Origin: Membranipora membranacea | Taxonomy: Eukaryota; Bryozoa; Gymnolaemata; Cheilostomatida; Membraniporidae | Length of the DNA: 64,000 bases | Assembly: GCA_914767715.1 (NCBI GenBank) | Contig: OU612071.1 | Location: forward strand, 3,534,001-3,598,000 | Reading direction: 5' to 3' | Shown: piece by piece, positions 1-64,000 of the stretch | How positions within the stretch are numbered: the stretch's first letter is position 1 | Layout: each line of letters opens with the position of its first letter | Notes under the pieces: generated by a model | Seen by the model: the letters and a program-made list of their open reading frames with translations, nothing else | What the model was told of the DNA's origin: nothing | The model's database searches: none | Made by a program: the position numbers and the translations under genes

Positions 1-915
1 ATCAAAGTCGTTTTGTGCAACATACCTGTAGATCTAGGGGAGGTACTGTCTGTCCTGTCTATCTGTCCTAGAATAAAAACTCATGTGGTCTAAAAGTATG
101 GAGAGTGCTAAGAGGCTGGGCCAATCTTGCATCATTTAGAGAAAACTGCTATTCTAGAGTTACATCACACAAGCTAAAGAAGAGCTGTACAGTTAATTAG
201 AGTCAAATGATCAGGCTGGCGATCAGGTGTATTTAAGAGCTAAGTAATATTTTTTTATGAGTGTGCGTGGCATGATCAGAAGAGCCATTAAACAACCAAC
301 AACGTTTTTGATCAGGTTATGATGATGGCGATTGCAATAATAGGAGCAATAATAGACACTTGACAGAATAATAATACATTTTTTTCCACAAATGGTACTC
401 AAAACAGAACATTAAAGACATTATTATCATCTGTTAAAAGCTTGTCACGGTTAAACCAGACAAAAATTAAGTGCAGTTAACGTCTTGAATTATAATCCCT
501 TTATTTTTGGGAACCATATGAATAAAGCAGCAATCAACAACAGAAAGCCTACGCCCGTCAGCTCAAAATAGGACATATAACACATCAGTTCTGGTTGCCG
601 TATCTAACACAATTTTCATTATAGATAATAATCATGGTGACACCTGTCAAAATGAAATTTGTGCCATAAATGATATGAATCATATTTGGGCAATTATTAG
701 GGTCAGGAGCCAAATTTTACAAAAATAACAATCATGATTATTTGGGTTACCGTTATAGTTTGTCAAAATGCCAACTCAATTGAGGTCATTTTAATTATTA
801 TCATATTATTTTTACGCCAATGTTACGAACAGGTGCCGTTTTTCGCAGATTACTATTCTGACTCTGTTATTTTATACAGAGCTTGTTAACAAGGTGCTCT
901 GTAGTTAAAAGGTGT
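1..915 (-). repeat. Partial amplicon unit, inverted, cut by window edge
   Basis: This stretch is the reverse complement of about 14285-15540 in direct unit 1 and of its counterparts near 24.76, 33.83 and 42.77 kb. Shared landmarks are the block around 510-690 (mirror of 14461-14682) and the GACAGACAGT block at 46-58 (mirror of 15480-15500). Similarity stops near 905-915, after the ACAGAGCTTGTTAACAAG block. The segment implies that at least one more inverted unit lies to the left of the window. No gene is visible in it. Confidence 0.85.
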
Positions 916-1744
916 AAGTCATGTACATACCATTCATGATCGTGATATCATATATATCTATGTCAGTCTAGCGCTAACTTCAAGCCTGTTTGCCAAAGTG
1001 GGCCTCTTTTTCCCCTTAATATGAAGCTAACAAAGGACCTATGATTATTCTTTCATCCGATGTATGCTCTCAGGGATGATGGAGTTAGATGGTGCTTGAT
1101 GGAGTTTACAAAAAAACCTTAAAACATTTTTCAATATCACTTATATCAGTCTGCTGCTGTGTTTGTTATGACCTTGCATATCCTCCAACTATGAGTGCAG
1201 TAATGGTCATTATGTTTCTAAAGTGACACCAATACCAACACTTATAGTTTAAATATTAAATCTGCCACATGTCAGACTAATTTTGGCAGTACCAACGTCA
1301 AATATCACAGTATTTTAATGTCATTGTTGGAAAAGAATTGCTTATTCAATGGTGATAAATTATAGTCTTCAACTGTAATAATTTTATATCACATTGAAAT
1401 ATGTGTCAATGAATCTTTATTTGGATTGAAAAAGAAAGGACTTCTTCAATTCATGTTTCATAACAACTTTAATCTACACAATTTAGCTAGATCATTCATT
1501 AAAATAGACAAGCAATCTTTAGAAGGGGTGTATTGTAAGTTGCTGAAAAGCTACCAAAGATATAACAACGCAAGAGGTGTTGTCATTCTAGCTCTGACTA
1601 GGTCTTGTGAATTTATACAGCCATGGTGGGAGTGCAATTTGAAGACTAGCTGTGGCAGCAGTGGTTTAAGTCCGTTCATGTGTAATGAATGTCACCGAAA
1701 TGAAAACCATAATGGCTGCACCTTAATAAAGTTGGACTGCTCGA
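916..1744. other. Unique AT-rich DNA, no gene recognised
   Basis: No similarity to the amplicon units and no convincing exon. A 108-codon open frame at 1426-1752 would have to start at TTG and shows no recognisable domain, signal peptide or splice context, so it is not called. Confidence 0.5.
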
Positions 1745-2225
1745 AAGGTTGATATGTATGCCGTTCTTACTATTTGTGAAAGAGGCTCAGAAACTTTCTG
1801 ACTGTTATTGTACCCAGATTATCCTGAATTGAATTTAAAATTCACGAGGTGCATCTATAGCATTTATATATCCTGTATTCCTGCAATAACAAATTGAATT
1901 CCAAACATCTTACTCTGGTCCGTAAATGTAAATGATGCTACCTAAAATTAAGAAAGATGTCTTAGCTCATTTGGGAACTTCTGGAAAGGAAAGGTTGGAA
2001 TGTATGCCGCTCTTACTATTTGTGAAAGAGGCTCAGAAGCTTTGTGACTTTTATTGTACCCAGATTAACCTGAATGGAATCTAAAATTTACGAGGTGCAT
2101 AGTATTTATATGTCCTGTATTCCTGCAATGCCAAATTGAATTCCAAACATTTTACTCTGGCCCATAAATGTAAATGATGCAACCTAAAAATAAGAAAGAT
2201 GTCTTAGCTCATTTGGGAACTTTTG
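1745..2225. repeat. 246-bp tandem duplication, two diverged copies
   Basis: Copy one (1745-1990) and copy two (1991-about 2225) align end to end. Both open with AAGGTTG, then TGTATGCCG, then a CTTACTATTTGTGAAAGAGG block, and both end with TTAGCTCATTTGGGAACTT. They differ by scattered substitutions and small indels, so the duplication is not recent. No coding role is apparent. Confidence 0.9.
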
Positions 2226-2927
2226 TTTGTTATTTATCTACCTCTAAATGTTTTGGAGGCCAGGTCTTACATCAGACCCATCAGATCGGCTCTTACTTGG
2301 AATCTTCAAGTCTTGAGTCTCAATCAATTCACATTACCATACTGTAGCCTAAATGAGGGATCAAATTAGGGATGTGTTAATAGGCTATCAAAATAGTACA
2401 CAAACATAGATAGGAAATCAGAGTCACCTGCTGCCACTCAAAGGGTATCTAAGGCATTGGCGACGACGCTGGCAATGGTGATTTCCACAGCGGTTGAAGA
2501 TCTGCATCTGCTGCAGAACCAGCGTAAAATTTATATTAGATCATAACAGTGTAAAATATGAACTCCTACCACGATACACAGTCGATTTATGGAGTATTGT
2601 TTAGGGCAGAGGCCAATTTAATTTTCTGTTAAACCTTTTGATGTCTGGCAGTGAATTTTTTTAATGTAGAGTGTGATCGATTATCTATTGTTTGAGACCA
2701 GGGTGTCTGTAATTTTATGCAGTAAAATCTGTGCACCTGGCAGCTTTGATGTCAGCATTATTGATAAATTATTGTTCGGGCCAGGGCCACTATATATATA
2801 TATATATATTTATATACTTTTATTGTCATTCTACATCATCTTTAGGAATGTTTTTCATGCAGTGACAGAACAAAAAAGAAAAAAACTTAAGCGGAGAGAA
2901 AAAGAAAAAATACTCGAGTAACAAGAA
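2226..2927. other. Intergenic DNA with a short (TA)n tract
   Basis: No gene seen. A (TA)n microsatellite lies at about 2791-2811. An A/G-rich stretch at 2872-2912 sits just past the LINE ORF2 stop and may be the 3' untranslated end of that element (its minus-strand 3' side). The exact element border cannot be fixed without a second copy. Confidence 0.5.
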
Positions 2928-5682
2928 TTAATAGGATATAAAGTGCTTTGATAGTTGTTGTTTAAAATGAGTGAGTTTGGTTGCTGAGCGTATCTGAATT
3001 GGTAAAGAGTTAAAAGTTGTAGTGATTTTTTGTCTTAATTGATCAGTGTGAAAATGTAATAGGTATCTGTCTCTAAAAAAGGTTTGAGAGCTAGCTGGAA
3101 TAAAGCCTTCCAAAAGAAAGTCAGGTGCAATCAAATGCAAAATTTGAAAACCAAAAATACAGGTGAAATGACCAGCAAGGAGAGGAAAAGGAATCAGACC
3201 AAGAGATGTATGTAAATCTCTTGTATGTATTAGATGATATGGTATGTGGCTGACATTTGCTATAACGCGGAAAGCCCTCTTTTGGAGCAAGTATATTCTT
3301 TCAAGAAAATATTGTGGTGATAGGTTGCCATATATGCGGATGCCATATATCATATGACAAAAGACATACTGGAAATAAAAGTTACGAGATGATTTACTAT
3401 CTAGGAATGCCCTGCATTTCTGGAATGATGCCAAACTTGTTTATTTTGATGCAAATCTGGTTTACATGATCGTCCCATGTCAATGAGTCTTTCAAAGTAA
3501 AACCAAGGAGTTTGGTATTGGCATTTCGGTTTAGTCTTTTATGGTTAATTTTTAGATCTAAATCTAGAGATGTGGCTCTATGAGAGGGTTGTACAAGCAT
3601 ATAGTGAGATTTTTTCATGTTTATCAACATCCTATTATTCCTACACCCACTTTCTATCAAGTGTAGATCAGTATCCCATAAATCATTAAGTGTATCAAAG
3701 TTGTCAGATTTTGATACAAAAACTGTATCATCAGCCTAGGCAAATGCCTTGGAATGTAATGTGTAGGATGAAAGATCATTGACGTATATGAGGAATAAAC
3801 TTGGTGCCAGAATTGAGCCTTGGGGGACACCAATGTCTATTGGAAGAATTTTTGAACTTTTTGCAACTTGTTGTATAGCTACTAATTGTGTCCTATCTGT
3901 TAGGAAAGATTTTATGAGAGAGTGCAGTTTGCCTGTTATACCGTACATTGTCAATTTTTTCAGAAGAATTTTATGGTCGACGCAGTCAAAAGCTTTTTTG
4001 AAATCCAAAAACATCATAGCAACAAAGTGACCATCTGATCTTGCTGACAAACAGTCAGAAAAGAGTTTGTGTAGGGAATCGACACAGGAATAACCTTCTC
4101 CAAATCCGCATTGCAATTTGTGAAGAAGTTTGTTTGTGGTGAGATATTTTTGAATTTGGGAAATCACATGTTTCTCAAAAATCTTAGATAGCACAGGAAG
4201 TATTGATATAGGGCGATAATTAGATGGATCTTTGATATCTCCACCCTTATGAATAGGAATTACTCTTGCGGTTTTCCACTGTGAAGGAAATACACCCTCT
4301 ATTAAAGCTCTATTGAACAAGTCAGTTACAATGTCGCATATGTAAGCCATGTTTTCTTCAAAACCTTAACAGATACACCATCATGACCAGTTGCTTTATT
4401 GTCAGAAATGTTTTTTAAATATTTGAAACAAATTTCTGGAGTAAAGCGAGTCGATTGAGAAAACGTTTGGGTTGTCACTGGTCTAATCATGTTATATTCA
4501 TGGGAATCAGGGATGTCTTTGGTTATGGATTTTGCAATCGATGTAAAGTGTCTGTTCAATTCATCAGGGGATAAACAACCGATATTGACCATCGGTGAAA
4601 TTTTAGTTTGATTGATTCTTAAAGCTTCCCAAACAGGTTTGGTGTTATTTTTGTTATTTTTAATTATATCTGAAATAACCGATTTTTTCTTCTTCTTAAT
4701 CAAATTTGTAACATAATTGCGTTGAATTTTGTATTCTTTCCATTTGCCCTCTCTCTTCAATCTATCACGCACATGCATGTGTGATTTTACCTCATCATCT
4801 AACCATTTGGGCAGTTGAGCAGTTTTTACAAATCTTTTCTTGGTGATGACAAGTGTTTTGATTAATGAACTATAGGTGTCATTAAATCTTGCATACATAC
4901 GGTCTACAGTATTCTCACACAATACATCATTAAAGTGACGACCTGAAGAAAGGTCATGTATATTCTGGTTTGTAAATTTAGAATAGTCATTGAATTCAAA
5001 TGATGTTCTTTTTGCTTTTACCTTTAATGTGGAAAATAAAATTTTAATGAAAACTAAGTAATGATCACTCATTCCATATTTTATAATTCCACTCTCTGAC
5101 ATGTCTGAGGGCAGATTTGTGTATATGTGATTTGTCAGGGTGCTGGATGTTTCTGTAACTCTTGTTGGCTCCGAGATCAAGTGACGGAAGGAAAAAGATT
5201 TAACAATATTCAACCACTTTCTGTTGCTTCTTTGTTCAAGGATGTTGATATTAAAAATCTCCAAGTATAATCATTTCATTATACAGTGAAAAAGCTTTTT
5301 CAAAGTATTCGTAAGCAAGATCATACCATGCGGACTTGGAGTTGGGAGGTCTGTATATAAATGAGACTAAACAACTTTTATTTGTACTTGGCTTTACTTT
5401 GATAGTTATAGACTCAGGCATGCTATTGTCAAAATCTGCAAGATGTTCGAATTGCACTGATTCATGTATGTAGACAATGAGACCACCACCGTAACCATAT
5501 CCCCGATCTCTCCTAATCACCTGATAACCTGGCACCGCATAAATACCAACACCATCATGCTCATTCAAAAATGTTTCTGCTAATCCTAGAATTGCGAATT
5601 TACGTTGATGCAAATATGATTTTATCTCCTCTATTTTGCTGGTGATTCCACGGAAATTCAAAAATGCAAATTCAGAATTCAT
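2928..5682 (-). pseudogene. LINE ORF2: endonuclease-reverse transcriptase, disrupted
   Basis: ORF2 would encode the enzyme that nicks the target and reverse-transcribes the element RNA. The endonuclease part (5682-5251) shows LNFRG, GLAETF, a GYGYGGGL block, YRPPNS and ILGDF. The RT part shows SNYRPISILP, CGFGEGYS, FLDFKKAFDCVDH and GVPQGSILAP...YVNDL. Four lesions are visible. A one-base insertion near 5255 breaks the GDFN motif. A shift at about 4330-4350 lies in an A run. An in-frame TAG at 3736-3738 falls directly before the ADDT catalytic box. Another shift lies near 3400-3434. The frame after the last lesion runs to a stop at 2928-2930. The protein is therefore not made intact. Neighbouring ORF1 overlaps it by one base. 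Confidence 0.9.
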
Positions 5683-6460
5683 TATCTCATTTGCTCAAAT
5701 TGACATTTAACACTTTGTGATTGGAGACTAATGCCATTTTTAATAGAAAAAAGAAAATCATCATGAGAATGGAACTTAATTTTGAACATTCTCATTGGTT
5801 TGCCCTCCTTAAAAATTCTTTCTGATGTAGCATGAGGGTAGAGCACTTTTATATCATTTATTACAGTGCTGTCCTCAGCATCTAGTGGAACACCTTTCAA
5901 CATAACCATATTTTTTGTCAGGGACCTCGGGTCGATTGTTTGGCGTATACTTGATCCACCAAATAGATCAGTGTTCCATTTGCGTAGGATGTTATTTCTC
6001 GTTTCTTGGTGGTTGAACTGTATCATAATTTTGGGTTTGTTTGTATTGTAGTTATATCTGGTAACCTTTTCTATTATGATTGGTCCAAAGGTTTTGTTGA
6101 GGGTGCGTCTGATGGTATCTTGGTTAAAGTTGCTGTAGGTCATGGAGTCCTTCTTAATATCTATGACAAGATTGTCTATAGGGGGGAAACTGTTGTCTAT
6201 TTTTTGTTCTTTTGGGGGTTGTGTTCTCATGCTGGTTCGATTGTTGTTGTTCGTTGAGGAAGTTGATGGCAGATTAAGTTGCTGATGATTATAGTTAGCC
6301 CAGTGTTGTGCTGATGCTGTTTGATTGTTGAATTTGTTTGTTGAATTTGTTTGATTGTTGAATTTGGTTGTTGTTTGATTTGTTGTTTGAATTTGATTGT
6401 TGTTTGAATTTGTTTGTTGAATTTGTTTGATTGTTGAATTTGATTGTTGTTTGATTTTTG
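5682..6460 (-). CDS. LINE ORF1: nucleic-acid-binding gag-like protein
   Basis: The clear part (6230-5682, 182 residues from an internal Met) has RRM-like alternation of hydrophobic strands, for example KPKIMIQFN and NMVMLKGVPL. This is the usual layout of LINE ORF1 proteins that coat the element RNA. No CCHC zinc knuckle is seen. The same frame stays open upstream to about 6460 through an Asn/Gln/Thr-rich region encoded by a degenerate TTTGATTGTTGAA-type repeat (6310-6462). The true start may therefore lie upstream, although no earlier ATG is obvious in that frame. The ORF1 stop TAA shares its last A with the ORF2 ATG (UAAUG), suggesting translation by termination-reinitiation. The frame is intact, but the element as a whole is dead. 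Confidence 0.7.
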
Positions 6461-7781
6461 CACAATTAATTAATGAATTAAGGTTGATTGGCAGACTAAT
6501 GTCTTGCGGTCACCAGCTGATTTATTTTCTTTAGCATCTTTATCACCATCCGAGTGCAGGAGTGGATTACAAATACAAACCGTAAATATACGAATAAAAC
6601 ATTTTATTGACATTTTTCTCCCCTAACCTCGTAACTAGAACCTGGGCTATGTACCAGTATGTACACCAGCTTGTTTCTCACAACAATAAAATTTCTTGGG
6701 AACAAACAGTCATCAATATCAGTTAATGTTACTTATATCAGCTTGTCAGGAGCATTTTTGTAACTCCTGACAAATACCATAGTTATTATACTGATATTCA
6801 ATTAGTGTAGGTAAGCAGCAGCCTTATAGGCCCTGTATTTATCAATTGAATTATGGTTATTGTGGATGGCACAGTGCAAAATAAGGTTTTATAAACTGTG
6901 CACGCGCTGAAAGCATGCTTATGTTATTCAATGGCTTACTCAGAGATGTTTAATTTATTTAGCCTTGGTCTGCTGAGCTAGCAATATGTTACTTATTGTA
7001 CTATCTTAAATTATCTGCCTTACAATGCAAAAGTGTAGCACAAAGGAGCCGATCATTAATGCATAACTGATCATTATATCAAGCACTAAATCCTTGGCGT
7101 GCTAATAATAATTGAAGGATGTTTGACTTAGCTTCAGTTTAATTATTATGTCACAAAGATATGATTAGGAAGATAATTGGTTAGTAATGTGTAAATTCAG
7201 GCAGCAACTATTAGAGACACAACTGCCTTGACAAGAAAGTAGTGTTCAACAAGGTTTATTGCAACAGTAACCTTTTAATCAATGCGATTCTTCCCCCCCC
7301 CCATTTTATTAGCCACTACACTATTCATGTACAATTGTTGTGTCTAGTTATTTACATTACCACAATTGGCAGTAGGAACTTGTGCTATGATTATTTATTT
7401 ATTATTGGTTTTTAGTTGTGACTATTTATCTGGTCATGGAAAGCAGCATTAGAAAAACTGATGGCCGAAGAATTATTATTAATTCTATGATTAACATAAC
7501 TTATACATACTGGAAACTTCAGAATAGGAGTAAGATCATTTTTATGTTTAATAATTATTTATTATCAAATAAATGGCATACGTAGCGATGCCATGTGCTA
7601 ACCAATATTCATCATATGTTTTATAATTAATCTTGGGTTTATGAGTCATGTATAGTCAACAAACAGTCAGCATCATTGCAAAATATCGACCCTAGCAAAT
7701 GTTCTACTTGTCAGCAAAAGGAATTTTTTTTGCGCCACCTCAACATTATTGCAACGTGGCAACTCAACAATCCTAACACCC
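6461..7781. other. Intergenic DNA upstream of the minisatellite promoter
   Basis: AT-rich DNA with no exon, repeat copy or RNA gene that I can recognise. A C run of about ten bases lies near 7291-7301. No homology to the amplicon units is seen. Confidence 0.45.
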
Positions 7782-7811
7782 TATATAAGGCAGGGCCCAC
7801 CGTAGTCAGTT
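7782..7811 (+). promoter_or_regulatory. Candidate TATA-Inr core promoter
   Basis: TATATAA at 7782-7788 is followed by TCAGTT at 7806-7811. This matches the animal initiator consensus TCA(G/T)TY, with its A at 7808, about 24-26 bases downstream of the TATA box. That is the expected spacing for a polymerase II core promoter. The predicted transcript would run straight into the 40-bp and 59-bp tandem repeats. It could belong to a retroelement leader, an LTR or a non-coding RNA. The spacing is seen; activity is inferred. Confidence 0.45.
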
Positions 7812-7812
7812 T

Positions 7813-7960
7813 GGAGTAGCATTTTAGACTTCGGCAGCAAGGGTTTGTCAGAGGAGTAGCATTTTAGACTTTGGCAGCAAGGGTTTGTCAGAGGAGCAGT
7901 ATTTTAGACTTTGGCAGCAAGGGTTTGTCACAGGAGTAGATTTTAGACATTGGTGGTAAG
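7813..7960 (+). repeat. 40-bp minisatellite, 3 copies plus a partial
   Basis: The core ATTTTAGACT recurs at 7821, 7861 and 7901, and a degraded copy follows at about 7940. The spacer contains GGCAGCAAGGGTTTGTCA. The period is exactly 40 bp, with near-identical first three copies. It begins within a few bases of the predicted initiator at 7808. Confidence 0.9.
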
Positions 7961-7974
7961 AGATTATTAAGGCG

Positions 7975-8285
7975 AAATACAGAGTTCAGGATTAGGAGTT
8001 GAGGACACGGTGACAGAGACGTACACAAAGAGGAAATACAGAGTTCAAGATTACGAGTTGAAGACACGGTGACAGAGACGTACACAAGGAGGAATTACAG
8101 AGTTCAAGATTACGAGTTGAAGACACGGTGACAGAGACGTACACAAAGAGGAATTACAGAGTTCAGGATTACGAGTTGAAGCCACGGTGACAGAGACGTA
8201 CACAAAGAGGAATTTCAGAGTTCAAGATTACGAGTTTGAAGACATAGTGACAGGAGCATTCACAAAGAAGAATTGCAGACTTCAC
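7975..8285 (+). repeat. 59-bp minisatellite, about 5 copies
   Basis: AGAGTTCA/AGGATTACGAGTTG recurs at 7981, 8040, 8099, 8158 and 8217, with a decayed start at 8277, giving a 59-60 bp period. Each copy also holds CGGTGACAGAGACGTACACA. The last copy is the most diverged. The array follows the 40-bp minisatellite almost directly, so both would lie in one transcript if the promoter at 7782 is used. Confidence 0.9.
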
Positions 8286-9177
8286 TAGAATATAGCAAGT
8301 ACCGTATTATTTTGCAAGGCAATTATTTTTAAGACCTTGAAGATTTATTTATATCTCAAATTTTATGAAGTTAAAGTGTCATCTGATTTTGTTTTCAATA
8401 AATTCAAAATTCGCAAGAGGCTAATATTTTCTAGCCGGGCAGGTGGCACTTCAGGGTATTTATTGGCATACCTAAAGTGGGGCGTAAAGCAGTTTATTTT
8501 GGCAAGTGAGACTGCTTCGCTTGGGTCAAATAGTGTAATAAGTTAACATAACTATTGGAGCGCTTGAATCAAATTCATCCTTTGATGTAATTGAAAGTGA
8601 TTATTTATAATGCTGAAATTTAATTTTGTTATCATAAGTAGACTATCAAATTATATGTTATGTAATAGTAAAGCTAATTCTTTGAAGTATCATTTCCCCC
8701 CCCCCCCCCGCAAGTCAGGGTAAGGATAGTCCTAGTTCTATCAAGTAGCCTTTTCTGTTCAGAACTGTGAACGGTAGAACGAAGTCTATTTTTGGGTTGC
8801 CTTTCGTTAAACAAAGCACTTGATTATTGACATAATAGACTAATTGAGATATTAATCTGGTTTATTAACATAGTGTGTAGACACAAACATAGACAGGTCA
8901 TACATAATTTGTCGCATTATTGTAAACTTTCCTAACCACGTCATAATAAGGAAGTTACAATAGGGTTTCCCAGTGAAGTTCCTTTGTAATATTGAGGAGG
9001 GAATTCCCTAAGTTAAACTATCTCGAGTAACTACGGTTGAATAGTATTAATTGACCATAGAATTTAACGCTTATTATTACATTGTATTTTTAGATATTAC
9101 CCCTGCTAGGAACCTGAGAAAATTAGTATTTACTAACGGCGTAAAACCAAAAGCCCACCTTACCAGCCTGACATTAC
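8286..9177. other. Unique DNA between minisatellites and the amplicon
   Basis: No gene is recognised. A 69-codon frame at 8337-8546 has no known domain. AATAAA at 8397-8402 could be a polyadenylation signal for a transcript from the promoter at 7782. A run of 14 C lies at 8696-8709. Amplicon similarity starts near 9178. Confidence 0.4.
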
Positions 9178-10258
9178 AATTACTTTATTACTGAGTTGTA
9201 ATATATACATTGATAAGAGAAACTATTTATTAAACTAAGTGTTCAATAATAGAAAGAAGAGCGTTCTCTTATTGAAGCGTTTGGCTCAATAAGTAGTGAA
9301 ATATTAACAACTTGTGTAAACCAGGAAGTCTGGTTTTTCCTTTTGCCTTGCTTTTGAATTTTCAGATAACTTAGACTAGCAGTTGTCTTCATCCGGATAT
9401 TTAGAAGACAACTTTGTTAGACTGTTAAGATAAATGTCAAAACTGATGGTAATTTGATGAATTGATTTCAGACAATAGAAAAATTGAAAAGGCCACTTTT
9501 ACACAAAAATATGATTAAGCGTTTTTGAAGGAAAATTGTTTGCTATAATGCCAGCGGTGCTGATATACTTGCATTCATGATAGTCATTCTATTCCCAGAA
9601 TTGGGTCTATTACAATTACAATAGTTTCATGATATATTTCAAGGATGGGTCTTAGGGTTGTCTAGGTTAACTTCCCAATATTGCATGAAAGATACCTAAG
9701 GCCAACAGATTGCTTTTTTGTATATTTAGTATACACAGCAGCTGAAAACTGTGAACGGGTGCATCATGGTACAACAGTCCTAATATCAGAATCAAGTTAG
9801 CTAAGCTGAGCTTGTCTTGTGGTCACATGACTATAAGACAACCAGGGAAACAATGCAGATAAATATCGTAATATTAAGAGATCAAAGTTCCATCTTGTTT
9901 GTAAGAGAGTTATCTGCTCTTATATAATAAGGAGATGATAATTTGTGTTGTATCATTCTACTCAGGAGACAGATTTTCTGTTCTATCATCTTACAGTTAG
10001 GCTTTTTGAAGTTGAGACTATAACCATGACAAGATGAATTTTCCAGCTTAGATGTGAGATATGAATTTTTTGTGTTGCATTTAAGATAAGATGTATTATG
10101 ATATGATATATATCATTTTTTTATTGCAGTAAATCAGCTATGTAATATTTAAATATTCATGATATAAATATGTACTAGCATGATATAGCAGCTATTGTGG
10201 ATCTGTGAAAACTTCAGGATGATGTTCTGTTAGATCTTCAGGGTGATGTTTGGTTCCT

Positions 10259-10649
10259 TTAGGGGTTAACACACTGAGCTCCCGCACATCCAGGGTCACA
10301 GTCATCGGGTGCAGTACCAGTACAGCAGCACTTACTTCCAGAGCAGGATCCCGTACAGTAACCTTTCACGCCACAAGAGACGTGACAGAAACCGTCAGAC
10401 CCTGGACAGACTGAGGATGAGGAGCACGCTACAATACAATAAAATACTAGTCAAGAAAACTGGCGTTTGAGGCAATATTCCAATCTGTCTACATATATTC
10501 TCAAGAGTAACAGCAAACATGTAAAGTGTGTTTGAGATATTGGGAACAAGTACTGAGCATAATAACTTACAAGCCGCTGTGGTGGAGCTACAGAACAAAC
10601 CAAGGCAGATAAATGCTATACTAAGGATCAGTGATTTGATGCTTGACAT
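10259..10649 (-). CDS. Secreted 12-cysteine peptide, copy A (CS-alpha-beta defensin-like)
   Basis: The coding sequence is 10649-10571 (signal exon) joined to 10428-10259, interrupted by a 142-bp GT-AG intron (10570-10429, phase 1). It encodes 82 residues: a 26-residue signal peptide ending in STTAA and a 56-residue mature part with 12 cysteines. Within it the spacing C-x6-C-x3-C-x9-C-x4-C-x-C matches the invertebrate CS-alpha-beta defensin scaffold. There are six further cysteines, including one that makes a CCC triplet and three in a C-terminal extension. The mature part is slightly acidic, unlike most cationic defensins. A non-coding exon 1 (about 11021-10994) is joined through intron 1 (10993-10690); the first ATG of the spliced message is the one used here. 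A polyadenylation signal reads TTTATT at 10120-10125. The signal differs from other copies (LILSI). A defence role is inferred; an inhibitor cystine knot is an alternative. Confidence 0.85.
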
Positions 10650-11044
10650 CGTGATAGAAGGTTGATCTATATGTCTCTTTGCAGATATGCTACGAATCAA
10701 AAGACCAATGAGATTTTTATTATATATATATATATATATATGTATGATGAGAGATCATGATGACTTTACCTGAGACCCTTGAGTGTTCAATGCAGGAATG
10801 ATAACCAAAACACAGTGCACAAACATATCCCATATTTCTTTATAGTCTATGCTACTAAGAGCTTGTACCCTTACAATACTATCATAACTCTGTGCTTTAC
10901 ATGGTGTATCATGGAAAAAGACTACCCCTATCAAATTTCATGAGATCAAATTAAATCAAATATTGTAAATTCAGATTTATTACAGACACTTACCTTCTTG
11001 AGATAGAGAATGTTTGTGATGTTGATGTCTGCAGAGTCTTGAGC

Positions 11045-11051
11045 TTTTATA
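11045..11051 (-). promoter_or_regulatory. TATA box of copy A
   Basis: TATAAAA on the minus strand, inside the CACTGTTATTTACTATAAAAGC block shared by copies A, B, C and E. Initiation is expected near 11021, giving a non-coding exon 1 of about 28 bases that ends in CAAGAAG before GTAAGTG. Confidence 0.75.
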
Positions 11052-13238
11052 GTAAATAACAGTGAAAACTGGTGTTAACGTGTCAAAACGTCACTCGTTT
11101 GTATTCTATTTAAGGTATCATAATGATGCATATTATCAAAGGCTTAAAGCGGGAGTACGGGTCAGATTCACTTTCTCTTGTCCCTATCCAGGTTGATAGA
11201 TCACCCGATTCTTAATACGTACATGTGCTCCAATTCGGCGCCAAATACATCATAACAATTTGTTTACATTTATAGGCAGGAATATGATGTCATAAGTAGG
11301 ACTCACATAAACAATTCCCTATCAATCAATAATGACTGATTTACATTTAGCGATATTTAGTATTTTTGAAAATCATTATAGCTACACACTCCTCAACCAT
11401 ATTTGACTCTGCTGATGTAGTTTAACCTAATTTTTCTTTTTTAAAAGAAGATAAGATGTCAAAAAGTGTAGGAATACAATAATCTTCAGTTCAGTTTATA
11501 GTTAAATTACAGCGTCACAATGTCTGTCAAAGCAGGTGCACTGCATGATATTGATTTACTAATGAATTATGAATCAATATATCATTTATCATCATGCTTT
11601 ACGCTATTAAATATGGCTCAATGTAGCTAAATGTCAAAAGAAAGTTGGCAGAATTAAAGATACAGTTTTTTTGGAAGAGTTTATAGCGGCCGGAATTCCA
11701 TTACTCACAACTAGATCACAGTGAAGTAAGTGAAAAAGGCCCTGATTACTGCAGGAGAGTTTCGAATCTCAAAGCATAGTGTTGGGGGTTAATCGGGTTA
11801 GAGGGGTAACAATGCGCTAGATGTTTAAGGACCAGTAAGTTGGTAGTATAAACCCATTCACGTGCAGTAGAGATAGACACATGGACGGACCGCACGAGAC
11901 CACTGGTCCGAAAAATCTCTCAGTGGCACATCTGAAGGAATTGCGCAGGACTAGGTATATATGAGATGTGAAATTCAACTACGTAATTATGAGGAAAATA
12001 TCACTGAGAACAATAATCAGTAAGGCAGACACAATATAGCACACTGGAATGGGGAGGGAGTAGATGGGCTGTGGAATAAGGACAGGTCTGTGTAGTCTAT
12101 TGGTGAAAAAACACTTCTTCACATCCGTCGGTGTTAAATAAGTCGCATAACAATTCTTGTTCCCATATTATTACTCCCCGCACAAGTTGACCACTGTATA
12201 TGGACTATTGAGTCTCTATAATTAATGCTGGATCTAAATTTCAGTTCCTATCGTGGACCGATTCATTATCGTCATACTGCACAGCAGTCCTGGTTGTTGC
12301 TCCAAGTCATCAGAAAAATGAATACACAAATTGAAGTTCTTTCAGCTCAATGACAATTATGAAAATGAAACCAAATTAGCACATCAAAATCATCGGCAGT
12401 AGAATTTTATGACACAGTTATGCAACCGATGGTTCATTATTGATTTTGTAGTGAATTGTAAATCAACTGGTCATCATTCATCACGCTGTATGCTACTAAG
12501 TACGGCTCAATGGAAGTTCCCACTTGGAAATTACCGTGATGTCATATGTTTTGGATGTAAATTTGAGCATAGCATATTGGTAAATGGAAGTCGCTTAACA
12601 TATTTTTGTCCATAATATTACTCCCCACATAAGTAAACCCCTGTAGGTGTACTAACAATTCTCTATAATGAATGCTGTACCTGAACTGCTCAACCTCTTT
12701 AAGTTTCATCATGTTTGTTTTTTTCAAGATCAAATTAAACATTTAAATCAAATAAAAAAAAACTGAATCTTATAAATCACGAAATGCCGCCATTCATATT
12801 CATTATCACTCTGTGTGAAAAAGCTCAGGTTTATTTATGATAAATATTCTAAACTTCAATAACATGAGCTGATCGATGTTACGTCAATTGATGCGGCGAG
12901 CTAATTATAACAGCAAAATATTTGTCTTGGTCAAGAATAGACTAGTCCTGCAGCTGAAGCACATGACTGTGTTGTTTTAATTGTGTGTTTTATGCTGAGT
13001 TGTGGTACGATTTGCTGGATTTTGCTTCATCATAATTTCGGAGGCTCAAAAGTCAGACTAGATATTGGACGGATGAAAAAGTGAAAGTATTTTGTAGCTA
13101 GTGTCATATGCCATTTATTGATCTTTTTTTGTCAACACATGATAGAAGAGTTATTACAATACAGATTCTATGACTGATCTATGATCTGCGTTATCGCCAC
13201 TAAATCATTATTAATGGATAATTAATGTCAAGCCTTAG

Positions 13239-13456
13239 GGCTGCAATCTACAAATCAAAGGCCAGACTATATGGTTGATATGATATTGAATGAATACAGA
13301 ATTTTGATATTTTTTGCTAACCCCATTATTTCTCTATGCTAAAGCCTAGTTAGTGTATCCATAATGGCTTTGTGTTCGCTAGTGCTGACACCGTATATTG
13401 TGCCAAAGTTTTATCTATGTAGTGATTTACATGCAGCTTAGCTATGTAAACAGCAT
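13239..13456. other. Linker at the inversion junction, shared with the host-gene intron
   Basis: About 220 bases match 52538-52759 closely (CCTTAGGGCTGCAATCTACA and following). At the right copy the first bases, CCTTAGGG, are the start of the Ig-like exon, followed by its splice acceptor and intron. The junction with the inverted half-unit therefore falls almost on that exon edge. Units 2, 3 and 4 lack the linker at their starts. It marks the switch from inverted to direct orientation. Confidence 0.8.
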
Positions 13457-15730
13457 AAATATACCATTTGTTTTAATATTTGTGAAAGATCAGTCTCTAA
13501 TTATACTTTGCGAAGCTAAATCCTACATCAAATAAAAGTTTGCACGTTGTAACAGAAATAACTAGGTTTGGTCTTCAGGTTATGATCCCAGCGTTGACTG
13601 ATTTGGACATTCTATATACCGTTGGAAAGCTGAGCTGAGCTACTGATCGATAATAGCTCATCAAAAACATGATTGGATTAAATTGCGTCACTTTATCGGA
13701 GAAATTAGGCAGAAGAGGCTGTTCTTAGCAAAGTGGATGGCTGCGCTACATTGATAAACAGCCAATTTGAGGGGCTTTTAAGGTGTTTTTCGGCATTCCG
13801 TGTGGCGCAATTCGAGGAAGACTAATACATAGTACCATATTCTGTTGGCCTTTCCTCTTTGTACTATGCTGAATCAAAGCGGCTTCGTATGTGAGAATTT
13901 TCAAAATAAACTTGTCTGGCCTTACTGCTGGACCTTTTGACAGCATGTTTGACGTTATTGATAATGGCGCAAAATGTATTCACCATTGATGGTCTAACCT
14001 GATATTGATACATTTGATATACTGCTGAAACTTGTGGTGTGTGTCATTTAAACAGCAATATAGTGGAAAAAAGGAAATAATTTGCCCTTTTTTATTCGAA
14101 CCGTTCCTAATCTTTGCTTCAAATTTCGTATTATATCATCAAAATAAAAATCTATTCATTTGCACACAGCGTGACCCCTTGACTTCAACCAGCGTGTATT
14201 GCCATTTTTGCACAAAACTACGTGGACCATTTTCAATCTAAGCCTGTGATTTATTTTCTAATGAAATGAACCTTCCTTTTGACTACAGAGCAGCTTCTTA
14301 ACAAGCTCTGTATGAAGTAACGGAGTCAGAATAGTAATCTGCAAAAAAACAGCACCTGTTCCCAACATTGGCCTAAAAATGATATGATAATAATTAAAAT
14401 GACATCAATTGAGTTGCCATTTTGACAAACTATAATGCGTAACCCCAACAATCATTATTGTTATTTTTGTAAAATTTGGCTCCTGTCCCTAATAATTGCC
14501 GAAATATGATTCATATCATTTATGGCACTAATTTCATTTTGACAGGTGTCACCATGATTATTATCTATAATGAAAATTGTGTTAGATACGGCAACCAAAA
14601 CTGGTGTGTTATGTGTCCTATTTTGAGCTGACAACAATAACCACTGCGTGGGCTTTCTGTTGTTGATTGCTGCTTTATTCATATTTCATTGAACCTGCTG
14701 AAAAGCTCAAGAAATAGAAATGTATAACAGGAAATCGTTCAAATGCAATTTGACACTGTTTATGTAAATCCTGTTCCTGTTTTTAATAGTTCCCAACAAC
14801 AAAGTGATTATAATTCAAGACTTTAACTGCACTTAATTTTTGTCAGGTTTAACTGTGACAAGCTTTTAACAATGATAAATGTCTTTTATGTTCTCTTTTG
14901 AGTACCATTTGTGGAAAAACAATGTATTATTTTTCTATCAAGTGTCTATTATTGCTCCTATTATTGCAATCGTCATCATCATAACCTGATCAAAAACCTC
15001 GTGGGTTGTTTTATGGCACTTCTGATCATGCCACGCACACTCATAAAAAAATATTACTTAGCTCTTAAATACACCTGATTGCCAGGCTGATCATTTGACT
15101 CTAATTAACTGTACAGCTCTTCTTTAGCTTGTTGGATGTAACTCTAGAATAGCAGTTTTCTCTAAATGATGCAAGATTGGCCCAGCCTCTAAGCACTCTC
15201 CATACTCTGTCGATCAGTGACACAAATATTGCATGTTCCATTGATGTGATTGAGTTTTAACAGATCAGTAGGGAAATTACAAAGCGTTATCTTTTACAGG
15301 TTCTTCAATATTTGTTGAAACTGAATCGCATCTTACGGCAAATATTTGATTCAAGTGTGAATTTGTTTTTGGGCCAGCTTTGCATGTAGCAGGCAAACAA
15401 CCTTGAGAGTAATTCAAAACAATAGGCGTGTTGCCATATGCGGGTATGTTTTCTAGGCCACGTGAGTTTTTATTCTAGGACAGGACAGACAGTGCCTCCA
15501 CTAGATCTACAGGTATGTTCACAAAACGACTTTGATTTTCACCCTGTCATACCAAAAGCCGCAAGCTAAATATACTTCCATGCTATGCTGTATGACATAT
15601 CATCATCAGGTCATGACCTGCAGATAGCTTTCACATAAACCTGTCTGGGATAATCCCTCGACAATATTGTGTGAACTACTACAGCTAATGACCTTCTAGG
15701 AAATTTCATAGTTTTGTTCTCATTAACAAT

Positions 15731-16290
15731 CAATAATAATAATAATAATAATAAAGTTTATTTGCGAAACGCTTAATAATATTTCTAAGTGTTATTACAT
15801 CAAAACCAATAAAAAAAAGGTGAAATAAAATGGATAAAATATGTGCATGAGGATAAATTAGAACATAATTCTGATACTGCTATATAAATTTATAAAATAA
15901 AATCTAATTACTTAAAGTACAACCTAAATAAATATGTTTTAGTAGCGGACTTAAAACCGGTAAGGCTCGGCAACAGCTGCAAATCAGGGGGCAGGGAATT
16001 CCAGAGGGTTACGAGTGATGATGGTAGGGATTTTCCACCGAATGTGGCCAAGTTGGAGGTGTGAAGGGATGCGACAATGATTTTTTAGCTGCTTCTAGTG
16101 ACACGGCGAGGTTCAGGAATGTAGAATTGATTGATGAAATAAGCATTTATTATCACAGTATTAAGATAAATGCTCATCATAAAACTTCGAAGCTCACTGT
16201 CGGACAGCTGGTCCAGCACCAATCTGTTTTGTTAGGGCTGTAGTTTATGAAAAATGGTGGGGGAGGCAAATGTCTGTGGCGAGTTCAAGG
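15731..16290 (-). mobile_element. LINE 3' end relic with RT tail and (TTA)n terminus, unit 1
   Basis: Read on the minus strand, a frame ending in TAA at 15908-15910 encodes a reverse-transcriptase C-terminus. It contains LWNSLPPDLQLLPSL and FKSATKTYLFRLYFK, the standard WNSLP...FK tail of CR1/L2/Jockey-like elements. The frame continues rightwards to about 16290 with in-frame stops, for example at 16085-16087. A short 3' UTR ends in (TTA)n, seen as AATAATAAT at 15732-15754, a typical LINE terminus. It differs from the LINE at 2.9-6.5 kb. This is the longest of the four copies; the other units keep shorter pieces. Confidence 0.8.
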
Positions 16291-16675
16291 CATCACCAGT
16301 GAGCTCCTACCCGAGCAATTCAAACATATAAAAAGGAAATTGACATCCCAGATGATCGGATTCTGACATTATATGTTCGATTATAGTGTTTTAAGGCCAC
16401 TGTATTTTACTTTCTAGGTTATGGGAAAAGAATTGGCACCTATCCTTGAAATTGACAAAGAGAAAACATGATCAACACATAAAATATCATATTTCATTCT
16501 TACATTATAGCATATTTTTCATCTATATTCAAATATCCGTGTCATTTTCAGGTTGCTATTATCTTTTTCTGTCCAACTTGCTTCATTGTAAGCAAGTTTT
16601 CTTCACGTGTAAATAGAGAAGATAAAACTATCAAATTTACTTTCGGCAGTTCTGTTTGGTTATATCATACAAACG

Positions 16676-16870
16676 TACATGGTGCTGCTTATACCGAAAG
16701 GCTGGGATAGACCGCTAGCACAGAGCAGTCTGGGTGGCCAGAACAAGTAATAAAAACCACCTTAGCCCTTTGTCCTTCAAACCCAATATCCGCAACAAAC
16801 TCCTCTGATATGTACACAGCAACTCCACCATGAAACCGAGATCTGCTGAACCAGTTTTAACCATAATATA
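16676..16870 (-). mobile_element. LINE endonuclease fragment, unit 1
   Basis: The minus strand encodes RFHGGxAVYISEEFV-like sequence, matching the RxxxHGGGVAIYI block of LINE endonucleases. It is clearest in unit 4 (44587-44847) and present in unit 3 (35395-35610). It lies upstream, in minus-strand terms, of the RT tail, so both may derive from one element with its middle deleted. The fragment is short and decayed. Confidence 0.5.
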
Positions 16871-17267
16871 GTTCTCATTAAAATTGAGGTATGCTTCTGG
16901 AAGAGTAGTTTATAATAGATTTCACTACTTCGAGTGAAAAAAATAGCCAAATTACCCTGTTAAATTGTCCCATCACTAAACAGAGTATTGTTGCATGTCA
17001 ACGTAATCTTCTTTGGTTGCAATTAAATTTTTTGTTCTGTATAGAAACAATCTGTTTCATTCAAAAATATCTAATTGTAAATTAAATCTGAGACAGAACC
17101 GTAATTAAAGTTCCCCTTTGCTGGCAATTCTCTTTGCTGTGCAATCAAGTTATGTTATATTTGCAGCCAAGGTCAATTGATGTGAAACATAGCTAAGACT
17201 AATCTTCAGTAGGGTGATGCCAAGATAGGCCAGAAAAATTACCTCAAACTCAAGTTGAAACAGTCGA

Positions 17268-17480
17268 CTTTTCATTAGAGTCTATGCAACTGAAAACCAC
17301 TACATTATCAATACTTTTGTCGTTCTGTGCTTTACACTCTGCTTCATGAATCAATACTACCACTATCGAATTAGATGAGATCAAATGAAATGTAGCAACC
17401 AAATCAAATTTGATCAGATCGGACTTACCACAATAACTTACCTCCTTGACCTAGAGAATGTATGTAACTGTAATCTTAGG
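17268..17480 (-). pseudogene. Relic of peptide gene exon 1 and intron 1, unit 1
   Basis: The minus strand carries ACATTCTCTAGGTCAAGGAG before GTAAG, the counterpart of ACATTCTCTATCTCAAGAAG before GTAAG at the exon 1 donor of the live copies. Leftwards it follows intron 1 of the live gene (TCTGTGCTTTACA, GAGATCAAAT, AGTCTATGC), with many substitutions. No promoter, signal exon or mature exon is left. It is orientated opposite to copy B. Confidence 0.75.
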
Positions 17481-20400
17481 CAAATTGCATCATGTTTGTT
17501 TTTTCACAATCAAATTAAAACTGAGTCTTTTAAATTACGTTATGACGTACATACAGTCATTCAAATTTATTCTCATGTATTCAAAAGATAAAAATATCCA
17601 GGCTAATTTGAATCTAATAGATTATGCCTCGACATACGTGGGCTGATTAATGTGGCATTGTTTGATATTGGCAAGCAAATTATAACATCAAAATTTTCTC
17701 CTTGTCAGAAATAGACTAGTTATGTAGCTAAAGCGCATGACTTGTCGGTTTTAATCGATGGTCTTCTGCCAAGTTGCTGGATTTTGCATCATCATAATTG
17801 AGGAGTGTCAAAACAGAAAGGATATTGGGAGAATAGAAGTCACAAACAATTTTGAAGCAAGTTGGCGTTGGCGTTGTCATTTATTGCTGATAGCGGAATT
17901 GATGATCTGTTTTAATCGCAACATTGTGATAGAAGAGTGATTTTATTATACAGATCCTAAGACTGATCTATGCTGTCTTTTTTGCTTGTATTTTGCCTCA
18001 TCATGATTGAGGAAGGTCAATATTCGGACAAGGTCATGGGTGAGAAAAAAAGTAAAACTATCGGCAAATTTCATTATTTGAAAATGATAGAAGAACGGCA
18101 AATTGCCATTTCTGTTTGACCATGACATGGTGATGAAATAGTTATTATTATACAGATCCTGTGGCTGATTTATTCTCTTTACCATTGCCGCTAGATGTTA
18201 AATGTTAATAAACCAATATATAGCAGTACCATGACAATGCAAAAGTGCAGTTTTGAAAATATAAATTTATAGACGGCTGATAGAAGCCTGATAGACAACA
18301 TCACGCACCAGCGTATGCTTTAGCTTAATCATCGCGATCGTTTAATGACCTCCCCAGTGTTATTATAGAATTGATGAAAGTCAATTTTCCATGATACTTC
18401 GTTAGAAGAGGATGGCGAAATTTCTTGTGAAAATTGTTCATGATTAATAATCAATGAAAAACCCCTCAATAATGTCATAAGTCCAGTATATACAGTGTTA
18501 ACTAATGACAGTCCTGTTCTACATGATTTTCAAAGTGATAGTATTTGATAGTTTCTGCTGTTATACTAGAAATAAAATACATGGAGTTTCAACGGTCAAT
18601 AGAAAATGGATACAGCCGGGGTAGTAATATGTTTTATGATGGATAAAAGTTTCAAGTCAAGTATTGACAATGACGAAAGAAAATAAAATTATATTTGTTG
18701 CCAGGCTTGTGAAAAACATAGTACATATTATTATGTATATTATTAGATTATATTTGATAGGCTTGACATTAATTATCAATTAATAATGATTTAGTGGCGA
18801 TAACGCAGATCATAGATCAGTCATAGAATCTGTATTGTAATAACTCTTCTTAATAAAAAAAGATCAATAAATGGCATTTGACACTTGCTACAAAATACTT
18901 TCACTTTTCCATCTGTCCAATATATAGTCTGACTATTGAGCCTCCTCAATTATGATGAAGCAAAATCCAGCAAATTGTACCACAATCAGCATAAAACACA
19001 CAATTAAAACAACACAGTCATGTGCTTCAGCTGCAGGACTACTCTATTCTTGACCAAGACAAATATTTAGCTGTTATAATTAGCTCGCCGTATCAATTGA
19101 CGTAACATCGATCAGCTCATGTCTTTTGAAGTTTAGAATATTTATCCTAAATAAACCTGAGCTTTTTCACACGGAGTGATAATGAATATGAATAGCGGTA
19201 TGTCGTTATTTATAAGATTCAGTTTTTATTTGATTTGATTTAAATGTTTAATTTGATCTTGAAAAAAACAAACATGATGAAACTTAAAGAGGTTGAGCAG
19301 TTCAGGTACAGCATTCATTATAGAGAATTGTTAGTACACCTACAGGGGTTTACTTATGTGGGGAGTAATATTATGGACCAAAAAAATTGTATGCGACTTT
19401 CTTTTACCAATATGCTATGCTCAAATTTACATCCAAAACATATGACATCACGGTAATTACCAAGTGGGAAATTCCACTGAGCCGTACTTAGTAGCATACA
19501 GCATGATGAATGATGACCAGTTGATTTACAATTCACTACAAAATCAATAATGAACCATGGGTTGCATAACTGTGTCATAAAATTCTACTGCCGATAATTT
19601 TGATGTGCTAATTTGGTTTCACTTTCATAATTGTCATTGAGCTGAAAGAACTTCAATTTGTGAATTTATTTTTCTGATGACTTGGAGCAACAACCAGGAG
19701 CTGCTGTGCAGTATGACGATAATGAATCGGTCCACGATAGGAACTGAAATTCAGATCAAGCATTAATTATAGAGACTTGGTAGTCCATCTACAGTGGTCA
19801 AATTGTGCGGGGAGTAATAATATGGGAACAAGAATTGTTATGCGACTTAATCAACACTGACGGATGTGAAGAAGTGTTTTTTCACCAATAGACTACACAG
19901 AGCTCCCTGACCTGTCCTTATACCACAGCCCATCTACTCCCTCCCCATTCCAGTGTGCTATTTTGTGTCTGCCTTACTGATTATTGTTCTCTGTGATATT
20001 TTCCTCTTAATTACGTAGTTGAATTTCACATCTCATATATACCTAGTCCTGCGCAATTCCTTCAGATGTGCCACTGAGAGATTTTTCAGACCAGTAGTCT
20101 CGTGCGGTCCGTCCATGAGTCTATCTCTACTGCATGTGAATGGGTTTATACTACCATCTTACTGATCCTTAAACACCTAGAGCATTGTTATCCCTCTAAC
20201 CCGATTAACCCCCAACACTATGCTTTGAGATTCGAAACTCTCCTGCTGTAATCAGGGCCTTTTTCACGTACTTCACTGTGATCTAGTTGTGAGTCGTGGA
20301 ATTCCGGCCGCTATAAACTGTTCCAAAAAACTGTATCTTTAATTCTGCCATCTTTGAGCCATATTTAATAGCGTAAAGCATGATGATAAATGATATATTG

Positions 20401-20801
20401 ATTCATAATTCATAATAAAATCAATATCATGCAGTGCACCTGCTTTGACAGACATTGTGACAGCTATAATGTGACTATAAACTGAACTGAAGATTATTGT
20501 ATTCCTACACTTTTTTACATCTAATTTTCTTTTAAAAAAGAAAAAATTAGGTTAAACTACATCAGCAGAGTCAAATATGGTTGAGGAGTGCGTAGCTATA
20601 ATGATTTTCAAAAATACTAAATATCGCTAAATGTAAATCAGTCATTATTGATTGATAGGGAATTGTTTATGAGAGTCCTACTTATGACATGATATTCCTG
20701 CCTATAAATGTAAACAAATTGTTATGATGTATTTGGCGCCGAATTGGAGCACATGTACGTATTAAGAATCGGGTGATCTATCAACCTGGATAGGGACGGG
20801 A

Positions 20802-20932
20802 GAAAGTGAATCTGACCTGTACTCCCTCTTTAAGCCTTTGATAACATGCAACATTATGATACCTTAAATAGAATACCAACCAGTGACGTTTTGACACGTT
20901 AACACCAGTTTTCACTGTTATTTACTATAAAA
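20802..20932 (+). promoter_or_regulatory. Promoter region of copy B
   Basis: TATAAAA lies at 20926-20932 and initiation is expected near 20956. Upstream are an IRF/ISRE-like GAAAGTGAA at 20802-20810, a GATA-type TGATAA at 20839-20844 and a CRE half-site TGACGT at 20884-20889. The elements recur in copies C and E. Their use is inferred: immune-peptide promoters in other invertebrates often combine GATA and stress or immune elements, but short motifs also occur by chance. Confidence 0.6.
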
Positions 20933-21317
20933 GCTCAAGACTCTGCAGACATCAACATCACAAACATTCTCTATCTCAACAAGGTAAGTATCTGTAATAA
21001 ATCTGAATTTACAATATTAGATATAGTTTGATCTCATTAAATCTGATAGGGGTAGTCTTTTTCCATGATACACCATGTAAAGCACAGAATGATGATAGTA
21101 TTGTAAGGGTACAAGCTCTTAGTAGCATAGACTATAAAGAAATAAGGGGTATGTTTGTGCACTGTATTTTGGTTATCATTCCTGCATTGAACACTCAAGG
21201 GTCTCAGGTAAAGTCATCATGATCTCTCATCATACATATATATATAATAAAAATCTCATTGGTCGTTTGTTTTGTAGCATATCTGCAAAGAGTTTTATAG
21301 ATCAACCTTCTATCACG

Positions 21318-21708
21318 ATGTCGAGCATCAAATCACTGATCCTTATTCTAGCATTTATCTGCCTTGGTTTGTTCTGCAGCTCCACCACAGCGGCTTGTAA
21401 GTTATTATGCTCAGTACTTGTTCCCAATATCTCAAACACACTTTACATGTTTGCTGTTACTCTTGAGAATATATGTAGACAGATTGGAATATTGCCTCAA
21501 ACGCCAGTTTTCTTGACTAGTATTTTATTGTATTGTAGCGTGCTCCTCATCCTCAGTCTGTCCAGGGTCTGACGGTTTCTGTCACGTCTCTTGTGGCGTG
21601 AAAGGTTACTGTACGGGATCCTGCTCTGGAAGTAAGTGCTGCTGTACTGGTACTGCACCCGATGACTGTGACCCTGGATGTGCGGGAGCTCAGTGTGTTA
21701 ACCCCTAA
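21318..21708 (+). CDS. Secreted 12-cysteine peptide, copy B (CS-alpha-beta defensin-like)
   Basis: Exon 1 (about 20956-20983) is non-coding. Intron 1 is 20984-21277. Exon 2 (21278-21396) holds the 5' UTR and residues 1-26. Intron 2 is 21397-21538 (142 bp, phase 1). Exon 3 (21539 onward) encodes the mature part, stopping at TAA 21706-21708, with AATAAA at 21842-21847. The signal peptide has a LILIL core and a predicted cut after STTAA. Cysteines fall at residues 28, 34, 41, 45, 51, 55, 60, 61, 62, 70, 74 and 79. Residues 34-62 fit C-x6-C-x3-C-x5-C-x3-C-x4-C-x-C, close to eight-cysteine molluscan-type defensins, with residues 63-82 as a cysteine-containing extension. Net charge of the mature part is about -2. 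The upstream ATG in the same open frame is in intron 1, so residue 1 is the Met of MSSIK. Function as a defence peptide is inferred. Confidence 0.88.
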
Positions 21709-24700
21709 AGGAACCAAACATCACCCTGAAGATCTAACAGAACATCATCCTGAAGTTTTCACAGATCCACAATAGCTGCTATATCATGCTAGTACATATT
21801 TATATCATGAATATTTAAATATTACATAGCTGATTTACTGCAATAAAAAAATGATATATATCATATCATAATACATCTTATCTTAAATGCAACACAAAAA
21901 ATTCATATCTCACATCTAATCTGGAAAATTCATCTTGTCATGGTTATAGTCTCCTGAGTAGAATGATACAACACAAATTATCATCTCCTTATTATATAAG
22001 AGCAGATAACCCTCTTACAAACAAGATGGGACTTTGATCTCTTAATATTACGATATTAATCTGCATTGTTTCCCTGGTTGTCTTATAGTCATGTGACCAC
22101 AAGACAAGAACAGCTTAGCTAACTTGATTCTGATATTAGGACTGTTGTACCATGATGCACCCGTTCACAGTATTCAGCTGCTGTGTATACTAAATATACA
22201 ATAAAAAGCAATCTGTTGGCCTTAGGTATCCTTCATGCAATATTGGGAAGTTAAACTAGACAACCCTACGACCCCTCTTTGAAATAAATCATGAAACTAT
22301 TGTAATTGTATTAGACCCAATTCTGGGAATAGAATGACTATCATGAATGCAAGTATATCAGCACCGCTGGCATTATAACAAACAATTTTCCTTCAAAAAC
22401 GCTTAATCATATTATTGTGTAAAAGTGGCCTTTTCAATTTTTCTATTGTCTGAAATCAATTCATCAAATTACCACCAGTTTTGACGTTTATCTTAACAGT
22501 CTAACAAAGTTGTCTTCTAAATGTCCGGAGGAAGACAACTGCTAGTCTAAGTTATCCGAAAGTTCAAAAGCAAGGCAAAAGGAAAAACCAGACTTCTTGG
22601 TTTACACAAGTTGTTAATATTTCACTACTTATTGAGCCAAACGCTTCAATAAGAGAACGTTCTTCTTTCTATTATTGAACACTTAGTTTAATAAATAGTT
22701 TCTCTTATCAATGTATATATTGCAACTCAGTAATAAAGTAAATGTAACATCTCATCCATCATTGAAAATAAATAACCAGATGGCCACTGTTTGCATCACT
22801 CAGCAGATAGGAGCACACATTAACCATTGACCGAACATAGCTGATGCTACTGTCTCTTATCAGTGTAGTTAACAATGCACTTCATCTCCTGGATATAAAT
22901 TAGATTGCTTGTATAACGAGCGACAGTGGATAGAAAGGGTAGGATGTGTCTCCATAACAGATTAGGGTTATATCATATTGTATTATGTCTAGAATAGGTT
23001 ACTGAACAAAGAGGGCCTGGTCCCTGAAACGTGCCTCAGTTACAAACCAATGATACCAAAAGGGCACCACTGCAGCATTCAGCTTTAATCTGCCCTCAGA
23101 ACTGTTGGAACTTGGAAATGACAGCAGCATTGCATTGTGGGTTACCATTAAACAAGTGGTTCATTTTTACAACATGCCTGCATAGGTACAACCAGATCTA
23201 CACACTATGTCTGCTTGTATGTTGCCAATGTAAGGCAATTTGGTAAGCACAACCACAAGATTGTTGTACTATCAAGAAAACCTTTAGGTAAGAGGATATT
23301 GATAAGTAGTCTTTATTGAATGGATTCGGTAAATCGAATCATGAAGCTTACAATATTTTATGAGTGATATTGAGCCAAAGAATTTCTTTGATTTTGAAGG
23401 TTGGTAATAAAATAAGAAGATGTGTGAGCATTGTTACTGAGTAAGATAGTACACATTATTAGGCAATACAGTGAAGAAGCAGGCAGGTCTACTGAGCACA
23501 CGTTGGGAGCACAACCCCCTTCTTCTCAAAGAACTGAGCCTAATCAATTAATATTGTAAAAATTATCATTAAGTGTCTGAATTTTTTGACATGGCTTTCA
23601 GGGTGGTTAATTATGGGCTTGCTCAAACTCAACTTGATTAAATATTAAAGTGCCTCAGTTATTTAGCCTTAAGCTTGTTATTCGCAACAGTCTGTTTTCT
23701 CGTCATATTTCTTGTTGTGAAGACATGAAGAAGTCAGCATCAGCTCAGCATAAGCTTACCTTTATCTTAGTCGGATAGACCAGCCGACATGATGGGAAAA
23801 CAGAATAGCATCAAATGACTGCTGAGTTTGGTTACACATAAACTCAAATTAGCCAGAACATAGAATAATGGACTCCAATTAGCGTTCTGTTACATGAAAC
23901 ATATGAAAGAGAATAATGTGAAAAATAAATATACCATTTGTTTTATTATTGAGAAGGATCAGTCTCTAATTATACTTTGCGAAGCTAAATCCTACATCAA
24001 ATAAAAGTTTGCACGTTGTAACAGAAATACCTAAGTTCGGTCTTAAGGTTATTATACCAGCGTTGACCGATTTGGACATTCTATATACCGTTGGAAAGCT
24101 GCTGAGCTACTGATCGCTAACAGCTCAACAAAAACATGATTGGATTCCATTGTGTCATTTTATCAGAGAAATGAGGCGGAAGGGGCTGTTTTTAGCAAAG
24201 TGGATGGCTGCGCTACATTGATTAACAGCCAATTTGAGGGGCTTTTTAAGGTGTTTTTTGGCATTCCGTGTGGCGCAATTCGAGGAAGAATAATACATAG
24301 TACCATATTCAGTTGGCCTTTCCTCTTTGTACTATGCTTAATCAAAGCGGCTTCGTATGTGAGAATTTTCAAAATAAACTTGTCTGGCCTTAGTGCTGGA
24401 CCTTTTAGCAGCATGTTTGACATTATTGATAATGGCGCAACATGTATTCACCTTTGATGGTCTAACCTGATATTGATACATTTGATATACTGCCGAAATT
24501 TGTGGTGTGTCTCATTTAAACAGCAATATAGTGGAAAAATGCAAAATAATTGGCCCTTTTTTATTCGAACTGTTCCTAATCGTTGCTTCAAATTTCGTAT
24601 TATATCATCAAATTAAAAATCCATTCATTTGCACACAGCGTGACCCCTTGACTGCAACCAGCGTGTATTGCCATTTTTGCACATAACTACGAGGACGATT

Positions 24701-26184
24701 TTCAATCTAAGCCTGTGATTTATTTTCTAATGAGTTGAACCTTCCTTTTGACTACAGAGCAGCTTCTTAACAAGCTCTGTATGAAGTAACATAGTCAGAA
24801 TAGTAATCTGCAAAAAACGCCACCTGTTCCTAACATTGGCCTAAAAATGATATGATAATAATTAAAATGACATAAATTGAGTTTGCATTTTGACAAACTA
24901 TAACAGGTAACCCCAATAATCATGATTGTTATTTTTGTAAAATTTGGCTCCTGTCCCTAATAATTGTCGAAATATGATTCATATCATTTATGGCACTAAT
25001 TTTATTTTGACAGGTGTCACCATGATTATTATCTATAATGAAAATTGTGTTAGATACGGCAACCAAAACTGGTGTGTTATATGTCCTATTTTGAGCTGAC
25101 AACAATAAGCTTTCTGTTGTTGATTGCTACTTTATTCATATTTCATTGAACCTGCAGAAAAGCTCAAGAAATAGAAATGTATAACAGGAAATCGTTCAAA
25201 TGCAATTTGACACTGTTTATGTAAATCCTGTTCCTGTATTTAATAGTTCCCAAAAATAAAGTGATTATAATTCAAGACCTAAACTGCACTTAATTTTTGT
25301 CAGGTTTAACTGTGAAAAGCTTTTAACAATGATAAATGTCTTTTATGTTCTGTTTTGAGTACCATCTGTGGAAAAAAATGTATTATTTTTCTATCAAGTG
25401 TCTTTTATTGCTTCTATTATTGCAATCGTCATTATCATAACCTGATCACAAACCTCGTGGGTTGTTTTATGGCACTTCTGATCATGCCATGCAAACTCAT
25501 AAAAAACTATTACTTAGCTCTTAAATACACCTGATCGCCAGCCTGATCATTTGACTCTAATTAACTGTACAGCTCTTCTTTAGCTTGTGTGATGTAACTC
25601 TAGAATAGCAGTTTTCTCTAAATGATGCAAGATTGGCCCAGCCTCTTAGCACTCTCCATACCCTGTCGATCAGTGACACAAGAGTTGCAAGATCTATTGA
25701 TATGATTGAGTTTTAACAGATCAGTAGGGAAATTACAAAGCATCATCTTTCACAGGTTCTTCAATATTTTTTGAAGCTGAATCCCATCTTACGGCAAATA
25801 TTTGATTCAAGTGTGAATTTGTTTTTGGACCATCTTTGCATGTAGCAGGCAAACAACCTTGATGGTAATTCAAAACAATAGGCGTGTTGCCATATGCGGG
25901 TATGTTTTCTAGGCCACATGAATTTTTATTCTAGGACAGGACAGACAGTGCCTCCCCTTGATCTACAGGTATGTTGCACAAAGCGACTTTGATTTTCACC
26001 CTGTCATACCAAAAGCCGCAAGCTAAATATACTTCCATGCTATGCTGTATGACATATAATCATCAGGTCATGAACTGCAGATAGCTTTCACATAAACTTG
26101 TCTGGGATAATCCCTCGACGATATTGTGTGAACTAATACAGCTAATGACCTTCTAGAAATTTCATAGTTTTGTTCTCATTAACA

Positions 26185-26292
26185 ATTAATAATAATAATA
26201 ATAATAAAAGAGTTTATTTGTGAAACGCTTAATAAAATTGCAGAGCAAACATTTCTAAGCGTTATTACATTAAAACCAATAAGATAAAGGTA
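26185..26292 (-). mobile_element. LINE 3' tail remnant, unit 2
   Basis: Only the (TTA)n terminus and the first part of the 3' UTR survive. The sequence then jumps from AAAGGT to ATAGAAACTATCTGC, deleting the RT tail and endonuclease fragment seen in unit 1. This is the shortest of the four relics. Confidence 0.7.
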
Positions 26293-26979
26293 TAGAAACT
26301 ATCTGCTTCATTCAAAAATATCTAATTGTAAATGAAATCTGAGACAGAACCGTAATTAAAGTTCCCCTTTGCTGGCAATTCTCTTTGCTGTGCAATCAAG
26401 TTATGTTATATTTGCAGCCAAGGTCAATTGATGTGAAACATAGCTAAGACTAATCTTCAGTAGGGAGATGCCAAGATAGGCCAGAAAAATTACCTCAAAC
26501 TCAAGTTAAAACAGTGGACTTTTCTAAAAACTGCAAACTAAAAAAGTCTTCAATGGCAGAGAAAGATGTCTCTGCTTGCTCAGAGTCTTTTATCAACTAA
26601 TTTTATGTGAAAAACATTACGAATCCTCCTCCTTACTCTCATTCTTGTTACATCATTATGAATTGGCTTCATTGCCAGTTAGATCTTTATCGCTCTGTGA
26701 TTTGAATATTTTCCCTGCGATTAAAGTCTATCTGGCTTGGTTAATTGTAATTAAGGGATTAAAAAAATTAATGTATAGAAGTTTCAACTCATGGTAATTA
26801 TATCATTTCATAACAAAGTCACATAGGTAAAATTTAAAACTATCGGGTTAAAAGTTTTCAAGAAACAGGCCTGTCAACCTTAGATTTGAATTTCTGCAAA
26901 TTGGAAAAATTTCCAGATAGTACTTTGTCGCGCTGGGCCTGCAAATTTATATATGTTCATATATATGCTACCGGATTTC

Positions 26980-27215
26980 GGTTCACAAATACACCCCCAC
27001 TTTTCATTAGAGTCTATGCAACTGAAAACCACTACATTATCAATACTTTTGTCATTCTGTGCTTTACACTCTGCTTCATGAATCAATACTACAAATATCG
27101 AATTAGATGAGATCAAATGAAATGTAGCAACCAAATCAAACTTGATCAAGTCGGACTTACCACAGTATCTTACCTCCTTGACCTAGAGAATGTATGTAAA
27201 TGTAATCTTAGGCAA
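26980..27215 (-). pseudogene. Relic of peptide gene exon 1 and intron 1, unit 2
   Basis: The exon 1 donor is recognisable at 27172-27174 (minus-strand GGAG before GTAAG), followed leftwards by degenerate intron 1. A conceptual frame here reads CKAQNDKSID...CID, and the live intron 1 of copies B and E reads CKAQND.SI...SSID. This confirms homology although neither frame is coding. The bases just right of exon 1 jump to distal upstream sequence, so the promoter has been deleted. Confidence 0.78.
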
Positions 27216-29826
27216 ATTTTAGGCAAATTTCATCATGTTTGTTTTTTCACAATCAAATTAAAACTGAGTCTTTTAAATAACGTTATGACGTACATACAGT
27301 CATTCAAATTTATTATCACTTATTCAAAAGATAAAATATCCAGGCTAATTTGAATCTAATAGATTATGCCTCGACATACGTGGGCTGATTAATGTGGCAT
27401 TGTTTGATATTGGCAAGCAAATTATAAGATCAAAATTTTCTCCTTGTCAGAAATAGACTAGTTATGTAGCTAAAGCGCATGACTTGTCGGTTTCAATCGA
27501 TGGTCTTCTGCCAAGTTGCTAAATTTTGCATCATCATAATTGAGGAGTGTCAAAACAGATAGGATATTGGGAGAATAGAAGTCACAAACAATTTTGAAGC
27601 AAGCTGGCGTTGGCGTTGCCATTTATTGCTAATAGCGGAATTGATGATCTGTTTTAATCGCAACATTGTGATAGAAGAGTGATTTTAATATGCAGATCCT
27701 ATGACTGATCTATGCTGTCTTTTTTGCTTGTATTTTGCCTCATACATATTATTGCGTATATTATTAGATTATATTTGGTAGGCTTGACATTAATTATCCA
27801 TTAATAATGATTTAGTGGTGATAACGCAGATCATAGATCAGTCACAGAATCTTTATTGTAATAACTCTTCTATCATGTGTTGACAAAAAAAGATCAATAA
27901 ATGGCATATGACACTAGCTACAAAATACTTTCACTTTTCCATCCGTCCAATATCTAGTCTGACTTTTGAGCTTCCGCAATTATGATGAAGCAAAATCCAG
28001 CAAATCGTACAACAACTCAGCATAAAACACACAATTAAAACAACACAGTCATGTGCTTCAGCTGCAGGACTAGTCTATTCTTGACCAAGACAAATATTTT
28101 GCTGTTATAATTAGCTCGCCGTATCAATTGACTTAACATCGATCAGCTCATGTTTTTGAAGTTTAGAATATTTATCATAAATAAACCTGAGCTTTTTCAC
28201 ACAGAGTGATAATGAATATGAATGGCGGCATGTCGTGATTCATAAGATTCCGTTTTTACTTGATTTGATTTAAATGTTTAGTTTGATCTTGAAAAAAACA
28301 AACATGATGAAACTTAAAGAGGTTGAGCAGTTCAGGTACAGCATTCATTATAGAGAATTGTTAGTACACCTACAGGGGTTTACTTATGTGGGGAGTAATA
28401 TTATGGACCAAAAAAATGTTATGCGACTTTCTTTTACCAATATGGTATGCTCAAATTTGCATCCAAAACATATGACATCATGGTAATTACCAAGTGGGAA
28501 ATTCCACTGAGCCGTACTTAGTAGCATACAGCATGATGAATGATGACCAGTTGATTTACAATTCACTACAAAATCAATAATGAACCATGGGTTGCATAAC
28601 TGTGTCATAAAATTCCACTGCCGATGATTTTGATGTGCTAATTTGGTTTCACTTTCATAATTGTCATTGAGCTGAAAGAACTTCAATTTGTGAATTTATT
28701 TTTCTGATGACTTGAAGCAACAACCAGGAGCTGCTGTGCAGTATGACGATAATGAATCGGTCCACGATAGGAACTGAAATTTAGATCCAGCATTAATTAT
28801 AGAGACTCGGTAGTCCATCTACAGTGGTCAACTTGTGCGGGGTGTAATAATATGGGAACGAGAATTGTTATGCGACTTATTCAACACCGACGGATGTGAA
28901 GAAGTGTTTTTTCACCAATAGACTACACAGAGCTCCCTGACCTGTCCTTATACCACAGCCCATCTACTCCCTCCCCATTCCAGTGTGCTATTTTGTGTCT
29001 GCCTTACTGATTATTGTTCTCTGTGATATTTTCCTCTTAATTACGTAGTTGAATTTCACATCTCATATATACCTAGTCCTGCGCAATTCCTTCAGATGTG
29101 CCACTGGGAGATTTTTCAGACCAGTGGTCTCGTGCGGTCCGTCCATGAGTCTATCTCTACTGCATGGGAATGGGTTTATACTACCAACTTACTGATCCTT
29201 AAACATCTAGAGCATTGTTATCCCTCTAACCCGATTAACCCCCAACACTATGCTTTGAGATTCGAAACTCTCCTGCTGTAATCAGGGCCTTTTTCACGTA
29301 CTTCACTGTGATCTAGTTGTGAGTCGTGGAATTCCGGCCGCTATAAACTGTTCCAAAAAACTGTATCTTTAATTCTGCCATCTTTGAGCCATATTTAATT
29401 GCGTAAAGCATGATGATGAATGATATATTGATTCATAATTCATTAGAAAATCAATATCATGCAGTGCACCTGTTTTGACAGACATTGTGACGCTGTAATT
29501 TAACTATAAACTGAACTGAAGATTATTGTATTCCTACACTTTTTTACATCTAATTTTCTTTTAAAAAAGAAAAATTACGTTAAACTACATCAGCAGAGTC
29601 AAATATGGTTGAGGAGTGTGTAGCTATAATGATTTTAAAATATACTAAATATCGCTAAATGTAAATCAGTCATTATTAATTGATAGGGAATTGTTTATTA
29701 GTGTCCTTCTTATGAATCATATTCCTGCCTCTAAATGTAAACAAATTGTTATGATGTATTTGGCGCCGAATTGGAGCACATGTACGTAATAAGAATCGGG
29801 TGATCTATCAACCTGGATAGGGACGG

Positions 29827-29959
29827 GAGAAAGTGAATCTGACCCGTACTCCCTCTTTAAGCCTTTGATAACATGCATCATTATGATTCCTTAAATAGAA
29901 TACCAACCAGTGACGTTTTGACACGTTAACACCAGTTTTCACTGTTATTTACTATAAAA
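29827..29959 (+). promoter_or_regulatory. Promoter region of copy C
   Basis: TATAAAA at 29953-29959 lies in the conserved block, with the IRF-like GAAAGTGAA, TGATAA and TGACGT motifs upstream as in copy B. Exon 1 ends at 30010 before GTAAGTATT. Confidence 0.6.
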
Positions 29960-30352
29960 GCTCAAGACTCTGCAGACATCAACATCACAAACATTCTCTA
30001 TCTCAAGAAGGTAAGTATTTGTAATAAATCTGAATTTACAATATTTGATTAAGTTTGATCTCATGAAATTTGATAGGGGTAGTCTTTTTCCATGATACAC
30101 CATGTAAAGCACAGAATGATGATAGTGTTGTAAGGGTAAAAGCTCTTAGAAGCATAGACTATAAAGAAATATGGGGTATGTTTGTGCACTGTATTTTGGT
30201 TAACATTCCTGCATTGAACACTCAAAGGTCTCAGGTAAAATCATCATGATCTCTCATCATACATATATATATATATATATAATAAAAATCTCATTGGTCA
30301 TTTGTTTCGTAGCATATCTGCAAAGAGTTGTATAGATCAACCTTCTATCACG

Positions 30353-30743
30353 ATGTCGAGCATCAAATCACTGATCCTTATTATAGCATTTATCTGCCTT
30401 GGTTTGTTCTGCAGCTCCACCACAGCAGCTTGTAAGTTATTATGCTCTGTACTTGTTCCCAATATCTCAAACACACTTTACATGTTTGCTGTTACTCTTG
30501 AGAATATATGTAGACAGATTGGAATATTGCCTCAAACGCCAGTTTTCTTGACTAGTATTTTATTGTATTGTAGCGTGCTCCTCATCCTCAGTCTGTCCAG
30601 GGTCTGACGGTTTCTGTCACGTCTCTTGTGGCGTGAAAGGTTACTGTACGGGATCCTGCTCTGGAAGTAAGTGCTGCTGTACTGGTACTGCACCCGATGA
30701 CTGTGACCCTGGATGTGCGGGAGCTCAGTGTGTTAACCCCTAA
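30353..30743 (+). CDS. Secreted 12-cysteine peptide, copy C (CS-alpha-beta defensin-like)
   Basis: The coding sequence is 30353-30431 joined to 30574-30743. Intron 2 is 30432-30573 (142 bp, phase 1). The leader intron is 30011-30312, slightly longer than in copy B because of a (TA)n expansion near 30262-30280. AATAAA is at 30877-30882. The 82-residue product matches copy B except for the signal core (LILII). Exon 3 is identical in nucleotide sequence to copies A and B. TATA box, splice sites and polyadenylation signal are all intact, so the copy should be functional. It sits in unit 2, divergent from the relic at 26980-27215. Confidence 0.88.
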
Positions 30744-33700
30744 AGGAACCAAACATCACCCTGAAGATCTAACAGAACATCATCCTGAAGTTTTCACAGA
30801 TCCACAATAGCTGCTATATCATGCTAGTACATATTTATATCTTGAATATTTAAATATTACATAGCTGATTTACTGCAATAAAAAATGATATATATCATAT
30901 CATAATACATCTCATCTTATATGCAACACAAAAAAATCATATCTCACATCTAAGCTGGAAAATTCATCTTGTCATGGTTATAGTCTCAACTTCAAAAAGC
31001 CTAACTGTAAGATGATAGAACAGAAACTCTCTCTCCTGAGTAGAATGATCCAACACAAATTATCATCTCCTTATTATATAAAAGCAGATAACTCTCTTAC
31101 AAACAAGATGGAACTTTGATCTCTTAATATTACGATATTTATCTGCATTGTTTCCCTGGTTGTCTTATAGTCATGTGACCACAAGACAAGCACAGCTTAG
31201 CTAACTTGATTCTGATATTAGGACTGTTGTACCATGATGCACCCGTTCACAGTTTTCAGCTGCTGTGTATACTAAACATACAAAAAAAAGCAATCTGTTG
31301 GCCTTAGGTATTCTTCATGCAATATTGGGAAGTTAAACTAGACAACCCTAAGACCCCTCTTTGAAATAAATCATGAAACTATTGTAATTGTAATAGACCC
31401 AATTCTGGGAATAGAATGACTATCATGAATGCAAGTATATCAGCACCGCTGGCATTATAACAAACAATTTTCCTTCAAAAACACTTAATCATATTATTGT
31501 GTAAAAGTGGCCTTTTCAATTTTTCTATTGTCTGAAATCAATTCATCAAATTACCATCAGTTTTGACATGTATCTTAACAGTCTAACAAAGTTGTCTTAT
31601 AAATATCCGGAAAAGACAACAGCTAGTCTAAGTTATCCGAAAATTCAAATGCAAGGCAAAAGGAAAAACCAGACTTCTTGGTTTACACAAGTTGATAATA
31701 TTTCACTACTTATTGAGCCAAACGCTTCAATAAGAGAGCGTTCTTCTTTCTATTATTGAACACTTGGTTTAATAAATAGTTTCTCTTATCAATGTATATA
31801 TTACAACTCAGTAATAAAGTAAATGTAACATCTCATGGTCATCCATCATTGGAAATAAATAACCAGATGGCCACTGTTTGCATCACTCAGCAGATAGGAG
31901 CACACATTAACCATTGACCGAACATAGCTGATGCTACTGTCTCTTATCAGTGTAGTTTACGATACACTTCATCTCCTGGATATGAAGTAAATTGCTTGGA
32001 CAGTGGATAGAAAGGGTAGGATGTGTCTCCATAACAGATTAGGGTTATATCATATTGTATTATGTCTAGAATAGGTTACTGAACAAAAAGGGCCTGGTGC
32101 CTGAAATGTGCCTCAGTTACAAACCAATGATACCAAAAGGGCACCACTGCAGCACTCAGCTTTAATCTGCCCTCAGAACTGTGGGAATTTGGAAATGACA
32201 GCAGCATTGCATTGTGGGTTACCATTAAACAAGTGGTTCATTTTTACAACATGCCTGGACAGGTACAACCACATCTACACACTATGTCTGCTTGTATGTT
32301 GTCAATGCAATGCAATTTGGTAAGCACAACCACAAGATTTTTGTACTATCAAGAAAACCTTTAGGTAAGAGGATATTGATAAGTAGTCTTTACTGAATGG
32401 ATTCGGTAAATCGAATCATTAAGCTTACAATATTTTATGAGTGGTATTGAGTCAAAGAATTTCTTTGATTTTGAAAGTTGGTAATAAAATAAGAAGATGT
32501 GTGAGCATTGTTACAGAGTAAGATAGTACCCATTATTAGGCAATACAGTGAGGAAGCAGACAGGTCTAGTGAGCATACGTTTGGAGCACAACCCCCTTCT
32601 TCACAAAGAATTGAGCCTAATCAATTAATTGTGTAAAAATTATCATGAAGTGTCTGAATTTTTGACATGGCTTTCAGGGTGGTAAATTATGGGCTTGCTC
32701 AAACTCAACTTGATTAAATTTTAAAGTGCATAAGTTATTTAGCCTTGAGCTTGTTATTTGCAGGAATCTGTTTTCTCATCATATTTCTTGTTGTGAAGAC
32801 ATGAAGAAGTCAGCATCAGCTCAGCATAAGCTTACCTTTATCTTAGTCGGATAGACCAGCCGACATGATGGGAAAACAGAATAGCATCAAATGACTGCTG
32901 AGTTTGGTTACACATAAACTCTAATTAGCCAGAACATAGAATAATGGACTCCAATTAGCTTTCCGTTACATGAAACATATGAATGAGAATAAAGTGAAAA
33001 ATAAATATACCATTTTTTTTAATATTAGGGAACGATCAGTCTCTAATTATACTTTGCGAAGCTAAATCCTACATCAAATAAAAGTTTTCACGTTGTAACA
33101 GAAATACCTAGGTTCGGATTTAAGGTTATTATACCAGCGTTGACCGATTCGGACATTCTATATACCATTGGAAAGCTGCTGAGCTACTGATCGCTAACAG
33201 CTCAACAAAAACATGATTGGATTCCATTGCGTCACTTTATCAGAGAAATGAGGCCGAAGGGGCTGTTTTTAGCAAAGTGGATGGCTGCGCTACATTGATA
33301 AACAGCCAATATGAGGGGCTTTTTAAGGTGTTTTTTGGCATTCCGTGTGGCGCAATTTGAGGAAGAATAATACATAGTACCATATTCAGTTGGCCTTTCC
33401 TCTTTGTACTATGCTTTATCAAAGCGGCTTCGTATGTGAGAATTTTCAAAATAAACTTGTCTGGCCTTAGTGCTGGACCTTTTGACAGCATGTTTGACGT
33501 TATTGATAATGGCGCAACATGTATTCACCTTTGATGGTCTAACCTGATATTGATACATTTGATATACTGCTGAAATTTGTGGTGTGTCTCATTTAAACAG
33601 CAATATAGTGGAAAAATGCAAAATAATTGGCCCTTTTTTATTCGAACTGTTCCTAGTTGTTACTTCAAATTTCATATTATATCATCAAATTAAAGATCCA

Positions 33701-35272
33701 TTCATTTGCACACAGCGTGACCCCTTGACTGCAACCAGCGTGTATTGCCATTTTTGCACATAACTACGAGGACCATTTTCAATCTAAGCCTGTGATTTAT
33801 TTTCTAATGAATTGAACCTTCCTTTTGACTACAGAGCAGCTTCTTAACAAGCTCTGTATGAAGTAACAGAGTCAGAATAGTAATCTGCAAAAAACGACAT
33901 CTGTTCCTAACATTGGCCTCAAAATGATATGATAATAATTAAAATGACATTAATTGAGTTTGCATTTTGACAAACTATAACGGGTAACCCCAATAATCAT
34001 GATTGTTATTTTTGTAAAATTTGGCTCCTGTCCCTAATAATTGTCGAAATATGATTCATATCATTTATGGCACTAATTTTATTTTGACAGGTGTCACCAT
34101 GATTATTATCTATAATGAAAATTGTGTTAGATACGGCAACCAAAACTGGTGTGTTATATGTCCTATTTTGAGCTGACAACAATAAGCACTGCGTGGGCTT
34201 TCTGTTGTTGATTGCTGCTTTATTCATATTTCATTGAACCTGCAGAAAGGCTCAAGAAATAGAAATGTATAACAGGAAATTGTTCAAATGCAATTTGACA
34301 CTGTTTATGTAAATCCTGTTCCTGTATATAATAGTTCCCAAAAATAAAGTCATTATAATTCAAGACCTTAACTGCACTTAATTTTTGTCAGGTTTAACTG
34401 TGAAAAGCTTTTAACAATGATAAATGTCTTTTATGTTCTGTTTTGAGTACCATTTGTGGAAAAAAATGTATTATTTTTCTATCAAGTGTCTATTATTGCT
34501 CCTATTATTGCAATCGCCATCATCATACCCTGATCAAAAACCTCGTTGGTTGTTTTACGACACTTCTGATCATGCCACGCCCACTCATAAAAAAATATTA
34601 CTTAGGTCTTAAATACACCTGATCGCCAGCCTGATCATTTGACTCTAATTAACTGTACGGCTCTTCTTTAGCTTGTGTGATGTAACTCTAGAATAGCAGT
34701 TTTCTCTAAATGATGCAAGATTGGCCCAGCCTCTTAGCACTCTCCATACCCTGTCGATCAGTGACACAAGAGTTGCAAGTTCTATTGATGTGATTGAGTT
34801 TTAACAGATCAGTAGGGAAATTACAAAGCATCATCTTTCACAGGTTCTTCAATATTTGTTGAAGCTGAATCCCATCTTACAGCAAATATTTGATTCAAGT
34901 GTGAATTTGTTTTGGACCATCTTTGCATGTAGCAGGCAAACAACCTTGATGGTAATTCAAAACAATAGGCGTGTTGCCATATGCGGGTATGTTTTCTAGG
35001 CCACATGAGTTTTTACTCTAGGACAGGACAGACAGTGCCTCCCCTTGATCTACAGGTATGTTGCACAAAACGACTTTGATTTTCACCCTGTCATACCAAA
35101 AGCCGCAAGCTAAATATACTTCCATGCTATGCTGTATGACATATAATCATCAGGTCATGAACTGCAGATAGCTTTCACATAAACTTGTCTGGGATAATCC
35201 CTCGACGATATTGTGTGAACTACTACAGCTAATGACCTTCTAGAAATTTCATAGTTTTGTTCTCATTAACAA

Positions 35273-35610
35273 TTAATAATAATAATAATAATAATAGAGT
35301 TTATTTGTGAAACGCTTAATAAAATTGCAGAGCAAAAATTTCTAAGCGTGTAAATAGAGAAGGTAAAACTCTCAAATTCAGTTTCAGCAGTTCTGTTTGG
35401 TTATATCATACAGACGTACATGCTGCTGCTTATACCAAAAGGCTGAGGTAGACCGCTAGCACAGAGCAGTCTGGGTGGCCAGAGCAAGTAATAAAAACCA
35501 CCTTAGCCCTTTGTCCTTCAAACCGAATATCCACAACAAACTCCTCTGATATGTACACAGCAATTCCACCATGAAACCGAGATCTGCTGAACCAGTTTTA
35601 ACCATAATAT
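35273..35610 (-). mobile_element. LINE relic with internal deletion, unit 3
   Basis: The (TTA)n tail and about 60 bases of 3' UTR (35273-35345) are joined at TAAGCG/TGTAAATAG to the flank upstream of the endonuclease fragment (35395-35610). The whole RT tail present in unit 1 is missing. Confidence 0.65.
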
Positions 35611-36459
35611 AGTTCTCATTGTAATTAAGGTATGCCTCTGAAGGAGTAGTTTATAATATATTTCACTACTTTGAGTGAAAAAAATAGCCAAATTACCCTG
35701 TTAAGTTGTCCCATCACTAAACAGAGTATTGTTGCATGTCAACGTAATCTTATTTGGTTGCAATTAAAATTTTTGTTCTGTATCTGCTTCATTCAAAAAT
35801 ATCTAATTGTAAATGAAATCTGAGACAGAACCGTAATTAAAGTTCCCCTTTGCTGGCAATTCTCTTTGCTGTGCAATCAAGTTATGTTATATTTGCAGCC
35901 AAGGTCAATTGATGTGAAACATAGCTAAGACTAATCTTCAGTAGGGAGATGCCAAGATAGGCCAGAAAAATTACCTCAAACTCAAGTTAAAACAGTGGAC
36001 TTTTCTAATAACTGCAAACTAAAAAAGTCTTCAATGGCAGAAAAAGATGTCTCTGTTTGCTCAGAGTTTTTTATCAACTAATTTTATGTGAAATACATTA
36101 TGAATCCTCCTCCTTACTCTCATTCTTGTTACATCATTATGAATTGGCTTCATTGCCAGTTAGATCTTTATCGCTCTGTTATTTGAATATTTTCCCTGCG
36201 ATAAAAGTCTATCTGGCTTGGTTAATTGTAATTAAGGGATTAAAAAAATTAATGTATAGAAGTTTCAACTCATGGTAATTATATCATTTCATAACAAAGT
36301 CACATAGGTAAAATTTAAAACTATCGGGTTAAAAGTTTTCAAGAAACAGGCCTGTCAACCTTAGATTTGAATTTCTGGAAATTGGAAAAATGTCCAGATA
36401 GTACTTTGTCGCGCTGGGCCTGCAAATTTATATATGTTCATATATATGCTACCGGATCT

Positions 36460-36695
36460 CGGTTCACAAATACACAGCCACTTTTCATTAGAGTCTATGC
36501 AACTGAAAACCACTACATTATCAATACTTTGTCATTCTGTGCTTTACACTCTGCTTCATGAATCAATACTACAACTATTGAATTAGATGAGATCAAATGA
36601 AATGTAGCAACCAAATCAAACTTGATCAAGTCGGACTTACCACAGTAACTTACCTCCTTGACCTAGAGAATGTATGTAAATGTAATCTTAGGCAA
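36460..36695 (-). pseudogene. Relic of peptide gene exon 1 and intron 1, unit 3
   Basis: Nearly identical to the unit 2 relic. The donor is at 36652-36653 on the minus strand, followed by degenerate intron 1. It lacks promoter and coding exons. Confidence 0.75.
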
Positions 36696-39295
36696 ATTTT
36701 AGGCAAATTTCATCATGTTTGTTTTTTCACAATCAAATTAAAACTGAGTGTTTTAAATAACGTTATGACGTACATACAGTCATACAAATTTATTATCACG
36801 TATTCAAAAGATAAAATATCCAGGCTAGTTTGAATCTAATAGATTATGCCTCGACATACGTGGGCTGATTAATGTGGCATTGTTTGATATTGGCAAGCAA
36901 ATTATAAGAACAAAATTTTCTCCTTGTCAGAAATAGACTAGTTATGTAGCTAAAGCGCATGACTTGTCGGTTTCAATCGATGGTCTTCTGCCAAGTTGCT
37001 AAATTTTGCATCATCATAATTGAGGAGTGTCAAAACAGATAGGATATTGGGAGAATAGAAGTCACAAACAATTTTGAAGCAAGCTGGCGTCGGCGTTGCC
37101 ATTTATTGCTAATAGCGGAATTGATGATCTGTTTTAATCGCAACATTGTGATAGAAGAGTGATTTTAATATGCAGATCCTATGACTGATCTATGCTGTCT
37201 TTTTTGCTTGTATTTTGCCTCATACATATTATTACGTATATTATTAGATTATTTTTGGTAGGCTTGACACTAATTATCCATCAATAATGATTTAGTGGCG
37301 ACGCAGATCATAGATCAGTCATAGAATCTTTATTGTAATAACTCTTCTATCATGTGTTGACAAAAAAATATCAATAAATGGCATATGACACTAGCTACAA
37401 AATACTTTCACTTTTCCATCCGTCCAATATCTAGTCTGACTTTTGAGCCTCCGCAATTATGATGAAGCAAAATCCAGCAAATCGTACAACAACTCAGCAT
37501 AAAACACACAATTAAAACAACACAGTCATGTGCTTCAGCTGCAGGACTAGTCTATTCTTGACCAAGACAAATATTTTGCTGTTATAATTACCTCGCCGTA
37601 TCAATTGACGTAACATCGATCAGCTCATGTTTTTGAAGTTTAGAATATTTATCATAAATAAACCTGAGCTTTTTCACACAGAGTGATAATGAATATGAAT
37701 GGCAGCATGTCGTGATTTATAAGATTCAGTTTTTATTTGATTTGATTTAAATGTTTAATTTGATCTTGAAAAAAACAAACATGATGAAACTTAAAGAGGT
37801 TGAGCAGTTCAGGTACAGCATTCATTATAGAGAATTGTTAGTACACCTACAGGGGTTTACTTATGTGGGGAGTAATATTATGGACCAAAAAAATGTTATG
37901 CGACTTTCTTTTACCAATATGGTATGCTCAAATTTGCATCCAAAACATATGACATCACGGTAATTACCAAGTGGGAAATTCCACTGAGCCGTACTTAGTA
38001 GCATACAGCATGATGAATGATGACCAGTTGATTTACAATTCCCTACGAAATCAATAATGAACCATGGGTTGCATAACTGTGTCATAAAATTCTACTGCCG
38101 ATGATTTTGATGTGCTAATTTGGTTTCACTTTCATAATTGTCATTGAGCTGAAAGAACTTCAATTTGTGAATTTATCTTTCTGATATAGGAACTGAAATT
38201 CAGATCAAGCATTAATTATAGAGACTCGGTAGTCCATCTACAGTGGTCAACTTGTGCGGGGTGTAATAATATGGGAACGAGAATTGTTATGCGACTTATT
38301 CAACACCGACGGATGTGAAGAAGTGTTTTTTCACCAATAGACTACACAGAGCTCCCTGACCTGTCCTTATACCACAGCCCATCTACTCCCTCCCCATTCC
38401 AGTGTGCTATTTTGTGTCTGCCTTACTGATTATTGTTCTCTGTGATATTTTCCTCTTAATTACGTAGTTGAATTTCACATCTCATATATACCTAGTCCTG
38501 CGCAATTCCTTCAGATGTGCCAATGAGAGATTTTTCAGACCAGTGGTCTCTTGCGGTACGTCCATGAGTCTCTATTATCTCTACTGCATGTGAATGGGTT
38601 TATACTACCAACTTACTGATCCTTAAACATCTAGAGCATTGTTATCCCTCTAACCCGATTAACCCCCAACACTATGCTTTGAGATTCGAAACTCTCCTGC
38701 TGTGATCAGGGCCTTTTTCACGTACTTCACTGTGATCTAGTTGTGAGTCGTGGAATTCCGGCCGCTATAAACTGTTCCAAAAAACTGTATCTTTAATTCT
38801 GCCATCTTTGAGCCATATTTGATAGCGTAAAGCATGATGATAAATGATATATTGATTCATAATTCATTAGAAAATCAATATCATGCAGTGCACCTGTTTT
38901 GACAGACATTGTGACGCTGTTATTTAACTATAAACTGAACTGAAGATTATTGTATTCCTACACTTTTTTACATCTAATTTTCTTTTAAAAAAGAAAAATT
39001 ACGTTAAACTACATCAGCAGAGTCAATTATGGTTGAGGAGTGTGTAGCTATAATGATCTTCAAAAATACTAAATATCGCTAAATGTAAATCAGTCATTAT
39101 TAATTGATAGGGAATTGTTTATGAGAGTCCTTCTTATGAATCATATTCCTGCCTATAAATTAAACAAATTGTTATGATGTATTTTGCGCCGAATTGGAGC
39201 ACATGTACGTAATAAGAATCGGGTGATCTATCAACCTGGATAGGGACGGGAGAAAGTGAATCTGACCCATAATCCCTCTTTAAGCCTTTGATAAC

Positions 39296-39674
39296 ATGCA
39301 TCATTATTATAGTATAGCATTTATCTGCCTTGGTTTGTTCTGCAGCTCCACCACAGCGGCTTGTAAGTTATTATGCTCTGTACTTGTTCCCAATATCTCA
39401 AACACACTTTACATGTTTGCTGTTACTCTTGAGAATATATGTAGACAGATTGGAATATTGCCTCAAACGCCAGTTTTCTTGACTAGTATTTTATTGTATT
39501 GTAGCATGCTCCTCATCCTCAGTCTGTCCAGGGTCTGACGGTTTCTGTCACGTCTCTTGTGGCGTGAAAGGTTACTGTACGGGATCCTGCTCTGGAAGTA
39601 AGTGCTGCTGTACTGGTACTGCACCCGATGACTGTGACCCTGGATGTGCGGGAGCTCAGTGTGTTAACCCCTAA
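39296..39674 (+). pseudogene. Copy D of the 12-cysteine peptide: promoter lost, new in-frame start
   Basis: A deletion of about 0.5 kb joins upstream sequence (GATAACATGCATCATTAT) to the middle of the signal exon (ATAGCATTTATCTGCC). It removes the TATA box, exon 1, intron 1, the 5' UTR and the first signal codons. The fused sequence supplies an ATG at 39296, in frame with the rest. The open frame starts MHHYYSIAFICLGLF, continues to STTAA, then across intron 2 (39363-39504) to an exon 3 (39505-39674) encoding the same mature peptide. The signal core remains hydrophobic but is four residues shorter than normal. IRF-like and GATA-like motifs now lie just upstream, but no TATA box is left. AATAAA is at 39808-39813. 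It is probably silent; a rewired gene is possible. Confidence 0.75.
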
Positions 39675-42600
39675 AGGAACCAAACATCACCCTGAAGATC
39701 TAACAGAACATCATCCTGAAGTTTTCACAGATCCACAATAGCTGCTATATCATGCTAGTACCTATTTATATCTTGAATATTTAAATATTACATAGCTGAT
39801 TTACTGCAATAAAAAATGATATATATCATATCATAATACATCTAATCTTAAATGCAACACAAAAAAATCATATCTCACATCTAAGCTGGAAAATTCATCT
39901 TGTCATGGTTATAGTCTCAACTTCAAAAAGCCTAACTGTAAGATGATAGAACAGAAAATCTCTCTCCTGAGTAGAATGATACAACACAAATTATCATCTC
40001 CTTATTATATAAGAGCAGATAACTCTCTTACAAACAAGATGGAACTTTGATCTCTTAATATTACGATATTTATCTGCATTGTTTCCCTAGTTGTCTTATA
40101 GTCATGTGACCACAAGACAAGCACAGCTTAGCTAACTTGATTCTGATATTAGGACTGTTGTACCATGATGCACCCGTTCACAGTTTTCAGCTGCTGTGTA
40201 TACTAAACATACAAAAAAAAGCAATCTGTTGGCCTTAGGTATTCTTCATGCAATATTGGGAAGTTAAACTAGACAACCCTAAGACCCCTCTTTGAAATAA
40301 ATCATGAAACTATTGTAATTGTAATAGACCCAATTCTGGGAATAGAATGACTATCATGAATGCAAGTATATCAGCACCGCTGGCATTAAAACAAACAATT
40401 TTCCTTCAAAAACGCTTAATCATATTATTGTGTAAAAGTGGCCTTTTCAATATTTCTATTGTCTGAAATCAATTCATCAAATCACCATCAGATTGACATT
40501 TATCTTAACAGTCTAACAAAGTTGTCTTCTAAATATCCGGAGGAAGACAACTGCTAGTCTAAGTTATCCGAAAATTCAAAAGCAAGGCAAAAGGAAAAAC
40601 CAGACTTCTTGGTTTACACAAGTTGTTAATATTTCACTACTTATTGAGCCAAATGCTTCAATAAGAGAACGTTCTTCTTTCAATTATTGAACACTTAGTT
40701 TAATAAATAGTTTCTCTAATCAATGTATATATTGCAACTCAGTAATAAAGTAAATGTAACATCTCATCCATCATTGAAAATATATAACCAGATGGCCACT
40801 GTTTGCATCACTCAGCAGATAGGAGCACACATTAACCATTGACCGAACATAGCTGATGCTACTGTCTCTTATCAGTGTAGTTAACAATACACTTCATCTC
40901 CTGGATATAAATTAGATTGCTTGTATAACGAGCGACAGTGGATAGAAAGGGTAGGATGTGTCTCCATAACAGATTAGGGTTATATCATATTGTATTATGT
41001 CTAGAATAGGTTACTGAACAAAAAGGGCCTGGTCCCTGAAATGTGCCTCAGTTACAAACCAATGATACCAAAAGGGCACCACTGCAGCATTCAGCTTTAA
41101 TCTGCCCTCAGAACTGTGGGAACTTGGAAATGACAGCAGCATTGCATTGTGGGTTACCATTAAACAAGTGGTTCATTTTTACAACATGCCTGCACAGGTA
41201 CAACCACATCTACACACTATGTCTGCTTGTATGTTGCCAATGTAATGCAATTTGGTAAGCACAACCACAAGATTGTTGTACTATCAAGAAAACCTTTAGG
41301 TAAGAGGATATTGATAAGTAGTCTTTATTGAATGGATTCGGTAAATCGAATCATGAAGCTTACAATATTTTATGAGTGGTATTGAGCCAAAGAATTTCTT
41401 TGATTTTGAAGGTGGGTAATAAAATAAGAGGATGTGTGAGCTATGTTACTGAGTAAGATAGTACACATTATTAGGCAATACAGTGAGGAAGCAGGCAGGT
41501 CTAGTGAGCACACGTTGGGAGCACAACCCCCTTCTTCTCAAAGAACTGAGCCTAATCAATTAATTGTGTAAAAATTATCATTAAGTGTCTGACTTTTTTG
41601 ACATGGTTTTCAGGGTGGTAAATTATGGGCTTGCTCAAACTCAACTTGATTAAATTTTAAAGTGCATAAGTTATTTAGCCTTGAGCTTGTTATTCGCAAG
41701 AATCTGTTTTCTCGTCATATTTCTTGTTGTGAACACATGAAGAAGTCAGCATCAGCTCAGCATAAGCTTACCTTTATCTTAGTCGGATAGACCAGCCGAC
41801 ATGATGGGAAAACAGAATAGCATCAAATGACTGCTGAGTTTGGTTACACATAAACTCAAATTAGCCAGAACATAGAATAATGGACTCCAATTAGCGTTCT
41901 GTTACATGAAACATATGAAAGAGAATAATGTGAAAAAAAAATATACCATTTGTTTTAATATAAGGGAACGATCAGTCTCTAATTATACTTTGCGAAGCTA
42001 AATCCTACATCAAATAAAAGTTTGCACGTTGTAACAGAAATACCTAGGTTCGGTCTTAAGGTTATTATACCAGCGTTGACCGATTTGGACATTCTATATA
42101 CCGTTGGAAAGCTGCTGAGCTACTGATCGCTATCAGCTCAACAAAAACATGATTGGATTCCATTGCGTCGATTTATCAGAGAAATGAGGCCGAAGGGGCT
42201 GTTTTTAGCAAAGTGGATGGCTGCGCTACATTGATAAACAGCCAATTTGAGGGGCTTTTTATGGTGTTTTTTGGCATTCCGTGTGGCGCAATTCGAGGAA
42301 GAATAATACATAGAACCATATTCAGTTGGCCTTTCCTCTTTGTACTATGCTTAATCAAAGCGGCTTCGTATGTGAGAATTTTCAAAATAAACTTGTCTGG
42401 CCTTAGTGCTGGACCTTTTGACAGCATGTTTGACATTATTGATAATGGCGCAACATGTATTCACCTTTGATGGTCTAACCTGATATTGATACATATGATA
42501 TACTGCTGAAATTTGTGGTGTGTCTCATTTAAACAGCAATATATTTGAAAAATGCAAAATAATTGGCCCTTTTTTATTCGAACTGTTCCTAATCGTTGCT

Positions 42601-44200
42601 TCAAATTTCGTATTATATCATCAAATTAAAAATCCATTCATTTGCAAACAGCGTGACCCCTTGATTGCAACCAGCGTGTCTTGCCATTTTTGCACATAAC
42701 TACGAGGACCATTTTCAATCTAAGCCTGTGATTTATTTTCTAATGAATTGAACCTTCCTTTTGACTACAGAGCAGCTTCTTAACAAGCTCTGTATGAAGT
42801 AACAGAGTCAGAATAGTAATCTGCAAAAAAACGACACCTGTTCCTAACATAAGCCTAAAAATGATATGATAATAATTAAAATGACATAAATTGAGTTTGC
42901 ATTTTGACAAACTATAACGGGTAACCCCAATAATCATGATTGTTATTTTTGTAAAATTTGGCTCCTGTCCCGAATAATTGTCGAAATATGATTCGTATCA
43001 TTTATGGCACTAATTTTATTTTGACAGGTGTCACCATGATTATTATCTATAATGAAAATTGTGTTAGATACGGCAACCAAAACTGGTGTGTTATATGTCC
43101 TATTTTGAGCTGACAACAATAAGCACTGCGTGGGCTTTCTGTTGTTGATTGCTGCTTTATTCATATTTCATTGAACCTGCAGAAAAGCTCAAGAAATAGA
43201 AATGTATAACAGGAGATTGTTCAAATGCAATTTGACACTGTTTATGTAAATCCTGTTCCTGTATTTAATAGTTCCCAAAAATAAAGTGATTATAATTCAA
43301 GACCTAAACTGCACTTAATTTTTGTCAGGTTTAACTGTGAAAAGCTTTTAACAATGATGAATGTCTTTTATGTTCTGTTTTGAGTACCATTTGTGAAAAT
43401 AATGTATTATTTTTCTATCAAGTGTCTTTAATTGCTTCTATTATTGCAATCGTCATTATCATAACCTGATCAAAAACCTCGTTGGTTGTTTTATGGCACT
43501 TCTGATTATGCCACGCCCACTCATAAAAAAATATTACTTTGGTCTTAAATACACCTGATCGCCAGCCTGATCATTTGACTCTAATTAACTGTACAGCTCT
43601 TCTTTAGCTTGTGTGATGTAACTCTAGAATAGCAGTTTTCTCTAATTGATGCAAGATTGGCCCAGCCTCTAAGCACTCTCCACACCCTGTCGATCAGTGA
43701 CTCAAAAGTTGCAAGTTCTGTTGATGTGATTGAGTTTTAACAGATCAGTAGGGAAATTACAAAGCATCATCTTTCACAGGTTCTTCAATATTTGTTGAAG
43801 CTGAATCCCATCTTACGGCAAATATTTGATTCAAGTGTGAATTTGTTTTTGGACCATCTTTGCATGTAGCAGGCAAACAACCTTGATGGTAATTCAAAGC
43901 AATAGGCGTGTTGCCATATGCGGGTATGTTTTCTAGGCCACATGAGTTTTTATTCTAGGACAGGACAGACAGTGCCTCCCCTTGATCTACAGGTATGTTG
44001 CACAAAACGACTTTGATTTTCATCCTGTCATACCAAAAGCCGCAAGCTAAATATACTTCCATGCTATGCTGTATGACATATAATCATCAGGTCATGAACT
44101 GCAGATAGCTTTCACATAAACTTGTCTGGGATAATCCCTCGACGATATTGTGTGAACTACTACAGCTAATGATCTTCTAGAAATTTCATGGTTCTCATTA

Positions 44201-44847
44201 ACAATTAATAATAATAATAATAATAGAGTTTATTTGTGAAACGCTTAATAAAATTGCAGAGCAAAAATCTCTAAGCGTTATTACATTAAAACCAATAAGA
44301 TAAAGGTGAAACAAAATGGATAAAATATGTGCATGAGGATAAAATTAAAACATAATTCTGATACTGCTATATGAATTTATAAAATAAAATCTAATTAATT
44401 AAAGTACAATCTAAATAAATATGTTTTAGTAGCGGACTTAAAACCAGTTAGGCTCAGCAACAGCTGCAAATCAATGGGCAGGGAATTCCAGAGGGTTACG
44501 AACGATGATGGTAGAGAAGGTAAAACTATCAAATTCAGTTTCAGCAGTTCTGTTTGGTTATATCATACAAACGTACATGCTGCTGCTTATACCGAAAGGC
44601 TGGGGTAGACCGCTAGCACAGAACAGTCTGGGTGGCCAGAATAAGTAATAAAAACCACCTTAGCCCTTTGTCCTTCAAACCGAATATCCACAACAAACTC
44701 CTCTGATATGTACACAGCAATTCCACCATGAAACCGAGATCTGCTGAACCAGTTTAACCATAATATAGTTCTCATTGTAATTAAGGTATGCCTCTGAAGG
44801 AGTAGTTTATAATATATTTCACTACTTTGAGTGAAAAAAATAGCCAA
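44201..44847 (-). mobile_element. LINE relic, RT tail plus endonuclease fragment, unit 4
   Basis: The (TTA)n tail, 3' UTR and WNSLP-type RT tail (to about 44515) are retained. Then a deletion of about 590 bp relative to unit 1 joins GATGATGGTA to GAGAAGG. The endonuclease fragment follows (44587-44847, minus), reading RSRFHGGIAVYISEEFV. Confidence 0.7.
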
Positions 44848-45634
44848 ATTACCCTGTTAAGTTGTCCCATCACTAAACAGAGTATTGTTGCATGTCAACG
44901 TAATCTTATTTGGTTGCAATTAAAATTTTTGTTCTGTATAGAAACTATCTGCTTCATTCAAAAATATCTGATTGTAAATGAAATCTGAGACAGAACCGTA
45001 ATTAAAGTTCCCCTTTGCTGGCAATTCTCTTTGCTGTGCAATCAAGTTATGTTATATTTGCAGCCAAGGTCAATTGATGTGAAACATAGCTAAGACTAAT
45101 CTTCAGTAGGGAGATGCCAAGATAGGCGAGAAAAATTACCTCAAACTCAAGTTGAAACAGTGGACTTTTCTAAAAACTGAAAACTAAAAAAGTCTTCAAT
45201 GGCAGAGAAAGATGTCTCTGCTTGCTCAGAGTCTTTTATCAACTAATTTTATGTGAAATACATTACCAATCCTCCTCCTTACTCTCATCCTTGTTAAATC
45301 AATATGAATTGGCTTCATTGCCAGTTAGATCTTTATCGCTCTGTGATTTGAATATTTACCCTGCGATAAAAGTCTATCTGGCTTTGTTAATTGTAATTAA
45401 GGGATTAAAAAAATTATTGTATAGAAGTTTCGACTCATGGTAAATATATCATATTATAACAAAGTCACATAGGTAAAATTTTGAAACTATCGGGTTAAAA
45501 GTTCTCAAGAAACAGGCCTGTCAACCTTAGATTTTAAATTCTGCAAATTGGAAAAATGTCCAGATAATACTTTGTTGCGCTGGGCCTGCAAATGTATATA
45601 TGTTAATATATTTGTTACTGGATTTCGGTTCACA

Positions 45635-45875
45635 AATACACAGCCACTTTTCATTAGAGTCTATGCAACTGAAAACCACTACATTATCAATACTTTTGTC
45701 GTTCTGTGCTTTACACTCTGCTTCATGAATCAATACTACCACTATCGAATTAGATGAGATCAAATGAAATGTAGCAACCAAATCAAATTTGATCAAATCG
45801 GACTTACCACAATAACTAACCTCCTTGACCTAAAGAATGTATGTAAATGTAATCTTAGGCAAATTGCATCATGTT
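45635..45875 (-). pseudogene. Relic of peptide gene exon 1 and intron 1, unit 4
   Basis: Homologous to the other relics, but the donor has changed from GTAAG to GTTAG at 45820. The matching intron frame (45796-45527, minus) reads CKAQNDKSIDNVVVFSCID, aligning with intron 1 of the live gene. Confidence 0.72.
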
Positions 45876-48800
45876 TGTTTTTTCACAATCAAATTAAAAC
45901 TGAGTCTTTTAAATAACGTTATGACGTACATACAGTCATTCAAATTTATTCTCACGTATTCAAAAGATAAAAATATCCAGGCTAATTTGAATCTAATAGA
46001 TTATGCCTCGACATACGTGGGCTGATTAATGTGGCATTGTTTGATATTGGCAAGCAAATTATAACATCAAAATTTTCTCCTTGTCAGAAATAGACTAGTT
46101 ATGTAGCTAAAGCGCATGACTTGTCGGTTTCAATCGATGGTCTTCTGCCAAGTTGCTGGATTTTGCATCATCATAATTGAGGAGTGTCAAAACAGAAAGG
46201 ATATTGGGAGAATAGAAGTCACAAACAATTTTGAAGCAAGTTGGCGTTGGCGTTGTCATTTATTGCTGATAGAGGAATTGATGATCTGTTTTAATCGCAA
46301 CATTGTGATAGAAGAGTGATTTTAATATACAGATCCTAAGACTGATCTATGCTGTCTTTTTTGCTTGTATTTTGCCTCATCATGATTGAGGAAGGTCAAT
46401 AGTCGGACAAGGTCATGGGTGAGAAAAAAAGTAAAACTATCGGCAAATTTCATTATTTGAAAATGATAGAAGAACGGCTATTTGCCATTTCTGTTTGACC
46501 ATGACATGGTGATGAAATAGTTATTATTATACAGATCCTGTGGCTGATTTATTCTCTTTACCATTGCCGCTAGATGTTAAATGTTAATAAACCAATACCA
46601 TACCATGACAATGCAAAAGTGCAGTTTTGAAAATATAAATTTATAGACGGCTGATAGACGGCTGATAGACGACATCACGCACCAGCGTATGCTTTAGCTT
46701 AATCATCGCGATCGTTTAATGACCTCCCCAGTGTTATTATAGAATTGATGAAAGTCAATTTTCCATGATACTTCGTTAGAAGAGGATGGCGAAATTTCTT
46801 GTGAAAATTGTTCATGAATAATAATCAATGAAAAACCCCTCAATAATGTCATAAGTCCAGTATGTACAGTGTTAACTAATGACAGTCCTGTTCTACATGA
46901 TTTTCAAAGTGATAGTATTTGATAGTTTCTGCTGTTATACTAGAAATAAAATACATGGAGTTTCAACGGTCAATAGAAAATGGATACGGCCGGGGTAGTA
47001 TCATGTTTTATGATGGATAAAAGTTTCAAGTCAAGTATTGACAATGACGAAAGAAAATAAAATTATATTTGTTGCCAGGCTTGTGAAAAACATACATATT
47101 ATTATGTATATTATTAGATTATATTTGATAGGCTTGACATTAATTATCCATTAATAATGATTTAGTGCCGATAACGCAGATCATAGATCAGTCATAGAAT
47201 CTGTATTGTAATAACTCTTCTTAATAAAAAAAGATCAATAAATGGCATTTGACACTTGCTACAAAATACTTTCACTTTTCCATCTGTCCAATATATAGTC
47301 TGACTATTGAGCCTCCTCAATTATGATGAAGCAAAATCCAGCAAATTGTACCACAACTCAGCATAAAACACACAATTAAAACAACACAGTCATGTGCTTC
47401 GGCTGCAGGACTAGTCTATTCTTGACCAAGACAAATATTTTGCTGTTATGATTAGCTTGCCGTATCAATTGACGTAACATCGATCAGCTCATGTCTTTTG
47501 AAGTTTAGAATATTTATCCTAAATAAACCTGAGCTTTTTCACACGGAGTGATAATGAATATGAATAGCGGTATGTCGTGATTAATAAGATTCAGTTTTTA
47601 TTTGATTTGATTTAAATGTTTAATTTGATCTTGAAAAAAACAAACATGATGAAACTTAAAGAGGTTGAGCAGTTCAGGTACAGCATTCATTATAGAGAAT
47701 TGTTAGTACACCTACAGGGGTTTACTTATGTGGGGAGTAATATTATGGACCAAAAAAATTTTATGCGACTTTCTTTTACCAATATGCTATGCTCAAATTT
47801 ACATCCAAAAGATATGACATCACGGTAATTACCCAGTGGGAAATTCCACTGAGCGTACTTAGTAGCATACAGCATGATGAATGATGACCAGTTGATTTAC
47901 AATTCACTCCAAAATCAATAATGAACCATGGGTTGCATAACTGTGTCATAAAATTCTACTGCCGATGATTTTGATGTGCTAATTTGGTTTCATTTTCATA
48001 ATTGTCATTGAGCTGAAAGAACTTCGATTTGTGAATTCGTTTTTCTGATGACTTGGAGCAACAACCAGGAGCTGCTGTGCAGTATGACGATAATGAATCT
48101 GACCACGATAGGAACTGAAATTCAGATCCAGCATTAATTATAGAGACTCGGTAGTCCATCTACAGTGGTCAACTTGCGCGGGGAGTAATAATATGGGAAC
48201 AAGAATTGTTATGCGATTTATTTAACACCGACGAATGTGAAGAAATGTTTTTTCACCAATAGACTACACAGAGCTCCCTGACCTGTCCTTATACCACAGC
48301 CCATCTACTCCCTCCCTATTCCAGTGTGCTATTTTGTGTCTGCCTTACTGATTATTGTTCTCTGTGATATTTTCCTCTTAATTACGTAGTTGAAGTTCAC
48401 ATCTAATATATACCTAGTCCTGCGCAATTCCTTCAGATGTGCCACTAAGAGATTTTTCAGACCAGTAGTCTCTTGCGGTCCGTCCATGAGTCTATCTCTA
48501 CTGCATGTGAATGGGTTTATACTACCAACTTACTGATCCTTAAACACCTAGAGCATTGTTATCCCTCTAACCCGATTAACCCCCAACACTATGCTTTGAG
48601 ATTCGAAACTCTCCTGCTGTAATCAGGGCCTTTTTCACGTACTTCACTGTGATCTAGTTGTGAGTCGTGGAATTCCGGCCGCTATAAACTGTTCCAAAAA
48701 ACTGTATCTTTAATTCTGCCATCTTTGAGCCATATTTAATAGCGTAAAGCATGATGATAAATGATATATTGATTCATAATTCATTAGAAAATCAATATCA

Positions 48801-49167
48801 TGCAGTGCACCTGCTTTGACAGACATTGTGACAGCTATAATTTAACTATAAACTGAACTGAAGATTATTGTATTCCTACTTTTTTACATCTAATTTTCTT
48901 TTAAAAAAGAAAAATTAGGTTAAACTACATCAGCAGAGTCAAATATGGTTGAGGAGTGTGTAGCTATAATGATTTTCAAAAATATTAAACATCGCTAAAT
49001 GTAAATCAGTCATTATTGATTGATAGGGAATTGTTTATGAGAGTCCTACTTATGACATCATATTCCTGCCTATAAATGTAAACAAATTGTTATGATGTAT
49101 TTGGCGCCGAATTGGAGCACATGTACGTAATAAGAATCGGGTGATCTATCAACCTGGATAGGGACGG

Positions 49168-49300
49168 GAGAAAGTGAATCTGACCCGTACTCCCTCTTTA
49201 AGCCTTTGTTAACATGCAATATTATGATACCTTAAATAGAATACCAACCAGTGACGTTTTGACACGTTAACACCAGTTTTCACTGTTATTTACTATAAAA
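49168..49300 (+). promoter_or_regulatory. Promoter region of copy E
   Basis: TATAAAA at 49294-49300, with the same upstream motif order as copy B. Exon 1 ends at 49351 before GTAAGTATC. Confidence 0.6.
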
Positions 49301-49685
49301 GCTCAAGACTCTGCAGACATCAACATCACAAACATTCTCTATCTCAAGAAGGTAAGTATCTGTAATAAATCTGAATTTACAATATTAGATATAGTTTGAT
49401 CTCATTAAATCTGATAGGGGTAGTCTTTTTCCATGATACACCATGTAAAGCACAGAATGATGTTAGTATTGTAAGGGTACAAGCTCTTAGTAGCATAGAC
49501 TATAAAGAAATAAGGGGTATGTTTGTGCACTGTATTTTGGTTATCATTCCTGCATTGAACACTCAAGGGTCTCAGGTAAAGTCATCATGATCTCTCATCA
49601 TACATATATATATAATAAAAATCTCATTGGTCGTTTGTTTTGTAGCATATCTGCAAAGAGTTTTATAGATCAACCTTCTATCACG

Positions 49686-50076
49686 ATGTCGAGCATCAAA
49701 TCACTGATCCTTATTCTAGCATTTATCTGCCTTGGTTTGTTCTGCAGCTCCACCACAGCGGCTTGTAAGTTATTATGCTCAGTACTTGTTCCCAATATCT
49801 CAAACACACTTTACATGTTTGCTGTTACTCTTGAGAATATATGTAGACAGATTGGAATATTGCCTCAAACGCCACTTTTCTTGACTAGTATTTCATTGTA
49901 TTGTAGCGTGCTCCTCATCCTCAGTCTGTCCAGGGTCTGATGGCTTCTGTCACGTCTCTTGTGGCGTGAAAGGTTACTGTACGGGATCCTGCTCTGGAAG
50001 TAAGTGCTGCTGTACTGGTACTGCACCCGATGACTGTGACCCTGGATGTGCGGGAGCTCAGTGTGTTAACCCCTAA
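49686..50076 (+). CDS. Secreted 12-cysteine peptide, copy E (CS-alpha-beta defensin-like)
   Basis: The coding sequence is 49686-49764 joined to 49907-50076, with intron 2 at 49765-49906 (142 bp). The leader is exon 1 (to 49351), intron 1 (49352-49645) and 5' UTR from 49646. AATAAA is at 50210-50215. The protein is the same as copy B, including the LILIL signal core. Exon 3 has two adjacent third-position changes relative to the other copies (GAC-GGT to GAT-GGC), both silent. Intron 2 has two substitutions. All signals are intact, so the copy should be functional. Confidence 0.88.
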
Positions 50077-52353
50077 AGGAGCCAAACATCACCCTGAAGA
50101 TCTAACAGAACATCATCCTGAAGTTTTCACAGATCCACAATAGCTGCTATATCATGCTAGTACCTATTTATATCATGAATATTTAAATATTACATAGCTG
50201 ATTTACTGCAATAAAAAATGATATATATCATATCATAATACATCTAATCTTAAATGCAACACAAAAAAATCATATCTCACATCTAAGCTGGAAAATTCAT
50301 CTTGTCATGGTTATAGTCTCAACTTCAAAAAACCTAACTGTAAGATGATAGAACAGAAAATCTCTCTCCTGAGTAGAATGGTACAACACAAATTATCATC
50401 TCCTTATTATATAAGAGCAGATAACTCTCTTACAAACAAGATGGAACTTCGATATCTTAATATTACGATATTTATCTGCATTGTTTTCCTGGTTGTCTTA
50501 TAGTCATGTGACCACAAGACAAGCACAACTCAGCTAACTTGATTCTGATATTAGGACTGTTGTACCATGATGCACCCGCTCATAGTTTTCAGCTGCTGTG
50601 TATACTAAATATAACAAAAAAGAAGCAATCTGTTGGCCTTAGGTATGGGAAGTTAAACTAGACAACCCTAAGACCCCTCTTTGAAATAAATCATTAAACT
50701 ATTGTAATTGTAATAGACCCAATTCTGGGAATAGAATGACTATCATGAATGCAAGTATATAAGCACCGCTGGCATCATAACAAACAATTTTCCTTCTAAA
50801 ACGCTTAATCATATTATTGTGTAAAAGTGGCCTTTTCAATTTTTCTATTGTCGGAAATCAATTCATCAAATTACCATCAGTTTTGACATTTATCTTAACA
50901 GTCTAACAAAGCTGTCTTCTAAATATCCGGAGGAAGACAACTGCTAGTCTAAGTTATCCGAAAATTCAAAAGCAAAGCAAAAGGAAAAACCAGACTTCTT
51001 GGTTTACACAAGTTGTTAATATTTCACTACTTATTGAGCCAAATGCTTCAATAAGAGAACGTTCTTCTTACTATTATTGAACACTTAGTTTAATAAATAG
51101 TTTCTCTTATCAACGTATATATTGCAACTCAGTAATAAAGTAAATGTAACATCTCATCCATCATTGAAAACAAATAACCAGATGGCCACTGTTTGCATCA
51201 CTCAGCAGATAGGAGCACACATTAACCATTGACCGAACATAGCTGATGCTACTGTCTCTTATCAGTGTAGTTAACAATACACTTCATCTCCTGGATATAA
51301 ATTAGATTGCTTGTATAACGAGCGACAGTGGATAGAAAGGGTAGGATGTGTCTCCATAACAGATTAGGGTTATATCATATTGTATTATGTCTAGAAAAGG
51401 TAACTGAACAAAAAGGGCCTGGTCCCTGAAATGTGCCTCAGTTACAAACCAATGATACCAAAAGGGCACCACTGCAGCATTCAGCTTTAATCTGCCCTCA
51501 GAACTGTGGGAACTTGGAAATGACAGCAGCATTGCATTGTGGGTTACCATTAAACAAGTGGTTCATTTTTACAACATGCCTGCACAGGTACAACCACATC
51601 TACACACTATGTCTGCTTGTATGTTGCCAATGTAATGCAATTTGGTAAGCACAACCACAAGATTGTTGTACTATCAAGAAAACCTTTAGGTAAGAGGATA
51701 TTGATAAGTAGTCTTTATTGAATGGATTCGGTAAATCGAATCATGAAGCTTACAATATTTTATGAGTGGTATTGAGCCAAAGAATTTCTTTGATTTTGAA
51801 GGTTGGTAATAAAATAAGAAGATGTGTGAGCATTGTTACTGAGTAAGATAGTACACATTATTAGGCAATACAGTGAAGAAGCAGGCAGGTCTACTGAGCC
51901 CACGTTGGGAGCACAACCCCCTTCTTCTCAAAGAACTGAGCCTAATCAATTAATTGTGTAAAAATTATCATTAAGTGTCTGAATTTTTTGACATGGCTTT
52001 CAGGGTGGTTAATTATGGGCTTGCTCAAACTCAACTTGATTAAATATTAAACTGCCTCAGTTATTTAGCCTTGAGCTTGTTATTCGCAACAGTCTGTTTT
52101 CTCGTCATATTTCTTGTTGTGAAGACATGAAGAAGTCAGCATCAGTTCAGCATAAGCTTACCTTTATCTTAGTCGGATAGACTAGCCGACATGATGGGAA
52201 AACAGAATAGCATCAAATGACTGCTGAGTTTGGTTACACATAAACTCAAATTAGCCAGAACATAGAATAATGGACTCCAATTAGCGTTCTGTTACATGAA
52301 ACATATGAAAGAAAATAAAGTGAATTTGAGAAGACGAAATTAAAATAACTCAC

Positions 52354-52544
52354 GGCAGAATTCTACTGATGACACAATATTCAGAATTGGGTATCTGCTC
52401 TCTTCAAGGAGGCTGTCTGTTAGTCTCTGATTCAAGTCTTTTGGTATTTCTGTAACGGTGCCGTCAAATGAGACATCAGTAGACCAGGTTACCGCCAGAG
52501 TATCACTGTAACAGCTCAGCTTAGCCTGAGAGCCAACCTTAGGG
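52354..52544 (-). CDS. Ig-like domain exon
   Basis: On the minus strand a 191-bp open segment is bounded by an acceptor (TGTAGATTGCAG, ending at 52545) and a donor (GTGAGT, starting at 52353). It reads VGSQAKLSCYSDTLAVTWS...YPILNIVSSVEFC. The pattern of cysteine, then tryptophan about ten residues on, then a hydrophobic LNI strand and a terminal cysteine, fits an immunoglobulin fold. The exon begins with one base of a split codon and ends with one extra base. It lies at the junction of unit 4 and the partial unit 5, and its intron is duplicated at 13239-13456. Which gene it belongs to is unclear: the next minus-strand coding segment upstream ends in a stop at 52942. Confidence 0.6.
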
Positions 52545-52915
52545 CTGCAATCTACAAATCAAAGGCCAGACTATATGGTTGATATGATATTGAATAAATA
52601 CAGCATTTTGATATTTTTTGCAAACCCCATTATTTTTCTCTACTAAAGCCTAGTTAGAGTATCCATAATGGCTTTGCGTTCACTAGTGCTGACACCGTAT
52701 ATTGTGCCAAAGGTTTATCTATGTAGTGGTTTACATGCAGCATAACTATGTAAACAGCATAAATATACCATCTGTTGTAATATTAGGGAACGATCAGTCA
52801 CTAATTATACTTTGCGAAGCTAAATCCTACATCAAATAAAAGTTTGCACGTTGTAACAGACATAACTAGGTTTGGTCTTAAGGTTATTATACCAGCGTTG
52901 ACTGATTTCGACATT
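52545..52915 (+). repeat. Host intron and partial unit 5
   Basis: Bases 52545-52759 repeat the linker at 13245-13456. From AAATATACC at 52760 to about 52915 the sequence follows the start of the amplicon unit, and then similarity ends. This is the right boundary of the amplified region, only about 27 bases before the stop of the next coding segment. Confidence 0.85.
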
Positions 52916-52941
52916 TATCTATCAGTAATAAGAATCATTCT

Positions 52942-53390
52942 TCAGACTTCAAAGGTTGATATGCAAATACTCTGATTGAAAATGGGTTTGAATGTGGATT
53001 TTGATTCTAAATAATATGCAACAATCAAATTAATTTGAGTTTGAGCCTCAACTACATTAATTAACACTAAAGTATTAACAGTACAATTGTTTGTGTGAAT
53101 CATATGACTCCCAACTGATAGTTCTATTTGAACATCAGGGCTTATTTTCACTAACGCTCTTCCCTCATAGGATGTTAGATAGACTGTGATGTTTCTATCC
53201 TTACAAGGTATATTGGTAGTTGTGGGTATCGTTGGAGTTTTGGTGGTTGTGTAGGGTGTCTCTGTTGGCGATTTGGTTGTTTGCGGTGTGGTAGTTGAAA
53301 AGGTATGCTAGTTGAGAGTGTGGTGGTTGTCGGTGTGGTTGTTGCAGCAGCAGTGGTTGTCAAGGTAGAAGTTGTTATTGTGGTCGTCAT
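52942..53390 (-). pseudogene. Thr-rich stalk and C-terminal domain of an unknown surface/secreted protein
   Basis: The minus strand from 53390 encodes a run of Thr with Pro and Ser (mucin-like, likely O-glycosylated if expressed). It is followed by about 90 residues that begin IPCKDRNITVYLTSYEG and end in TGA at 52942-52944. The two parts are in different frames: a one-base shift lies near 53297-53305 inside the Thr-rich region, after which the shifted frame again reads TTTPQTTKSPTETPYTTT. The lesion could be a real pseudogene mutation or a sequence error in a repetitive stretch. I do not recognise the C-terminal domain. It may be the 3' end of the same minus-strand gene as the NHL exon to its right. 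Confidence 0.5.
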
Positions 53391-53784
53391 TTTTACATCG
53401 ACACAATAAATTTCAATATAGTTTAATGATTTTAAATTGAATTTATAGGTTAACCATGCAATGCATTCTCATTTTGCTAGTGGATAACTAGGTTATTAGC
53501 CTCATTCGCTCACAATTTTCAAAAGCAATAGTTCAGAAAGAGAGCAATTATTTATAAGGTAAACATTTTGCGTTTCCATAAGGTGTGCGGATATTTCACT
53601 TAGTGTTATATTTGTATTTACCTGTGCCTACCAAATCAACATTGTGTACCAAGTCATACAATCACACATTCATAATGTACATAATATACACAGTCAACTC
53701 ACAAGTAATCTGCAGGATTCTTCCCCATTGTTTGACATAAAGAGAGTGATTAGTGATAAGAAGAGAAGAGAAGAGAAGAGGGAT
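53391..53784. other. Probable intron or spacer with an (AAGAG)n microsatellite
   Basis: No coding signal in this stretch. A pentanucleotide AAGAG repeat lies at about 53759-53781 and brings an artificial SLLFSS reading to the end of the adjacent NHL frame. Confidence 0.4.
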
Positions 53785-54565
53785 TGTTCAAACATCCGGA
53801 GCACAGATCCAGTGTGGATACTTTGTCTGTATTCATGTCTTTTAGTCGGATTTTGTGATTGGAAATGTGAGCTACAAGTAGTGCCTGATTACCTAGGGTC
53901 GCAATGTCTGCTGGGATGCTGAACAGGGAGTTTAGGAGAAAGCTGTCTCTGTACCCTTTGTTCCCACGTGTCCCTGATATAAGCGTGATTGTCTTCTCTC
54001 TGTATATAATATGGTAGACAGCGTAATTTCCTGCATTGACATACAGGTCACTGTTGACATCCTGTGTTAGCTGTCCGACACTCCAAAGCATGTGAGACTT
54101 AATAAAGGTACCAACGGTTCCACTGTTTATTCCTATTGTTCTAACAGCTTGTTATCGCTGTCAGCGACGAGATGCTGTTCAACATCATTTTTGTCTCTTA
54201 TTACAGACCCGGGAAAGTAAAACTGACCGGGGTGACCATCTTTGTATCCCCCTGACTGACGCTCTCCGCTTAAGACAGATGTAATCCCTGTGAGGCGGTC
54301 AATCACCCTCAGACAGTTATGATAACAGGTAACTACAACCATGCGCATATATGTGATCTGTGTGAATCCATTGATAGAGTTGAACCGAGCCTCAGATCCC
54401 CTTCCCTCTCTGCATCCTCTCTCATAAGGTTTACCAGCTATGATTGTAGATGATATACCATCACCAGTCTTCAGAGAGTGTAGGTCAGTGCATATCAGAT
54501 TGACTGGTCAGAATATATCCATGTGAGAGGTGGTGGTGAGGTTTACAGCTGTAGATCTCTCTAAT
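53785..54565 (-). pseudogene. NHL-repeat beta-propeller exon with stop and frameshift
   Basis: A minus-strand exon starts after a TTGATTTCACAG acceptor (54566). It reads through three or four NHL-type blades, with motifs STIIAGKPYE, GGYKDGHPGQFYFPGSV, HLVADSDNKLLRTI and GYRDSFLLNSLFSIPADI. NHL propellers are protein- or ligand-binding domains; here the context suggests a secreted or surface protein. Two lesions are visible. An in-frame TGA lies at 54508-54510, and a one-base shift near 54137-54150 falls within the conserved ADSDNKLLRTIG strand, splitting it into two open frames (54348-54133 and 54091-53750). The reading is otherwise clean across about 250 codons, so inactivation looks recent, or the differences are sequence errors. 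Confidence 0.65.
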
Positions 54566-56867
54566 CTGTGAAATCAATATCATATAGTAAGTGATATGTA
54601 TTTATGAACTGGCAAGTCAAATTACGAGGATTATGCTGAATGAAAACAAATGAAGAAATGCAATTCTTTGCTCACCATTCAATTTAGTATATATATATTA
54701 AAGATATTTCACAATGAAACTTTGAAACAAATCAATTTGTCTTTTTTTGGGTTGTCTTATTGCCATACATAACCAGGAGGGAATAAACCAAATTTTTATT
54801 TTGCAACCTAGTTTTAACATCTCGACTCCTAGAGATATCATGAAACAGGCTTTTGCATCAACTAACAATATTTCTAGTCAATGAATAAGAAAAAATAGCA
54901 GTTTAAACCAACAGCAATCAACTAAGTATCAGAGATCACAAGGAGAATCATTTTTTAACCAATACCACCAGTGACTAGTTCACACGGCATGTCTTCCCTA
55001 AATCTCATATTTCTACAAGAAGCTATTCTGGTGTCGAACATTCAAGGTTTTCAACCTCTCATATATATCACAGTAGACTGAATACGTACATAATCCTGAA
55101 ACTAGGCCAAAGTGACTCACCAATCAATTAGAAACTATGTATCCTGAACTCCTGATCACCGCTCAGTACTGAATCATGTCAACTTGAATGGCCCTTATCA
55201 GTGAACATATTACAGGTGACACCAATATTGAAACTCTACGCTAATGGAATAAAAATAATAAGTTTATGGGTTCCAATCGCCTGCGTAAACAACATCGATT
55301 CAGATCCTTGTGATGGAATGATTAGGCTTATTATGAGGATTATAGTTATGCCTCTTTTCCCATCCCATCCACGTTGACCCTGCTACTATAATGAATTTAT
55401 TTTCCATGACAACCTTACCACAGGCTATCATTGATCATTAAAAGTTTGACTTATTGATCCGAAACTTTGACAGTCAGCTTACTCTTGTAATGCATGAAAT
55501 TCTTCAATCTTCGGACCTAATAAAATGAAAAAGTCAATTCAGAAATTATTCACCAAGGGACACAAACTATTTAATTGTGCAACCATCTCAATGAGCTACA
55601 CTTTTACAATATTTTGTAAAAATTGACAATTGAAAAAGTTTAGACCTGTTATATGTTATATGAAACCGTTCTGTGGTCACATCACATGGTATATTGCTGC
55701 TGTTCCTCAGACTACCCTCTGGAATTTATTGTTCTATTTTTGGGCTGACTTTGTTGTTGTTACTCCACGATTCATTACATCCGTGTCACCCTGTAGATTA
55801 CTTGGTACTTGGTTCTATCACGTATTGGAAAACTAAATTACTGAGTCGCTGGAATTCCTATTTTGTGACAGGATTAGCAAGCTCCTGTTGTCTTTGTAAC
55901 ATATTTGATGGATCACTTCTGCGTCTCTCTGCTCGTTGTTTGTGCTTGTGATTACTAAATACCATGGAGGTTATTGGGTGCATTTGTTTTCATATCTATC
56001 TGTACCCTCTGACTTCCGCGGCTGACTGAATATAACTACATATCTCAAGTGCCCATTTTTGGTACTGACAAAGTCTGCACAGTGATTCTGAAGTTAATTG
56101 AGGCTATAGCCCTCCTGTAGCAGGATGTAAATGATAAATGTCAATACAGATTAAATGGTAGTCTACAATAAATGAAGTTTCAAATTAAGTGAGAATATTT
56201 AGACAAAATGGCGGGAAAATATTTATCTAAGTGTGCACAGTGATACATACATGACAAGTTGGCAGACCCAGAAATCAGGAGATTTTCCGCGGACAACCTC
56301 CTGATCTGGAGTACCACTCTGCGTCCCGCAGTACGAGTGCAATTTGGTCCGCGCTTGTCATATTTCTAAGCTAAAACTTGAGTGTTCATATTATGAATCG
56401 CGTCATTCTACCTGATTTTACAAATTAGATAGTTGTAATTTATCCGAACTATAAAAGAATAGTGTGGCGAAAAAGGAAATACATAGGTATATGTACTGTT
56501 TCCCATGCGAAAATAAGCTTCAAACATTTTCTTACTGAAAGAGCTGAAAAAAGGGAGGAAAAAGGGAGATAGGGAGGTGGTGGAAAATACCCCTAAAACT
56601 GGGAGGCTCCCTACCAAAAAGGGAGACTTGTCAGGTATGCAGTGATACTGAAATTCAGCGAACCTAAAGCCCCCCTATAATAATAGGAGTTAAGAGTAAG
56701 TGAGGATGTAAATGATCAAGTCAATTCAGTATCAATGATATTCTACAATTTATTTGACAAAGATTGAAGTCTAAATTAAATGTAAACACAGCAATGGGGA
56801 GAGCGATTGAGAAACATGTCCGTTCAGTCTGAGAGCTAACTACTATCTTGCCTATAGTTTGTTTTAG
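54566..56867. other. Intergenic or intronic DNA; short diverged duplication
   Basis: No convincing gene. A block at about 56105-56190 (GGATGTAAATGAT...TCTACAAT...) recurs in diverged form at about 56700-56785. Between the copies, 56270-56305 has the inverted pair ATCAGGAG / CTCCTGAT, and a GGGAGG-rich stretch follows to 56620, which may be a small non-autonomous element. Open frames at 55630-55951 lack domains or splice support. Confidence 0.4.
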
Positions 56868-56870
56868 AAA

Positions 56871-57008
56871 ATGAAGCTTCTATACCGTCTAACTGCACTA
56901 ATGATGCTAGCAGGACTGAGCAATGCAGATTGCAGAGGGTGCAAACGGTATGAGGATTTCAGAAATATCGACAGAGTAGATCAATGTTGGCCAGATACTG
57001 GCCTATAA
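56871..57008 (+). CDS. Candidate small secreted peptide (45 residues)
   Basis: The ATG at 56871 follows a pyrimidine-rich TTTGTTTTAG that could be a splice acceptor (exon from 56868). The frame begins MKLLYRLTALMMLAGLSNA, a textbook signal peptide with a likely cut after SNA. A 26-residue remainder follows, beginning DCRGCKRYEDF and holding three cysteines, then TAA at 57006-57008. A possible donor (CG before GTATGA, 56948) means this could instead be only the first coding exon of a longer secreted protein. No relationship to the 12-cysteine peptide is visible apart from the exon style of a leader exon and then a signal exon. I do not recognise the family. Confidence 0.4.
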   Translation: MKLLYRLTALMMLAGLSNADCRGCKRYEDFRNIDRVDQCWPDTGL

Positions 57009-59049
57009 CCGGCACAAAAAGAAATTAGCGATGAATGTATCAAGAAATTTTAATATTACCACAATCATTTGTTTCTGATACTCTCATTCAGAATCGTAAT
57101 AAATGCTGTTTGCAGCTTATGTTGTGAATTTCCCCAAAATTTAGTTGAATTTATTCTCTTTGCAGAATACTATACATCAGTATAGGCCACTTGCAACAAT
57201 AAAAAAGTCCGCTGGGTTTCCTGAGTTGGTGCTAATCTAATCTGCCATTTAGGACTCGTTACTGTGCATTTGGTTTAATGTGCTTTCAATCTATGTTTAA
57301 AATATTAATAATAATTATTATGATTTCCCTAAGCTACGAGCTCAACTTACTATATAGCTTCACACTTTGAATAATGTTACTAGTATTCTAAACTGGGGGT
57401 CTATTTGTGACCCTCAAAGAGGGTATCACCCTTTAGGGAGCAATAAAAAAATGGTTTACTTTGTTAAATAACTTTTGTATGGCTCGTGCCAGCAATCAGA
57501 TCCAAAGTTTCACTGGATATGATAGGAAAACCATATTTATCCCTATTTTGTTTGGTGCTGAGGAGTTATGCTCTACGTTTCCATGGGAACACAATCAATA
57601 ATGAATTGATCCACACAATGACTTTGACATGGACACATTAAATCTTTAAAAGTGCACTATTCATTATCCAATCAGTGACCTCAATTCCAATACAGCGCCG
57701 GCCCGTATTATAATGATACTTAGCATGTGACTTGCTATGTGATTATACTAGGCCAAGACGTATTAGTAGGTTATCATAACTAGTACTAGGAATTTAGAGC
57801 CCAAGAAATTAGTGACGAAACTGTTCCATTACTAACTGCAGTGCCATTGCTCATGCTTATCACTGCCATTGAGTTTCTGTACTGAAGACAGATAAGCAAA
57901 GGAATGGTAGGCCCAGGGATTCTACATAACTTCACTAACTAACTTGTGGACAGTAAATAACAAAAGAAGTAAAATCACTCATAGAAAATACACTACACTG
58001 CAGTGCTCCCAAGGAGGAACCTGTCCTGTGACTACATAATTAGTGATTTAACCTGTTCACTGGAAGAGTAGTTAAGGATTACCAGCTTCGAAAAGATGAT
58101 GGTCACTGGTGAGTCCTACTCCTTAGATCATGAGTCTTTTATTTAATTTAGGATAACGATATGAAGTTTGTTTTATGTCATTCATGATGATAGATGTGTT
58201 CAAGAAGAATTGAATGTGATTAATTACACAACAAGCAGCGATTGTGCATGATAACAGGACAGCGCAGCACACAGTGATTTCGTCAGTTTCAGCAATGAAC
58301 TAAACAGTTCATTTGTTTCAGTTATGCTTCTTGAGTCATTGCCACGTTTTGCCAGTACAATAATAGGGGAAATATCATATAGATAGGCAGATTGATGTGT
58401 CAATGTTTATTGGTACAAGTTAATAAATAGTAAAGAACCTGTGATACCTAACCGAGTAGGCTACTAAAATATTGTTTAGATGTAAATGTCAGATGGTTGT
58501 AGGGCTAGGCCTAGTTAGTATAAGAATGTTATGAATGCTATATATGAATTTTATGTTCCACAGGTTTCCATGACAAAGAATCTGCTAGTGATTGAGGAAG
58601 CAATTGTAAGGCCTAGCATCTATTAGTAATAGATAGACCCAAGAAAAGAGCAATTTTACCCTGGTTAAAAACGTATTCATCTACCACACCATGTGAGTAT
58701 ATTTGACAAAAAACTGTTTTACCTTTTGCACAACATTTGGGCATAACTGCTGGGAATGAGACCATTGTTTGAATAATAACAATACAATCTCAGACAATAG
58801 GTTATGATCATTGTATGCAAAATAAAAGGAACACCCCAAAAGACAAGCTGTCAAAGCAAAAAAATAACACTGCATCAAGCTTTTTGTAAATTTTAAAAGC
58901 TTCAGGAAATGGCTGACAGCATTCAGTTGTTGTGTTATTTTTTTTGTCTTTGTCTTTGAAAGTCATCCTTCTCCATACGTTCCACCTTAGCCAACAAAAG
59001 TTGAATTCCATGGAATGGAATTTTGTGAAATTTCCTGGTGTAGAGTGAT
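57009..59049. other. Intergenic DNA
   Basis: No gene that I can support. The minus-strand frames near 58681-58878 and the non-exonic part of 58808-59104 overlap AT-rich sequence without splice or domain support. The stretch at 58815-58925 (CAAAATAAAAGGAACACCCC and following) resembles the end of a DNA transposon, but no matching partner end was found. Confidence 0.4.
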
Positions 59050-60649
59050 TTATTTTTTCTTTAGGAGGTTGTTTGATGGCTGGTCTTTGTATTGTGATCT
59101 GCACGCAAGATATATGTTGAGATGCTCCACTTTGTGGCCTACTGTGGCCCAGGCTTCAGCAAGGGCTTCATTATCTGTAATAGAGAAGACAATTACAGCG
59201 AACATCTTATGACAGGTAACTTACTGTGAAAATGTGATGATTTGTGAGAACATTGTGTCTGCTAAGGGCACAATTGAGTCCTGATAATTAAGTTTTATAG
59301 GGTGTGACATTATCATTTCAATGATGTACAACATCCATCTTGGAAGATAGACACAAATTTTATCACTGACAGGACTCACTGATAATTATAGAAAGTTGCA
59401 TTGCTTATTATTGATAGGCAGTAATATTAGCTAGGTTGACCTGCATTTGAGAAGCACATGCTTTAGAGCTGTAGCTGCAGGACAGGAAAATGCTCAGCCT
59501 TGATGTGATTTGATTGTTGATAATTTTACCTTCCCCCTTGGGTTACACCAACCCTCATAGAAGTGATGTATCCATCAAAATGATTATCCAAATTGTTTTG
59601 AAAGAACTTTGTCCCGAGTTGCTTCATCAAATTTCATAAACATGTAGTTTTAACATTTGGTTGTACTTACATGTGTTGTACCGATCTTTTCCATGGGTAG
59701 GTATAAACTGTGGTTTTATGCTTGCTCCAGCAGTTGTAACTGTTGCACAATCTACAAAAGTGCTGGTCATGTCAATGATAGTCACCAATGCAATCATTAC
59801 ATAGTACTTGCAGTAAATTAGAATAAGTTTCGGTATAACAACCTCTTATTCCGTCATTTCCAGAGACAAAAACGGATCATTGACTTTCTAGACTAGAATT
59901 AACTCAATCTGTAAAGGTTTGTAACAGTATACATTAGGCCAGTCAAAAAACCTTGTTATTTCCTTCCTCACTGTCTATTTGGCTGTTTGGATTGGGGTTT
60001 AGTTTCAAAGTTTGTTGGCTTGACTGTTTCTGAGTTAGAATGCTTACCTGTGGTAACACTTGTGGACAGTTGAGGTTCCACTGCGGTCGATACCATCCTC
60101 TGTGTAGAAGAAGACTTTTTTACTGCTCCTGAAAAAAATAATTTGTGATGAGATCACATCATCACATTATTTCTCAAACCACCACTAATATAGTCATCAT
60201 TGCAGGCTAAATAAGAGTATATAAATAACCTATTACATTGTAGTGATGAGTGTAATGAGGTCATTATGTTTCTGGCTATGACTTTGCACTGCATTAAAGG
60301 GGTGAGGGCAGAGAGCAGTAGGGGCCTCATCAAAAAGTATGAAAAGGTGAAAACAACTCGTAGTCTTTGACCTGTTTTCAATAAGTATAACAATCTTATC
60401 ATGGACGCAATTGCTAATGATTAATTCTATGATTTTCTAAAATCAATTCTCTATTATTACCAGGTTTGGGGGTGACTTCAACCACTGACTCTGACTCGGT
60501 GATGCTAGTATTCTTGTATGGTGATGGCGACAAGGTGCACTCAGATGATTCTTCTGCAGACAAAGCTTCAGCTTCAACTTCAGGTGCCTGGACAGTTTCA
60601 TCTAGAACTTCAGGAGTCAACACTGTTGCAGCTACAGCTTCAGCTACAC
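59050..60649 (-). CDS. Multi-exon gene end: Ser/Thr/Glu-rich protein from phase-1 exons
   Basis: Four minus-strand exons fit together. They are 60649-60461 (189 bp), 60128-60048 (81 bp), 59751-59671 (81 bp) and 59174-59050 (terminal, 125 bp including TAA). Each internal exon is open in the required frame, starts with two bases after a good acceptor and ends with one base before a GT donor, so all introns are phase 1. The joined product runs from an acidic, proline- and serine-rich region (EVEAEALSAEESSECTLSPS) through a Ser/Thr segment (SSSTQRMVSTAVEPQLSTS). It ends in a tail with ALAEAWATVGHKVEHLNIY and a lysine-rich C-terminus. Upstream exons are not identified; an 18-bp exon at about 60806-60823 would also fit the phase. 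The function is unknown. Symmetrical phase-1 exons are typical of extracellular modular or mucin-like proteins. Confidence 0.55.
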
Positions 60650-63600
60650 CTGTGGAGCGAAAAACAGGTCAAAATAAACAATTATTGGAAAACTTCTCAA
60701 CCAGGCCAAACTATTCTATAAAGAGGGATTAGGATGACATCATATGAAGGTATGCATACTGCCATACTCAAACATTATCATTTCCATATCAAAAATCCAT
60801 ATACCTACCAGTTGCTGGTGTTAAATCTGTTATGAGGTCTTTGTTTAGTTTGTGATAGGTGATAGGTTGTAGTCATCAATGTTGACGTCTTTATACTTTA
60901 AAAACAACTGAATGTCAGCGTACCCACAGAAAATTACTGGTGAAGCCATATTTGCAATCTGCTTTCTATAGACTTATATCACTGGAATGAACAGACACTC
61001 CTGTATGATGGCCTTTTATCATAACATTTTGGCTACTTTCCCTCCTTTTTCGACCACTGAGAAGCCTTCCTCCATTTTTAACCACTGAAAACTTTTCCCT
61101 CCAATTTTTGGCCACTTTTACATATAGGCCGGCACAGGGTTTGGCTCCCTTGATTTCATCCATTGTGGGATGTTGTACGGCCAGTGAATCCGCTAATGAT
61201 AACAAAATTGTCTCATTGAGTTTTATCATCAGCCACAAGCCTGGCAACACCTATGTGACAATAAACACATCTCATATTGTTTAGCAATACCTCAAACAGT
61301 ATGGGCTGGAGAAATGATTCACCAGCCTGTCATACAGTACAAAAATTTTCCTATTACATCTTAAAATATTCCACAGAATTTGTGTTATTGATTCAGTGTG
61401 AGGTTAGCTTAGAAGCAAGGCCAGGGATATTTTTAAAATCAGTGATCTTAAACAGAAAATTCAACTAACTATGCTATATCACCCACAAGATTACTTCAAA
61501 AATTATTCACGATGCTCTGTCCTACATCCTGCCGGCAGCCTTCATGACACCAATATGAAACCTAATATTGAGATGAATAATAGTTGTAGATATGAAGCCC
61601 TAAGAAAGACCAGAAGGAGACCGAAGTTACTCAGAATACCTTCTCGTGTCAACCTCTGAACAGGAAGCGTGGCATCAAATCAAGGTATGTTGGAGAGAAA
61701 CAGGATGCGAAACCCTGTTACCCACACTAACATCTAACAATTTCACCTTCCTGTCCTCTTTCGCATCCGGTTCTCAATAAGTAATCAGTTCTATTTTCAG
61801 CGACCACAACTACCATACATCACCTTCGGTTTGGGGCAGTTATTTGTGAGTCATGAGAGGGTCAGGTAAAGTATGTGACATTTTCATATTCTCAAATTAA
61901 ACTGAAAGTAGTATAGAATGTCGCAATATCTATAACTGTTATCATTGATGCCTCGTTCTTTCAGTGTTTAATAAATTTACCAGCGCATGAAGAGCAATCT
62001 TTTTAAGTATCAAAGAGGTGTATTGCCAGCCAACTCCAAAAGGAAATTCCCAATTTATTCAAATATTGTATCCTGGCATAATTCTAATGTCAGGGTGAAC
62101 AATGAAGGGCGCTTGACATATGAACAGACAATACCCTAAACTGTATGGTTGGTAGGGCCCGAGTGGCTGCCACTATTAACTGCCCCAAATTCTTGTCAGT
62201 TCTTATCTTAAGATCCTACATTTAAGATTTGGCCTGTGTCTGTGTTTAACTGATTGTTGCTTGTCGGTGCGAGGCTGATAGTACCCGCGTTTCACCAATA
62301 AATTTCAACCAGTTCCACAGTCCCTTTGTTTGCGATGCACTCAGTCAAAAATGTTTTTTTTTATTCCAGCATGGCAACGAGTTAGTACACAGAGTATGCC
62401 AATCTGAAACAGCTTTCCTCCAAATCATGTTTCAGGTCGGCATGTCAAATCTATTAGCTGCTCCATGATGTCTCAGGATTTGAATTTGGTGAGAGTGAAA
62501 GGTATTGTAAGTAAATATATAAATATCATAGAGCTATAGAGCTGAAAATTAAAATCATGCAGTCCAAAAATTATGCACTCCTGTTGTATTTTTCTCTTGT
62601 GAAAAAAAAACATTATTACATGAGTAAAGTCTGTGTTGCCTGCTGAAACTGGTTTTGCCATGACTTACATAACCCATACCTTGTATTTATCTAGATCAAG
62701 CGTGATCAAATTTGCCTGCAATAGGGTTTGAGCCACTGCCAGCTCACCATTAGACTGAAGATGGCCAGACTGCTGGTAATTTGAATCAAACTTGTTCCAG
62801 TATTTATCCCTAGTCCGTACCATAATCCAAACATGATTACATGAGTAAAGTCTGTGTTGCCTGTTGAAATGGGTTTTGCTATGACTCATATTATCCATAC
62901 CCCGTATTTATCCATTTATACACATTATCCATCTATAGTATATATAATCTTTGGTTATATTTTGCACTGCAGACTATTAATGGCCATTCAATACACTGAT
63001 AGTCTACACTGCCTCAGATAACAAAGGAAATTAATTCCACTAGCAGATTCTGAAAAGGCCACGGCCCCATGCCATGTTGTCTTTTAGCGTAACAAATTCT
63101 TACAGTGTAATGCTAGATAACCAAGTCTTTGGTTGCCAATACATTAATACGACCTTTTTTCTTTATATTTCAGAATGAAATGTCAACATGCTAAAGACTC
63201 GACCATCTGATACTAAAACCCCACTATCCTTCCATAAATGCTTTGAGAGAAATTAATTTTACTTATTAAAAGGAGGATAATAATTTGCACCTCTCAAGCA
63301 GCTTATGGCTGGATTCGGTTAATTATAGCTCTTATCTTTCGGTCCACTAAACTGAACATCAAGCATTCGATAGCCTTTCTAAAATGCATATAAATGCCAA
63401 TGATATATCTAAAACAACTAATTTTTTTATGAGCATTTTGGCTTAAAATTGCTCGGTGTTTTCCCATTCTATGACATGTCAATTTCCATTTTTGTTTTGA
63501 GGGAGGTCACCATTTATTTTATACCTTTAAACAAAAACTGATGATTTTAAATCAATTTGATTATAAATAAACTCTTCAATTAAGACACACAAAATAAGCT

Positions 63601-64000
63601 ATTATTAGGTTGTCCCTGCTAGCGAGTAAATACAACTAGCAGTGTTAGGATATCACTAGGAGCAATAGGATATCATACTGAAACTCAATATTGTGTTGAT
63701 ATGATATGTTTTTTTCGTCGTGTTTTATTGACGGCTCTCGATTTCATATGTCCATCATATCTCTCAATCACAGGCACTGTAATGCACAGTCTCAAAGCTT
63801 CATTTCCAAGTGGCTATTGCTGTTCTGTGGTAATTCAGGCTACTATCAGAAGCTACATGTTGCTCTATAGTTGTCAAAAAATCCACATATTGAAGGTTAA
63901 GTAATAGACAGTTTTCTGAGCTCTGATTTATGCCTCAATTGTGAGTTGTCCTCTCTCCAGTTTGGTACTTTTAACCCACGCCGCATAGGAAAAACGTGCT
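60650..64000. other. Flanking DNA without a recognised gene
   Basis: A degenerate 28-bp repeat (GTGGYYAAAAATGGAGGGAA on the minus strand) occurs about four times at 61028-61118 and accounts for the open frame at 60966-61250. A block of about 85 bp at 62605-62690 (ATTACATGAGTAAAGTCTGT...) is repeated in diverged form at 62836-62920. The remaining open frames are short, without domains, signal peptides or convincing splice sites. Confidence 0.45.

Follow-up and report, generated by a model that had tools for sequence, protein, structure and literature searches.

The 64,000-nucleotide stretch of Membranipora membranacea DNA analysed here (the window) holds an array of direct and inverted repeats that we are modestly inclined to read as a tandem array, inverted in part, of a secreted host-defence-type peptide gene, whose product would have a CS-alpha-beta-like core followed by a cysteine tail and whose dose would be set by copy number. 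Comparison of the window with itself identified four direct units of 8.9 to 10.7 kb (13236-52324) and an inverted partial unit (9174-13235). This agrees with the four direct units and inverted half-unit of the original prediction, which had also placed the same three-exon gene in each of them; the complete predicted gene is kept in four of the five copies (U0, U1, U2 and U4). Since substitution divergence among the direct units U1-U4 is only 2.35 to 3.92%, the array is far beyond what chance would produce. U0 aligns over approximately 4.08 kb with U1, U2 and U4 at 94.1-95.7%, and with U3 in three shorter pieces. The units, delimited by self-comparison, and the fragments related to them are as follows:

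95-912, minus strand: inverted fragment from early in a unit, in two pieces with 90.0-94.6% identity to U1-U4
9174-13235, minus strand: U0, partial unit in inverted orientation, carrying a complete gene copy
13236-23924, plus strand: U1, first direct unit
23925-33000, plus strand: U2, second direct unit
26970-27197, minus strand: decayed counterpart, within U2 and inverted, of the stretch that spans exon 1 and intron 1 (228 columns, 66% identity)
33001-41938, plus strand: U3, third direct unit, in which the gene is truncated at its 5′ end
41939-52324, plus strand: U4, fourth direct unit
52537-52915, plus strand: fragment resembling the start of U1 (13233-13611), 379 bp at 93.7%

A repeat array is indeed present in the interval originally given for it (9178-52915), but its ends are not clean, and because unit fragments lie at 95-912 and 52537-52915 we consider that the array probably extends leftward out of the window. 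The initial 219 bases of U1 are absent from U2, U3 and U4, a 721-bp segment is found in U1 and U4 and missing from U2 and U3, and the sets of gaps of at least 50 bases differ among all four direct units. The units are mosaics, in that the nearest neighbour changes along the unit. The decayed counterpart listed for U2 has equivalents in U1, U3 and U4. We considered whether every unit might carry another intact gene on its other strand, and rejected this because, despite the 66% inverted relative, tblastn found no sixth full-length cysteine-rich exon. A reverse transcriptase also lies near the array. Two relatives match roughly two thirds of it at 89-91%, both in short ENA contigs; of its 1720 matches 120 were listed, and those among them that name an organism are three animals (a beetle, a frog and a gorgonian).

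The cysteine-rich exon was located by tblastn at five full-length places in the window, each identical at 54 of 54 residues; another nine matches, weak ones of 5-34 residues at E 0.009 to 7.9, were left out of the copy count. Splice and polyA signals are the sole basis of the exon model. An intact copy is predicted to consist of three exons (for the 5′ UTR, the signal peptide and the mature peptide, in that order) under a TATA promoter of its own, and U0, U1, U2 and U4 keep the promoter, the splice sites and the polyA signal. In U3, the TATA box and promoter, the first exon and intron and the normal start codon have been lost to a 492-bp deletion. The copies are placed as follows:

10259-10666, minus strand: U0 gene, exon 2 at 10666-10571, ATG at 10649 and exon 3 at 10428-10259, predicted from splice signals; upstream, exon 1 would end at 10994, with a putative TATA near 11051
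21301-21708, plus strand: U1 gene, exon 2 at 21301-21396, ATG at 21318 and exon 3 at 21539-21708; TATA near 20926, with the end of exon 1 taken from the alignment
29953-30882, plus strand: U2 gene, TATA at 29953, exon 1 at about 29983-30010 (start guessed), intron 1 at 30011-30335, exon 2 at 30336-30431, ATG at 30353, intron 2 at 30432-30573, coding part of exon 3 at 30574-30743 and AATAAA at 30877
39310-39674, plus strand: U3 gene remnant, in which intron 2 lies between the 3′ portion of exon 2 and an intact exon 3 at 39505-39674
49669-50076, plus strand: U4 gene, exon 2 at 49669-49764, ATG at 49686 and exon 3 at 49907-50076; upstream, exon 1 ends at 49351, with TATA near 49294

One NF-kB-like site, GGGAAATTC, precedes the stop codon by approximately 2.2 kb in U1, U2 and U4 and by 1.7 kb in U3, and was not found in U0; another, GAAGTTTTC, is in the 3′ UTR of all five copies, and we gave these sites no weight. 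An Rfam scan of the whole window returned no matches at the gathering threshold. The signal-peptide frame runs open through intron 2 in all five copies. Of the three variable sites in this intron, two are replacements, V/L and L/S, which both occur in U4, and U3 has an additional V/M change just beyond the intron. As these changes give no hint that the frame is constrained as protein, an intron-retention isoform was rejected and the open frame regarded as chance.

The mature peptide sequence is identical in all five copies, the pattern of a dosage-type array in which several copies code for the same product, and because of this invariance the extra copies would add dose rather than variety, with dosage probably the likeliest benefit as judged from the sequence. 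Exon 3 varies among copies at 3 of 170 sites, compared with 158 of 2090 sites upstream and 73 of 928 sites downstream, and when 170-base overlapping segments were compared, 184 of 3879 were as invariant as exon 3, all of them overlapping the gene and none among the 2749 that lie outside it. The sites that tell the copies apart in the coding sequence are, in U2 coordinates, 30358, 30381, 30383, 30412, 30427, 30575, 30608 and 30611. The uniformity of exon 3 is shared by intron 2 (3 of 142 sites) and the 3′ UTR (3 of 157) and not by the coding part of exon 2 (5 of 79), so conversion of a single tract could explain much of the identity. It is possible, though in our judgement somewhat unlikely, that the whole array is neutral, a repeat-rich locus amplifying by recombination with the peptide gene as a passenger and its identity due to recent gene conversion. 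An exon 3 no more uniform than intron 2 and the 3′ UTR, a less uniform coding part of exon 2, the inverted unit and inverted remnants, the mosaic units and a U3 copy that is already broken are all as a neutral array would have them. What such an array does not account for is that six of the eight variable coding sites are synonymous, the two replacements both falling in the signal peptide (binomial 0.009 with kappa 4, small numbers), that all three changes in the mature peptide are synonymous (P 0.024, small numbers), and that four of the five copies retain their promoter, splice sites and polyA signal. The likeness of the copies, greatest across intron 2, exon 3 and the 3′ UTR, together with the mosaic units, points to homogenisation by recombination plus constraint at the protein level. 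Dosage and a recombination-prone locus had been put forward as alternative reasons for the amplification; the invariant peptide supports the one, the mosaics, inverted unit and older inverted remnants support the other, and the two are not alternatives. In our preferred reading, repeats of approximately 9 kb would undergo unequal crossing over and gene conversion, which would change copy number and homogenise the gene, purifying selection would hold the product constant, and copy number would thus set the amount of one peptide.

The precursor is 82 residues long and the mature peptide 56, of which 12 are cysteines (21%). With a signal peptide judged by eye and the synonymous bias described above, this supports the small secreted cysteine-rich peptide first proposed. 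The family had gone unrecognised, and no single database match is significant; the cysteine register nevertheless narrows it to the CS-alpha-beta group. The core spacing is C-x6-C-x3-C-x9-C-x4-C-x-C, and Gly-Ser-Cys at mature residues 27-29 supplies the GxC gamma-core at the fourth core cysteine; in addition to the core register, one cysteine sits within the CxC and the C-terminal tail has three more. The peptide fits the CS-alpha-beta consensus given in section 2.1 of PMC3210614, C-X(3,18)-C-X3-C-X(7,9)-[GS]-X-C-X(4,13)-C-X-C, a match that is weak alone because 3764 of 100000 composition shuffles fit it too. The exact 6-3-9-4-1 spacing, read off the Suberites domuncula cysteine positions published in PMC3210614, occurred in only 171 of 300000 shuffles.

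Against PDB the precursor had eight matches up to E 10 (best E 0.019), none individually significant. We take all eight to be CS-alpha-beta peptides, and presumably eight of the ten matches of the mature form are as well; among the PDB matches, two pairs are variants of each other. Of four control sequences, the reversed one matched one scorpion toxin at E 2.1 and otherwise superoxide dismutases, another matched phospholipases A2 (reaching E 0.035) and one homoaconitase, a third granulins, and the last one immunoglobulin-like protein. In Pfam, neither the precursor nor the mature form had a match, and the core alone matched PF24552 (Defensin-like) at E 0.21 with a score of 12.1, under the 27-bit cut-off; thus no significant sequence or profile match to a CS-alpha-beta member was found in PDB or Pfam. 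NCBIfam gave no match to the precursor, and a search of approximately 5.8 billion proteins gave one candidate and no relative with E up to 1. GTDB genomes yielded 381 pattern stretches and viral contigs 58, none confirmed; these collections are by description prokaryote and viral sequence, respectively, so this says little. The CS-alpha-beta fold is defined by a helix and two strands held by C2-C6, C3-C8 and C4-C9, and two AlphaFold2 models made without relatives were poor (mean pLDDT 56.1 and 57.2), with strands and no helix in the core.

These models, the high cysteine content, the 3764 of 100000 shuffles that match the loose consensus, the extra cysteines in the CxC and tail, and the acidity of the peptide could instead indicate another fold (a knottin, a granulin-like or a new 12-cysteine fold), the CS-alpha-beta register being a coincidence of cysteine density. 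We regard this as unlikely given how rarely shuffles produce the exact spacing, and given that the PDB matches of the real peptide, unlike those of the four controls, are mostly to what we take to be CS-alpha-beta peptides. We file the peptide as CS-alpha-beta-like (defensin or scorpion-toxin-like group) by its cysteine register, and not as an ASABF.

The ASABF-type peptide of S. domuncula, as described in PMC3210614, has a precursor of 83 residues and shares the core spacing, one further cysteine inside the x9 and the consensus motif. It has 8 cysteines and a mature pI of 9.24, whereas the array peptide has a calculated pI of 4.56 with free cysteines, a net charge of about -2.6 at pH 7 and, as charged residues, 2 K, 0 R, 1 H, 4 D and 0 E, making it acidic, unlike cationic antimicrobial peptides. 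From the CxC to the next cysteine there are two residues in the sponge peptide and seven in ours, which also has the extra cysteine inside the CxC and the three-cysteine tail. The array peptide therefore lacks both the set of eight cysteines, the last of them two residues beyond the CxC, and the cationic mature form with a pI above 8 that mark an ASABF. The Lubomirskia peptide in the same source has 4 cysteines and a pI of 7.86. The CS-alpha-beta superfamily reference array in PMC5116183 has ten cysteines, with 4-12 allowed, and in our placement the core falls on C2, C3, C4, C5, C6, C8 and C9 with GxC at C6; the array peptide has a putative fold and no significant sequence match to a named member.

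The Nv1 toxin cluster of Nematostella vectensis, as presented in PMC9842752, likewise consists of tandem genes for small secreted cysteine-rich peptides with near-identical transcripts; 14 of 18 copies are 99% alike and dosage was proposed, while the evidence for concerted evolution, proposed earlier, was found confounded. Nv1 belongs to another peptide family, and its copy number was measured in individuals as opposed to one assembly here. The Mytilus CRP-I genes described in PMC10138031 are also clustered and cysteine-rich, with a first exon of 5′ UTR only, the mature peptide in the last exon, and pseudogenes. The CRP-I genes have four exons, and their copies specify many distinct mature peptides that carry a knottin array, with some identical neighbours, whereas the array here encodes one peptide in all five copies.

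Allelic divergence in some marine invertebrates reaches the 2.4-3.9% range seen among the direct units, yet divergent haplotypes assembled head to tail are a quite improbable source of part of the copy number, since two haplotypes of one gene explain two copies and not five, and four copies with different long-gap sets plus an inverted copy require more than two haplotypes.

By analogy with CS-alpha-beta peptides, the likely job of the array peptide would be defence, either antimicrobial or deterrent. If our preferred reading is true, the defensin-like superfamily would gain an acidic 12-cysteine variant, and the array would be a clean example of copy number used for dose, with an identical product, separate promoters, one copy lost and mosaic units.

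Self-comparison of the window resolved the array into one inverted partial unit (U0), four direct units (U1 to U4) and two unit fragments.

Array units and fragments
95-912, inverted: fragment matching an early stretch of each of the direct units U1 to U4
9174-13235, minus strand: U0
from 13236, plus strand: U1, length 10689
from 23925, plus strand: U2, length 9076
from 33001, plus strand: U3, length 8938
41939-52324, plus strand: U4, length 10386
52537-52915: fragment resembling 13233-13611

Substitution divergence between the direct units is 2.35-3.92%, and U2, U3 and U4 lack the opening 219 bases of U1. The inverted fragment suggests that the minus-strand part of the array probably runs on past the left window edge, where minisatellites and a retrotransposon (2931 to 8284) probably break it up. 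The coordinates do not support placing the end of U0 at the middle of the old inversion.

Other elements in and beside the array
2931-6509, minus strand: non-LTR retrotransposon in several open pieces (Pfam)
7813-8284: two minisatellites, with units of 40 bases (3.5 copies) and 59 bases (5.3 copies), in the gap between retrotransposon and array
17508-17862 and 18883-19235: inverted duplication in U1
26970-27197 (minus) and 29987-30200 (plus): inverted duplication in U2 that involves the peptide gene (exon 1 and intron 1)
24140-24454 (plus) and 24166-24447 (minus): overlapping open frames in U2, with equivalents in other units
52945-54507, minus strand: open pieces, beta-propeller-like (NHL-like by eye), with a Thr-rich stretch

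The retrotransposon matched a Pfam reverse transcriptase (E 3.3e-24), with an endonuclease just below cut-off (E 9e-05) and an RRM-like piece below cut-off (E 0.021), and has two relatives, 89-91% identical, in short ENA contigs. Old inverted duplications within the direct units have about 66-67% identity. At a threshold of at least 80 codons, U2 and U4 carry both overlapping frames and U3 carries the minus one; the plus frame had no Pfam match, and conservation of the region is not clearly above its surroundings. Three of the open pieces at 52945-54507 had no Pfam match, and 54136-54507 (minus) gave one weak PDB match (3hrp, E 0.28) and no hit in a homologue search.

The gene for the small secreted cysteine-rich peptide was modelled on U2.

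Predicted gene in U2, plus strand
29953: TATAAAA
to 30010: short exon 1, predicted start, followed by GTAAGT
30335: intron 1 acceptor
30336-30431: exon 2, with ATG at 30353 and signal peptide (by eye), followed by GTAAGT
30432-30573: intron 2, 142 bases
30574-30743: exon 3 to the stop
30877: AATAAA

Both the splicing throughout and the point where exon 1 begins are predictions. The original prediction of five copies of one three-exon gene holds for U0, U1, U2 and U4, where all of these signals are present (the U1 exon-1 donor was taken from the alignment because the search string missed one exon substitution), and fails for U3, where a 492-bp gap takes out the normal ATG along with TATA, exon 1 and intron 1. 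An alternative acceptor 18 bases downstream of the one used for exon 3 leaves the phase unchanged and would drop six residues including one cysteine; the upstream acceptor is preceded by a better pyrimidine tract and keeps the cysteine number even, at 12. Intron 2 and its equivalents are open in the signal-peptide frame in all five copies; retention would give a hydrophobic C-terminus, and replacements account for two of its three variable sites.

All five copies encode the same mature peptide. Over the 54 residues covered by tblastn the copies show no differences (nine short weak matches elsewhere were left out of the copy count), and they show none in the 55-residue translation of exon 3. 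Six of the eight coding sites that vary across all copies are synonymous, and both replacements fall in the signal peptide; P is 0.009 for at least 6 of 8 (synonymous opportunity about 29%, kappa 4) and 0.024 for the mature part, where all three are synonymous (kappa 4). With the count restricted to positions where four or more copies align, variable sites number 3/170 in exon 3, 3/142 in intron 2, 3/157 in the 3' UTR, 4/103 in the promoter, 1/28 in exon 1, 5/79 in exon 2 coding sequence, 26/317 in intron 1, 158/2090 upstream and 73/928 downstream. The uniformity of exon 3 is matched by 184 of 3879 overlapping 170-base windows and by none of the 2749 outside the gene. A conversion tract would be at least partly responsible for the uniformity, because intron 2 and the 3' UTR match exon 3 and exon 2 does not. 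Nearest neighbours also shift along the unit when it is cut into nine 1-kb bins. That of U4 is U2 or U3 in the three opening bins and once further along, and U1 in the five others. A 721-bp segment occurs in U1 and U4 but is missing in U2 and U3.

At E values up to 10 the precursor has eight PDB matches (best E 0.019), all of which we class as CS-alpha-beta peptides, as we do the first eight of ten for the mature form, the last two being porcine spasmolytic proteins; two pairs among the matches are variants, one pair of a single defensin and the other of nasonin. Four of seven control sequences were searched against PDB: a reversal gave five matches (superoxide dismutases and one scorpion toxin, E 2.1), a full shuffle 11 (phospholipases A2 and one homoaconitase), and two cysteine-kept shuffles three granulins and one immunoglobulin-like protein. 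Since the control phospholipases reached E 0.035, a match at E 0.02 lacks significance for peptides of this kind of composition. Neither cysteine-kept shuffle had a CS-alpha-beta match in PDB, which suggests that residues besides the cysteines contribute. Structure models were poor, with a core of strands, not helix. Pfam gave no match for the whole peptide and PF24552 Defensin-like below cut-off for the core (E 0.21), and no relatives were found in a protein search or two contig scans (GTDB genomes; viral contigs).

The mature 56-residue form has cysteines at 2, 8, 15, 19, 25, 29, 34, 35, 36, 44, 48 and 53, reading C-x6-C-x3-C-x9-C-x4-C-x-C from residue 8, with G-S-C at 27-29. This core fits the CS-alpha-beta consensus printed in section 2.1 of PMC3210614, and its spacing equals that of the six cysteines given there for the ASABF of the sponge Suberites domuncula (23, 30, 34, 44, 49, 51), whose cysteine 39 occupies the same stretch as our cysteine 25. 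The loose consensus also fitted 3764 of 100000 shuffles, while 171 of 300000 reproduced the exact spacing plus one more cysteine within x9. These figures flatter the match, since the comparison was picked after the sequence was seen. S. domuncula ASABF is described as cationic, as are nematode ASABFs, whereas the peptide here is acidic (pI 4.56, calculated with free cysteines). Judged from its sequence, we class the peptide as CS-alpha-beta-like and not as an ASABF, because both the position of its last cysteine and its charge depart from that subfamily.

No sponge array of this sort came up in the titles and abstract openings screened, which covered up to 300 ranked open-licence papers per search. 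The arrangement is similar to the Nv1 cluster of Nematostella, where, in PMC9842752, near-identical tandem copies are described, a dosage role is discussed and the authors judge the evidence for concerted evolution confounded. It is unlike the mussel CRP-I clusters, whose copies diversify (PMC10138031). The main rivals to a dosage reading, passenger amplification and a different fold for the peptide, address different questions and overlap, so the probabilities do not add to one. For the array in Membranipora membranacea, we modestly favour as the likeliest reading that its copies serve the dosage of a secreted defence peptide.
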